Origin: Branchiostoma floridae
Taxonomy: Eukaryota > Chordata > Leptocardii > Amphioxiformes > Branchiostomatidae
DNA: 64,000 nt
NCBI RefSeq assembly: GCF_000003815.2
Contig: NC_049991.1
Span: 8,758,998-8,822,997 of the forward strand
Direction of reading: 5' to 3'
In this document: piece after piece, positions 1 to 64,000 of the stretch
Layout of the letters: every line of letters starts with the position of its first letter
Position numbering within the stretch: the first letter of the stretch is position 1
Position numbers and translations under genes: made by a program
The notes under the pieces: model-generated
Databases searched by the model: none
The model's input: the letters and a program-made list of their open reading frames with translations, nothing else
Told to the model about the DNA's origin: nothing

Positions 1-1001
1 TAGGGTTTTTCCCCTGTATGAGTTCTTGCATGTTGGACCAAGGAATACTTTTTAGCTGTCTTGTATCCACAGTCCTCACATTTGTAGGGTTTCTTGTTGG
101 TGTGTTTTGCTAGGTAATGTTGATTCAAAGTGGACCTCTGCACTGCAGAATATTCACATTGGTCACACTTGTAGGGTTTTTCTCCCGTATGAGTTCTCAT
201 ATGATTGGATAAGGTACACTTTTGAGCGGTTGTGTATCCACACTCCCCACACATGTAGCGTTTCTCTCTGGTATGTTTTGTTCTTGCATGGTAGCCCAAC
301 GCAGATTTACTTCTAGCAGAATAGTCACACTGGTCACACTTGTAGGGTTTTTCCCCTGTATGAGTTCTCATATGGTTGGAAAAGTTAGACCTATAAGCAG
401 TCTTGTATGCACACTTCTTACATACGAAGAGTTTCTCTCCAGTGTGTTTAGCTTGATGCTTGTCCAAGTTAGATTTCCTTGCTGCAGTATAGTCACACTT
501 GTCACAATGGTAGGGCTTTAGTCCTGTATGAATTCTCATGTGCAGGACTAACTTAGACTTTACAGCTGCCCTGTACCCACATTCCCCACAAATGAAACGT
601 TTTTCTCCAGTATGTATTGCTTTTAGATGGTAGTCCAATGTAGATTTCTGTGTGGTACAATAGTCACACTGGTCACACTTGTAGGGTTTTTCTCCGGTGT
701 GAGTTCTCATGTGTTTGGATAATCCAGACTTTGCAGCTGTCCTGTATCCACACTCCCCACACATGTAGGGTTTCTCTCCGGAATGTCTTGTCTGATGATA
801 GTTCAAAGTTGATTTTTCTGCTGCAGAATAGTCACACTGGTCACACTTGTAGGGTTTTTCTCCTGTATGAGTTCTCATATGTCTCAACAAATAACTCCTT
901 ACAGCCGTCCTGTACCCACAAACTGCACAAGTATACGGTTTGTTATCAGCATGTTTAGGTACATGCTGTTCATAGCTTGGATCTTCCATCTTTGGTTTAA
1001 T
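1..1001 (-). CDS. C2H2 zinc-finger protein, 5' coding exon (partial, runs off left edge)
   Basis: The minus strand is open from an ATG at 989-987 to the window edge. It encodes eleven complete C2H2 fingers and the start of a twelfth, joined by TGEKPY-type linkers. Fingers alternate between two types: odd ones (CGECGYRTA...HMRTH) and even ones (CDQCDYSAA.KSTL..H...H), so the array grew by copying finger pairs. Before finger 1 there are only about 17 residues and no KRAB, SCAN or BTB domain. A polypyrimidine stretch and AG acceptor at 1003-1002 indicate that the exon starts at 1001, with 12 nt of 5'UTR, so at least one untranslated exon lies further right. The family binds DNA sequence-specifically in the nucleus; the target is unknown. 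The stop is outside the window. No one-to-one orthologue is recognisable because these arrays expand lineage-specifically. Confidence 0.9.
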   Translation of the reverse strand, partial: MKPKMEDPSYEQHVPKHADNKPYTCAVCGYRTAVRSYLLRHMRTHTGEKPYKCDQCDYSAAEKSTLNYHQTRHSGEKPYMCGECGYRTAAKSGLSKHMRTHTGEKPYKCDQCDYCTTQKSTLDYHLKAIHTGEKRFICGECGYRAAVKSKLVLHMRIHTGLKPYHCDKCDYTAARKSNLDKHQAKHTGEKLFVCKKCAYKTAYRSNFSNHMRTHTGEKPYKCDQCDYSARSKSALGYHARTKHTREKRYMCGECGYTTAQKCTLSNHMRTHTGEKPYKCDQCEYSAVQRSTLNQHYLAKHTNKKPYKCEDCGYKTAKKYSLVQHARTHTGEKP

Positions 1002-1083
1002 CTATTGGGGAAAAAAGATATGTAAATTATGGAACAAATTGTTATTGAACGAATACTAGCACAATTCTGTGTACAATTCTTAA

Positions 1084-1620
1084 GGCCACAGCAAGTAAAT
1101 TTTATGGATAACATCAGCGCGAGCATTAGTTTTCGCCTGATTTCAGAAAAAAAAAACAAGAAATTTTTTTCTTCTACAGGGATGGTCAACATGACGATAA
1201 AGTACCAAAGTGAGCAAATACATTGTGTTGTAGCCTGATAATTGAACTTGTAGAAGTGACACTTGTGAGGTACCCAGGACTGCAGTTGTAGAAATGAAAC
1301 TTATTGGATAGTTGTAAATTTAAAGTGACATCAATATGGAAGCTATGAGTGTGGTTACCAACTTTGTTGGTGATACATGTACCAGTCTACCACACTAGTG
1401 TCACTTTTACCACACCAGTACATATTAATGCCTTGTTGACTCTGATACCATGTTTTGTCCCTTTAATTCTTGTTACAACATTCATCACAACTTTATGGTG
1501 CCTATTTTTTAAAATGTAGCCATCTTGTTTTTTTTCACCCATCTTGTTTTTTTTCCGCCCTTTCACACTATTTTTGCAGTCTGCAGAGGATGTCATCCAT
1601 AAAATTTACTTGCTGTGGCC
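1084..1620. mobile_element. Foldback/MITE-like element with perfect 25-bp terminal inverted repeats
   Basis: The 25 bases at 1084-1108 (ggccacagcaag...atgga) recur exactly in reverse complement at 1596-1620. About 490 bp of non-coding DNA separates the arms. The structure fits a small non-autonomous DNA transposon. I see no clear target-site duplication, so the superfamily is undetermined. It sits in the presumed 5' intron or upstream region of the zinc-finger gene. Confidence 0.6.
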
Positions 1621-2453
1621 TAACACAAATTTCATGTTTCTGAAGATATTATTTTCTGTATGTTCTTTTCTTTAACTAGAACTGGGTTGGAACTAGTGGA
1701 AAGAGAGGATATACACTGAAAGCCTTGGGAAAAATCAATTTGGAAAAGGAGGGGGAATGGAAAATGCTTCGGTCCTCTTTCAGTCATTCAGTGATATACA
1801 CTATTAACAACACCTTGCATTGCCAACTTGTCCTCCTAGGAGGCGCTGTTGCACCATCATCACAGAATCAAAGCTGTGTGTGAAACTTTTTCACTAATAA
1901 AACTGGTACAACTTACACAAACATTAACAAGCACATGAATTAGTGGACCAGATTTTGGACTGATCAGAAAATGAAGTGATTATACTGGCTTGCTTCTTGG
2001 TTCCATGTTGTAACAATGAGACCTTCTTGTCTATGTATTTTCTTCAAATGCATGCATTCACATGTTTTGTGGCTTACCAGTCTCAGAAAATGTGGCTTCA
2101 CAAGAGTGAAGTAGAATAGATCTTATAGTTATTTCTACCAACTTTGTACAGTCAAACTTGGTCTAAGTTATCACAGGCTCTTGTTCTTCCCTTGGACAAT
2201 CAAAGTGTGGAATGAACTTGAGCCCTAAGTGTGGCGGAGGCAGAGTCCCTGTGAGTTCAATACTGGGATGGGCTTTGCTGCACTGAGCTGACTGTCCATT
2301 GTACATTATCTAAATATGTGTGTTGTAACATCACTAAACTACACTTGTCCTACATCTTTGCACATATCCACTTTTTTCTTCATTCCTACCATTTGTTTAC
2401 AAATGCACTAGTATTGGTCATTGCGCAGCTGCTTATTTATAATCCATTTTGTG

Positions 2454-2682
2454 GGCTAATCATACTCTCCAAGCAGAGGTTAGGCTCCGGCTGCTTTTTA
2501 ACGTTTTTTTTAGTCGTTTTTATCGGGCTTTCTATTTTGTCATTTTTCTTGAAGTACACCAGCCAAACAGGTTTTGACACAGCAAGATAAAATACAAAAT
2601 AGAAAGCCTGATAAAAACGACTAACAAAGAACGTTAAAAAAACAGCCGGAGCCTAACCTCTGCTTGGGGAGTAGGCTAATCA
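2454..2682. mobile_element. MULE-type MITE with long inverted repeats and 9-bp target-site duplication
   Basis: The element occupies 2463-2673. Its ends, starting tactctccaagcagaggtta, are inverted repeats matching at about 30 of the outer 31 positions, and complementarity continues inward through the atcgggctttctattttg region. It is flanked by the 9-bp direct repeat ggctaatca at 2454-2462 and 2674-2682. Long inverted repeats plus a 9-bp duplication are the usual signature of Mutator-like elements. Relatives with the same ends lie at about 28202-28842 and 47852-48008. Confidence 0.8.
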
Positions 2683-3047
2683 GTACCGAGGATGAGGCAG
2701 TTAATGTTGTTTACATGAACAGAACAGTTTTTAAACGCAGGACATGGATACACCACCAAACAGATTCCATCATAGCCTAAATTATTTGTTTTGAGCACGC
2801 AATTTTTCACAGACAATCAGGTCCAGGTCTTTAAAGGTTCAGGTCAAGACCTGGACCAACTCCTCTGGACCTGAAATGTTCCTGGACCTAAAATTTCTGT
2901 ACACAACCGTAATTGTAACCATAAGCTTTAAGAAAAAAAATCAATTTGCAATTTCTGGGTACCATCCAGACAGTAGTTCACTCCTATATTCATTTCTGCT
3001 ACCAATTGGGAGACCTGTGCACCCAAATAAACCCGCAAGGGGCAACG

Positions 3048-3067
3048 TTTGGGGGGGGGGGGGGGGG
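3048..3067. repeat. Poly-G tract
   Basis: An uninterrupted run of about 18-20 G residues. It is a likely sequencing or assembly slippage site, and the region around it is non-coding. Confidence 0.7.
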
Positions 3068-3532
3068 TCCCGGGTTAAGGTGGGCAGGCCGCCTCCTGGC
3101 ACGGAAGCACTCAACGGTGGTAGCTCTTACTACCGTGCCAGGCAGGGAGCTTCACTCAGGGATTGTACGTGGAAAAAAAGAATATTTGTAGCTCAGTCTT
3201 TTCTTGCGTGGACGGGTTAATATCTGAGGTGGTGGCTTCCCTGGGTGCGCCTTTGGGAAGGTTTAAGTTAACTGTGGGTGTTGATATAAATACTGTTATT
3301 TACAGGTTTATAAAAAAAGGTGAGGCGGGCGTTCCTCCTCCTTTTGGAGAGAGGGGGCCACTGCAGGTCTGTGAGCATGGCAATAGCACACAATGTTCCA
3401 ATGAAGCTGGTAATGAACACACTTGATTCTAAACTTCATACCTCAAACCATTGAAGGACTCTTATATGCGTAGTTTAATGTTTACTCTCCAGTCGTGTAG
3501 TTGGCAGTTCTGTGGGAAAGCTTTTTGGTGGG

Positions 3533-4146
3533 TTGGGGTTTTGTGCGCGTTAAAATTTGTGCGTTAAAACTTGCGCGTTAAAAATCTGCGCGTTAAAATA
3601 TGCAAATTAGCTGGTTCCCTGGGGATTTGAAAACTTTTTGCCGTTTTAAACTTAAAAGCTTGAAGAAGATAACACAAAATGAAATTAAGTATCATATTGT
3701 TGCATTCTAGAGTACAAATATCCCTTTCCAGGAGTTTTAATGTGATTTTTAAAGATTAAGTTTTAATGCGCAACAAAGGTTGATATTTGCATGTGAAACA
3801 ATCTGCTTGAGAAAAGATGAAATGAAGCTTGTAGAATGGAAAAAAACCTCAAGCAGTTATATCTTATGATATAAAGCCCCACACTAGTAATTTTTCCATG
3901 TATTTGTGTCTAATTCAAGTGATTTTGAAATCTTCTGGATATGCAAATTAGCCTATTCCCAAGGGACCTAAAAATTAGGGGCTTTTCAAACCAAAAATGT
4001 AGGTAACAGATGTAAAATCATATAATGGGGTCACATTTTTCTGCCTAAGAATTTCTCCATGCACAACTTAATCTTTTAACGCGCAGATTTTTAATGCGCG
4101 CACAGATTTTTAACGCGCGCGCAGATTTTTAACGTGCAGAAAACCC
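3533..4146. repeat. Foldback element with arrayed gcgcgttaaaa motifs in both arms
   Basis: Four spaced copies of g(c)gcgttaaaa lie at 3543-3597. Four copies of the reverse complement (ttttaacgcgc and variants) lie at 4074-4135. A large foldback of about 610 bp is therefore possible. Inside it, atgcaaattag followed by a similar 40-bp sequence occurs twice as a direct repeat, near 3600 and 3942. There is no coding potential. I infer a foldback-type mobile element; the class is unknown. Confidence 0.55.
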
Positions 4147-4859
4147 GTTCCCTTTTTGGTGACGCTCACAGGAAGCATATAACGTGGGGTTACCAGTTTA
4201 CGATCGAATTATGAAAAATGATTATTGTTCCGAAATGCCTTGGCAGAATTAAATATTTAAGTTTTAACCCATTTGAAGAAACAGTAGTTTGTCTGTTAAA
4301 AAAGTGCATGGAAATTTATTTCTTCCCTCCATCTTTGGCTGTGCACCAGCATATAATAATGTACTAGTAGTAGTTGGCACTGAAGAATTGTTCTAGGGTG
4401 AGGAATTAACGGTCACTTGAGTCTTTCTCCTTGTAGTTCTCTACCTATAACTTACAAGCACACATATTCAAACACTTGTTGCAAAATATTACGAAAGTGG
4501 TAAACAAACAAACCATGGTAAAATTTTTGTGTCTACCCCAACATCTCAGGAGCAGTAGCGCTGTAGTGATGAATGAGGTTGGACCACCGAATTTGCCTCA
4601 GTAGAACATCACCCGGACACCATGGGCCTATGATCTTCCATGAAAATTGTGCAATATTCAATTGCAAGGGTTTTAAATGTGAATAAAACATGTATACACA
4701 TGCAGTTTTATTATTATTGACTAATTTTTGCATGGTGTACCTTGAAATGCAGTCATGTGGCTAACTGACTGTTAATTGGTCCTGCATGTAAACTGGTAAC
4801 CTTATGTAACAGCGGGGGGTTTAAGTAGCATCAAACTTCAGCCCGACTCGGCTGATCAG

Positions 4860-4930
4860 CCTTTTCTAGTGCAGTGGTTTCGCTGCTGGGTTGTAATCTG
4901 CCACCCCGGGTTCGATCCCGGGTGTCGGCA
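4860..4930 (+). repeat. tRNA-derived SINE head with A and B boxes
   Basis: An A-box-like TAGTGCAGTGG (4867-4877) is followed at normal spacing by a B-box GGTTCGATCC (4909-4918). A good T-arm is present (CCCGGGttcgatCCCGGG). The seven bases before the A box do not pair with the bases after the T arm, and the anticodon stem is poor. This is therefore not a functional tRNA gene; it looks like the RNA polymerase III promoter region of a tRNA-derived SINE or a tRNA pseudogene. Confidence 0.55.
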
Positions 4931-5441
4931 TGTTTGTTTCTTTCTGTTCTTACTCGCCCCTCTGAATTCTTACACTTACGTTAACGTCCTTGCTTCATAC
5001 AAAGAAGGTCACTCTTGTGTTGTCCCTAAAACAAATGAGACAATAATATGTTTAACTCAAAGAAAACAATGTCACATTCAAAGAAATATACAGATACAGA
5101 AAATAACGTTGCAATGAACCTGGTAAATTGAATTTCTACAAGGTCTTGTTCAGCTGTTTTGCAAGACATCGCTCCAAAGGCGTTGCCAAAAAATAATAGT
5201 ACGTGGCCCAAAATGCATATGCAGAAAACTGCGAACTTTCTGCCATATACCTACACAGATATGCATAACTTGAGCAAACATGGATCTCCAGGTGATGTAC
5301 AGAAACCTATTGATATCCGAACGAGGTTATTAATCGATATCGTGATATGATATAAAAGAACACAAGGGGCAAACTCTAACTCAGTGGAGAAGGTACACCC
5401 TGGCTCCTGGCTTGGCGAAGTTGGAGCATCCGGAAATCCAC

Positions 5442-5930
5442 TTACACACTTCCCATAATTAAGTGCGAGAGGGTTCCGGATATGGATGTTACTTGGATGC
5501 TACCACAGTTGCTCAGGGTGCGAAACCATGGTGGAACCAGCTAAAACCTTCAGTACGAGGGCGGAAAAGCATATAAACTAATAAGTTGTCTAGTAAATAT
5601 AGTACAGTTATCATCTGGGCCGAGAATCTTACAAGTTTTGTGGTCAGAAGTAACTACCTAACACGTGCACCACTGTGGCTGTTAGTTGGTTTCTTCCGAT
5701 GACCTCAAGGGCCACAACTTGGCGTTTCGTCTGCAGCCTTTGTTTTTTTCCTGTCGGAAAGTGATTAAACCATTGTCCTGTGATCGGATCCACACCAAAC
5801 TATCATCTCCTTGATGTTTTCTGTGTTCGGAATTGGTTAGAACCAATTTTCTGTGCCCTTGGAGTCAGTTCCGGAGTTCGGAGCAGCCATATCCGGAACC
5901 CTCTCGCACTTAATTATGGGAAGTGTGTAA
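5442..5930. repeat. Perfect 44-bp inverted repeat pair, 401-bp loop
   Basis: Bases 5442-5485 are the exact reverse complement of 5887-5930. The match stops abruptly at both edges. The pair lies 250-730 bp upstream of the TBL3 start codon. It may be a recently inserted MITE or a recent inverted duplication. Confidence 0.7.
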
Positions 5931-6175
5931 AAGGAGAATACACGTGTCGTTCCCAGAGGTCTGTGCGTTGTCAGAATCTTCCAAACGCAGATGTGCTTTT
6001 TACAGTGAGCTAGTTTGTAAATTAGCGTGGTAGTAAAATAAACACTCGAAAAGCTGAGGAAGGCTATTGAAAAACCTGAAAATCCAGTCCTTCTTCAAAT
6101 TTGCTTGCATTTGCGTCATAAGTCGCAAGGTGGCAGCGTTGAACACGCTTTGGCGGGTCAGAGGTCAGAACAATC

Positions 6176-9100
6176 ATGGCCGTGCAAGTTCGCAAAAAGA
6201 AGTAAGCTGGTCTTTTTCAGTGATTTTTAGTCAACTGTTCAGTAGTTAAGGCGCTAATGTAGACTGTTATACTTTTATTATAATCTGTATGTATTGTTGA
6301 AGTGGTTGTAGACTGTAATTAGTCGAATCTGTTTATACGTCGGCTGTTTTAGTTGCGCATTCACATGCACGTGCATGAACGTGTAAAATGGGGGAGGGAG
6401 TGTAAAAAACACGCTGAAGTTTTTAAATTTTACGTACTTTCGTTCATTCTGGTGTAGTGTGATAACTGTCTTTATAAGGAAATCTACATTTTGTTCACAG
6501 TTTCGCCGTTCAAGCGAAGATCGAGCCTTTTTACACGGGAGGAAGAGTACAGGTATTTAAACTAGCCCTGGAGACCGAGTGTTGTGCTTCAGATCTTTTT
6601 ACCTGAATTTTGCATGTCCATCCACAGAGTCTGATGGAAAGCACCATGTCTGGACCTTAACCTGGACCTAATTAGTAAAAACTTGTGAATGGGCGATACT
6701 CAAAACAATGGTCCATTTTGCTACAAAGGACTCTTCTGTTTGTTGGAACTTTAATATCTGACTTCCACTGTAAATGATAAGTATACCACATGTAACTGCC
6801 TCTGTTACTTAGACCAGTTTTGACTGTAGAAACTTGGTAAAAATGACTATCAACTCTCCGCCACTTTGCTCTTGTTACCTGTGGACTGGTAAGCCCCATA
6901 ATGCGTGAATGTCTGTCAGTATATTAGTTACATCTGTTCTTTTTCTAATCAGTCCAAAATCTGGTCAACCATACCAGTACCAGTGACCCCATGTCGGAAG
7001 CGTTTTTCAGATCATGAGCAAAACTTATTCTGCTTTCTTTACCCCAGGTGACATAGTTGCTGCCATCTGGTTCAATTTTTTTTAGAATGTTAGGTCAAAG
7101 TTAAGTACCAACATAGATGAGCTTAAAATACAGTTGATGAAGTCACCATAATGATAGCTTGATTATGTTAATTTTCCAGCTGTCTGCAGATGGCCGGTAC
7201 CTGTTCTGCACCTGCGGCTCCAAGGTGCAGGTGCTGGAGGTTCAGACTGGCAAGGTGCAGACATCTATACAACAGGTCAGACATCTTATCCTCTTTTCAA
7301 GTCCGATTCAAGCTTTAAATCTATATTATCATATAGACAGGCAACGTGGACCAATCAGAATGCCCCATTTTATGTTGGTTATGACGTCGTAACACCAGTG
7401 TTGAAAAGTTTTAACACCTGACCAATCAGAAGGAGCGATACACAGGAAATTGACCAATCAGAATGGCACAGAGCACGGAGGAAAGATCAGACCCTGCAGG
7501 GAGGAATAATCATGAATACAGTACATTAAAAGTTTGGAAATGTTTGACATGCCAAGACTGCAATGTTTCAAATATTTTCTTTGAAAAGTTTGCTTTCAAA
7601 ATGCAATCTGTAATCTCCTTACCAATGTTCAAGGACACCACATTTTTGCCATTGATAACATTTTTTTCATGTTGACTCTCACAGGATGATGATGATTTAT
7701 CCTGCTTTGTTGTGAGTCCAGATGACAAGGTAAGAAGAAACCCTCCTTAGCTCTCCATGTTATTTTTCATCTTTCGTTTTCATCCATTTATGAAGAAAAC
7801 ATTAAAACTATGCATATAACTTCCTTGCACGTTTGACCAATTGCTGACGTCATATATTCGCAAGTGTTAATAAGATCATGCGTCCGTAACTCCTGCTATT
7901 TTACGTTCTGAAGTGATCGGTCATCAATAGTGATCCTGAAGAAGGCGACAGTGGTTCATTAAAAAATTTGATCTGTGTATACCTTTGTGTTGGAAAAAAG
8001 TTTAGCATTGTACCGTGATAGTAACTACTAACACAGATTAGCTTCCGTGATGATATACTCCAGCAGCAGTATAATCAAACCATGGATAGTGAAGTGTGAT
8101 ATGTATATACCTGTTTTCTGCCCCCCTCCCCCACAGCATTTGGTGACGGCCCATCGTAGTTTACTCCTACGCCAGTGGGACTGGACAGACACGCCCCCGA
8201 AGTGTGTCCGCACCTGGAAGGCCATCCACATCAGCCCTGTGTCCTATATGATCTTTGACACCACCTCCACCCTGCTTGCCACAGGTGTGTACATTCTGTC
8301 AGCCTGACTCATAAATCACTCATAAAGTAGCATAATTGTGTACAGTTGCAGGAGTAGCTTTTAACTTAGTGGTAATGTGTCAGCTGTAACCAAATAGTGC
8401 TTATCAAGCAATTATGAACATGTCACGTCTGGGTTTTCGTGCACATGAGAACCAAGACCACTAACCAACAGACCGGCCCACCTATTTCAATGCTTAGAAA
8501 TGTAGGATGAAAACACAAAATGCAAATATTTGACAACAGGCAGCCTGTCATTGGTTGAACTGCTTATTGCTATGCTCTCATTGGTTAAACTGCTAATTAC
8601 GATGGACAGTCAAGATTGGTCTATTGTGCCATGCACAAGATGAAAATATTACATTATGAATGTGGGAAAAAGACTGGTGTATTTGTTATGTACCCTGACC
8701 TTTGAGTTTGACCACTCTGACCCTTGACAATGCTTGACCTTTGACCTTGCAGGTGGAACAGACAGCACCATCAAAGTGTGGCATGTGATCCAGCAGTACT
8801 GTACTCACAACCTGAAGGGGTGTCAGGGTGTGGTCAGGTAAGAGCCATGTCACGTTTCTTGTACAACAGTTTTGCCTCAGCAATTTGATGGCATTTCTTT
8901 ATTTGTCAGCCATTGATGTATCTTCAGAAAAGATTGTTGGTCAAGTTGTCAACAGTTGGTTCTCTCATAGCCTTGCTGAAAATTTTGAATAGAAATTTAT
9001 GCAGGTTTCTATTATAACAAAGTTGGTGATAACATGTTCTTTTTTTATGTCAGTGTGGTAGCTTTCCATCCAGACATGACCAAGGCCCAAGTGTATGGAG

Positions 9101-12100
9101 CAGCTAGCGACTACAAGATTCATGTGTGGGACCTCAACACTAGCAAGTAAGTAGAACTCCAATATTTAGCAGTGAAGATGTTTTAGGCTATGTGATGTGT
9201 ACTCTTTGTCATATCTCTATTGAGGTGAAGCATGGTGTCTGTTTATTAGCTCCTCCTAGCACACTTAACACAAACTGCACTAGTTTGATAGACTATGATT
9301 ACATTTCTTGATTGATTGGAAATCCACATTTTTACAACATACCGGTATGTGCAATTCATGATTTACATGTAGCTGGCATGCAAAGTTGCATTACCTTGTG
9401 AAGAAGTCATTCTGTAGATTTGGTTCCAGTTCACAGGACTTAAGTTTTGTCCTAGGAGAGGAAAGAAGGTGTTTTAAGTTAGCAATTGAAACAATAGTAT
9501 ATGTACCTGTTTCCTATCCCATGTTTTACCAGGTGTATAGCCCTGCTAGACAAACACTACAGCACAGTGACGTCCCTACAGTTCACCCAGGACGGGAACA
9601 CTCTGCTCAGTTCAGGGAGGGACAACATCGTCTCCATGTGGGACATCACAAAGTTCCAAGTACTCAAGACCATTCCAGTGTTTGAGGTAAAGAAATCATT
9701 TGGAGCTCTTAAATGCTGTTTGGCCTCTAACACAATGTTATGTTATAATGTTGCTCTAATTTGTCAGCATTTTTGTATAAACATGTCAGTTGATTAACAG
9801 TTTAACTGCTCTGAAATACAGATGCAAGACATATTTTTAATTCACTTATTAATTGCTCAATTATTCTTTCTCCATGTCCCTGTTCTTTCCATTCCATTTT
9901 CTTTCTATTCTCTTTCCCTTCTTCCCATCTCTCCTTTTCTCCCTCCCTTGTTATCTTCTTTTCTTCTCTTCCCTTCTCCTTCCTTCCATCCTTGCATCCT
10001 CCATCCATCTTTCTATCCATGCCATTATTTTACAGGCTTCCCTGTAGTATGTATATTGACTGTTGCACTTCTCCACTGTTGTTCCAGAGTGTGGAGTCCC
10101 TTGTTCTCCTACCAGAGCACCAGAGCTTCCCTAACCTGTGTGCACAGAAGGAAGATGGTCTCCATTTTGTAACAGCAGGAAGTAAAGGTGAGGAAAAAGC
10201 TTTGTTTACTGATATGTCTCACTTGTAAAACTTTTTGTGTGTAGATAAATATATCTCTTTGGCTATCCAGTCTCAGGAGACCATTCTATATATGATATAA
10301 TTTGAAATGTTGCGCATCATGTATCAGAAATATGGATGAACAGTCTACAATCTGTCCTTCTGTGGTTGTCAATTAGTGCTGGCCAGCTGTCAGCCAATCA
10401 GATAATCTCCCAAGCACATGCATTAATTTCATTGTAATCAGCCAATCAGGTAGCCTGTAATGGTCAAGAGGCAGTCAGATTGGCCAGTGGATAATACAGA
10501 AACAATCACCCCCAGAAGGAAGCATTGGAGGCTGTTTTGCCAAGGCTGTTGCTGCTGTATTATGTATAAAAAAATTTATAATGCAATCTATGACCCTATT
10601 ATTAAGTGGAGTTGACCCTGATAAGAGAAAAGTTAATCCTATCATGATATTGGCATTATAGCATTCTATATTGTGATCATTTGAAAGTTTTTTTGTTGTA
10701 GACAAGGTACATGTATGCCATTTATATTTAATTCTTCTTGGAATGAAAGATAAGAATTGCAGTTCTTTTTACAATACATTTGCATTGTATGACTGATTGC
10801 TTGAATGTGGACTATTTCAGGGGTTTTGAAAGTATGGAATGCACAGAAATCCAGGTGCGTGTTCTCCCACAAAAGACCCTCTGCTGGGACCAGTGAGAAC
10901 CAGTCCAAACCGGACCAGTCATACCTCCTGACTCAGACGTTGCTGAACACACAGACAGACACCATCGCTACGGTCACATACGATCACAACATCCTGTTCT
11001 ACAGACTACAGGACTTCAGTCTGACAAAACAGGTATGTACTGGAATGGACAACATTTAAACTTGTTTAAGCCGGTTACATTTTGTTAATGTGAACAACCC
11101 AAATTGAATTCTGGTCAGATTTAGAAAGTAATCCATTCTGTCACATTAAAGTTCAAAAAAGAAGAACAGTACAAATAGTGGCAAGATTCAAGTCAAGTCA
11201 AATTATTAACATACAATTTCTTCTCAGCCAAATTAACAAGATAACAAGACACTTTAGACATTAGATTAAAGAAATACTTGTAGTCAGAAAACAATTGGTA
11301 GAGGTATAGACTCAGTTGCATTTTTGATTAATTTCTGATGTCACAGTAACTTTAGTGCCCATTCATTCAGTGATTGGTCAATTGACCCTGTTGAACATTA
11401 CAGCATGTTGAGCTAAAAGTTAAAAATCTACAAGACTTGTTTGTTGTGTTGAAACACAGTTTATCTGTTTTCTATATAACATTAACTTTGTGTTCCTTGT
11501 TGTGTGTATCTCCAGTTTGTGGGATATAATGATGAAGTGTTGGACATCAAGTTTCTGGGAGAGGATGACTCACACATCGCCGTGGCAACCAACAGCGAGC
11601 AGGTCCGAGTGTTTAACCTGGCCACTATGGACTGTCAGATACTGTACGGGCACACTGGTGAGATGACTACTTTAAAATTTCTAGTCTTTATCAAACCCAG
11701 GGTTTCACCAAAGTCAGTCTGTCATTTGATCAAATCTTGTTACAGACGAACAAAATCACTGCTATTCTGTCATGAGACTGGAAAGGTTAGTTTCCAAATA
11801 TAAGTTCAACCTTTTTTGTTGAGTCTTGTTAATCTCAAGTTAGTTATTTTAGTTGGCCGAAGGTAAAGCTAAGATATAAGAGAACTTTGAAAAAGAAAAT
11901 TGAGAATTTTACTGTTGGTGAAAAAAAAATGTACCATTATGATTTAAAAGTGCTTGGAACAGTTATTCCTTGAATTTGAAATATTTCAACTGGATCTGTA
12001 ACACATTGTCAATGCTATGTTTCTTCCCAGATATTGTGTTGAGTCTGAGTGTGTTCAAGAAAGGCCAGTTGTTTGCCAGTAGCTCTAAGGTAAGTCTGGA

Positions 12101-15100
12101 AATTACTTTCAGCTTTCTGTACTGTTTTTAACCTTTACCTCGCTGAGGGAACCCATTAGGCATCATGCTTGTATCACTAATATGGTTAAGGAAGCAGCTG
12201 TAGCTGCAGGAAGGTTAAACTTTTCTATCTGTGACCTACAGGATAACACAGTCAGGCTCTGGAGGTTTGATGCCACATCTGGGAAGGTCCGTTGTGTTGC
12301 CATGGGAACAGGCCACACCCACGCAGTCAGTGCAGTGACATGTGCAAGGTAAAGGAATTATAAATGTTTTGAATAAATGATACTTGGGCAAAATATGAAA
12401 TAATATTTTTCATAAGGAATTACAACACAGATATTGAATAGTGACAATCAGGTATAAGATGTAGATTCTTGCATTATGGCATATGTCTCTGTATATTTGC
12501 AGTATCTGATTATGAATGCACAATAAAGAAATACACCATACATTCATCCTAAAATCAACGGCCCTGCGCATGCATATGATCAATAAAAAATGGAATTTTA
12601 CAGTTGAATTCTATAGATTGTACATATTTTCTCTGGACCAAAGACAGGCATTGAGAACCTCCTTGCATCTTGTCTTTCTGTCTTTTTAGCCAATTTTGAC
12701 AGTGTTTTTGTTTGTTTTTTGTTGCCAGACTGAAGCCAGTGTTTGTGGCCAGTGTAAGTGTGGACACCACACTAAAGCTGTGGGCGGTCCCCTCTCAGGC
12801 AGAGCTTCTGGCAGTGGAAGACACACCCATTCAGCTACAGGCTACCGCTACAGAGAGGGCTCATGAAAAGGTGTGGTAACATCAAGAATATGTAGTTTCT
12901 GTTTAGTATTTGGTTCCATAAAGGTTGCAATACCTTCTTTACTCAGTGGGTGTCACTGTCTACTAAAGGAACTTGCACCATTGCAATTTTGTATGCTGAC
13001 AATCAAAGTTGAAAGTCTTACAAATATCTGTTATTTCATGGAGAGAAATATTCCACATTTGTTGCTAATGTTGTCTTTCTAGCTAAGTTTCTTGTTTGTT
13101 CTACCAGGAATGAGAGTTGAAAGAGTTGAAAGACAAATGTTTTTTAAATTTATTTGTGCTTTTGTGTTATCATGCAACAGGCCTTTCATATACTGTATAC
13201 TACATACATGTACTGACTGAGATTCATTCTGTTATAGGACATCAACTCTATTTCCATGTCACCGAATGACAAGCTGTTAGCTACAGGGTCGCAGGATCGC
13301 ACAATCAAGGTTAGGTTTTTCTTCTGTCTTTAACATAAACGGAATACATAATAAAGATAAAGTTTGTCATAGCTATTGATATGTGGTGTGCCTAGTGTAT
13401 GGTGTGATGATCCATGTAAGAAATAACATCCAGGATGTAGGTGCAGTGCATAGTACAGATGCTAGGTGGCACTGCACATCAAGGAATGATGTGTTTGTGT
13501 TTTCTAGCTATGGAGAGCACCTGACCTACATGTACTTGGGACTCTGCGAGGGCACAAGAGAGGCATCTGGTGTGTGGACTTCTCTCCTATGGACCAGGTA
13601 AGGCAATGTCACAGTCATTAGTCAGTAACAAACTACAAGGTACATCATGAAATGTTCACAATGGTTTTATTTTGGTAGTAGCTTCTCCACTGTTAAATCA
13701 TGGCACTCCGTTTACTTCTGTAGTACAGAATTGTTTCAATCACGAACTAGAAACACTGCAAAAACCTATTTTCTTTTCCTTCAGCAAACATTAAGACCTT
13801 GCAAAAGATAAAGAATTTACAGTATTTAGATTTTGATGTGTAAAAATTGATACATTGTAGATCTTAGTTGATATGTATAGCTGTCTTGGTTTGAAATTGG
13901 GCTTTGGAAGAGATCTGAAATTCATTGAATTATGTCAGACTTGATGTGATGATTTTTCCTGTATCATCATTGAAGTTTTGAGAAAGAATAATGCAACAAA
14001 AAATACAGGTTGCAAAGCAGTATGGGTAAGGGGTGAAGTCTGCCATCCCTGATTACCCGGTACCTTGTTATTTCCCAGGTGGTGGCCAGCAGCTCTGCCG
14101 ATGGAACCATGAAGATCTGGTCACTCACAGACTTCACCTGCTTAAAGGTCAGTCTGGAAAGATCTTAAGTCTACTTCTAAGAGAAAGATCTAATCATACT
14201 TGATAAAAATTAGTCACAAGATAATCCCTGAAATAGGTTTTCCAGCCTACATGTACATATTGGTTTTACTCTTTATCTGAGCATAACATCAACTCTTATA
14301 ATTCTACAGGATGCCATAATACTGGTATTGCCACACGAGAAAAAATACATGAATTTAAAGTGATTTAAATATATGTATCAATGCAGCATCAGTAATCCTG
14401 AGTTATACACACTTCAGATATTCAGATGTTAAAGGCAATCTAGAAAAGCCCCAGAGTCTGTAACAAGGTTTCTTGATATGGTGGTATTATGGTACCTGGT
14501 GGAATTATTAGAGTTCATGTAATATGGTGACGTACATGTAACACCCAGTTGGTTCCTATAGTCACCAAATAAGCCACCAAGTAAGCAGAAAAGGTGGTTA
14601 TCAAAAGCTATTATCATCATACATGGCATAGCTTTCCTAGTGTACTGGTTGTTGTTTGTGCTTGCGTGTTTAAGATTATGATAGTTGACCATACTACATT
14701 GTTTTGTAGACTTTTGAAGGTCACGACTGTTCCGTCATGAAGGTGATCTTCCTCAGCAGAGGAGCACAGCTGCTGTCAAGGTCGGTACACATTCGATGAT
14801 TCTGTATGACAACTACTTCTCAATCAGCTTATCGACTAGTAAATATCATGTGATAGTATTTCATGTCATTTACCACAAGACAAGGAAAATACTAACTTAC
14901 TAAGTCTGGTATTTGATAGCAAGAGCTGTTATAAAGTAGCATTGTAGGTTTATAAGCAGTAGATGTCTTAGACTGTCTTCTTTCTCTGACTTAGCATAAC
15001 TGTCCACACCTGAAAAGTATACAGTTTGTGAACCTGCAAATCTAGTCATTGAACAGTATTTTCAGTTGTTGTGTGAAAGATTATACCTACTGATTTATGG

Positions 15101-18100
15101 ACTGTAAGTTGTTGCATGATCATCATCATTTTGGGCATTTGTGGATGCAAATTCTTTCCTTTAGATTTATTGTGCCTAAGTTTGTTTGGACAAAGGTTTT
15201 CTATCTTAATAGTGTATCATAATTTGTATGTTTTGCCGTTTGATTCAAATCCTGAGGGACTGAGTATGGGAGCCCTGGTAGATAACAGGATGGCCCCCAT
15301 GCTATTTTAAACGGACATTAGACCTGTTGGTTTAATGGTTTAAGAGGTCAAAGCACCCCAAAACTGGATATGACTTTGATTTTTCCAAAATTACATTCTT
15401 TTTGGCGCATCTTATTGTCTGCTGGATGTTCAACCTTCATCGACATAAGAGGTCAAAGGGTAACAGCTTCTCTCTTCATGTTCCAGTGGGTCAGATGGAC
15501 TGATAAAACTTTGGACCATCAAGAACAATGAGTGTGACCAGACGTTTGACCAACACGAGGACAAGATCTGGGCGCTGGTGTCCAACAGTGCAGAAACACA
15601 TGTGGTCTCTGGGGCCGCGGACTCCAACATCATCATGTGGAAGGTAAAGTGTTTCTTTTGTTAGATTTTCTCATATTTATATGGCCACTGGAAAGACCCC
15701 AAGAGGATGTCCAAGAGGGAGATGGGAAGATCAGATCTTCAACACACTGAAAGAGCTGGGGGTCTCCAAAACCAGCTGGAGGGACTAGGACAGATCAACC
15801 TGGCGCAAACTGTCAAAGCCTGCAGCCGCTATGCATCAGACTATGATGCCTGCAAATGATTGATTGATTGATTGAATATGGCTGCTATGTGGCCAAGGCT
15901 AGACTGATTTCCATCCTATCCAAGCTCTGTTTGCTTTGTTGACTGTTTCCCTGTAGAAAGTCTGGCACCAATTTGAATATTTGCTTGAAGTATAGGCAAG
16001 AGCTCTGATTGGCTCCAATATAACAGCACTGTAGCAAAGGGCAAATACTAGACTAAGTGGACAACCTTATGCCAACCGTACACATTCATGCCACATTTTT
16101 AGAAAAGATGCTGTAGCCACATAGTTCCTATTTAGAACTACTTTATTCAAGCCCACCGCCAGCACTATAACAGAGATTAAACGGGCATTCGGAATTTTGA
16201 TGACCGTTTCACTGCTTGCAAGAAATATGTGATACCTGAAATAATGCAGGACATACGAAGCAATGGTTTAAAAGGGGACGGAGGCCAGATTATTCAGTCT
16301 GGAATCAAACTGGAGTTACAGTTGGATGGGTTCCAGTACATAGCCAACACTGCTCAACTAGCTATGGGTATTATCAATGGATAGCATATGCAGTAGTATT
16401 TTAAGTGGTTTGCCCTAAGCATTCTGACCACACAGGCNNNNNNNNNNNNNNNNNNNNNNNNNNNNNNNNNNNNNNNNNNNNNNNNNNNNNNNNNNNNNNN
16501 NNNNNNNNNNNNNNNNNNNNNNNNNNNNNNNNNNNNNTGTACCTGTACTCTGTGAAAAAAGTACTGAGGGTGCGGTGTTACTCAAGGTTTGTTTTCTTCA
16601 AAGACAACATCTTGGACTTGCCATCCCATCCAAAGAACTCTATTTGCACAAGATGTTCCTATTTTGTTGTTGTTGTTCTAGGATGTTACAGAGGAGGAGG
16701 AGCAAGAGGAAAAGACAAAAACTGAGGATCTCATCCTGAAGTATGTCAGATCAACATCACTAGATCTTAGACTTAGAGCTATAATTATATGTCAAATGTG
16801 TGTGTGGAAGGGGGGGGGGTACCAGACTTTACGGATGGATGCCTGTATACTCTTTTGAAGCAGTGTGCTGGTTTCTTTACATCTGGCTTTATATCCCACC
16901 AGAGCACCTAACTGAAGACAAGTGCTGATTTTTACCTGAATCAAGTGAGGTAATACTAATAGGTGTTAAGTGCCTTCTCCAATTGCACAAGTTCCAGGAC
17001 TGTCTCCAGGACCCATGAATAATTTTATCCCTTTCGTCCCCAAAATTACAGGAAACTATTGAAAAATGTACCTTCATAAACTCAAAATGACATATTTAAC
17101 TAGGAAAATCAACATAGGCTATTGAGTGCCATTAAGTGGGACGGACAAAAATTTAAAGCCGGAGACAGCATGGGGCACAACTATGGGGTCTGTCAGAGAT
17201 TCAGATCCAGACTGTAAGTTCCCAACCCTGACCACCATGTTTGTTTTCCAGGGAGCAGGAACTGTCCAACCTGATCCATGAGGGGAGGTTCCTGAAGGCC
17301 ATAGGTCTGGCTATCACACTGGAGCAGCCATACAGGGTACTCACTATTGTTACAGGTGGGCAACTAGATATACTAATATATACTGTGTATTAGCCAATAT
17401 GTTTTATATCGCTGATGTTATAGTAGTCGTCATGGACCCTTAAAAAAAGCACTGCAAAATATTACATAGATATATGTTGTAGAGTTTAAAAAATACATTG
17501 CACAAATGCTGTCTTCTTTGCAGACATCTTGAAAAAGCCTGAAGGCAAGTCCCAACTGGAGAAGACGCTGAAAAAACTTCGAGAGGATCAAATTGGTAAG
17601 TCACTTTTTGAGTAAAATGATTCATTGATTGGGTCAAGGAAGGTACAGACTATAGTGCTTTAGTATCCTACCAAAGGTTTTTCAGTAGCAAGATGTGTTT
17701 TTAGGCCACGCCAATCTGTATAGGTCTGATGTGCAGTATGTACCTTTAAAAATCTTAAATCCAAGACGATAAATTCATGTGGCCTTATACGTGTTCCTTT
17801 ACAGATGCTGTGTTAAAGTTCGTGGTCCAGTGGAACACCAACTCAAGGAACTGCCACCAGGCCCAGGCTGTTCTATCTATCATCCTGAAGAACTTCCCCC
17901 CAGACCAACTGGCCCAGTTCCCCAGTATCAAGACTGCCATTGAGGGGCTAGTGCCTTATACAGGTACGTAGGGAATGAGGGTTTGGACCTTGTGACATCA
18001 ATTACATTATGATGATGTCAGCTATACAGAGTCCTTGATTGGCTCTTACAATAACTTCATTACAGGCTAGTTATAATACCATTGGTGGACAGTCTGCAGA

Positions 18101-20249
18101 AAATATATGCAAGGCTACTATTAGTACTAAGTTAAACTCAGTTACTTTACTGACAGATGTATCTGTATAACTGATATAACTGCCCTTTGGTGTAACACAC
18201 CAGCTTCACAGGCAGTGTGGCAGCAGCTTTTGCATATATATTACACATGGCGACCTTTCACACCTAACCTTTGCACATCTAGCCTTAGTCGTTGTTTAAA
18301 GTGATGTGGTACCTATTGTACATGGCACAAGTTCCGCACAATAGGGTTTTGAGTAAGGTACATTTAATTAGAACAGAAAATAATCATTTTTTCGCCCTCA
18401 GCACTTCTTCACCATACAGGACACCATAGTTCTGTATGACATGTTGGGGGCACATAGAAAACACCTTGTGGATATCCAATGTGCCCTCCTGCATCAATAG
18501 AAGGGCACAATTTCACCCCACATACATGTACAGTCTCTCTACATGTGAGAGCTTTATGTTTCTGACTTATAATAATTAGAGAGAAGATATAATATTTCAT
18601 AATTGGGAGTTATAGAGAGAACTCCTAGAACATTTCTTGTCTACTCAAAGACGATGTTCAGAATACTAGTAGTTGTGACATTTGCCTTTTAGATATCATA
18701 TTGTGTCTTTTTCATAACCCGTAACCTACATGTAGCTATAGAGTAGTGTTCTGGCCTTGTTGCATATGGCATGTATATGTGGAGACCTTGACATTCATGA
18801 GTAATTCAGCTCAGACTGTAAATTGTTTTTTTTGTTCATCCAGACTTATATTTGCAGTAGGCAGTAGTATTTTGATTGAAGTTTGCAGTGGAAACGATTT
18901 TGTTGTTAGATAGCCCACATATTCTAGGTGTCATGATTTTTTCAGTGAAGAGATCACTGATAAAAATGTGGGAGTAAAATCAGGATTTAAAGAAAACAGA
19001 CAACAACAAAACTGTTTATTAACTTTCAAATTCAAGACTTACAGTGTAGTTTATGCCTTTTCATACCAAGCAGACTGAACACCATAGCATAAATGGTGAC
19101 TTAACGATAGCCTTTATACCATCCGGAAAGTAGTTCGCTCAGGTGTTGATTATAAGCTATATACAGTCGCTTGTTGCATTTATTATACACTATATACTAG
19201 TCGCTTCTCTGCTGCTACGCCTGGGAACCTTGACCACGTTAATGTCTGGAAGAGGGTAATGATTGGTCTCTACACATAAGTTAATTAAGGAATGGGTTGA
19301 AGCGATCATTGGAACACCCGAAAAGCTGTCTGTTGCCAGGTAGCTAGGCTAACTTTATGACAGATGTTGATGGAATGTTGTAGTGCTGTTATATGAAGCA
19401 ATATCCTCCATATCTGGGCTTGTTTCAGAGCGCCACTTCCAGCGGCTGAACAGACTCCTGCAGCAGGCCATGTTTGTGGAGTACACGTGGCAGCAGATGA
19501 GGACAGCCACAGAGCAGGGGTTAGTACAACCACTATCACTCACAGTTACGTACGGAATTGTGGATGTTATTTAATGCCACTGCAACACACAGTGATTTTT
19601 ATGTTATATTGCTTATATGGCATGTATGTTGCAAAACATTAACAGAATTGTTCAAAGTATGACATATTTTGATAACTCCAACTATGACTCTTATCTTGAT
19701 TATATTCTTTTCCACAGATCTACAGAACCAGAGGAATCTGTAAGCCGGCATGACACTGAAGATGCAAGCATGGAAGACTCCAGCAATGGAGATGTGTCTT
19801 TAACCTCAGACTCTACTGGACAGGAGCTCAACAAGTCATCCGAACAAATCCAACAGACAAGACCATCCCCAGAACTGAGACCAAAAAAACAAGTAGAAGA
19901 AGTCACAATCTCCGATTCCTCGTCCGAGAAAAGCTTCTCTGATTCGTCAGACGCGCCAGTCATGATTGTAGACGTACAATTGAAGCCAGCAACTGAAAAT
20001 GTAACCACACAAAGTGGCAGTCCTAAAGATATCGGACAATCGGTGGGAAAGAAGAACTCCAGCCAAGAGGACAGCTCAGATGAAGATTGGGATGCTGTTC
20101 TGGCAGCCATGAGGAAATCGGACGCCAACAAAACAAAGGGACCTGCGAAGGGGAAAACCCCTGCCAAACAGGGACAGAAAAACAAAATGTGTCCAGTCAA
20201 AACTTCTGAATATTCAAATAACAAGAGGAGAAAGTCCAGTTCTAGATAG
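6176..20249 (+). CDS. TBL3: TBL3 / UTP13, WD40 protein of the SSU processome (25 exons)
   Basis: Orthologue of transducin beta-like 3 (yeast Utp13), a nucleolar UTP-B subunit needed for U3-dependent 18S rRNA processing. Exons: 6176-6201, 6502-6553, 7180-7275, 7685-7729, 8137-8284, 8753-8837, 9054-9146, 9533-9686, 10088-10187, 10821-11032, 11516-11657, 12031-12089, 12242-12348, 12729-12870, 13238-13309, 13508-13597, 14079-14147, 14710-14780, 15487-15643, 16682-16740, 17252-17355, 17524-17595, 17805-17963, 19429-19519, 19718-20249. All introns are GT-AG, and the sum is 2937 nt (978 aa). Recognisable blocks: AKIEPFYTGGRVQ at the N terminus, WD repeats to about residue 640 (for example LLATGSQDRTIKLW, LLSSGSDGLIKLWTIKNNE), and a Utp13 helical domain at about 660-800 (WNTNSRNCHQAQAVL, LVPYTERHFQRL). 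Residues 803-978 form a Ser/acidic then Lys-rich tail absent from the roughly 800-aa vertebrate proteins. Identity is near certain; individual splice sites are predictions. Confidence 0.95.
15676..15876 (+). mobile_element. 5'-truncated LINE tail in TBL3 intron 19
   Basis: The plus strand reads TGKTPRGCPRGRWEDQIF, then LKELGVSKTSW, a stop, and DRSTWRKLSKPA. This is the familiar C-terminal end of a non-LTR retrotransposon reverse-transcriptase ORF (GRPRxRWEDQI...LKxLG...W motif). It ends in a short tgat/attg microsatellite at about 15857-15874, as expected for a 3' tail. An in-frame stop shows it is dead. It lies wholly within intron 19 of TBL3. Confidence 0.75.
16438..16537. other. Assembly gap (100 N)
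   Basis: Exactly 100 N bases in TBL3 intron 19; the length is probably a placeholder. No TBL3 exon seems to be missing, because exons 19 and 20 join in frame and the protein aligns continuously there. Confidence 0.99.
19109..19232. repeat. Degenerate copy of the gggtaccatcc MITE family
   Basis: ataccatccggaaagtagttcgctc near the left end and cgcttctctgctgctacgcctggga at the right match the elements at 29196-29360 and 48353-48516. It is diverged or partial and lies in TBL3 intron 23. Confidence 0.45.
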
Positions 20250-20638
20250 ACATAGAAAATATCTGTCTGGTGACTCAGTACCTGGTCTGTTTGGTTCAAA
20301 ATTGTGTACCTTTTTTTTTCATTGCTTCGTAGAGACCTTGTGTGGGATAAGGACATTACTAATCCAATGTATAAGTCTGTATCATTAGAAACATTGTTAA
20401 TATGCATAACTTTATTTTCTGAGGATTTCGTGTTAAAGTTGGACATATAAGGAAAATGACGAGTATTTTGATAGATGCAGCATAGTTTAATACATAATGA
20501 CTTTTGTTACAGTGCCAAATACCTTATAGCCCATGAAAACTACATTTAATAAATGTAACATTTTTGACTAAAATTTGAAAGATGATACTGATACATAGTA
20601 CATTGATATATACATGAGTTAGAGGTATATCAAAACAC

Positions 20639-20644
20639 AATAAA
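20639..20644 (+). terminator. Candidate polyadenylation signal of TBL3
   Basis: AATAAA in the context acacaataaagctag, 390 bp after the TBL3 stop codon. The same motif is kept in the duplicated 3'UTR copies near 24632, 33290 and 37268. Confidence 0.55.
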
Positions 20645-20893
20645 GCTAGACATTCTATGATCCTTTTTGCACTCCTTTTGAAATAGTAAATTATAAATAT
20701 ATTAATAATAGTATTACAGCTTTTACCGGTATGTACAACTTATGAAGGTCAGTACCAGACCAGATACCAAATATTATCAAATAATCAAAGCAATCCATCC
20801 AAATATTACTAGCTTCGTGCTGTTAAACCACCTAGTCACAAATAGCATATAAGCTACAAATACATGCTACTAAAACCATAACAGTCCTGAACA

Positions 20894-21308
20894 TTAGGGG
20901 TGGGTACCAGTATGTTGTACCAGTACAAAACCTTTTTCTTATTGGACCGGTCCGGAAAAAACAGACCTGAAAAAAATCGGTGGACCAGATGTTGGACCTA
21001 TTGGACAATGAACAGATTATATGATCGGGCATTCAGACATTTGGGGGCTTACCGGTCGAAGAAAATAACAGCGAAGTAGAGTGGAGTCTTTAGTCATTTG
21101 TACAAAGATTTACAGTCAATCGTGCAGGGATAGTTAGCCTTGTAGGATTTCAAAACGCCATTGGGAGTCCAATACGCCACAAACCAGTTTTTGTGGCGAA
21201 ATGGACCATTGTTTTGAGTATTGTCCATTCATAAGTTTTCACATACTGAATCAGGTCCAGACCTGGACCTCTGGACCCGAATTTTCTGTACTGGTACCCG
21301 TCGCTACT
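20894..21308. mobile_element. hAT-like MITE (taggggtgggta family), copy 1
   Basis: It starts ttaggggtgggtaccagta and ends ctggtacccgtcgct, imperfect inverted termini. The interior carries the family hallmarks accggtccgg, ggacctgaaaaaa and a run of ggacct motifs near the 3' end. The termini resemble those of hAT elements; this class call is inferred. It lies between the TBL3 3'UTR and LRR gene 1. The corresponding copy is at 33554-33947. Confidence 0.6.
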
Positions 21309-21321
21309 ATACATCAATAGG

Positions 21322-22419
21322 TTACACCTGATGAAGACTTATGTCATCAGCACCAACCCTATCTCCTTCATAAGGGCTGTCTGACCTGAACTTCCTGATT
21401 ATCAATGATATCAAGACAACGATTGATACCGATATCATTACTGCAATGTGGCGGACTCTGACCTGCGGTTCTGTGTTGTCCATTAGGTGGGTTGCAGTAG
21501 ACCTTGTGGTGTTACAATACCCTGTAAAAACTTTGGTTGCAGTAGATGAAGGGGATCGTCGGGGTTTACTTCGAGGCAAAGTCGTACTTCCATAGTATGC
21601 CTCTTCTAGTTTCCCAAGAACTTCAGCAGTAGCGCCTTTCCTTTGAGTCTGTCTTGGCTGAAGCTCGGACACCTTAGAAGTTGTGGAGACCAGTTTCTCA
21701 TCTCTGCACCCTGTGAGATACTGCGAGACGTTCCACAAGGGTAGACCTTTCAGGTGATTTGGTCTGGCGCAAACCATGCCATCGGTTTCAAAGGCACCGA
21801 ATATACAGGTGTCACACTGCACACAGGCTCTCAGAGGGCTCTTCTCTGTGTTCATGGTTTCATGCCAGCATTTGAGTCTGGTGATTAGCCACAACATTGC
21901 GCAGTCACAGCGAAACGGGTTGTTCGCAAACTTGGCAAAACCCAACTTGGGGAAACCGAGCTGGTGGTAGGAGAAGGAGGAAAGCCTGTTATCTGCCACG
22001 CCCACAAATCTCAGATGTGGGAGGTCCTTGATGACCGCACCCACGTTCACGTGCACAAGTCTGTTGTAATCCAACTTGAGGTACTGCAAAGCCGGCAAGT
22101 TTCGAAGTAAAAGCCACTCAACCGTTTCCATACGGTTCCATCGAATGTTCAGTGAAGTAAGGTTCTTTAGCACCGGGATTTCGCGAAGATTCTTGATGCG
22201 GTTGAAGGAAATGTCCAGCGTGATTGTATCTGACGGTAGCCCCTCAGGTATCGCAGTGTACCTGTTGTGAAGGTCCTTGTGGATACAAAAGATGTTTAGT
22301 TGTGAAGTTGGCGTCCCGTCTGGTGTGGTCGGAATGACACAGCCCAGTGGCAAGGCGCGGTCTTCCGTTGAAACAAGCCCAAAGTATGAGACGATAGTAA
22401 TAAGTGCGAAGCATTTCAT
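21322..22419 (-). CDS. Single-exon LRR type-I membrane protein, copy 1
   Basis: Predicted cell-surface leucine-rich-repeat protein of 365 aa. Visible in order: signal peptide (MKCFALITIVSYFGLVSTED); a short region with Cys residues; about five LRRs at residues 60-165 (TLDISFNRI, SLNIRWNRM, YLKLDYNRL, FVGVADNRL, FAKFANNPF); a C-terminal cap (NPFRCDCAMLWL...) with CDC and further cysteines to about 238; a Ser/Thr/Pro-rich stalk; a transmembrane helix near 325-341 (IAVMISVSIVVLISLII); and a 24-residue tail without a TIR or kinase domain. I chose the ATG at 22419 because it is the start shared with copies 2 and 4. An ATG ten codons upstream (22449) is not an ATG in those copies. Ligand and function are unknown; vertebrate relatives with this layout are adhesion or recognition receptors. 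Confidence 0.85.
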   Translation of the reverse strand: MKCFALITIVSYFGLVSTEDRALPLGCVIPTTPDGTPTSQLNIFCIHKDLHNRYTAIPEGLPSDTITLDISFNRIKNLREIPVLKNLTSLNIRWNRMETVEWLLLRNLPALQYLKLDYNRLVHVNVGAVIKDLPHLRFVGVADNRLSSFSYHQLGFPKLGFAKFANNPFRCDCAMLWLITRLKCWHETMNTEKSPLRACVQCDTCIFGAFETDGMVCARPNHLKGLPLWNVSQYLTGCRDEKLVSTTSKVSELQPRQTQRKGATAEVLGKLEEAYYGSTTLPRSKPRRSPSSTATKVFTGYCNTTRSTATHLMDNTEPQVRVRHIAVMISVSIVVLISLIIRKFRSDSPYEGDRVGADDISLHQV

Positions 22420-22449
22420 TGTCAGAATTGTGGTACCGACACACTCCAT

Positions 22450-23838
22450 GTTACCACACTAGTATTTCTGTATACGTAATAACATGGAGGTTGGTAATAA
22501 CTGACCTGTTGGTTCTTTAGTCCTTGAAGTAAGTTTACCTTTTACACAATGCTTGGCACGGACATGTGGAGTACGATGTACATGTAAGTGGATAGCAGTC
22601 TTGAATCTAACTTGTCTACCTGCTGCACAGAATGTGACAGACACTCAGCTCGGGGCAGGCAGACGTATGGGGTCATTAGCCTTGGAATATTCAACAATGT
22701 TTTTTTTTAGTACTAGTATATTTCAACACATGGTGTGATGCTCCATTCATACATGTATACAGAACACATATGCAATACCAAGGACGTTGTATCAAGGAGG
22801 TTATATACTGAGCGTTGTAAAGGTAAAGAAAATAAGGGCCATCTATCTGCTTGGATGTATCAGAAGAAGACATAAGAAGAACACACCAACAAAAACACCA
22901 TCCTATCCTATAGGGGAAACATTTATTGAAAGACGCTACCTAGGAGACCAGACACTGCACGCCTAATTACATTACGTGTTGCACGAGCCTCCCCGCCTTA
23001 CTCATTCGACTGGACCTTCTCCAAAACCAAACAATAAAATAACTCACTAATATATCGACTTAGAAACTGTAGAACTGGTTGAAAGTACTACAATTTCGTT
23101 GTTGTGGTTACAGTATACTAGTAACAAACAGGTCGTTGAACTATCATTGTCATTATGCATATTCATGAGGTGTCCACACAAAGAAGTCATTAACATATTA
23201 CTCGACAATCCTTGACAGGTGCAAACAGGTGAGAGAAAGATAATGATACAATTTCAAGTTCACAAATAGCGCAATTTAAAACCAATTTGAACTGCAAGAA
23301 AGGTGCGAGGACGACAAAAATCGACCATGTCGTGTGTATACAACAGTAGTAAACAATTTGTCGATCTTTCTGTTGGTGACGTCAGGAGCGGAATTTCGGT
23401 CTTGTAATTTTGCCACGGCGAGAAATCGTTTTCTTTCAAAAGCGATGCAAGCGGTGACCAACTATCGGTACTCTGGTTTCCCTTCAGTACCTACGTACAA
23501 ATCTTTCGCCTTTTACTAAAGATTTCCGTGGAGGGGTGCAATCAATGAGTCTATAACTCAATTTTTCCCTGCCCTGTCCCGACCAGGGCTCCTAATAAAC
23601 CAAAGAAGTTCGCATACACTGATTGTCAGCACTGTGCATTCTAGCGACGTCAGCATGGCGTATTTCATAATCCTACTTTGCACCGCTACAGTGTAAAGAA
23701 AGAGGTCCCAAGTGATTTATTGGCAAAATCGTTAGGGAATACCGTGAATATACTTAACTTTAACTATTCAAAAGTATTGAAAAGCATTCTTGAAAACAAA
23801 AGTGCAAAAGTATTCTCGAAAACAAAACTGCAAAAGTA
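22450..23838. other. Spacer of tandem duplication unit A, upstream of LRR gene 1
   Basis: No gene is recognised. This is the presumed promoter and 5'UTR side of LRR gene 1. The sequence recurs nearly unchanged at 26000-27235, 35060-36310 and 38615-39899, and partly at 40307-40870. A cctcatgaatatgc-like motif and a gtgacgtca motif (about 23377) recur in the copies and could be regulatory; this is only an inference. Confidence 0.6.
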
Positions 23839-23960
23839 TATTATTGTCAACAAAACTACAAAGGGAAAAAAAAACCGCCAAACGGACAGAAAAACAAAAT
23901 GTGTGCGGTCAAAACCCCAGAATATTCAAATAACAAGGGGAGAAGGTCCAGTTCTAGAAA
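23839..23960 (+). pseudogene. TBL3 last-exon remnant, unit B
   Basis: This is homologous to the end of TBL3 exon 25. It keeps the gacagaaaaacaaaatgtg and atattcaaataacaagg blocks and the tctgtctggtgactca start of the 3'UTR. The original stop codon is altered (tctagaaatgcg), and the upstream part of the exon is gone. Homology to the TBL3 3'UTR continues to about 24760. It is a by-product of segmental duplication, not a gene. Confidence 0.8.
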
Positions 23961-24289
23961 TGCGTAAAAATATCTGTCTGGTGACTCATGATCAGGTCTG
24001 TTTGGTTTAAATTTTTTATATATTTACTATCTTTTTTTTTCGCTGATTTGTAGAGACCTTGTGTGGGATAAGGACATTACTAATCCAATGTATAGGTCTA
24101 TATCACAACAGTTATTAAAAACATTGTTAATATGCTGATCCATTGATAACTTTGTCTGAGAATGTCTTCTTAAGTTGGACATATGCGGTAAGGAAAATTA
24201 CGAGAATTATGATACCCGGTAGATGCAGCATAATTTAATGTATAATGACTCTTGTTACAGTGCCAAATACGTTATAGCCCATGAAAACT

Positions 24290-24504
24290 AGCAGCATCTA
24301 TTGTTATGATTAGTATTATTGTTTACATTCAGTTTCATTACCATTGTTATTTAATCATTTCATTTATTGCTGTCTATTTATGTTTGCCTATGTTTGTGAT
24401 GAATATGTTTAATTTCTTTTTATGTAACACGCAGGGCTCCACTGAAAAGCAGTGCAAGAGCACTGAGCTTGGACCACTCTGGATAAAGATTACAGAAATA
24501 AAAT
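24290..24504 (+). mobile_element. LINE 3'-end insertion in unit B
   Basis: Relative to unit A (gaaaactacattt), about 215 bp are inserted here, with aaaact duplicated at both edges (target-site duplication). The insert ends ggctccactgaaaagcagtg...gataaagattacagaaataaa, a typical LINE 3'UTR ending. The same insertion is present in unit D at 36925-37138 and absent from A and C. Confidence 0.65.
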
Positions 24505-24869
24505 AAAACTACATTTGATAAATGTAACATTTTTGTCACACTTTGGACTAGAATCTAAAATATGATGCTGATACAAACTATTGCTATTAGTACATATTGA
24601 TATATACATGTGTTAGGTAATATCAAGACACAATAAAGCTAGTCATTCTACGGTCCTTTTTACACAGCTTTTTTATGTATTTTTGAAATATAGCTTTTAT
24701 GTACAGGCTATGTAAGTCAACACCAAACCACATATGTAATATCAATCATTGCAATCCATCCAAATATCATTAGCTCTGTGCTAATCAATCTAGTCACAAA
24801 TAGATAGCATCTACAATGTAAGCTTCAAACACATGCTAATAAATCATAACTTTCATATACATCTATAGG

Positions 24870-25970
24870 TTACATCTGATGAAGACTAATGTCATCAGCA
24901 CCAACTCTATCATCTCCTTCGTAAGGGCTGCCAGACCTGAACTTCCTGATTATCAATGATATCAAGACAACGATTGATACCGATATCATTACTGCAATGT
25001 GGCGGACTCTGACCTGCGGTTCTTTGTTGTCCATTTGGCAGGTTGCAGTAGACCTTGTGGTGTTACAATACCCTGTAAAAACTTTGGTTGCAGTAGATGA
25101 AGGGGATCGTCGGGGTTTACTTCGAGGCAAAGTCGTACTTCCATAGTACGCCACTTCGAGTTTCCCAAGAACTTTAGCAGTAGCTTCTTTCCTTTGAGTC
25201 TGTCTTGGCTGAAGCTCGGACATCTTAGAAGTTGTGGAGACCAGTTTCTCATCTCTGCAAGCTGTGAGATACTGCGAGACGTTCCACAAGGGTAGACCTT
25301 TCAGGTGATTTGGTCTGGCGCAAACCATGCCATCGGTTTCAACGGCACCGAATATACAGGTGTCACACTGCACACAGGTTGTCAGAGGGCTCTTCTCTGT
25401 GTTCATGGTTTCGTGCCAGCATTTTAGTCTGGTGATTAGCCACAACATTGCGCAGTCACAGCGAAACGGGTTGTTCGCAAACTTGGCAATACTCAACATG
25501 GGGAAACCGAGCTCTTTATAGGAGAAGGAGGGAAGTTTATTGTTTGCCACGCCCACAAACCTCAGATGTGGGAGGTCCTTAATGACCGCACCCACGTTCA
25601 CGTGCACAAGTCTGTTGTAATCCAACTTGAGGTACTGCAAAGCCGGCAAGTTTCGAAGTAAAAGCCACTCAACCGTTTCCATACGGTTCCATCGCACGTT
25701 CAGTGAAGTAAGGTTCCTTAGCACCGGGATTTCGCGAAGATTCTTGATGCGGTTGAAGGAAATGTCCAGCGTGATTGTATCTGACGGTAGCCCCTCAGGT
25801 ATCGCAGCGTACTTGTTGTGAATGTCATTGTGGATACAAAAGATGTTTAGTTGTGAAGTTGGCGTTCCGTCTGGTGTGGTCGGAATGACACAGCCCTGTG
25901 GCAAGGTGCGGTCTTCCGTCGAAACAAGCCCAAAATATGAGATGATAATAATAAGTGTGAAGCATATCAT
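24870..25970 (-). CDS. Single-exon LRR type-I membrane protein, copy 2
   Basis: 366-aa paralogue of the LRR gene at 21322-22419 with the same layout: signal peptide (MICFTLIIIISYFGLVSTED), five LRRs, CDC-type C-terminal cap, stalk, one transmembrane helix and a short tail ending HQM. The open frame extends upstream to 25991 only through a TTG, so the ATG at 25970 is taken as the start. Distinguishing residues are PQGC after the signal peptide, HNDIHNKYAA, TSKMSEL and KLEVAYYG. No inactivating change is visible. Function is unknown, as for copy 1. Confidence 0.85.
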   Translation of the reverse strand: MICFTLIIIISYFGLVSTEDRTLPQGCVIPTTPDGTPTSQLNIFCIHNDIHNKYAAIPEGLPSDTITLDISFNRIKNLREIPVLRNLTSLNVRWNRMETVEWLLLRNLPALQYLKLDYNRLVHVNVGAVIKDLPHLRFVGVANNKLPSFSYKELGFPMLSIAKFANNPFRCDCAMLWLITRLKCWHETMNTEKSPLTTCVQCDTCIFGAVETDGMVCARPNHLKGLPLWNVSQYLTACRDEKLVSTTSKMSELQPRQTQRKEATAKVLGKLEVAYYGSTTLPRSKPRRSPSSTATKVFTGYCNTTRSTATCQMDNKEPQVRVRHIAVMISVSIVVLISLIIRKFRSGSPYEGDDRVGADDISLHQM

Positions 25971-27235
25971 TGTTGTCCCGACACTCTCCAAGTATTACCA
26001 TACTTAGTATTTATGTATACGTAATAACAAGTGGGTTGGTAATAACTGACCTGTGGGCTCTTCAGTCATCGAAACGTTTCCTTTTTTGATAATACTTGGC
26101 GTATGGAGTACGATGTAAGTGGATAGCAGTCTTGAATCTAACTTGTCTACCTGCTGCACAGAATGTAACAGACACTCAGCTCGGGGCAGGCAAACGTATG
26201 GGGTCATTAGCCTTGGAATATTCAACAATGTTTTTTTTTTACTAGTATATTTCAACACATGGCGTGATTCTCCATTCATACATGTATCCAGAACACACAT
26301 GCAATACCAATGACGTTGTATCAAGGAGGTTATATACTGAGCGTTGTAAAAGCAAAAGTAAAAAATAAGGGCCACCTATCTGCTTGGATGTACCAGAAGA
26401 AGACCACACCAACAAAAACACCATCCTATCCTATAGGGGAAACATTTATTGAAAGACGCTACCTAGGAGACCAGACACTGCACGCCTAATTACATTACGT
26501 GTTGCACGAGCCTCCCCGCCTTACTCATTCGACTGGACCTTCTCCAAAACCAAACAATAAAATAACTCAATAATATATCGACTTAGAAACTGTAGAACTG
26601 GTTGAAAGTACTACAATTTCGTTGTTGTGGTTACAGTATACTAGTAACAAACAGGTCGTTGAACTATCATTGTCATTATACATATTCATGAGGTTTCCAC
26701 ACAATGAGGTCATTAACATATTACTCGACAATCCTTGACAGGTGCAAACAGGTGAGAGAAAGATAATGATACAATTTCAAGTTCACAAATATCGCAATTT
26801 AAAACCAATTTGAACTGCAAGAAAGGTGCGTGGACGACAAAAATCGACCATGTCGTGTGTATACAACAGTAGTAAACAATTTGTCGATCCTTTTGTTGGT
26901 GACGTCATGAGCGGAATTTCGGTCTTGTAATTTTGCCACGGCGAGAAATCGTTTACTTTCAAAGGCGGTGCAAGCGGTGACCAACTATCGGTACTCTGGT
27001 TTCCCTTCAGTACCTACGTACAAATCTTTCGCCTTTTACTAAAGATTTCCGTGGAGGGGAACAATCAATTAGTCTATAACTCAATTTTTCCCTGCCCTGT
27101 CCCGACCAGGGCTCCTGATAAACCAAAGAAGTTCGTATACACTGTTTCTCAGCACTGTGCATTCCAGAGATGTTAGTATTACGTATTTCTTACACACAGC
27201 AACAGTGCCGATATGTTACCTTCCTCATGACAGTT

Positions 27236-27651
27236 GCTAAGGGGTGGGTATACGGTTTACCGGTACAAAACCGCGTTTTTTTGGACCGGTTCGGAAAAAC
27301 CGGACCTGAAAAAATTCGGTGGAACCGATGTTGGACCAATTGGAAAAGGAAAATATGATCAGGCATTCGCACGTTTTGGGGCTTACCGGTCGAAGAAAAA
27401 AGCAAGAGCGAAGTCTATGGTCATTTCTACAAAATTTTTCAGTAAATCGTCAAGAGCCAGTTAGCCTTGCAAGACTTCAAAACGCCAATGGGAGTCAAAT
27501 ACGCCACAAAATAGATTTGTTTGTAGCGAAATGGACCATTGTTTTGAGTATCGTCCTTTCACAACTTTTCACAGTTGGACCTGGGCCTGATCCTCTGGAC
27601 CTGAACCGGACCTGCGGACCTTAATTTTCTGTACTGGTACCCACCCTTAGC
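27236..27651. mobile_element. hAT-like MITE (taggggtgggta family), copy 2
   Basis: The termini gctaaggggtgggta and gtacccacccttagc are inverted repeats with a one-base length difference. Internal blocks (accggttcgg, ggacctgaaaaaa, serial ggacct) match the copies at 20894, 33554 and 39900. It marks the end of unit B; the equivalent element closes unit D. Confidence 0.65.
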
Positions 27652-28282
27652 AAGGAGCTTGATAAAAGCTCCTTGCCCTTAGTAATTACTGATAATACTT
27701 TGCACCGCTACAGTGTAAAGAATGAGGTCTCAAACGCTTTATTAGCAAAATGATTTGGGAATACTGTGAGTACATGCCAACGCGCTTCTGTCAATGATTG
27801 TTCCATGTGCTTCAACTTTGTTGTTCTATGACGTCCATTTGTTATATGACGTATAGGGAACATGACGTAACACAAAGAATGTCGAACATGACAACCAGTT
27901 TTGTTTGGAGCATTTCGAACGATGTCGCTCCGACGCAACATTCGATTCAACCTAGGAGCACAGCTATCTCCGGTCCTTCCTCTACAAATAGTAGGAGATT
28001 CACCTTCAGTTCTAGTCCAGGTGGTCAACTTTTGTACGAGAATATGACCATCTTAAAAAACGTGACATGTGGAGGAAGAGGAGAATTTCGATCTTCAGTA
28101 GAAACTGTGTTTCGTGTGGAGAAAGAGGGCCATGACCGTCCGCCATCCCTCGAACTCAGTCAAGTCTCCGACCAGGTAGGAACTGTAGTTTGAGTTGATT
28201 ACTCTCCAAGCAGAGGTTAAGATCCGACTTTTTTTTTACGTTTTATACGTCTTTATCGGGCTTTTTCGCCGCGAGACATCAA

Positions 28283-28740
28283 CTGCATGACAGACGAGTA
28301 GCCTTGTGTATTAAGTTCGCCAAAACGCTTGACCAGGAACTGCTCCCACCGAGAATGAGCAACGGCGATGGACACAGGATGAGTACTAGAAACTCACACA
28401 AATACAGACCTATTAAATGTAAAACAAACAGGTATAGAGATTCACCGGTTCCATACATGACAAGGCTACTGAACGAGGACATGTGAGGCAGAGGCTTATA
28501 TAATTGAGAATTCTTTTAGCGTTTATGATCTGTATTGACGGATCTGTTTTGACTGATCTGTATGTAACAGTTGTCATATAGTTGGTGATTTCCCGAATAT
28601 TTCAATTGTCTATATCCAAGTTTCTAGCAATTTGTGAAATTTTAATGTGTATTAAGATTTTAATGGAATTATGCCTGTAACAAAGTGTAAGTAATACGTA
28701 ATTCAGCCACCCCGGCTGCAATGTATTTACAAATAAACCA

Positions 28741-28770
<30 letters not shown>
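28283..28770 (+). mobile_element. 5'-truncated CR1/L2-like LINE with (ATC)n tail
   Basis: The plus strand reads LHDRRVALCIKFAKTL...LLPP...RDSPVPYMTRLLN followed by TGA at 28484-28486. This is the characteristic C terminus of a CR1/L2-superfamily reverse-transcriptase ORF (DRR..LC.KFAK ... SP.PYMTRLLN). A 3'UTR and an atc/cat microsatellite at 28741-28770 follow. It interrupts the MULE-type foldback that is uninterrupted at 47852-48008. Confidence 0.8.
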
Positions 28771-28774
<4 letters not shown>

Positions 28775-29195
28775 TGGTACAAAATAGAAAGCCCGATAAA
28801 AGCGTCTAAAAAACAGTCGGAGCCTAACCTCTGCTTAAAGAGTATGAGTCGATGGCCATCTCTGTTTTCTAGATCTGTGTGTATGCAGTGTACGTGTGTA
28901 CTGTTACAGTAGCTGTACACCGCTTGTGGCTTTTCATGGATTTATGAAGTCTTGCTCAGACGTTATCTACATTCAGTAAGGTTACCGCTTCTCTTGAAAG
29001 ATTGTTCCACCAGGAAAACATGCTGTTGGTAAAGACTGAAAATAGTACTGTTACTGAAGTTTCCTTTGTTTTGTGAGCTTGCTTCCCTTGGCTATATTTT
29101 CTATTTCCCACATGGCATCATACTTTCCGCGAAGGCATTTAGATTCTAAGTGTTTACTGTAACACGCAATATTTGATATTTTACTAGTCCAAGAG

Positions 29196-29360
29196 TAGCC
29201 TGGGTACCATCCGCGTAGTAGTTCGCTCATATGTTCGCTTCTGCTACCCACAGAGAATAGCAAAGAAGCGACTGTGTATAGTGTAGTACATAACTGGGAG
29301 CGAGAAGCGACTGTATAGAATAGCGTCGAAGCGAACCCTTATCCGGATGGTACTTGGCTA
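29196..29360. mobile_element. Short MITE with gggtaccatcc inverted termini
   Basis: It starts tagcctgggtaccatccg and ends cggatggtacttggcta, imperfect inverted repeats that extend inward to agttcgct/agcgaac. Length is about 165 bp, with no coding capacity. A second copy lies at 48353-48516. Confidence 0.65.
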
Positions 29361-29984
29361 ACATTATAGTGACTAAGTTGAGAATCCCAGATGTTCCGAC
29401 GCCGAAGCCGGTCAGACAAAACCGTCTTTCTACTATAATTCCAGCTTCAACAACATTGTGTAGAGCGAGAGACCATGTTGGTGCCCCGTACTCTAGATAT
29501 GATCGTACTGTTGACTTTTACCACAGTAAAAAAACGTTCACAACAGGCCTGCTATCTGTAATGCCTTGCTACTGACTATTCTTGAAATAATGTAACTGAT
29601 AAAATTGTACTCTTGTTGAGCAGATATAGACTTTCTAGCTTTTATTCATGTTGCATCAGTCTAAGGAATGCTTTTTATTCATTTGATATAAAATGTACAA
29701 GTGAAATCGGGGAGTCATATAGAGCAAGTCATTGAACTTGTCCCCGTGTTCTATAATGTCATCAAACAACGTTATAAAGAACATGTTGTTCTAAGAAGTC
29801 GAACATGACAACAAGTTTGTTTTGCGTCATTCGAACAATGTCGCTCCAACGCCGTGTTAACAGTTGAAGTAAACACGTGAGCTAAACAAAACAAGTCTTA
29901 TTTTCAGTTCTAGTGAAATCGCGTAATACAAGAAGCCATTTATCCCAATCTTCAGAAGCAGGTATGTTCTAAAAGGAAATAGAG

Positions 29985-31050
29985 GAGCTTTCCGATCTTC
30001 AATAGCATCTGTGTTATCTCTGCAGAAGAGGAGTATTCCGATCAACAATAGCAGCCGTGTTATGTGTGGAGAAGAAGAGGAGTATTCCGATCTTCAATAG
30101 CAGCTGTGTTTTTTTTGTGGAGAAGAAGAGGAGTATTCCGATCTTCAATAGCAGCTGTGTTATGTGTGGGGAAGAAGAGGATTATTCCGATCGTCAATAG
30201 CAGGTGTGTTATGTGTGGAGAAGAAGAGGAGTATTCCGATCTTCAATAGCAGGTGCGTTTTGTGTGGAGAAGAAGAGGAGTATTCCGATCTTCAGTAGCA
30301 GGTGTGTTATGTGTGGAGAAGAAGAGGAGTATTCCGACCTTCAATAGCAGTTGTGTTATGTGTGGAGAAGTAGATGAGTATTCCGATCTTCAATAGCAGC
30401 TGTGTTAAGTGGGGAGAAGAGGAGGAGTATTCCGATCTTCAATAGCAGCTGTGTTATGTGTGGAGAAGAAGAGGAGTATTCCGATCTTCATTAGCAGGTG
30501 TTTTGTATGGAGAAGAAGAGGAGTTTTCCGATCTTCAATAGCAGCTGTGTTTTTTTGTGGAGAAGAAGAGGAGTTTTCCGATCTTCAATAGCAGTTGTGT
30601 TTTTTTTTTGTGGAGAAGAAGAGGAGTATTCCGATCTTCAATAGCAGCTGTGTTTTTTTGTGGAGAAGAAGAGTAGTATTCCGATCTTCAATAGCAGGTG
30701 TGTTTTGTATGGAGAAGAAGAGGAGTATTCCGATCTGCAATAGCAGTTGTGTTATGTGTGGAGAAGAAGAGGAGTATTCCGATCTTCAATAGCAAGTGTG
30801 TTGTATGGGGAAGAAAAGGAGTATTCCGATCTCCAATAGCAGCTGTGTTATGTGTGAAGAAGAGGAGTATTCCGATCTCCAATGGCAGTTGTGTTATGTG
30901 TGGAGAAGAAGAGGAGTATTCCGATCTGCAATAGCAGTTGTGCTATGTATGGAGAAGAAGAGGAGTATTCTGGTCTTCAATTATGGCAGCTGAGTCTTGT
31001 TTGCAGAAGAAGAGTATTCAGATTTTCCATAGCAGCTGTGTTATTCTTGT
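29985..31050. repeat. 49-bp minisatellite, short array (about 21 units)
   Basis: The unit starts ctgtgttatgtgtggagaag, continues aagaggagtattccgatctt, and ends caatagcag (49 bp). Units differ by point changes, by T-run length in the gtgttttttt variant, and by small indels. Because 49 is one more than a multiple of three, the reading frame shifts every unit. Apparent ORFs (CVEKKRSIPIFNS, WRRRGVFRSSIA, GEEEEYSDLQ) are the three frames of the same repeat and usually end at caaTAG. Confidence 0.95.
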
Positions 31051-31639
31051 TTTGTACTTACTAAAATTTAATATTTAGCATCCATCTCTATGCCTAGTGT
31101 TCTCATGTACAATCGTTGGTTGGGCGTAATTTAACCGTTACTGTTTTTGTTTGTCGACGTCAGTTTAACATTTATCGATCTTTAGATTAGTAAAGTCAAC
31201 ATTACCACTGAATTGATTCGTTTATAAGAATGCATCGATATCCTTTTACTTTGGGGAAATTGGTGAAATAGCTTTGCTTTGTTTATGTATCGTTAGAAAC
31301 CCCAGAGAATTTGATTGGTTGTTTTGCACAAAGGCTCTGGTGCACGTCCCCTATTTTTTGCCTTCTTTATTGTGGAAAGGTTTTTTAGGGGTTGCGTGGC
31401 TGGCAAACAACAGTTTTCTCAAAATTCACTGGAACGCTGAGAACATATTTGAAAATATTTTCATTTTTGTTTCAAAGGAACCTGGAAATAAAACGAAACT
31501 GAATACGTCATGATCAATTCTACTTGGCGTGTTTAGTTTTGTTTTACTTAAAGGTTGTGCTTGTGCTTACTGTAAACATGCCATCATATGATACAATCAT
31601 TTTCATTTGTGGACTTTTTGTTTCGACTATTGTAAAATG

Positions 31640-32115
31640 TTAAGGACGTTTCTATTTCGGTTTAATTTCTCTTCACGTTTCGGCACTTCTTAAATCACTT
31701 ATGTATATTAGATACGTTTTCTGTTTCGGACAAGTTATCATCAGTTGGAATTTCTATTACATTTGGCTTTGATTACAAAAGAATGTGCGATTACTAATCT
31801 TTCTGTTTCGGTCTAGTTTTTGCCCATTATTTATGTGAGTTTTGACACTTCTCACTTTAAAAGTTACTGTAATATTTTACAGTTTTGGGTTTGTTTATGA
31901 AAAGTATCGTTCGATTACTGACGTTTCTCTTTCGGTCCAGTTTTGGCCCCACATCTCTGTACGTTTCGACACTTTTGTCATTTTAAAAAATTGCATCTTT
32001 GTCAGTTATATTTGACCGTTATTTTGGATTTCATCCGAAAAGGTTTGTGCGATTACTGACGTTTTTGTTTCGGTCCAGTTTTGGCCTCTCATTTCTGTTC
32101 TTTTCGACACTTCAG
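31640..32115. repeat. Degenerate tandem repeat, about 130-bp period
   Basis: gcgattactgacgttt..tttcggtc recurs at about 31787, 31912 and 32049 (spacing 125 and 137 bp), with an older partial unit upstream. Each is followed by agttttggcc and gtttcgacactt. The same array is at about 54740-55220. There is no coding signal. Confidence 0.6.
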
Positions 32116-32577
32116 GATTAAAGTTGGCCACACGCGGTGTCCAAGCACTCGCGCCCATCCTACAAACGAGTGTGTGTATTCATTCAGTGTGGTGTACATG
32201 TATGTGTGGACTGCTGTGAGAGTCTGATGTACAGGTGTGATGCAGAAACTAGTGTAATGTGATTTCTTCTTGTGGAACGACATAGATGGGTCTACACATG
32301 CGTTTTCGGAGTCGACTCAGCAGAGTTAACATTTTGGGCATGTAATTTAGGTAACTGATGCGTCAATTGTAGGTGAGACCGTGACGGCGGAAGGCCATGA
32401 TAGGTTCTGGACTACTGTATCAAAAACTTGAAGACCACACATTTAAATCCATCTTGAGTCGGCGCGGTACAGGGAGTCAGAATCGCAGCTGAGGCAATGG
32501 GCGCGTGGCCCCGTACCTAAACCCAACACTCCCGAGTGTCGATTCCAGTCCGGAGTCGACTACAAAATGCGTGTGTA

Positions 32578-32919
32578 ATCTCCGATTCCTCATCCGAGAA
32601 AAGCTTCTCTGATTCGTCAGACGCGCCAGTCATGATTGTAGACGTACAATTGAAGCCAGCAACTGGAAATGTAACCACACAAAGTGGCAGTCCTAAAGAT
32701 ATTGGACAATCGGTGGGGAAGAAGAACTCCAGCCAAGAGGACAGCTCGGATGAAGACTGGGATGCTGTTCTGGCAGCCATGAGGAAATCGGACGCCAACA
32801 AAACAAAGGGACCTGCGAAGGGGAAAACCCCTGCCAAACAGGGACAGAAAAAAAAAATGTGTCCGGTCAAAACCCCAGAATATTCAAATAACAAGAGGAG
32901 AAAGTCCAGTTCTAGATAG
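32578..32919 (+). pseudogene. TBL3 C-terminal tail duplicate, unit C
   Basis: A near-identical copy of the last 113 codons of TBL3 (ISDSSSEKSFSDSSDAP ... NKRRKSSSR, stop). A few substitutions are present, such as E to G before NVTTQSGS and N to K near the QKKKMCP motif. The frame is intact, but no ATG, promoter or splice acceptor precedes it. It starts abruptly after gcgtgtgta, the 3' edge of the repeat block. Homology continues into the 3'UTR. A fusion transcript cannot be excluded, but it looks like a duplication relic. Confidence 0.8.
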
Positions 32920-33553
32920 GCGTAAAAATATCTGTCTGGTGACTCAGGACCTGGTCTGTTTGATTCAAAATTGTGTATCTTTTTTTTTTCATTGCTTTGT
33001 AGAGACCTTGTGTGGGATAAGAACATTCAATTAACTAATCCAATGTATAAGTCTGTATCATTAGAAACATTGTTAATATGCTGATCCATGCATAACTTTA
33101 TTTTCTGAGGATGACGTGTTAAAGTTGGACATATAAGGAAAATGACGAGTATTTTGATAGATGCAGCATAGTTTAATACATAATGATTTTTGTTACAGTG
33201 CCAAATACCTTATAGCCCATGAAAGCTACATTTGATCAATGTAACATAGTACATTGATATATACATGAGTTAGAGGTATATCAAAACACAATAAAGCTAG
33301 ACATTCTATGGTCCTTTTTGCACTGCTTTTGAAATAGTAAATAACAAATATATTGATAATAGTATTACAGCTTTTACCGGTATTTACAACTTATGTTGGT
33401 CAATACCAGACCAGATACCAAATATTATCAATTAATCATAGCAAACCATCGAAATATTATTAGCTTGGTGCTGTTTAATTACAAATACAAATGTAGCATG
33501 TAAGATACAAACACATACTACTAACTCAAATAAAACCATAACTTTCCTGTACA

Positions 33554-33947
33554 TTAGGGGTGGGTATCAGTAAGGTGTACCAGTACAAAACCGTTTTTCT
33601 TACTGGACCGGTCCAAAAAAAACGGACCTGAAAAAAATCGGTGGACCGGATGTTGGACCTTTTGGAAAATGAACAGAATATATGATCGGGCATTCACACA
33701 ATTGGGGGCTTACCGGTCAAAGAAAATAACTGATAAGTAGAGTGGAGTCTATAGTCATTGTGTTACAGTCAATCGTACAGAGGTAGTTAGCCTTGTAGGA
33801 TTTGGGTGTCTAATACGCCACAAACCAGTTTTTGTAGCGAAATGGACCATTTTTTTTAGTATCGTCCATTCATGAGTTTTCACATACTGAATCAGGTTCG
33901 GACCTGGACCTCTGGACCCGAATTTTCTGTACTGGTACCCGTCGCTA
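33554..33947. mobile_element. hAT-like MITE (taggggtgggta family), copy 3
   Basis: Same ends and interior as 20894-21308, at the same position relative to its LRR gene. It was therefore duplicated along with unit A rather than inserted independently. Confidence 0.6.
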
Positions 33948-33962
33948 CTATACATCTATGGG

Positions 33963-35058
33963 TTACACCTGATGAAGACTTATGTCATCAGCTCCAACTC
34001 TATCATCTCCTTCATAAGGGCTGCCAGACCTGAACTTCCTGATTATCAATGATATCAAGACAACGATTGATACCGATATCATTACTGCAATGTGGCGGAC
34101 TCTGACCTGCGGTTCTTTGTTGTCCATTTGGCAGGTTGCAGTAGATCTTCTGGTGTTACAATACCCTGTAAAAACTTTGGTTGCAGTAGACGAAGGGGAT
34201 CGTTGGGGTTTACTTCGAGGCAAAGTCTTACTTCTATAGTACGCCTCTTCTAGTTTCCCAAGAACTTTAGCAGTAGCCCCTGTCCTTTGAGTCTGTCTTG
34301 GCTGAAGCTCGGACACCTTAGAAGTTGTGGAGACCAGTTTCTCATCTCTGCAAGCTGTGAGATACTGCGAGACATTCCACAAGGGTAGTCCTTCCAGGTG
34401 GTTTGGTCTGGCGCAAACCATGCCATCGGTTTCAACGGCACCGAATATACAGGTGTCACACTGCACACAGGCTCTCAGAGGGCTCTTCTTTGTGTTCATG
34501 GTTTCGTGCCAGCATTTGAGTCTGGTGATTAGCCACAACATTGCGCAGTCACAGCGAAACGGGTTGTTCGCAAACTTGGCAATACTCAACATGGGGAAAC
34601 CGAGCTCTTTATAGGAGAAGGAGGGAAGTTTGTTGTTTGACACACCCACAAACCTCAGATCTGGGAGGTCCTTAATGACCGCACCCACATTCACATGCAC
34701 AAGTCTGTTGTAATCCAACTTAAGGTACTGCAAAGCCGGCAAGTTTCGAAGTAAAAGCCACTCAACCGTTTTCATGCGGTTCCATCGCATGTTCAGTGAA
34801 GTAAGGTTCTTTAGCACCGGGATTTCGCGAAGATTCTTGATGCGGTTGAAGGAAATGTCCAGCGTGATTGTATCTGACGGTAGCCCCTCAGGTATCGCAG
34901 TGTACTTGTTGTGAATGTCATTGTGGATACAAAAGATGTTTAGTTGTGAAGTTGGCGTCCCGTCTGGTGTGGTCGGAATGACACAGCCCTGTGGCAAGGT
35001 GCGGTCTTCCGTTGAAACAAGCCCAATATATGAGACGATAGTAATAAGAGCGTTTCAT
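33963..35058 (-). pseudogene. LRR type-I membrane protein, copy 3 (frameshifted in the signal peptide)
   Basis: From about 34997 to the stop at 33963 the frame matches the other LRR copies (LRRs, CDC cap, stalk, transmembrane helix, HQV end). Close to the conserved ATG (35058) five bases are missing compared with copies 1 and 4 (atgaaacgctctt in place of atgaaatgcttcgcactt). The signal peptide is thus out of frame with the LRR domain. The in-frame segment begins at a TTG, and no ATG precedes the LRRs in that frame. It is probably a pseudogene, unless an upstream exon restores the frame. Confidence 0.75.
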
Positions 35059-36480
35059 TGTCAGGATTGTGGTACCGACACACTCCAAGTATGTTACCAC
35101 ACTAGTATTTCTGTATACGTAATAACAAGGAGGTTGGTAATAACTGACCTGTTGGTTCTTTAGTCCTTGAAATAAGTTTACCTTTTACACAATGCTTGGC
35201 ACGGACATGTGGAGTACGATGTACATGTAAGTGGATAGCAGTCTTGAATCTAACTTGTCTACCTGCTGCACAGAATGTAACAGACACTCAGCTCGGGGCA
35301 GGCAGACGTATGGGGTCATTAGCCTTGGAATATTCAACAATGTTTTTTTAGCACTAGTATATTTCACCACATGGTGTGATTCTCCATTCATACATGTATC
35401 CAGAACACACATGCAATACCAATGACGTTGTATCAAGGAGGTTATATACTGAGCGTTGTAAAAGCAAAAGTAAAAAATAAGGGCCACCTATCTGCTTGGA
35501 TGTACCAGAAGAAGACCACACCAACAAAAACACCATCCTATCCTATAGGGGAAACATTTATTGAAAGACGCTACCTAGGAGACCAGACACTGCACGCCTA
35601 ATTACATTACGTGTTGCACGAGCCTCCCCGCCTTACTCATTCGACTGGACCTTCTCCAAAACCAAACAATAAAATAACTCACTAATATATCGACTTAGAA
35701 ACTGTAGAACTGGTTGAAAGTACTACAATTTCGTTGTTGTGGTTACAGTATACTAGTAACAAACAGGTAGTTGAACTATGATTGTCATTATGCATATTCA
35801 TGAGGTGTCCACACAAAGAAGTCATTAACATATTACTCGACAATCCTTGACAGGTGCAAACAGGTGAGAGAAAGATAATGATACAATTTCAAGTTCACAA
35901 ATAGCGCAATTTAAAACCAACTTGAACTGCAAGAAAGGTGCGAGGACGACAAAAATCGACCATGTCGTGTGTATATAACAGTAGTAAACAATTTGTCGAT
36001 CTTTCTGTTGGTGACGTCATGAGCGGAATTTCGGTCTTGTAATTTTGCCACGGCGAGAAATCGTTTTCTTTCAAAAGCGATGCAAGCGGTGACCAACTAT
36101 CGGTACTCTGGTTTCCCTTCAGTACCTACGTACAAATCTTTCGCCTTTTACTAAAGATTTCCGTGGAGGGGAACAATCAATGAGTCTATAACTCAATTTT
36201 TCCCTGCCCTGTCCCGACCAGGGCTCCTAATAAACCAAAGAAGTTTGCATACACTGATTGTCAGCACTGTGCATTCTAGCGACGTCAGCATGGCCTATTT
36301 CATAATCCTACTTTGCACCGCTACAGTGTAAAGAAAGAGGTCCCAAGTGATTTATTGGCAAAATCGTTAGGGAATACCGTGAATATACTTAACTTTAACT
36401 ATTCAAAAGTATTGAAAAGCATTCTTGAAAACAAAAGTGCAAAAGTATTCTCGAAAACAAAACTGCAAAAGTATATTATT
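35059..36480. other. Spacer of tandem duplication unit C
   Basis: A near copy of the spacer at 22450-23838. It is upstream of LRR copy 3 and ends in the tttgcaccgctacagtgtaa motif shared by all unit junctions. No gene is recognised. Confidence 0.6.
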
Positions 36481-36600
36481 GTCAACAAAACTACAAAGGG
36501 GAAAAAAACCGCCAAACGGACAGAAAAACAAAATGTGTGCGGTCAAAACCCCAGAATATTCAAATAACAAGGGAAGAAGGTCCAGTTCTAGAAATGCGTA
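36481..36600 (+). pseudogene. TBL3 last-exon remnant, unit D
   Basis: The same truncated and mutated remnant as at 23839-23960 (tctagaaatgcg in place of the stop), followed by TBL3-like 3'UTR sequence to about 37400. It confirms that unit D derives from unit B. Confidence 0.8.
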
Positions 36601-36924
36601 AAAATATCTGTCTGGTGACTCATGATCAGGTCTGTTTGGTTTAAATTTTGTATACATTTACTATCTTTTTTTTCACTGATTTGTAGAGACCCTGTGTGGG
36701 ATAAGGACATTACTAATCCAATGTATAGGTCTATATCACAACAGTTATTAAAAACATTGTTAATATGCTGATCCATTGATAACTTTATTGTCTGAGAATG
36801 TCTTCTTAAGTTGGACATATACGGTAAGGAAATGACGAGAATTATGATACCCGGTAGATGCAGCATAATTTAATGTATAATGACTTTTGTTACAGTGCCA
36901 AATACGTTATAGCCCATGAAAACT

Positions 36925-37138
36925 AGCAGCATCTATTGTTATGATTAGTATTATTGTTTACATCAGTTTCATTACCATTGTTATTTAATCATTTCATTTA
37001 TTGCTGTCTATTTATGTTTGCCTATGTTTGTGATGAATATGTTTAATTTCTTTTTATGTAACACGCAGGGCTCCACTGAAAAGCAGTGCAAGAGCACTGA
37101 GCTTGGACCACCCTGGATAAAGATTACAGAAATAAAAT
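36925..37138 (+). mobile_element. LINE 3'-end insertion in unit D
   Basis: The orthologous copy of the insertion at 24290-24504, with the same edges and the same aaaact duplication. Confidence 0.65.
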
Positions 37139-37505
37139 AAAACTACATTTGATAAATGTAACATTTTTGTCACACTTTGGACTAGAATCTAAAATATGAT
37201 GCTGATACAAACTATTGCTATTATAGTACATATTGATATATACATGTGTTAGGTAATATCAAGACACAATAAAGCTAGACATTCTACGGTCCTTTTTACA
37301 CAGCTTTTTTATGTATTTTTGAAATATAGCTTTTATGTACAGGCTATGTAAGTCAACACCAAACCACATATGTAATATCAATCATTGCAATCCATCCAAA
37401 TATCATTAGCTCTGTGCTAATCAATCTAGTCACAAATACATAGCATCTACAATGTAAGCTTCAAACACATGCTACTAAATCATAACTTTCATATACATCT
37501 ATAGG

Positions 37506-38612
37506 TTACATCTGATGAAGACTAATGTCATCAGCACCAACTCTATCATCTCCTTCGTAAGGGCTGCCAGACCTGAACTTCCTGATTATCAATGATATCA
37601 AGACAACGATTGATACCGATATCATTACTGCAATGTGACGGACTCTGACCTGCGGTTCTTTGTTGTCTATTTGGTGGGTTGCAGTAGACCTTGTGGTGTT
37701 ACAATACCCTGTAAAAACTTTGGTTGCAGTAGATGAAGGGGATCGTTGGGGTTTACTTCGAGGCAAAGTCGTACTTCCATAGTACGCCACTTCGAGTTTC
37801 CCAAGAACTTTAGCAGTAGCTTCTTTCCTTTGAGTCTGTCTTGGCTGAAGCTCGGACATCTTAGAAGTTGTGGAGACCAGTTTCTCATCTCTGCAAGCTC
37901 TGAGATACTGCGAGACGTTCCACAAGGGTAGACCTTTCAGGTGATTTGGTCTGGCGCAAACCATGCCATCGGTTTCAACGGCACCGAATATACAGGTGTC
38001 ACACTGCACACAGGTTGTCAGAGGGCTCTTCTTTGTGTTCATGGTTTCATGCCAGCATTTGAGTCTGGTGATTAGCCACAACATTGCGCAGTCACAGCGA
38101 AACGGGTTGTTCGCAAACTTGGCAATACTCAACATGGGGAAACCGAGCTCTTTATAGGAGAAGGAGGGAAGTTTATTGTTTGCCACGCCCACAAACCTCA
38201 GATGTGGGAGGTCCTTGATGACCGCACCCACATTCACGTGCACAAGTCTGTTGTAATCCAACTTAAGGTACAGCAAAGCCGGCAAGTTTCGAAGTAAAAG
38301 CCACTCAACCGTTTCCATACGGTTCCATCGCACGTTCAGTGAAGTAAGGTTCTTTAGCACCGGGATTTCGCGAAGATTCTTGATGCAGTTGAAGGAAATG
38401 TCCAGCGTGATCGTATCTGACGGTAGCCCCTCAGGTATCGCAGTGTACCTGTTGTGAAGGTCCTTGTGGATACAAATGATGTATACCTGTGAGGTTGACG
38501 TGGTGGCCTCGTCTGGTATGTTTGAAACAAAACAGCCCAGTGGCAAGGCGCGGTCTTCCGTTGAAACAAGTCCCAAATATGAGACGATAGTAATAAGTGC
38601 GAAGTATTTCAT
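37506..38612 (-). CDS. Single-exon LRR type-I membrane protein, copy 4
   Basis: 368-aa paralogue with signal peptide (MKYFALITIVSYLGLVSTED), five LRRs, CDC-type cap, stalk, transmembrane helix and a tail ending HQM. The frame extends upstream to 38654 only through a GTG, so the conserved ATG at 38612 is used. The segment right after the signal peptide (GCFVSNIPDEATTSTSQVYI) differs sharply from the other copies and is two residues longer. The LRR domain is nearly identical to theirs. The N-terminal side resembles copy 1 (PLGC, HKDLHNRYT) and the C-terminal side resembles copy 2 (TSKMSEL, KLEVAYYG, HQM). Function is unknown. Confidence 0.85.
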   Translation of the reverse strand: MKYFALITIVSYLGLVSTEDRALPLGCFVSNIPDEATTSTSQVYIICIHKDLHNRYTAIPEGLPSDTITLDISFNCIKNLREIPVLKNLTSLNVRWNRMETVEWLLLRNLPALLYLKLDYNRLVHVNVGAVIKDLPHLRFVGVANNKLPSFSYKELGFPMLSIAKFANNPFRCDCAMLWLITRLKCWHETMNTKKSPLTTCVQCDTCIFGAVETDGMVCARPNHLKGLPLWNVSQYLRACRDEKLVSTTSKMSELQPRQTQRKEATAKVLGKLEVAYYGSTTLPRSKPQRSPSSTATKVFTGYCNTTRSTATHQIDNKEPQVRVRHIAVMISVSIVVLISLIIRKFRSGSPYEGDDRVGADDISLHQM

Positions 38613-39899
38613 TGTCAGGATTGTGGTACCGACACACTCCAAGTATGTTACCACACTAGTATTTCTGTATACGTAATAACAAGGAGGTTGGTAATAACTG
38701 ACCTGTTGGTTCTTTAGTCCTCGAAATAAGTTTACCTTTTACACAATGCTTGGCACGGACATATGGAGTACGCTGTAAGTGGATAGCAGTCTTGAATCTA
38801 ACATGTCTACCTGCTGCACAGAATGTGACAGACACTCAGCTCGGGGCAGGCAGACGTATGGGGTCATTAGCCTTGGAATATTCAACAATGTTTTTTTTAG
38901 TACTAGTATATTTCACCACATGGCGTGATTCTCCATTCATACATGTATCCAGAACACACATGCAATACCAATGACGTTGTATCAAGGAGGTTATATACTG
39001 AGCGTTGTAAAAGCAAAAGTAAAAAATAAGGGCCACCTATCTGCTTGGATGTACCAGAAGAAGACCACACCAACAAAAACACCATCCTATCCTATAGGGG
39101 AAACATTTATTGAAAGACGCTACCTAGGAGACCAGACACTGCACGCCTAATTACATTACGTGTTGCACGAGCCTCCCCGCCTTACTCATTCGACTGGACC
39201 TTCTCCAAAACCAAACAATAAAATAACTCACTAATATATCGACTTAGAAACTGTAGAACTGGTTGAAAGTACTACAATTTCGTTGTTGTTGTTATAGTAT
39301 ACTAGTAACAAACAGGTAGTTGAACTATGATTGTCATTATGCATATTCATGAGGTTTCCACACAATGAGGTCATTAACATATTACTCGACAATCGTTGAC
39401 AGGTGCAAACAGGTGAGAGAAAAATAATGATACAATTTCAAGTTCACAAATACCGCAATTTAAAACCAATTTGAACTACAAGAAAGGTGCGTGGACGACA
39501 AAAATCGACCATGTCGTGTGTCATACAACAGTAGTAAACAATTTGTCGATCCTTTTGTTGGTGACGTCATGAGCGGAATTTCGGTCTTGTTAAATTTTGC
39601 CACGGCGAGAAATCGTTTTCTTTCAAAAGCGGTGCAAGCGGTGACCAACTATTGGTACTCTGGTTTCCCTTCAGTACCCACGTACAAATCTTTCGCCTTT
39701 TACTAAAGATTTCCGTGGAGGGGAACAATCAATGAGTCTATAACTCAATTTTTCCCTGCCCTGTCCCGACCAGGGCTCCTAATAAACCAAAGAAGTTCGC
39801 ATACACTGATTCTCAGCACTGTGCATTCCAGCGATGTTAGTATTACGTATTTCTTACACACAGCAACAGTGCCGATATGTTACCTTCCTCATGACAGTT

Positions 39900-40306
39900 G
39901 CTAAGGGGTTGGTACCGGTACGGTGTACCAGTACAAAACCGTTTTTTTCTTATTGGACCGTTCCGGAAAAAACGGACCTGAAATGATTCGGTGGAACCGG
40001 ATGGTGGACCTATTGGAAAATGAACAAATTATTTGACCAGGCATTCGCATGTTTGGGGGCTTAGTTATTTTTACTAAGTTCTACAGTCAATTGTACAGAG
40101 CCAGTTTAGCCTTGTAGGATTTCAAAACGCCAGTGGGAGTTGAATACGCCACAAAACAGATTTCTTTGCAGCGAAATGTACCATTGTTTTTAGTATCGTC
40201 CATTCACAAGTTTTACACACTAAATCGGATGCATTTTCAGGTCCGGACCTGGACCTGATCCTCCGGACCTGGTGCTGCATTTTCTATATCGGTACCCTAC
40301 CCTAGT
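39900..40306. mobile_element. hAT-like MITE (taggggtgggta family), copy 4
   Basis: It begins gctaaggggttggtaccgg and ends atatcggtaccctacccta, with the family interior. It occupies the same junction as copy 2 in unit B and is followed directly by a truncated extra spacer. Confidence 0.6.
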
Positions 40307-41010
40307 CATTATGCATATTCATGAGGTGCCCATACAATGAAAAGGTCATTAACATATTTCCCGACAATCCCACACAGGTGCAAAATAGGTGAAAGAAAAA
40401 CAATGATACAATTTCAAGTTTACAAATACCGCAATGTAACGTTAAAACCAGATTGGAATGTAAGAAAGGTGTGTGGGCGAAAAAAAAATTGACCATGTCG
40501 TGTGTATACAACAGTAGTAAACAATTTGTCGATCCTTTTGGTGGTGACGTCATGAGCGGAATTTCGGTCTTGTAATTTTGCCACAGTGAGAAATCGTTTT
40601 CTTTCAAAAGCGATGCAAGCGGTGACCAACTATCGGTACTCTGGTTTCCCTTCAGTACCCACGTACAAATCTTTCGCCTTTTACTAAAGATTTCCGTGGA
40701 GGGGAACAGTCAATGAGTCTATAACTCAATTTTTCCCTGCCCTGTCCCGACCAGGGCTCCTAATAAACCAAAGAAGTTCGCGCATACACTGATTGTCAGC
40801 ACTGTGCATTCCTGACGTTAGCATTACATAACGTTATACCTTACACATGGAGTCCTCGGCGGCGGGAATGTACTGACCAATCCTACTTTGCACCGCTACA
40901 GTGTAAAGAATGAGGTCCCAAGCGCTTTATCAGCAAAATCATACCGTGAATACCGTGAATACACTTACCTATTCAAAAGTATTGAAAAGTATCCTAGAAA
41001 AAGTTTATTT
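40307..41010. repeat. Truncated fifth spacer copy (unit E)
   Basis: From catattcatgaggtg to the gcaccgctacagtgtaaagaa motif this matches the second half of the spacers in units A-D. It lacks any LRR gene or TBL3 tail. The 5' part was probably lost or never duplicated. Confidence 0.65.
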
Positions 41011-41019
41011 ACAACTCGT

Positions 41020-41320
41020 GTGTTTTTCGCTCTTCGAAAGATGTCGCTTCAACGCAACATTCGATTCCGTTGAACGTGGCACTGTGGGAAAAACAGCCTA
41101 CATGAGCACGTCTGACTGGCATGAGGTCCATGACAATTTCCTTCAGTGTGGTGTATGTGTGACGTATGTGTGCGCATCTGGAAGAGAGATGTACTGGTGT
41201 AATACAGAAACTAGTGTAAAAGCTTGGCGTGGAACGATGCAACGTTTCATATCATGACCGGGTCGACGTCAATACGCGCGTTTTGGGAGTCAACTCAGTG
41301 GAGTCCATTCGGAACTGTAG
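41020..41320 (+). repeat. Diverged remnant related to the large repeat blocks
   Basis: gatgtcgcttcaacgcaaca at 41040 matches the first module of the blocks at 27803 and 47457. gcagaaact-like sequence and gcgttttgggagtcaactcag at 41205-41300 match their 3' ends. The minisatellite and everything between are missing. Confidence 0.5.
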
Positions 41321-42669
41321 GTAACTTCTAGGCACTCAAGTGATCTTTTCCCGGGGCTGACTTAAGTAAGCTCGAGAGATGAATCTAGTCGCTCAGCGGG
41401 AAGTCCACATCACATTTTGTGTGTGTCAATCAACGGTCAACCCCCGGAGAGTTGTGCGCTTTTGGAAGACGACAAATTCAACAAGGAAGTCAAAATCGCA
41501 ACGGGCATTCCAATTTACTACAATATTCATTTATCTATTTATAACAAGATGTCTTGTTATGACACCATGCATAGACGTACATCACAGTTTTACCATTACC
41601 AACGTATGCATGGAGTTCCTCACAAGAACCACGTGACTACAAACGTAGACTACTGTCATCTGTGCCCGGTAATTAACACGTGGTGGCGATGTAAGCGTAC
41701 TAAACTAAATACTATGAAATGATAGTTTTTGTCAGTTAATGCTATCCAGTAGACGATAACAACATCAGAAGCAGATTAAGTACATCTGAATAGATACTCA
41801 AGTTATCAACAAGTGAACAAGATTTATTTGTAAACAGTCAAACAAACTAACAAAACTGCAGGCACAACATCGTCTTTCAAACAAACCGTTTTTGAACCCT
41901 CATTTAACTGTACATGTTGCAAAGGGGCTTGCACAGGAATGTTGTCATCTTTTCTTAGGTAATTAAGGAAACCCTTTGTCGAGAAAAATATCTCATATCA
42001 ATTCTAGATACATTTTCCTACAAAAAGCACTAAATAAGCACCAGCACATTGTCTAGAAATCTAGAAAGCGGGTCACTTCAACGAGTTTCCCACAAACGGC
42101 AATACTGTTAAAAATGAATGTAACTTCTTACCATAGTTATCGCGAAGAAAGTCAGTATTTATACAGTCAATCACAAGTAAGATCATTTTCAGATTTCCCT
42201 GTACACAGACCTATATTTTCCACATGCCATATGTCCAACTCCTATGAAGGTCATTTACACAATGCACCCCAAACGTTAGATCAAACCATTCATACTACAT
42301 GTAATATATGAGTCCATATAACTGAAGTCAAGGTCCTCATCGACTCCCGATGGACGAACATCATACCTTTATTAAAATGTTGGAAGTTGCTAGTCGATTA
42401 TGATTATTTGATAATGTAAAATTCTGGTATGTGGCAGAACTTGTTGATATGTGTAGACTGATGACATGTCTACTAGAACTGTTGCAAAATATTTCCCATG
42501 CATACTAGTACTATGTACTTTTTGCAACTGTTGCACAGAAAGTACAGTGGTACCATTGCCATGGAGAGCACTTTTAAAACAAACTCTAAGCTATACGAAC
42601 CCAGTTACCACTCAGTTTGCTGAGCAAACCCCGTGAAAAAAATAACGAAATGCCAGTAGACGTGTGGTT
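41321..42669. other. Intergenic stretch
   Basis: No gene is recognised. An open stretch at about 41420-41720 reads ALLEDDKFNKEVKIATGIPI and later HLCPVINTWWRCKRTKL with several Cys and Trp residues. It has no ATG and no supporting splice sites, and could be a scrap of an old exon. The remainder is AT-rich and featureless. Confidence 0.5.
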
Positions 42670-45547
42670 TCAAGGTGCACATGCCACTAGGTCGGTATGG
42701 TAAGACCCACCAACTGTCGCATTATAGCTGACCAAAGCTCCCGATTCGATTGCGTAAAGTTTATTCTCGCGAGAATTGAACGAGAAGTAGCGTCGGCTTT
42801 TCACAGGCAAACAGTACCAAGCTTGTGTTGTGTCTTTCTGCTTAGTGGTTAGATCCAGAATAAGAGTCGCTCGCGCACCCATTATGGAAGTTCCATACAT
42901 TCGGCTGCCTGTGCTATCTGGGACAATACTATAAAATTTCCCACATGCAATGAACGGGGGAATGTTTGAACCCAGGTGTGAACCGGGAATTGTGTATTCT
43001 GTATCTATGATATCTTCTACCCCAAGATGGTTTGCGTTTAGCTTAGTAAGATGAATTAAACCGTTATTACTACCAATGGCCCACACACTACGGTCATCGA
43101 CAGCAAGGTAGACGTAAGTCGGGCCGTCGACCCAATGGGAGAGCTGAATAGTTGGGAGAGACTGGAGTGCAGTAAAAGCCCTGAGGCCCAAATCGTACCT
43201 GACTATCTGTGCTTTTTCATTGCTACAGTCATAACTATACGACATGCAATCAGGGAACCGCTGATAGTAAAGGCAGTTGTTGTAGATAACGTGACCGTGC
43301 CCCCACCACGCCATCCCACCGCTGCCTGCCGACCCAGGTAGGCGGTATGTGGTCACGACGTTTCCCACAGCGAAGTCGTCCATCGTCCGGTACTCCTCGA
43401 TCGTGTTGCCACTGTATTTCGGCAGGTACCAGGCTTTCTCGGTGTTGTCAGATGAGGAAGAATGGTCCCGCAGGAGAACTCCGTTGTCTCCGATGGCTCG
43501 GATCGTCTGTCTTCCTGAGAAAGATGTTACCGGCCCCTGACAGGCCAGGGCTGGGTCTACAAAAGATTGAACGTAGATTTATTATTTCTATGCACCAATC
43601 ATGTTGACATGTAAGTTAGTTTCCTTACAATATTTGGCATTGATTATTAAAGTCGCAATGCCACTTGGTTTAACAGGAAAAGGGCGTGCAATCAGACTAT
43701 GAACATTCTCTGTTGAGCTAAGACGGCCCAGGCACGCTCGATTTGTGTCCGAGTTCGGGCGCGTGTTCCCTTGTCCAGCCGAATTCGAACGCGTGTTCTA
43801 TGATGTTCCAATACGTAATTCGAACCGAACGCGCGTTCGAACCTGTAGTTATTTGCAACTTTTCAACGTAAACAGGCGCCGTAAGGACCCTTTATCCTTG
43901 GTCGGTGTCTGTGCGGTCAAGTTATGACATTTACGGCTTAAGTCCCAGCTCAAAATAAGAGCACTGATCTTTTTTGTACTCAAGATTTACCTATTATCCC
44001 TTTCTTATCAAAATTGTCCGCGGCTATTTTGTTTAATCATTTTATGTTTTTGACTATGGTGCATTTTCAACGAAAAATTGAAAAAAAAAAGGTCATTTCT
44101 GATGTTTTCGGCCCCAAAAAAACAATATAATCCTAATTTAAAACAAAATAGCCGCGGATAAAAATGATAAGTTTAAGGTTGGCTTTCATCCTTTAGAATA
44201 TCATAATTTAAAGTCTTGTTTCCAGCTGGGACTAGACTCATGAAATAAACAACACTTTTTTTAACCAAAATGTTTATTTCTAACCCAAAATCCGGCATGT
44301 ACAAAAAAAATCACAAGTATTCAATGTGTTTAAAGTAGTACTAAAACTGTGTGAAGTTTCATCGTAGTGCGACCGAGCAATCAAAAGTTACGATCGATGT
44401 ATAGAATACTACTTTATTCCAGGCCATGGGCCGTCTTAAGCCAACAGAGTTTGCCTATAATTGAACAAAAAATGGACTTTCCAGTAATTGTCAACTAGTT
44501 TTTTTGTAAGGTTATGTTTTGGTTTGTGGGTGGATTCTTTCATACGAAGGGTGAATAGATTTTTATACTCGTTGGTATATAAGGCATGATAACTAAGTAA
44601 CTCACGCCAAGATTCACATATGAAAATGCCTATATATGCTTCATTACAAAATTGTACCTTCTGTCGGCGTGGTTGTTGTCGTCATGCAAAGCGTAGTAGA
44701 CTGTTGAAGCCCAGTTGTAAAATTTTGGATACTCTGTTTTGTTTGATGCAGCAGCTCCTGTGTGGGTTCTGTCATAGAAATAACCGTGTAATTAAAACAA
44801 TTCACTGCCTGACATTACTTCATTAGCAGTTATTCTTACCTATAGCTAATGGAACATTAACATCAATAACCGCAATATACTGCATAGGACTCAAAACAAT
44901 ACATAAACCACCCTTCCACCCTGAGAGACAATTTCCCTAGTGTATCTCACGTCCAGCACGGGTACCACAAATAATGACAAATAATGATTTACTTGAAACT
45001 CTATAACATAAAGCCAGTGTTGTTCAAAGTCGAGAAGGTTTACAATTGACTTGAATTACATATACCACACCACAGAAGTTCTAGATAGATACTAGTGGAT
45101 ACCACTGTTTAAGACTACAGATATCAAATAACGTTTCAAAGACGACAATTTCGACAACCGTGTAGAAATTCAATTAAGAAAAGTTGTAGATAGATTTGTT
45201 TTGAGACTCAAAGACGTAAATCTTCATACAAAGATGACAATATTTCTCTAATAAAAGACAGTTTTCTACATATCTACGTTTTAAACATTACGGAAAACTG
45301 ACCAAATTTCTTAAGGTCCGGATCTACATTGCATGAGTTCACCCGTACCTATTTTCTCTGAAAGTTGGTTCACGGCAATTTTCAGCTGCTCCACCTCTGA
45401 TTGGAGAGCACTGTCGTCCTCACGGCTGACCTTACACACGCATTTGTCGTCTGGCGGTGGTTTAAAGATCGGCTGGGCAGAGGACAGGCACACTAACGTC
45501 ACAACCAACGTTAAGGCACAAGGAAAACGGTGCTGCGGGTGCGCCAT
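42670..45547 (-). CDS. Secreted olfactomedin-domain protein (3 exons)
   Basis: Exons on the minus strand: 45547-45349, 44768-44658, 43556-42670. Phases are 1 and 1, and the sum is 1197 nt (398 aa). The start is the ATG of MAHPQHRFPCALTLVVTLVC, a good signal peptide; the frame extends further upstream only through a GTG. After a Cys-containing stretch (DDKCVCKV) comes a short heptad-like helix (LQSEVEQLKIAVNQLSEKI), then a Thr-rich linker (exon 2). The olfactomedin domain fills exon 3: LACQGPVTSFSGRQ, KAWYLPKYSGNTIEEY, GHGHVIYNNCLYYQ, IVRYDLG, YVYLAVDDRSVWAIG and YFSFNSRENKLYAIESGALV are typical strands. Such proteins are extracellular, often oligomerise through the N-terminal helix, and act in matrix or cell signalling. 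The subfamily (olfactomedin-like versus noelin or gliomedin) was not resolved. Confidence 0.88.
43716..44440. mobile_element. Nested foldback element in intron 2 of the olfactomedin gene
   Basis: Outer arms: ctaagacggcccagg at 43718 and, inverted, gggccgtcttaag at 44427-44439. Inner inverted pairs: taagtcccagctc (about 43939) against cagctgggacta (about 44224), and gtccgcggctattttgttt (about 44018) against aaacaaaatagccgcgga (about 44141). Near the left arm, ttcgaacgcgtgttc-like motifs repeat between 43745 and 43840. Several nested arms fit a large foldback DNA transposon; the class is unknown. Confidence 0.55.
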
Positions 45548-45657
45548 TGCGTCAATATGTTTTCTTGGCGATGAAGAAAATGCGGTGCAAGCTTTGCATA
45601 CAGTTAGTACGTCCACAAGGAAGTATTCCGCTCACAACTTGCAGCGTCATTCTTCCC

Positions 45658-45668
45658 TATTTATTTTA
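45658..45668 (-). promoter_or_regulatory. Candidate TATA-like box of the olfactomedin gene
   Basis: The minus strand reads taaaataaatag about 110 bp upstream of the ATG at 45547. This spacing allows a start site near 45630 and a short 5'UTR. It rests on motif and position only. Confidence 0.35.
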
Positions 45669-45780
45669 GGCTGTCTAGACGGGCTGAATTTCAGTGACTA
45701 TTGTGTCGCCCATATTGAACCCTTCACTATTGCTAGAGGTCATTGTCCTCCAGAGGAAATCTTATACTGCAGATTGTACG

Positions 45781-45874
45781 ACAGAGAGAGAGAGGGAGAG
45801 GGAGCGAGAGTGAGAGAGAGAGGGAGGGAGAAGGGAAGAGAGAGGGAGGGAGAGAGGAAGAGAGGGAGAGAGAT
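45781..45874. repeat. Purine (ga/gga)n simple repeat
   Basis: A polypurine tract of agagag and gggaga motifs about 95 bp long, upstream of the olfactomedin gene. It is non-coding. Confidence 0.9.
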
Positions 45875-47456
45875 TTAATGGGGGTTATATGGAGCAATAC
45901 CGGACCGACGCCGTTAACGTTGGGCACGTCTGCTTTCTCTCCTGAACAGACACCACGTGCGACAGCAGTCTGATTGCACCTGCATTGTCCCGGAGAACTC
46001 AGCCGAGGCAGCCGCGGGCGCGGACAAACAGCTCCGTTTGCCTCTCTGACAGCCCCTTGTGCTGTACACACATGGCTGCTGTCACCTGTCTTTGTATTTC
46101 CCGCGCTGTGATTGAACTGTGATGTTGACTTTATGTTTCGTCCTTTCGGTAAATATGACCAACAATGTCACTGCGAATTCAGAAAAAAAAAAAATACAAC
46201 ACCGTATGTGTACTAGGGGCTGAAAGTATGGATCATGATGCTCAGAGCTTAGCATGTATTTGTGATCAAGAGAAGTCATTTATCACTGCAGTGCCGCTGC
46301 GGGCACAGACTTTGAGGTTTAGGCTTCGAGCTTTAGGGATTCATTTCCGACAGATCTGTAGACGTCTTCAAACTTGTACACTGGCTTGTTTTTTTAATTT
46401 TTATTTACAGGCTGTTTGGTCCGTGACACTGTAGTGATTCAAGACCTGCAAACATTGTTGTTGAATACCGTGTTGGCGAGATTTGGTCCACCCACCTGTT
46501 GATTTGATGCAGTACCGATAGAATCCGCTAAGCACGCTGCTGCACCGCAGGTTATGGTTGGGATATGTTTGGGGTGAACCGTACCGCAGTACGGACAATT
46601 GGTTACTGTTCAAATGGAGTCTGATTTCCTTGAAGAGGACATGCACGTATAATGGATGTTAGACAGTGGCAAACACTTGCTGATTCCATAGGACTATTTC
46701 ATACCGTGACGGAAAGTTTAGGAAAGCACTTTTCGGTGTATCTCTCTTACCTTAAACAAAGTTGCCATACCCAAGCAGTAGTGTGTTCCCTAAATAAGCC
46801 ATTAATACATTAGAAGACACATAAAAATATGGATAATGAAATATCAATATAAAGAGGATGTCATAACAAATTTCCAATTAGGTTGAAAGAGAGATCAGAG
46901 AACAGTGATTAACGAGATAATTAAAATTTCATGCACGGACATACATCATGGAGGTAATTATCTTTATTTGTGCCATATTGTATACCTGGTCTAAATGCAA
47001 TAAGGTACAGTATACGTAAATGCAGTATACTGTTATATGCAAGACTACAGGTAAGATATACCAGCAGTTAGTATCATCATGATCCATTATCTTTCCAAAT
47101 ATTAAATATCGACAATTCGACATGCTTGAAAAACAGGAAAAGAAGGCGAGTTCTATACAGAGCAAATTATGTGTTATCTCCAACAGACAACCGTCTCTGA
47201 CACCATTGAAAATGTTAAATACGTAAAATACTTCGCTAAGGGCCATAAAAGGTAAGCAAAGTGAACGGATACTCACAAGCCCTTCTGGAGCCTAACCAAG
47301 CTGACCTACGTTTTGCTAACCTATTAACCTAATCCACATCCAGGCACAACTTCTGGCGTTATTCTGTCTAATCACAAGTACAAAAACAAACGGCATCGAA
47401 AACATAAACTCAATACATAATGACGGCGGTAAAGACCGTTCAGAAACGCTTTGGCC
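45875..47456. other. Intergenic stretch
   Basis: No gene, RNA or clear repeat is recognised. Open frames on both strands are short and unlike known proteins. Confidence 0.5.
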
Positions 47457-47851
47457 ATATGCTTCAACTTCGTTGTTCTATGACGTCCATTTGTTATATG
47501 ACGTAACAAGGAACATGACGTAACACAAAGAATGTCGAACATGACAACCAGTTTTGCTTGGCGCATTTCGAACGATGTCGCTCCGACGCAACATTCGATT
47601 CAACCTAGGAGCACAGCTATTTCCGGTCCTTCCTCTACAAATAGTAGGAGATTCACCTTCAGTTCTAGTCCAGGTGGTCAACTTTTGTACGAGAATATGA
47701 CCATCTTAAAAAACGTGACATGTGGAGGAAGAGGAGAATTTCGATCTTCAGTAGAAACTGTGTTTCGTGTGGAGAAAGAGGGCCATGACCGTCCGCCATC
47801 CCTCGAACTCAGTCAAGTCTCCGACCAGGTAGGAACTGTAGTTTGAGTTGA

Positions 47852-48008
47852 TTACTCTCCAAGCAGAGGTTAAGATCCGACTTTTTTTTAACGTTTTATA
47901 CGTCTTTATCGGGCTTTTTCGCCGCGAGACATCAACAAAATGGTACAAAATAGAAAGCCCGATAAAAGCGTCTAAAAAACAGTCGGAGCCTAACCTCTGC
48001 TTAAAGAG
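47852..48008. mobile_element. MULE-type foldback MITE, uninterrupted copy
   Basis: It runs from tactctccaagcagaggtta to cctaacctctgcttaaagagta, with inverted arms joined by about 25 bp around gccgcgagacatcaac. Same family as 2463-2673. It represents the empty site of the LINE insertion seen at 28283-28770. Confidence 0.7.
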
Positions 48009-48352
48009 TATGAGTCGATGGCCATCTCTGTTTTCTAGATCTGTGTGTATGCAGTGTACGTGTGTACTGTTACAGTAGCTGTACACCGCTTGTGACTTTT
48101 CATGGATTTATGAAGTCTTGCTCAGACGTTATCTACATTCAGTAAGGTTACCGCTTCTCTTGAAAGATTGTTCCACCAGGAAAACATGCTGTTGGTAAAG
48201 ACTGAAAATAGTACTGTTACTGAAGTTTCCTTTGTTTTGTTAGCTTGCTTCCCTCAATTGGCTATATTTTCTATTTCCCACATGGCATCATACTTTCCGC
48301 GAAGGCATTTAGATTCTAAGTGTTTACTGTAACACGCAATATTTGATATTTT

Positions 48353-48516
48353 ACTTGCCTGGGTACCATCCTCGTAGTAGTTCGCTCATATGTTCGCTTC
48401 TGCTACCCACAGAGAATAGCAAAGAAGCGACTGTGTATAGTGTAGTACAAAAGTGGGAGCGAGAAGTGACTGTATAGAATAGCGTCGAAGCAAACCCCTA
48501 TCCGGATGGTACTTGG
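48353..48516. mobile_element. Short MITE with gggtaccatcc inverted termini, copy 2
   Basis: The counterpart of 29196-29360, with gcctgggtaccatcc at the left and ggatggtacttgg at the right. Confidence 0.6.
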
Positions 48517-49094
48517 AACCGTCTTTCTACTATAATTCCAGCTTCAACAACATTGTGTAGAGCGAGAGACCACGTTGGTGCCCCGTACTCTAGATATGAT
48601 CGTTCTGTTGACTTATACCACAGTAAAAAAACGTCGTTCACAACAGGCCTGCTATCTGTAATGCCTTGCTTCTGACTATTCTTGAAATGTAACTTATAAA
48701 ATTGTACTCTTGTTGAGCAGATATAGACTTTCTAGCTTTTATTCATATTGCATCAGTCTAAGGAATGTTTTTTATTCATTTGATTTAAGATGTACAAGTG
48801 AAATCGGGGAGTCATAGAGCAAGTCATTGAACTTGTCCCCGTGTTCTATTATGTCATCAAACAACGTTATAAAGAACATGTTGTTCTAATTAAATAAGAA
48901 GTCGAACATGACAACAAGTTTGTTTTGCGTCCTTCGAACAATGTCGCTCCAACGCCGTGTTAGCAGTTGAAGTAAACACGTGAGCTAAACAAAACAAGTT
49001 TTATTTTCAGTTCTAGTCAAATCGCGTACTACAAGAAGCCATATATCCCAATCTTCAATAGCAGGTATGTTCTAAAAGGTAATAGGTAATAGAG

Positions 49095-52000
49095 GAACAC
49101 CTGTGTTATCTCTGCAGAAGAGGAGTATTCCGATGAACAATAGCAGCTGTGTTATGTGTCGAGAAGAAGAGGAGTATTCCGATCTTCAATAGCAGGTGTG
49201 TTTTTTTGGAGAGGAAGAGGAGTGTTTCGATCTTCAATAGCAGGTGTGTTTTGTGTGGAGAAGAAGAGGAGTATTCCGATCTTCAATAGCAGGTGTGATT
49301 TGTATGGAGAAGAAGAGGAGTATCCGATCTTCAATAGCAGGTGTTTTTTGTGTGGAGAAGATGAGGAGTATTCCGATCTTCAATAGCAAGTGTGTTTTGT
49401 GTGGAGAAGAAGAGGAGTATTCCGATCTTCAATACAAGCTGTGTTTTGTATGGAGAAGAAGAGGAATATTCCGATCTTCAATAGCAGGTGTGTTTTGTAT
49501 GGAGAAGAGGAGGAGTATTCCGATCTTCAATAGCAGGTGTTTTTTGTGTGGAGAAGAAGAGGAGTATTCCGATCTTCAATAGCAGCTGTGTTTTTTTGTG
49601 GAGAAGAAGAAGAGGAGTATTCCGATCTTCAACAGCAAGTGTGTTATGTGTGGAGAAGAAGAGGAGTATTCTGATCTTCAATAGCAGCAGGTGCGTTATG
49701 TGTGGAGAAGAAGAGGAGTATTCCTATCTTCAGTAGCAGGTGTGTTATGTGTGGAGAAGAAGAGGAGTATTCCGATCATCAATAGCAGTTGTGTTTTGTA
49801 TGGAGAAGAAGAGGAGTATTCCGATCTCCAACAGCAAGTGTGTTATGTGTGGAAGAAGAGGAGTATTCCGATCTTCAATAGCAGGTGTTTTTTTTTGTGG
49901 AGAAGAAGAGGAGTATTCCGATCTTCAATAGCAGGTGTGTTTTGTGTGGAGAAGAAGAGGAGTATTCCGATCTTCAATAGCAGCTGTGTTATGTGTGGAG
50001 AAGAAGAGGAGTATTTCGATCTTCAATAGCAGCTGTGTTATGTATTGAAAAGAAGAGGAGTATTCCGATCTTAAATAGCAGATGCGTTATGTGTGGAGAA
50101 GAGGAGTATTCCGATCGTCAATAGCAGGTGTTTTTTTGTGAAGAAGAAGAGGAGTATTCCGATCTTCAATAGCAGTTGTGTTTTGTATTGAGAAGAAGAG
50201 GAGTATTCCGATCTCCAATTGCAGGTGTGTTATATATGGAGAAGAACAAGAGTATTCCGATCTTTCAATAGCAGGTGTTTTTTTGTGGAGAAGAAGAGGA
50301 GTATTCCGATCTTCAATAGCAGCTGTGTTTTTTTGTGGAGAAGAAGAAGAGGAGTATTCTGATCTTCAACAGCAGGTGCGTTATGTGTGGAGAAGAAGAG
50401 GAGTATTCCTATCTTCAGTAGCAGGTGTGTTATGTGTGGAGAAGAAGAGGAGTATTCCGATCTTCAATAGCAGTTGTGTTTTGTATGGAGAAGAAGAGGA
50501 GTATTCCGATCTCCAACAGCAAGTGTGTTATGTGTGGAGAAAAAGAAGAGTATTCCGATCTTCAATAGCAGGTGTTTTTTTTGTGGAGAAGAAGAGGAGT
50601 ATTCCGATCTTCAATAGCAGGTGTGTTTTGTGTGGAGAAGAAGAGGAGTATTCCGATCTTCAATACAAGCTGTGTTTTGTATGGAGAAGAAGAGGAGTAT
50701 TCCGATCTTCAATAGCAGGTGTGTTTTGTATGGAGAAGAAGAGGAGTATTCCGAACTTCAATAGCAGGTGTGTTTTGTATGGAGAAGAAGAGGAGTATTC
50801 CGATCTCCAATACCAGGTGTGTTATATATGGAGAAGAAGAGGAGTATTCCGATCTTCAATAGCAGGTGTTTTTTTTGTGGAGAAGCAGAGGAGTATTCCG
50901 ATCTTCAATAGCAGGCGTGTTATATATGGAGAAGAAGAGGAGTATTCCGATCTTCAATAGCAGGTGTGTTTTGTATGGAGAAGAAGAGGAGTATTCCGAT
51001 CTTCAATAGCAGGTGTTTTTTGTGGAGAAGAAGAGGAGTATTCCGATCTTCAATAGCAGCTGTGTTTTTTTGTGGAGAAGAAGAGGAGTATTCCGATCTT
51101 CAATAGCAGCTGTGTTATGTGTGGAGAAGAAGAGGAGTATTTCGATATTCAATAGCAGGTGTGTTATGTGTGGAGAAGAAGACGAGCATTCCGATCTTCA
51201 ATAGCAGCTGTGTTATGTGTGGAGAAGAAGAGGAGTATTTCGATCTTCAATAGCAGCTGTGTTATGTATTGAAAAGAAGAGGAGTATTCCGATCTTCAAT
51301 AGCAGATGCGTTATGTGTGGAGAAGAGGAGTATTCCGATCTTCAATAGCAGGTGTTTTTTTGTGGAGAAGAAGAGGAGTATTCCGATCTTCAATAGCAGT
51401 TGTGTTTTGTATGAAGAAGAAGAGGAGTATTCCGATCTTCAATAGCAGTTGTGTTTTGTATGGAGAAGAAGAGGAGTATTCCGATCTCCAATAGCAGGTG
51501 TGTTATATATGGAGAAGAAGAAGAGTATTCCGATCTTCAATAGCAGGTGTTTTTTTGTGGAGAAGAAGAGGAGTATTCCGATCTTCAATAGCAGCTGTGT
51601 TTTTTTGTGGAGAAGAAGAAGAGGAGTATTCCGATCTTCAACAGCAAGTGTCTTATGTGTGGAGAAGAAGAGGAGTATTCTGATCTTCAACAGCAGGTGC
51701 GTTATGTGTGGAGAAGAAGAGGAGTATTCCTATCTTCAGTAGCAGGTGTGTTATGTGTGGAGAAGAAGAGGAGTATTCCGATCTTCAATAGCAGTTGTGT
51801 TTTGTATGGAGAAGAAGAGGAGTATTCCGATCTCCAACAGCAAGTGTGTTATGTGTGGAGAAGAATGAGGAGTATTCCGATATTCAATAGCAGGTGTTTT
51901 TTTTTGTGGAGAAGAAGAGGAGTATTCCGATCTTCAATAGCAGGTGTGTTTTGTGTGGAGAAGAAGAGGAGTATTCCGATCTTCAATAGCAGTTGTGTTA

Positions 52001-54184
52001 TGTGTGGAGAAGAAGAGGAGTATTTCTATCTTCAATAGCAGCTGTGTTATGTATTGAAAAGAAGAGGAGTATTCCGATCTTAAATAGCAGATGTGTTATG
52101 TGTGGAGAAGAGGAGTATTCCGATCGTCAATAGCAGGTGTTTTTTTGTGAAGAAGAAGAGGAGTATTCCGATCTTCAATAGCAGTTGTGTTTTGTATTGA
52201 GAAGAAGAGGAGTATTCCGATCTCCAATTGCAGGTGTGTTATATATGGAGAAGAACAAGAGTATTCCGATCTTTCAATAGCAGGTGTTTTTTTGTGGAGA
52301 AGAAGAGGAGTATTCCGATCTTCAATAGCAGCTGTGTTTTTTTGTGGAGAAGAAGAAGAGGAGTATTCTGATCTTCAACAGCAGGTGCGTTATGTGTGGA
52401 GAAGAAGAGGAGTATTCCTATCTTCAGTAGCAGGTGTGTTATGTGTGGAGAAGAAGAGGAGTATTCCGATCTTCAATAGCAGTTGTGTTTTGTATGGAGA
52501 AGAAGAGGAGTATTCCGATCTCCAACAGCAAGTGTGTTATGTGTGGAGAAGAAGAGGAGTATTCCGATCTTCAATAGCAGGTGTTTTTTTTTTTGTGGAG
52601 AAGAAGAGGAGTATTCCGATCTTCAATAGCAGGTGTTTTTGTGTGGAGAAGAAGAGGAGTATTTCGATCTTCAATAGCATCTGTGTTATGTGTGGAGAAG
52701 AAGAGGAGTATTCCGATCTTCAATAGCAGGTGCGTCATGTGTGGAGAAGAAGAGGAGTATTTCGATCTTCAATAGCAGGTGTGTTTTTTTGTGGAGAAGA
52801 AGAGGAGCATTCCGATCTTCATCAGCAGGTGTGTTTTGTGTGGAGAAGAAGAGGAGTATTCCAATCTTCAATAGCAGCTGTGTTTTGTGTGGAGAAGAAG
52901 AGGAGTATTCCGATCTTCGATAGCAGTTGTGTTTTGTGTGGAGAAGAAGAGGAGTATTCCGATCTCATAGCAGGTGTGTATATATATGGAGAAGAAGAGG
53001 AGTATTCCGATCTTCCCAGCAGGTGTTTTTTTTTGTGGAGAAGAAGAGGTGTATTCCGATCTTCAATAGCAGCTGTTGTTTTTGTGGACAAGAAGAGGAG
53101 TATTCCGATCTTCAATAGCAGGTGCGTTATGTGTGGAGAAGAAGGGAGTATTCCGATCTTCAATAGCAGGTGTGTTATGTGTGGAGAAGAAGAGGAGCAT
53201 TCCGATCTTCAATAGCAGGTGTGTTTTGTGTGGAGAAGAAGAGGAGTATTCCGATCTTCAATAGCAGGTATGTTTTTTTGTCTGGAGAAGAAGAGGAGTA
53301 TTCCGATCTTCAATAGCAGCTGTGTTATGTGTTGAGAAGAAGAGGAGTATTCCGATCTTCAATAGCAGGTGCGTTATGTGTGGAGAAGAAGAGGAGTATT
53401 CCGATCTTCAATAGCAGGTGCGTTATGTGTGGAGAAGAGGAGTATTCCGATCTTCAATAGCAGGTGCGTTATGTGTGGAGAAGAAGAGGAGTATTCCGAT
53501 CTTCAATAGCAGGTGCGTTATGTGTGGAGAAGAAGAGGAGTATTCCGATCTTCAATAGCAGCTGTGTTATGTACGGAGAAGAAGAGGAGTATTCCGATCT
53601 TCAATAGCAGCTGTGTTATATATGGAGAAGAAGAGGAGTATTTCGATCTTCAATAGCAGGTGTGTTATGTGTGGAGAAGAAGAGGAGTATTCCGATCTTC
53701 AATAGCAGCTGTGTTATGTGTGGAGAAGAAGAGGAGTATTCCGATCTTCAACAGCAGGTGCGTTATGTGTGGAGAAGAAGAGGAGTATTTCGATCTGCAA
53801 TAGCAGCTGTGTTATATATGGAGAAGAAGAGGAGTATTCCGATCTGCAATAGCAGCTGTGTTATGTGTGGAGAAGAAGAGGAGGATTCCAATCTTCAATA
53901 CTCAGTAGCAGCTGTGTTATGTGTGGAGAAGAAGAGGAGTATTCCGATCTTCAATAGTAGCTGTGTTATGTGTGGAGAAGAAGATGAGTTTTCCGATCTT
54001 CAATAGCAGATGTGTTTTGTGGAGAAGGAAAGGAGTATTCCGATCTTCAATAATATAGCAGTTGTGTTTTGTGTGGAGAAGAAGAGGAGTATTCCGATTC
54101 TCAATGGCAGATGTGTTATGTGGAGATGAAGAGGAGTATTCCTATCTTTAATGTATTCCGATCTTTCAATAGTAGCTGTGTTAT
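49095..54184. repeat. 49-bp minisatellite, long array (about 100 units)
   Basis: Same unit as 29985-31050. Variants such as tcctatcttcagtagcag (49731, 50408, 51729, 52419) and tattgaaaagaagag (about 50044, 51268, 52053) mark internal higher-order duplications. Long apparent ORFs, for example 260 codons at 50178-50960, arise where a unit carries caaCAG in place of caaTAG. They are not genes. Confidence 0.95.
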
Positions 54185-54739
54185 TAGTAGTCAGCATCCA
54201 TCTCTATGCCTAGTATTCTCACGTAATCGTTGGTTGGGCGTATTTTTTACAATGATTGCTGTTTCTTGCGCCAGTTTAATATTAATCGATCTTTAGACTA
54301 GTAAAGTCAACATTACCACTGAATTGATTCGTTGATAAGACTGCATTCTTTTGATATGGGGAAATTGGTGAAATAGCTTTTTTTGTTAATATTTTGTTAG
54401 AAACCCCAGAGAATTTGATTGGTTGTTTTGCACAAAGGCTCTGGTGCACGTCCCCTATTTTTTGCCTTCTTTATTTTGGGAAGGTTTTTCAGGGGTTGCG
54501 TGGCTGGCAAACAACAGTTTTCTCAACATTCAATGGAACGCTGAGAACATATTTGAAAATATTTTCATTTTTGTTTCAAAGGAACCTGGAAATAAAACGA
54601 AACTGAATACGTCATGATCAATTCTACTTGGCGTGTTTAGTTTCGTTTCACTTAAAGGTTGTGCTTGTGCTTGCTGTAAACATGCCATCATATGATACAA
54701 TCATTTTCATTTGTGGACTTTTTGTTTCGACTATTGTAA

Positions 54740-55220
54740 AATGTTAAGGACGTTTCTATTTCGGTTTAATTTCTCTTCACGTTTCGGCACTTCTTAAATC
54801 ACTTATGTATATTAGATACGTTTTCTGTTTCGGACAAGTTATCATCAGTTGGAATTTCTATTACATTTGGCTTTGATTACAAAAGAATGTGCGATTACTA
54901 ATCTTTCTGTTTCGGTCTAGTTTTTGCCCATTATTTATGTGAGTTTTGACACTTCTCACACGTTGAAAGTTACTGTAATAATTTACAGTTTTGGGTTTGT
55001 TTCTCAAAAGTATCGTTCGATTACTGACGTTTCTCTTACAGTCCAGTTTTGGCCCCACATTTCTGTACGTTTCGACACTTTTGTCATTTTAAAAATTGCA
55101 TCTTTGTCAGTTATATTTGACCGTTATTTTGGATTTCATCCGAAAAGGTTTGTGCGATTACTGATGTTTTTGTTTCGGTCCATTTTTGGCCTCTCGTGTC
55201 TGTACTTTTCGACACTTCAG
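54740..55220. repeat. Degenerate tandem repeat, about 130-bp period, copy 2
   Basis: The counterpart of 31640-32115, with the same cgattactgacgttt / gtttcggtc spacing. Confidence 0.6.
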
Positions 55221-55686
55221 GATTAAAGTTGGCCACACGCTGTGTCCAAGCACTCGCGCCCATCCTACAAACGAGTGTGTGTTTGCTTCATTCAGTGTGG
55301 TGTACATGTATGTGTGGACTGCTGTGAGAGTCTGATGTACATGTGTGATGCAGAAACTAGTGTAATGCGATTTCTTCTTGTGGAACGACGTAGATGGGTC
55401 TACACATGCGTTTTCGGAGTCGACTCAGCAGAGTTAACATTTTGGGCATGTAATTAGGGTAACTGATGCGTCCATTGTAAGTGAGACCGTGACGGCGGAA
55501 GGCCATGATAGATTCTGGACTACTGTATCAAAAACTTGAAGACCACACATCTAAATCCATCTTGAGTCGGCGCGGTACAGGGAGTCAGAATCGCAGCTGA
55601 GGCAATGGGCGCGTGGCCCCGTACCTAAACCCAACACTCCCGAGTGTCGATTCCAGTCCGAAGTCGACTCCAAAATGCGTGTGTAA

Positions 55687-56435
55687 ACCCAGCTGCAAGG
55701 ACATCAACATGGAGGCAGCTTCAGCTATTTACATTTCAGTCAATCGAAGCTCTTGTGCAAAAGAACCTGGCAAAAGTAACTAAAATACTCGACCACTTCT
55801 ACTTTCCACTTGGTGCCAAAGAAGTACAAAGAACACAACAAAGACACAATAATCCTATTGACATTGTTCAGCTGACCAGAAGATGACTAAGTTATTATCA
55901 CACAAGGGCTTTTCTTCAAACACAAGTATGCAGAGTGTATGCTTTAAGCTTAACTGTAAATTAGCAGTATTTTGTTTTTCCCTCACTTTCAGTCACCGTA
56001 TTTGCACTTGTCTTGAATTTGCTGTTATTTGTATTTTTATTCGTGCAATAGCAGGAACACTCATCTGGGCCAACTCATACCAATAACTAAACAAGTTCCA
56101 TATAAAGGTGTTTGACATTAACATAACATTTTAACTATTTTTATCTCCACAAAAGGTAATAATGTAAGGTTTTCACAGAAAATGTGAAACAAACTTGCCA
56201 CTCTTTCTAAAGATAATTTGCAGTAGCTAGTCAAAACTCCATTACTAAAGTAAAGGCATTAAATATCTTTAACATTTCTATTATGCAGAACAGCTGGGTT
56301 GATATACTAGTAAAGTATACATTGAATGTACAATACAGCCTCATATTGCTCTTTTTCTAGCAGTCTAACTTCATTATTTTCAGTTGACAAATAGCCCAAT
56401 TATTTCATTATTATGGTTTACAGAGGGAAAGACAG
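55687..56435. other. Intergenic stretch downstream of ZNF598
   Basis: No gene is recognised. A tttatt at 56036-56041 (AATAAA on the minus strand), 395 bp past the ZNF598 stop, is a possible polyadenylation signal, so part of this stretch may be ZNF598 3'UTR. Confidence 0.45.
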
Positions 56436-59400
56436 TTACATCTTCTTCCATGCTGACGTTTTCTTTGCGCCAAACGGTTCTCCCAATGATGGGAAGTCCT
56501 GAATCAGCCCTGGAGGAGGTAGAACAGATGACAGGGCAGGGAAGTCATTGTCCAGGCTATGTTTCTGAGTGTGTGTACTGAAGTCACTGTTCTTGACTAT
56601 CTGAAGACAAGTGGGACATGACAAGCACTGCGAACTGATGTCGCAACCACCCTGCCTGCCGCTCGCCGTGACCGCCTGCCACAGTTCTTGCTGTTTGTGC
56701 GCGTCTGGAAGCAAGACGAGAAGTTCGACGAAGATCGTGGAGAAACTCTTTTGGAACAGTTTGCAGCAGGTCGTGTAGTATTCGGATGCCGGCAGCGTCC
56801 CTTGGCGAAACTTTCTGGAAAAGTCCTTGAACTGCCCGATTTGATTGTTGTCTCTCAGACACTCCATGATCGAGGACATAAGCTGTTGGTTGCGTTGTTG
56901 GAAGTTGTCAGGCTGGATATACGGTCCAGGATCCACAGGTGGGATGGGGAGGGAAGAAGGGGCAAGGGGCTCCGGACTAGTGTACGGCTGGAACCCAGGG
57001 GGAACTTTTGTGATGGACGAAGCTGGAACTTGCACCTGTACAAGCGAGTCGGCAAGCTGAGACAGACCCGGAGGAGGCCCCGCACCTTGGGAAGGTGTTT
57101 TCCCTAAACCACGGTAGACTGGCGTGGTTTGTTCAGGTAGCTTTGTGGAGAAGTAGGCACTTGAGATGTCAGAGCCAAGACTGGGAAAGTCCACATCACT
57201 GAAGGATGGCGCATCACTAAAAGATGGTGCATCAAATTCCTTACCATTCCCTCCTTGAATGTTGTTAATGTCTCCTTTTTGGGCATTGTCTTCAGATGGT
57301 TGAGAGGTTGGCTCTGTGCAGTTAATTTTAGCTGGCTCTGTGGAGTGGTTCTTCTGGCTATCCCCATCTTCTGCCACCAAAGTAGCAGCAGGGTCTTGTT
57401 TCAAACCCTTTGAATCTTCATTCATGCTTTCTATCTTTCCCTTCTCATCTTCCTCTCCACTTCCTCCACCTTTATTTTTCTTTCTCTTCTTCTTCTTTTT
57501 CTTAGCAGTCCCTTCTGATACCTTCTTTTCAGCTTTTTGTCCTTCTTGTGGTACTGAACCTTTACTTTTATTTACTGATTCTTCCGTAGCTAAAGAAGAC
57601 CACTTTGAGCCACCTCGTGTTTTAGGTTGTGCCTGCTTCTTTGTCCACTGTGAAGTGGTTTTTGAGGGAGCTAGTGCGGGAAAGTCGTCTTGCGTTGGTG
57701 GTGCCTGAGAAACAGTGCGCCTATTCTCCTTGTCTTGCGTTGGCACTACCTGTACTTTGCTCCACGGAACGTAGTTTGCTGCTAAGGCTGGGTACTCCTC
57801 TTCTTGAGGGAACTGTTTCGGGGCCGGTTTACTTTTAATCTGGTTCACGTTTCCTGAGGGTGGTCGTTTTTCAGGCAAAGGTGCCCGGACAGGTTTGCTT
57901 TGTTTTTTGAGGGTCTGCAGAGGTGGGAAGTCCTGGGAGAGTCTTTGGCTGGCCGACACCCCCGGGGTTGGCTCCGACCCCATCCACCTCCCTGCTAGTG
58001 GAGCGACAGGATTTGCCTTCTTCTGGTTAGCACCAAGCTGAGGGAAATCCTCCTCATTCAAAGTCCCATTTTTCACAGACCTGACAGGGTAAAGACGAAA
58101 AAATTCAAGTCATCCAAATTCCAATGTAAAAAAACAAAGTAAACGACTTGTCATTTTTCTCCAAGTGAACTCGTAAGACTTACAATTGTGTAGTCATCAC
58201 AATAATTTCTCATCTACAAGGCAGTAAGGAAACAAATCATTGGACTTTGCAATAATAGCAATATGGATGCTTAATTGACACAAAAATTGAACAATGACTT
58301 CAGTTAGGTCTTCTACAGCTACAAACATATGGGAGTCAAAACCAAACAGGCTCCCACTAAATAATGACACTCTACTGTAAACAATCTTTAGTACAGACAT
58401 GTAAGGCTTAGACAACGGGGAGATGACAGAAACAAAAATTGTGGTTTGGGGTTTGCAGTCAGACAAAAAGTCGCAAACATAAAAATACCAAAACACTTCT
58501 GCATTCAGAGTACATCATTGTAAGTTGTACAGTTAACTGAATGCATATTTAGCTACAACAGTTCAAGAAGCTACCTTTTAAAGTTGTGGCCCACCCTCAT
58601 GGCCATGCTCTGCTGTGTAGATGCTGCAGCACTTTGGTTGGCCTGCTGTGAAGTTAGACTGCTAGCCACTGCCTTGAGCGACGGAAAATCTTCCGGTTTG
58701 TCAAAGAGTAAACCCTGATTGGTTGCCGCTTCTCCAAGAGACGGAAAGTCATCTGGTTTAGCGGCTGGGGCGGCAGAGCGTTCCTCCTCCTGTTCTTCCT
58801 TGCGGTTTGCGGACTCGTATTGCAGAGAGGCCTTCATGGCTGCGGCAAGCATTGCCTTTTCCCTTTGGTCTGCCTGCTCCCTAAGGAGATGCATCAAGTT
58901 TTAAAACTTCAGCTTCCAAGATAACCCTTGTATATGTGGTAGCACTGGTGCTATACAGCACATATTGTATACAATGCAATAAGTACGAGGGCAATGCTTT
59001 CCTCTCATGCTGATCTCATGCTAATATTTTTGTTAAATCATGAGGTATTAACCTTTAAGTTTACTTTAGGTTTAACTTTCAAGAGTGTCAACATAAATAT
59101 GGTGTCTCCATACAACACAAAAGTATGGTGTCATCTATATAGCCCTACATGTTATGTAAAATGAAGATAAGTAAAGCTCCTTTCTTTACTGTAACTATCA
59201 CACTTTCTGCCCGTAGTTAAATCTTCATGTCATGAGTGATGTCGGTTTCAATCAAAATGAGCCCACTCACTGTGTGTATCAATATGTTAAACAATTAATA
59301 TAACATTTCTGCATGGAGGAAATTGCATCGCACTTTTCAAAGTTGCCATTTTGTGTAGTACCTTTCTTGTGCTGCTCCCTGTCCTCTCCTGTTTCTCCTG

Positions 59401-62400
59401 CCAGGATGCTGGTTAGAACTCACATCATCGTAGTCTTCTCTACTCACACTTCCTACAGACACAGAAGGACATTGATGTTAGATACACTCAGATGGGGCAG
59501 GGGGCACTAACAAGCATCATACATTAAAACTATCATCAACATTTTCTCTTGATATTTCTGTACTGCGCATGCCTGTTTGAAACCACCAAATGTAAAACCA
59601 CTCCATGGAGGTGACCAGGAAGAGGTTTTTGAATTTTGGTCATTGTGCTATTTAGAGGCATCACCCATGAGGTACTGCCAAAAAATCTGAAAAGGAAATG
59701 TCTTTTTCAAGTGAAGTCACTCTGCTGTGGCAGAAAGTTTTAGAACTACTTTTAACTTAATTACAATGTTGCATGAACAGCTTCATCCGAGGTAGTGCCA
59801 AAAAAAAAAAAGAGAAAAGAAACACATCTCTCCCCTCCCAGTGAGGTCACTCTGCTGTGTCTTCAGCAGAGTTTTAGCACTACTTTTAAGTTGATCACAG
59901 CGATTGTTGCATCAACGGCTCCACCCCGAGGTACGGCCAAAACATTTGGTGAAAAGTACCCACCTCGTCCCCTTCCTGTATAGCCACTCTGGCGAGGGAC
60001 CAGCTGGAAGTTCATGTCCAGCTGTCTGGCCTGGCGAGCCTGCGCCTTACTCAGCTTCTTCAGGTGCACGGCCGCCTGGTGAGCCTTCAGGTCGATGTCC
60101 GTGGGGAACACTGACGTGAACTTCTCCTCACGACAGTCGTCCTCCTCACACAGGAAGTGGGCATCACGGAAGTGGTTACGAAGCACGTCATAGTCACTGA
60201 AGAAAAATAAACAAAACTTAACGCTGCTACCTTATCTTGTAACCAATACAAGTTTCCCTGCAGACCACATGTCAATTTAGAATACATGTGTATACTATGT
60301 CTGCACAAGACATTACTACTTACAATATTATAACATATGATATAAAATGTATTTGAACAACAACAGCAAAGGAGATGTTACTTGTCAATATTACAAGTAA
60401 CTACTGGAAATCTATCTATTTTTTTAGTACATAATTCGTCAGTAGGGTGAAAGAACACAGTCGTACAACTTGGAAATGCATACTACTAGTATTTGTGGAA
60501 TGGCGTATTTGGGATGGAGAGGTCACTGCAATAAAAAATGAGTACGTTTCAGGCATAACAGTACTGAATATTTAGAATTAGAGGATGAGAAATTGTACCT
60601 GTAATACTGGTTACTCCCGGCAGTATCACACACGTGACAGTAGTAGTGGTCCGTACGCAGATGTCTTAGAAGGCTGTCGTTGTCCACGTAACGCTCATCA
60701 CAAAACTCGCACAGAGGGTGGCCGCGGTACGACTTGTCGTTCTTATCTCCGATCCGGCGATGCTCAGCCAGCTCCTTCCTGTTGTAGGTCTTACGCTCCC
60801 AGGAAAAGATCTGGAACAAAGACAAGCACCAAAAAGTCAGCACATATTTGAGGCGTTCAAAATTGCTTTTCTTGCTAGGGGTGACAAAACTATTTTTCCT
60901 TGTTAACTTAAAGGCCCACTATTACTTAGTCTAGTACTAGCATCATTGTATCTATATGTACAATTTGGACAGAAAGTAGATTTTCCCACTATTTCTTTAC
61001 ATAATAAGTTAAATCAACCCTATAGCATTTCATACGAATATTCAGGAAGAGAAGCTGCAACATTATCACACCATACACTGTTTTTGTTCGCTAACAGGAG
61101 GGTCTAGATTGAGATGGTTCTTTTACTTCAGCAGCACAAAGTTAGCCCTCTAACTTGTACATGTATGTGTGTGGAAAAAATGCTGTCGTATACTCCAAGA
61201 CTATCATGGTTCTCCAGTCTCTTGTCTGTCGCTAACCATTTAACAATGTTTTACCTGCAGGTGTTCAGTGCAGAGATCGCAGTAGAACAGCTCATGCTCC
61301 TTCCGCATGTGTTTGGACAGCTGAGGGAACGTGCGGAAAGTCGGCTTCTCCGGACAATCAGTACACTTGTGCTCCAACAGTTCTCTAGAGAGATTCAACA
61401 GAAAGACTTGATGTAAAAGATCAACTTTGATCGATATTGAATGTATATAACACTACTGCTACTGGGAATTGTTAATCTTAAATTATCTGTACTATCAGCA
61501 TTTTCAAGTTCACAGTTTGATGAAAAAAGATAAAGATGATGCACCTTGAGGCAGATCGCGTGCCTTTTTATCAAAATGGCATAATTAGGACAAATACATG
61601 AATAGCTCTAAAGAAAAAGTCTAATTCAACAGAAAGCATTCTTGCAGGGTGGTTGAGTTTAACATTTTGTATCTTTTATATCTTTTATATCAAGCAATAA
61701 ACTTGAGTTTTCTCAGGTTGGCATGATATAGATAAAAATACAACACAGGCAGGGTACACCATACTGCCCGAGGTACGGCCCTTCCACGGGTCAGATCCCC
61801 ATCTGGCCTTCGGGTGATCCAACCCACGGTTGGGCCGTACCTCGGGCAATACAGAATACCCCGTGTTGTATTATATATACCCAGTAACCCACCACACAGA
61901 CCCCCCTTAAGGCTTAACATATGGTCAATTAAGTTGGACACTAGTATTGCCTAGTGTTGGCGACAGTCGCTTAGAAAATATTCTGTGGCTTAGAAAACCT
62001 ACACAACTAATGTTGTATGGTGCAGATGTGGTTTATGCCTCAATAAAAACAACAAGAAGCACAGGTGCATAGACATCAATACGGTATGGAACAGGGAATT
62101 GTGGGATTTTTTTTTGTTGAGAGGGGGAGGGGGGCAACTATTTTCAAGTCTATCTCTGGTTTAAATCATTCATATCCAACACAACACAACAAGTTTGTTT
62201 ACACACCTGTATCGTTTCTGTGTGACATTTTCAGCAAAGTAAATTCCGTGTTTCCTTTCCAAACGCAGGTGTTCCGTTGAAATAGAAGAGAATGTCTGTC
62301 TCCTACTGGTGAATACCACCTGAAAAAGTTACATAATTTGGTTACATCACTTTCAATTTAAAAGTCAACAGCGAGAATTTGACGATTCGAGCCTCTACAA

Positions 62401-62628
62401 AGCGTTGTGTAGAAGAGGTTGTACCTTGTCTAGGTCTTTTCTACATACGGCGCAGTAGTTTTGCTGACAGAGCACCCTCATACGGGTGGAACACTTCCAG
62501 CAGACGGGATGGTCGCACTCTCCAACCGCCAAGATCTCGGGTTCCCCGCAACACAACACGCAGGCCCGCTCGCTTTCCTTCCTGGAGCGCTCGGTCGGCT
62601 TCTTTCCGCTTTCACGTTCACCTTCCAT
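56436..62628 (-). CDS. ZNF598: ZNF598 / Hel2, E3 ubiquitin ligase of collided ribosomes (8 exons)
   Basis: Orthologue of ZNF598 (yeast Hel2), which recognises collided ribosomes and ubiquitinates 40S proteins such as eS10 and uS10 to trigger ribosome quality control. Minus-strand exons: 62628-62425, 62319-62207, 61384-61255, 60810-60599, 60196-59964, 59452-59362, 58880-58575, 58080-56436. All introns are GT-AG, and the sum is 2934 nt (977 aa; human about 904). The N-terminal RING is in exon 1: C23, C26, C38, H40, C43, C46, C59, C62. C2H2-type zinc fingers follow in exons 3-5 (CTDCPEKPTF, CEFCDERYVDNDSLLRH, HFLCEEDDC). Exons 7-8 are low-complexity with nine DFPxL-like motifs and a Lys-rich run. 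The C-terminal conserved block (FRQGTLPASEYY, ELLVLLPDAHKQQELW, CPTCLQIV) matches vertebrate ZNF598. Its arrangement is convergent with TBL3 and divergent from NPHP3. Confidence 0.95.
61737..61873. mobile_element. Small palindromic MITE in ZNF598 intron 2
   Basis: The left arm aatacaacac...ctgcccgaggtacggccc is complemented by the right arm gggccgtacctcgggcaata...gtgttgtatt; the arms are about 42 bp. The short centre (cccatctggccttcgggtga) is non-coding. It is a non-autonomous DNA element. Confidence 0.65.
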
Positions 62629-62699
62629 CCTTTCTTCAAGTCTAATTGTCCCGAATAAAAGCTAAGAATGATTATAAAGGCTATAAAAGTTACGCAAGA

Positions 62700-62900
62700 C
62701 GGAGAAACACGGTACGTTAAAAATTTTCTTCGGCTGATGACTCACATGAACTTTGCCCTCTTACCATTACACGCATGCGCTTTGCTGTTTTACGGTATTA
62801 TCGTAAAACCTGACCCACACGTTTTCTGACAGTATCGTAAAATCGGAATTTGTACGACGGAGCGCATGCGCGACAGCCCGGAAGTAGTAGCAGTGATTGA
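62700..62900. promoter_or_regulatory. Probable bidirectional promoter of ZNF598 and NPHP3
   Basis: The two genes diverge, with about 330 bp between the ZNF598 ATG (62628) and the proposed NPHP3 first exon (splice donor after 63009). Two NRF1-type palindromes lie here: cgcatgcgc at 62772-62780 and gcgcatgcgc at 62862-62871. An ETS-type cccggaagtag lies at 62877-62887. NRF1 and ETS sites are typical of TATA-less housekeeping promoters. Function is inferred from motifs and geometry. Confidence 0.55.
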
Positions 62901-63555
62901 AGTTTGTGGAATGTCTCAAGAGTTTACACGGTGAGATCTTAAAGATGTAAGGAGAAGACATGATAAAGTTTTCAGACATCAGTGAGAATGAAAAGAGAAG
63001 AAGAAGAAGGTGAGTAAGGCCCTACGTCGTTGTGTTGACAATTTGCTGTTTACGTTGTCAACATGTCAAACTCTTGCTATTAAACTTGTTCACGTTAACT
63101 GATTAACCATGGCTTGTTAATTGATTCAACGAAGAGATAACTACATGTAGACGTAGTTACGAGTGGATATCATCAGAAGTAGCAGCTCAGAAGTATGGTT
63201 AATTTAGTAATCAATGTTTCATTATGCAAAATGTGATCAATCAAAAAAGTCTTGACAGCTCTGCAACAGACCTGAGTCAGCTTACACTCACAGATGTGCC
63301 CTATGTGTCAGGGACTGTCATTCTCGTATAGGACTGTTTAGCCACAGTCGACGCTGTAGGGCTGACATCAATTAGGATTTTACCATTGTCAATATTGACC
63401 GAAGGAGGCAAGTTTGTTAGTCATCATTGTTTATAATTACTAGTACATGTATACTGTAACGATATGGTATGACTTAGAATTTTTCATATGATGACTTTCA
63501 CTTTTTTTAAGTAGCCTATGTTTGATGATGAATAAAAATCTCTTTTACTTTCTAG

Positions 63556-64000
63556 GTGAGATGGCTGATCCACCAATATTAATACTACACACAAACTATA
63601 AAGTGACATTTCACATATGATTTAACAAGTACAACTGAGCAGAATGCTGCTGGTAACCGCTTGAAGAGTAACCGCGAAAGTTTACGGTAAGAGTCACGAT
63701 GGGGACGAGCAGTTCCCTTCTCCGCAGCCGCGAATCGCTGGAGGAGCTGACGGATGGCGTATACCTGGACGGGAACCTGGATATTCCCAATGAGGTCAAG
63801 CCTCGCCACGCCCTACTCCGCTCTGTCGGTTCCTTCGGACGGAGAATGAAGGGCGCCAGCTTCCGGTCCAACGCGTCGGTGGATCTGATGGAGAACCCGG
63901 AGGCTGAGCGAATCAGGAAGGAGTACGAGATGTTCCGCTACAGCAAGCAGAGCGAGATCCAGGACATGCAGAAGAAAATGGAGAAGCTGGAAAACGAGAA
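63556..64000 (+). CDS. NPHP3: NPHP3 (nephrocystin-3), first coding exon; CDS starts at 63699 and runs off right edge
   Basis: The open frame from ATG 63699 to the edge (100 codons) matches the N terminus of nephrocystin-3: MGTSSSL with Gly2 for N-myristoylation, IPNEVKPRHALLRS, GASFRSNAS, then ERIRKEYEMFRYSKQSEI leading into a coiled coil (MQKKMEKLENE). Vertebrate NPHP3 is a ciliary inversin-compartment protein with a later NTPase-like region and TPR repeats; those exons are outside the window. The exon probably begins at 63556 after the tttactttctag acceptor, spliced to an untranslated exon ending at 63009 (gaag/gtgagt). In the spliced leader, an upstream ATG near 62992 opens a short reading frame ending in TGA at 63619-63621. 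Orientation is divergent from ZNF598. Confidence 0.85.

Follow-up and report, generated by a model that had tools for sequence, protein, structure and literature searches.

The window, by which we mean the whole 64,000-nucleotide stretch of Branchiostoma floridae DNA that was analysed, carries the TBL3 (UTP13) gene and, between TBL3 and ZNF598, five U5 snRNA genes. WD40 matches were obtained for two and Utp13 (PF08625) matches for three of the nine TBL3 exon ORFs searched, in order and on the plus strand, with the Utp13-domain exons at 17.2 to 19.6 kb; the TBL3 tail in the first repeat unit (A) is the genuine end of the gene. Self-alignment showed that the locus contains a real nested duplication, in which head-to-tail units lie within two copies of a larger segment, organised as follows (strand given where assigned).

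7141..20249, plus strand: TBL3 gene region, with exon ORFs from about 7141 and the last exon ending at 20249
19907..32578, plus strand: copy 1 (TBL3 tail, units A and B, block X), from self-alignment
32577..55686, plus strand: copy 2 (units C and D, partial unit E, a 6.5-kb stretch, block X'), from self-alignment and three-way junction comparison
20154..23866, plus strand: unit A, right edge approximate
23867..27782, plus strand: unit B, both edges approximate
27803..32578: block X, the end of copy 1
28284-28763 (approximate): LINE-like insertion private to X
29981-31044: 49-bp satellite in X, about 22 units
32824..36490, plus strand: unit C, right edge approximate
36491..40304, plus strand: unit D, its own tail missing, left edge approximate
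40305..41001 (right edge approximate), plus strand: partial unit E, a U5 gene and spacer without LRR gene or TBL3 tail
41002..47454: stretch present in copy 2 only
41021-41067 and 41138-41219: old X-like remnants in that stretch
42670-43578, minus strand: olfactomedin-domain ORF in that stretch
47455..55686: block X', the end of copy 2
49116-54152: the same 49-bp satellite in X', about 103 units

Copy 2 begins at a point corresponding to position 19907 of TBL3 (self-alignment and junction comparison), and 19907-27573 and 32577-40219 are 93.4% identical over 7,755 columns; the three-way junction comparison shows 2 bp of microhomology (AA) where the two copies join. An earlier reading of the sequence alone had proposed four units that combine a piece of the TBL3 tail with an LRR ORF and a spacer, and self-alignment bears this out. 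Its history, in which an A-B pair was duplicated to C-D, is incomplete: head-to-tail copying is seen, but the segment also took in X, and partial unit E had been overlooked. The repeat block noted between the two pairs does sit there, because X is the end of copy 1 in a duplicated A-B-X segment whose second copy of the block is X'; the idea that it inserted there on its own is rejected, X and X' being the ends of the two copies. The block of U5 and LRR genes, copied tandemly beside TBL3 in two nested steps, offers a clear illustration from nature of processes already known. The tRNA scan found no tRNA genes.

The repeated cargo consists of an LRR gene on the minus strand and a U5 snRNA gene on the plus strand, the latter carried by every "spacer" and overlooked in the sequence-only reading.

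21322..22458, minus strand: LRR ORF of unit A, stop to stop, LRR_8 at 5.6e-13
24870..25994, minus strand: LRR ORF of unit B, stop to stop, LRR_8 at 1.1e-8
33963..35054, minus strand: LRR ORF of unit C, reading frame disrupted beside the start codon
37506..38738, minus strand: LRR ORF of unit D, stop to stop with an ATG inside
23468..23590, plus strand: U5 gene of unit A, RF00020 at 92.0 bits
26991..27113, plus strand: U5 gene of unit B, RF00020 at 91.4 bits
36103..36225, plus strand: U5 gene of unit C, RF00020 at 96.9 bits
39655..39777, plus strand: U5 gene of unit D, RF00020 at 95.7 bits
40636..40758, plus strand: U5 gene of unit E, RF00020 at 94.2 bits

All four LRR ORFs score above the LRR_8 cut-off, and hydrophobic stretches, candidates for a signal peptide and a membrane span, are visible by eye. 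The frame is unbroken in three of the five units; a short deletion shifts it beside the start codon in C, and E has lost the gene. The five U5 matches (91.4 to 96.9 bits; gathering score, 40 bits) are full length, each spanning positions 1-117 of the RF00020 covariance model. The strings that we take to define the invariant loop 1 and the Sm site, which agree with the model consensus, lie at the same place in all five copies; only 5 of the 123 RNA positions vary, and the upstream sequence, including the upstream 100 bp, is conserved throughout. The genes are probably active.

The units differ in their transposon insertions.

20895..21306: hAT-like MITE1 of A, 6/8 matches in the flanking 8 bp
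33555..33947: hAT-like MITE1 of C, 7/8 matches in the flanking 8 bp
24290..24504: LINE 3' end in B, flanked on each side by AAAACT
36925..37138: LINE 3' end in D, same site as in B, AAAACT on both sides
27238..27649: MITE2 in B
39902..40304: MITE in D, left junction as in B, body different, right end abutting E

Several markers had been described correctly: MITE1 lies between the TBL3 tail and the LRR gene in A and C and is absent from B and D, where the empty site is visible, and the LINE 3' end with its duplicated AAAACT is present in B and D and absent from A and C (223 of 224 aligned bases identical, counting the insert and a few flanking bases). The TBL3 stop is also mutated in B and D as claimed, the frame closing two codons further on. 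MITE1 shows inverted ends (by eye) and a near-matching 8-bp target-site duplication, as a hAT-like element should. The terminal MITE does not serve as a time stamp common to B and D: the left flanks agree (the first bin matches at 38 of 39 columns), yet over 362 columns the bodies reach only 81.2% identity, below the values for A-D (85.9%) and C-D (86.0%), and by eye neither element has matching 8-bp flanks. When five MITE copies are placed in a tree, D joins an old copy at 6662, with a support of only 44, and is not the partner of B. The MITE of D ends where native E sequence resumes, and it may have come from the lost part of E by recombination between the MITEs of D and E, which would delete the tail of D and the front of E.

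The insertions do order the flanks as supposed. In the two left-flank segments, S1 (about 0.4 kb) and S2 (about 0.35 kb), all 78 informative sites support AC|BD and none AB|CD or AD|BC, with bootstrap 100 in each segment, as the earlier reading predicted for A with C and B with D. The genes cannot be dated by so simple a tree. They lie in a homogenised block (LRR gene plus U5; 21308..23612 in A, and approximately 24856-27135 in B, 33949-36247 in C and 37492-39799 in D), aligned as S3 (2.36 kb), where 29 informative sites support AC|BD, 7 AB|CD and 10 AD|BC; the alignment extends 57 bp beyond the right edge, and without those sites the counts are 21:7:10. Sites contradicting AC|BD thus number 17 of 46 in S3 and 0 of 78 in S1 and S2 (Fisher p 5e-9), an incongruence confined to the block tract, as expected of gene conversion. 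The grouping of A with B and C with D, which the sequence-only reading had set against its own history, occurs in part of the block, C and D being the closest pair at 22641-22900 (2 differences in 252), but the tree of the whole block joins B with D (bootstrap 100).

Divergence between the A/C and B/D types follows the same boundaries, with 11.7-12.7% in S1, 20.7-22.2% in S2, 4.2-5.2% in the block and 21.8% in the tail past MITE2 (87 columns, compared for A-B and C-B alone because D has no tail). The left edge of the block lies at the MITE1 found only in A and C: the A-B change point is at 20877 and MITE1 starts at 20895, although the support interval does not place this edge finer than about 20850-21329. 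On the right, the change point at 23613 (support 23591-23642) lies some 100 bp before the start of the MITE of B and D.

The two copies do not obey one clock. In S2, A and C differ at 33 of 310 positions and B and D at 3 of 346 (Fisher p 1e-8), counter to the assumption of a single age for both pairs; the same comparison is not significant in S1 (p 0.10) or the whole block (p 0.64). Copy 1 against copy 2 fits two rates, 2.1% and 12.9%, better than one (log likelihood -1259 versus -1355, with the switching rate set by the analyst). Around the satellite, 14 of 18 bins (200 columns each) show 95.9-100% identity between X and X', and the other four (82.4-92.7%) extend to the satellite or to the left end, or sit beside the satellite. 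This identity leans toward a young large duplication, with a baseline near 2% and divergent patches brought in, over an old one at about 11% with homogenised tracts. The low divergence over most of the length, together with differences of an allelic type (satellite length, the private LINE, the 6.5-kb stretch), would also suit an assembly artefact in which the assembler set two haplotypes of one segment in tandem, as copy 1 and copy 2, and the allelic SNP difference of 4.39% in the Chinese lancelet, taken from an excerpt of PMC4284660, exceeds the 2.1% of the low-divergence state. We regard such an artefact as unlikely: the join at 32577/8 is gapless with 2 bp of shared sequence and no overlap, the sole N run in the window (16438-16537) is within TBL3 and outside the repeat, and the divergence of A from B and the mosaic within the block would be left unexplained.

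Selective constraint alone, with free flanks and conserved LRR and U5 genes and promoters, would require no exchange, and the block does contain two genes, one varying at so few positions and conserved over its upstream 100 bp. This is improbable because both the LRR genes and the non-coding block show low divergence: LRR-gene dS is 0.055-0.101 across the six unit pairs, against 12-22% in the flanks, and the non-coding block, with U5 and the 300 bp upstream of it set aside, has differences at 36/705 sites for A-B, 21/714 for A-D, 29/709 for B-C and 10/717 for C-D. Constraint also does not account for the conflict of block sites with the flank tree, nor for unit E, which retains a U5 gene and nevertheless shows 9-10% divergence in the sequence upstream of that gene (28-31 differences in 319 sites against each of units A to D, compared with 12/327 for A-B and 14/327 for C-D). 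In the tail, E is nearer to A (11/86) than B is (19/87); the tail-to-spacer odds ratios are 5.3 for A-B, 1.8 for A-E and 2.2 for B-E (bootstrap fractions at or below zero, 0.002 and 0.005). Unit E, in which the remainder of the block is missing, is less homogenised than units A to D.

A single re-duplication or swap of the LRR-U5 cassette by unequal crossing over would fit the one divergence step on the left, and the D-E junction also suggests unequal exchange, but it has little probability, since the closest pair changes along S3 and several exchanges are therefore needed. Over eight S3 segments the closest pairs are BD, BD, BC, AC, CD, AC, AC and AC, the segment limits having been chosen after the profile was seen and the eighth lying beyond the right edge. 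Patches specific to one unit lie, in A coordinates, at 21939-22009 for A, at about 22241-22400 for D and at about 22400-22640 for B; further copies elsewhere in the genome could have been their donors. Longest-run tests, uncorrected for six pairs, give p values of 0.004 (AB), 0.017 (AD), 0.004 (BC) and 0.0004 (CD) for all sites, and 0.022, 0.056, 0.023 and 0.003, respectively, for S3 alone; the longest A-B run is 8 sites, and the test is weak for that pair.

We consider the following history probable. A unit of TBL3 3' end, LRR gene and U5 gene would have been duplicated tandemly into an A/C and a B/D type, with E as the remnant of a further unit; transposons would then have hit single units, MITE1 the A type and the LINE and MITE2 the B type; and A-B-X would later have been duplicated head-to-tail, with the 2-bp microhomology at the join, into C-D-X'. 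Throughout, the LRR-U5 block, 2.36 kb in length and the longest part in which the two types do not differ in transposons, would have kept exchanging between units by interlocus gene conversion, while the short outer pieces, isolated by transposons, may have ceased exchange and diverged to 12-22%. Conversion is described in excerpts of PMC3924837 as persisting until substitutions or transposable element insertion disrupt pairing, and excerpts of PMC3924818 put the minimal efficient segment in yeast at about 200 bp. Against this history count the almost twofold difference in divergence between S1 and S2, similar in length, the AC|BD topology retained with bootstrap 100 by the whole-block tree, the weak longest-run result for A-B, the conversion at very short homology that PMC3924818 also reports, and the right edge that misses MITE2; the coincidence of edges comprises two events only, because this is one locus. 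The age conflict between A-C and B-D in S2 and the two rates fit the history only through extra exchange or divergent alleles. More tentatively, selection for a uniform, dosed U5 might drive conversion of the block, with the LRR gene as a passenger and the MITEs marking the end of homology, in line with a U5 gene kept in all five units versus an unbroken LRR frame in three. If so, the locus would be a natural experiment in which transposons decide which part of a repeat escapes concerted evolution.

The LRR genes share an LRR ectodomain with two lancelet proteins. One is the VLR-like Bf66946, whose structure (PDB 4xsq) is among the PDB matches at 1.5e-7, a weak match common to many LRR proteins that carries no claim of orthology. 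The other, FrLRR, is described in part of PMC10199209 with LRRNT, LRRs, LRRCT and a predicted C-terminal transmembrane region, but has nine exons and a folate-receptor domain, whereas here the LRR part lies in a single ORF. Tandem snRNA arrays such as human RNU2 and the fish U2-U5 arrays likewise have a head-to-tail unit with a spliceosomal snRNA gene and other sequence: excerpts of PMC3795722 give RNU2 as a near-perfect tandem array of a 6.1-kb unit, whose concerted evolution appears in titles cited there, and the part of PMC3464664 consulted links U2 to U5 in fish. In contrast, the present copies are few and visibly diverged, only part of the unit is homogenised, and the snRNA gene shares its unit with a protein-coding LRR gene and with the 3' end of an adjacent gene. 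Titles and abstract beginnings of the snRNA papers listed, a set outside which fall most subscription papers and the metazoan snRNA survey of Marz and others, describe no U5-LRR tandem unit. A protein-gene reading would find only LRR genes where five U5 genes lie. Shared insertions in such arrays date segments, not genes, since the LRR and U5 histories differ from those of the flanks, and this compact locus allows the traces of duplication, transposon insertion and gene conversion to be compared with one another, E serving as a control. The alpha-globin duplicates are a classic case of interlocus conversion limited by transposon insertions. As in the transposon-limited conversion outlined in excerpts of PMC3924837, the homology block here is similar and the outer parts past the insertions are diverged; unlike those cases, the present locus has four units, insertions on both sides and an internal control in the form of a fifth, truncated unit.

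In this window of animal DNA, between TBL3 at the left (+ strand, recognised by its Utp13-domain and WD40 exons) and ZNF598 at the right (- strand) lie four repeat units, A to D, and a partial fifth unit, E. Each of the four intervals that the sequence-only reading had called spacers, and E as well, contains a complete + strand U5 snRNA gene (n = 5; 91.4 to 96.9 bits; gathering score, 40), and the repeated unit is thus an LRR gene (- strand) plus a U5 gene (+ strand). The U5 copies vary at 5 of 123 positions, and their loop 1 and Sm strings are identical in all five; the genes of A and B each carry one change that disrupts a pair of the model, and a single non-standard pair occurs in the 3' stem of every copy. 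A, B, and D retain an open LRR frame; in C it is shifted near its start, and E has no LRR gene. About 200 bp at 22900-23100, some 370 to 570 bp upstream of U5, is 99.5 to 100% identical among A to D; the copy in A gave no Rfam match at E values up to 1. The main features are as follows.

1-944: zinc-finger repeats, seen in translated sequence; their character may point to a cephalochordate source
16438-16537: gap in the assembly, exactly 100 N, inside TBL3, between the WD40 and Utp13 exons
19907-32578: copy 1 (A, B, and block X at 27803-32578)
32577-55686: copy 2 (C, D, E, a 6.5 kb stretch, and block X' at 47455-55686)
42670-43578, - strand: olfactomedin-domain ORF (PF02191, 6e-26), found within the stretch only in copy 2
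29981-31044 and 49116-54152: 49-bp satellite, ~22 and ~103 units; the larger array matches itself (49098-52131 with 51107-54152, ~3 kb at ~2 kb offset, 92%)

In self-alignment, 19907-27573 matches 32577-40219 at 93.4% identity and X matches X' piecewise; because X pairs with X' as A-B pairs with C-D, the duplicated segment is A-B-X, not A-B alone. Across the copy junction, only AA is common to the three sequences compared, namely the TBL3 exon at 19907 and the ends of X and X'. The nested duplication proposed earlier is real and its order mostly as claimed outside the genes, but inside them that order has probably been partly overwritten by inter-unit exchange. Directly after E, 41021-41067 and 41138-41219 resemble the ends of X in diverged form (83% over 47 columns and 73% over 82 columns, respectively). 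They may represent an X-like copy of earlier date, in which case units may already have dropped out of the array in the past.

Three of the features read as time stamps were confirmed: the hAT-like MITE1 in A and C (its site is empty in B and D) and, in B and D, the LINE end with AAAACT and the loss of the TBL3 stop. The terminal MITE, said to be common to B and D, is not: agreement stops after the first bases, and the whole bodies then differ (81.2% identity, 362 columns). The MITE of D runs up to the point at which native E sequence begins again; a deletion between D and E, from one MITE to the other, is therefore likely. A further, inverted, and more diverged copy of the MITE family lies in the TBL3 region (6662-6970, 67% to the copy in A). 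A LINE-like insertion with a terminal TCA run (~28284-28763) is present in X and absent from X', and so private to copy 1. The long hairpin at 2460-2673, with miRNA-family matches under the gathering score (best, 64.9 bits versus 90), recurs in parts in X and X' and is probably a MITE.

In the left-flank segments S1 and S2, 78 of 78 informative sites group A with C and B with D (AC|BD). Those in S3, the 2.36 kb LRR-U5 block, divide into 29 AC|BD, 7 AB|CD, and 10 AD|BC, with 8 of the 29 falling in the final 57 bp, beyond the right edge of the block. A/C and B/D units diverge by 4.2 to 5.2% in S3, against 11.7 to 12.7% in S1 and 20.7 to 22.2% in S2; the tail beyond MITE2, the terminal MITE of B, gives 21.8% (A and C versus B only, D having no tail). 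The left-hand step in divergence falls at MITE1 and the right-hand one ~100 bp short of MITE2. The closest unit pair varies along the block, the segment limits for this comparison having been chosen after the profile was seen. Counting against a mosaic history, the whole-block tree joins B with D (bootstrap, 100), and single-pair run tests are modest, with uncorrected p values. We favor, with fair confidence, nested duplication plus inter-unit conversion in the LRR-U5 block; the eight AC|BD sites past the block and the post hoc limits restrain that confidence.

A single A-B to C-D event should leave A-C and B-D equally diverged. They differ at 33/310 and 3/346 sites in S2 (p = 1e-8), 16/388 and 8/418 in S1 (p = 0.10), and 84/2345 and 90/2336 in S3 (p = 0.64). 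A two-rate model of copy 1 versus copy 2 (7,608 gap-free columns, 329 differences) gave states of 2.1% and 12.9%, with high-divergence tracts at copy 1 positions 20673-21260, 21473-21515, 21935-22055, 25803-26116, and 27244-27640, and one of 2 bp. The simple history must be supplemented by later exchange or divergent alleles.

Copy 2 is unlikely to be a haplotype assembly error: although the 2.1% state lies below the 4.39% SNP allelic divergence of the Chinese lancelet (PMC4284660), the join between the copies is gapless, and the sole N run in the window, 16438-16537, is inside TBL3. Also unlikely is selective constraint alone, without exchange, as the cause of the block's low divergence, given an LRR gene dS of 0.055 to 0.101 among the four copies (dN/dS, 0.29 to 0.60), 1.4 to 5.1% difference between A/C and B/D units in the non-coding block away from U5, and unit E, which has U5 yet upstream of it differs from A to D at 28 to 31 of 319 sites (A-B, 12/327; C-D, 14/327). 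E is separated from the remainder of the block. Downstream of U5 the order is reversed (A-E, 4/70; A-B, 11/72), and in the tail A-E differs at 11/86 sites and A-B at 19/87, making E by its tail younger than the A/B split. Greater difference in the block despite a younger tail is what homogenisation of A to D without E would be expected to produce. The processes involved are already known; the locus combines U5 with LRR genes, a transposon-bounded block, and a truncated control unit.
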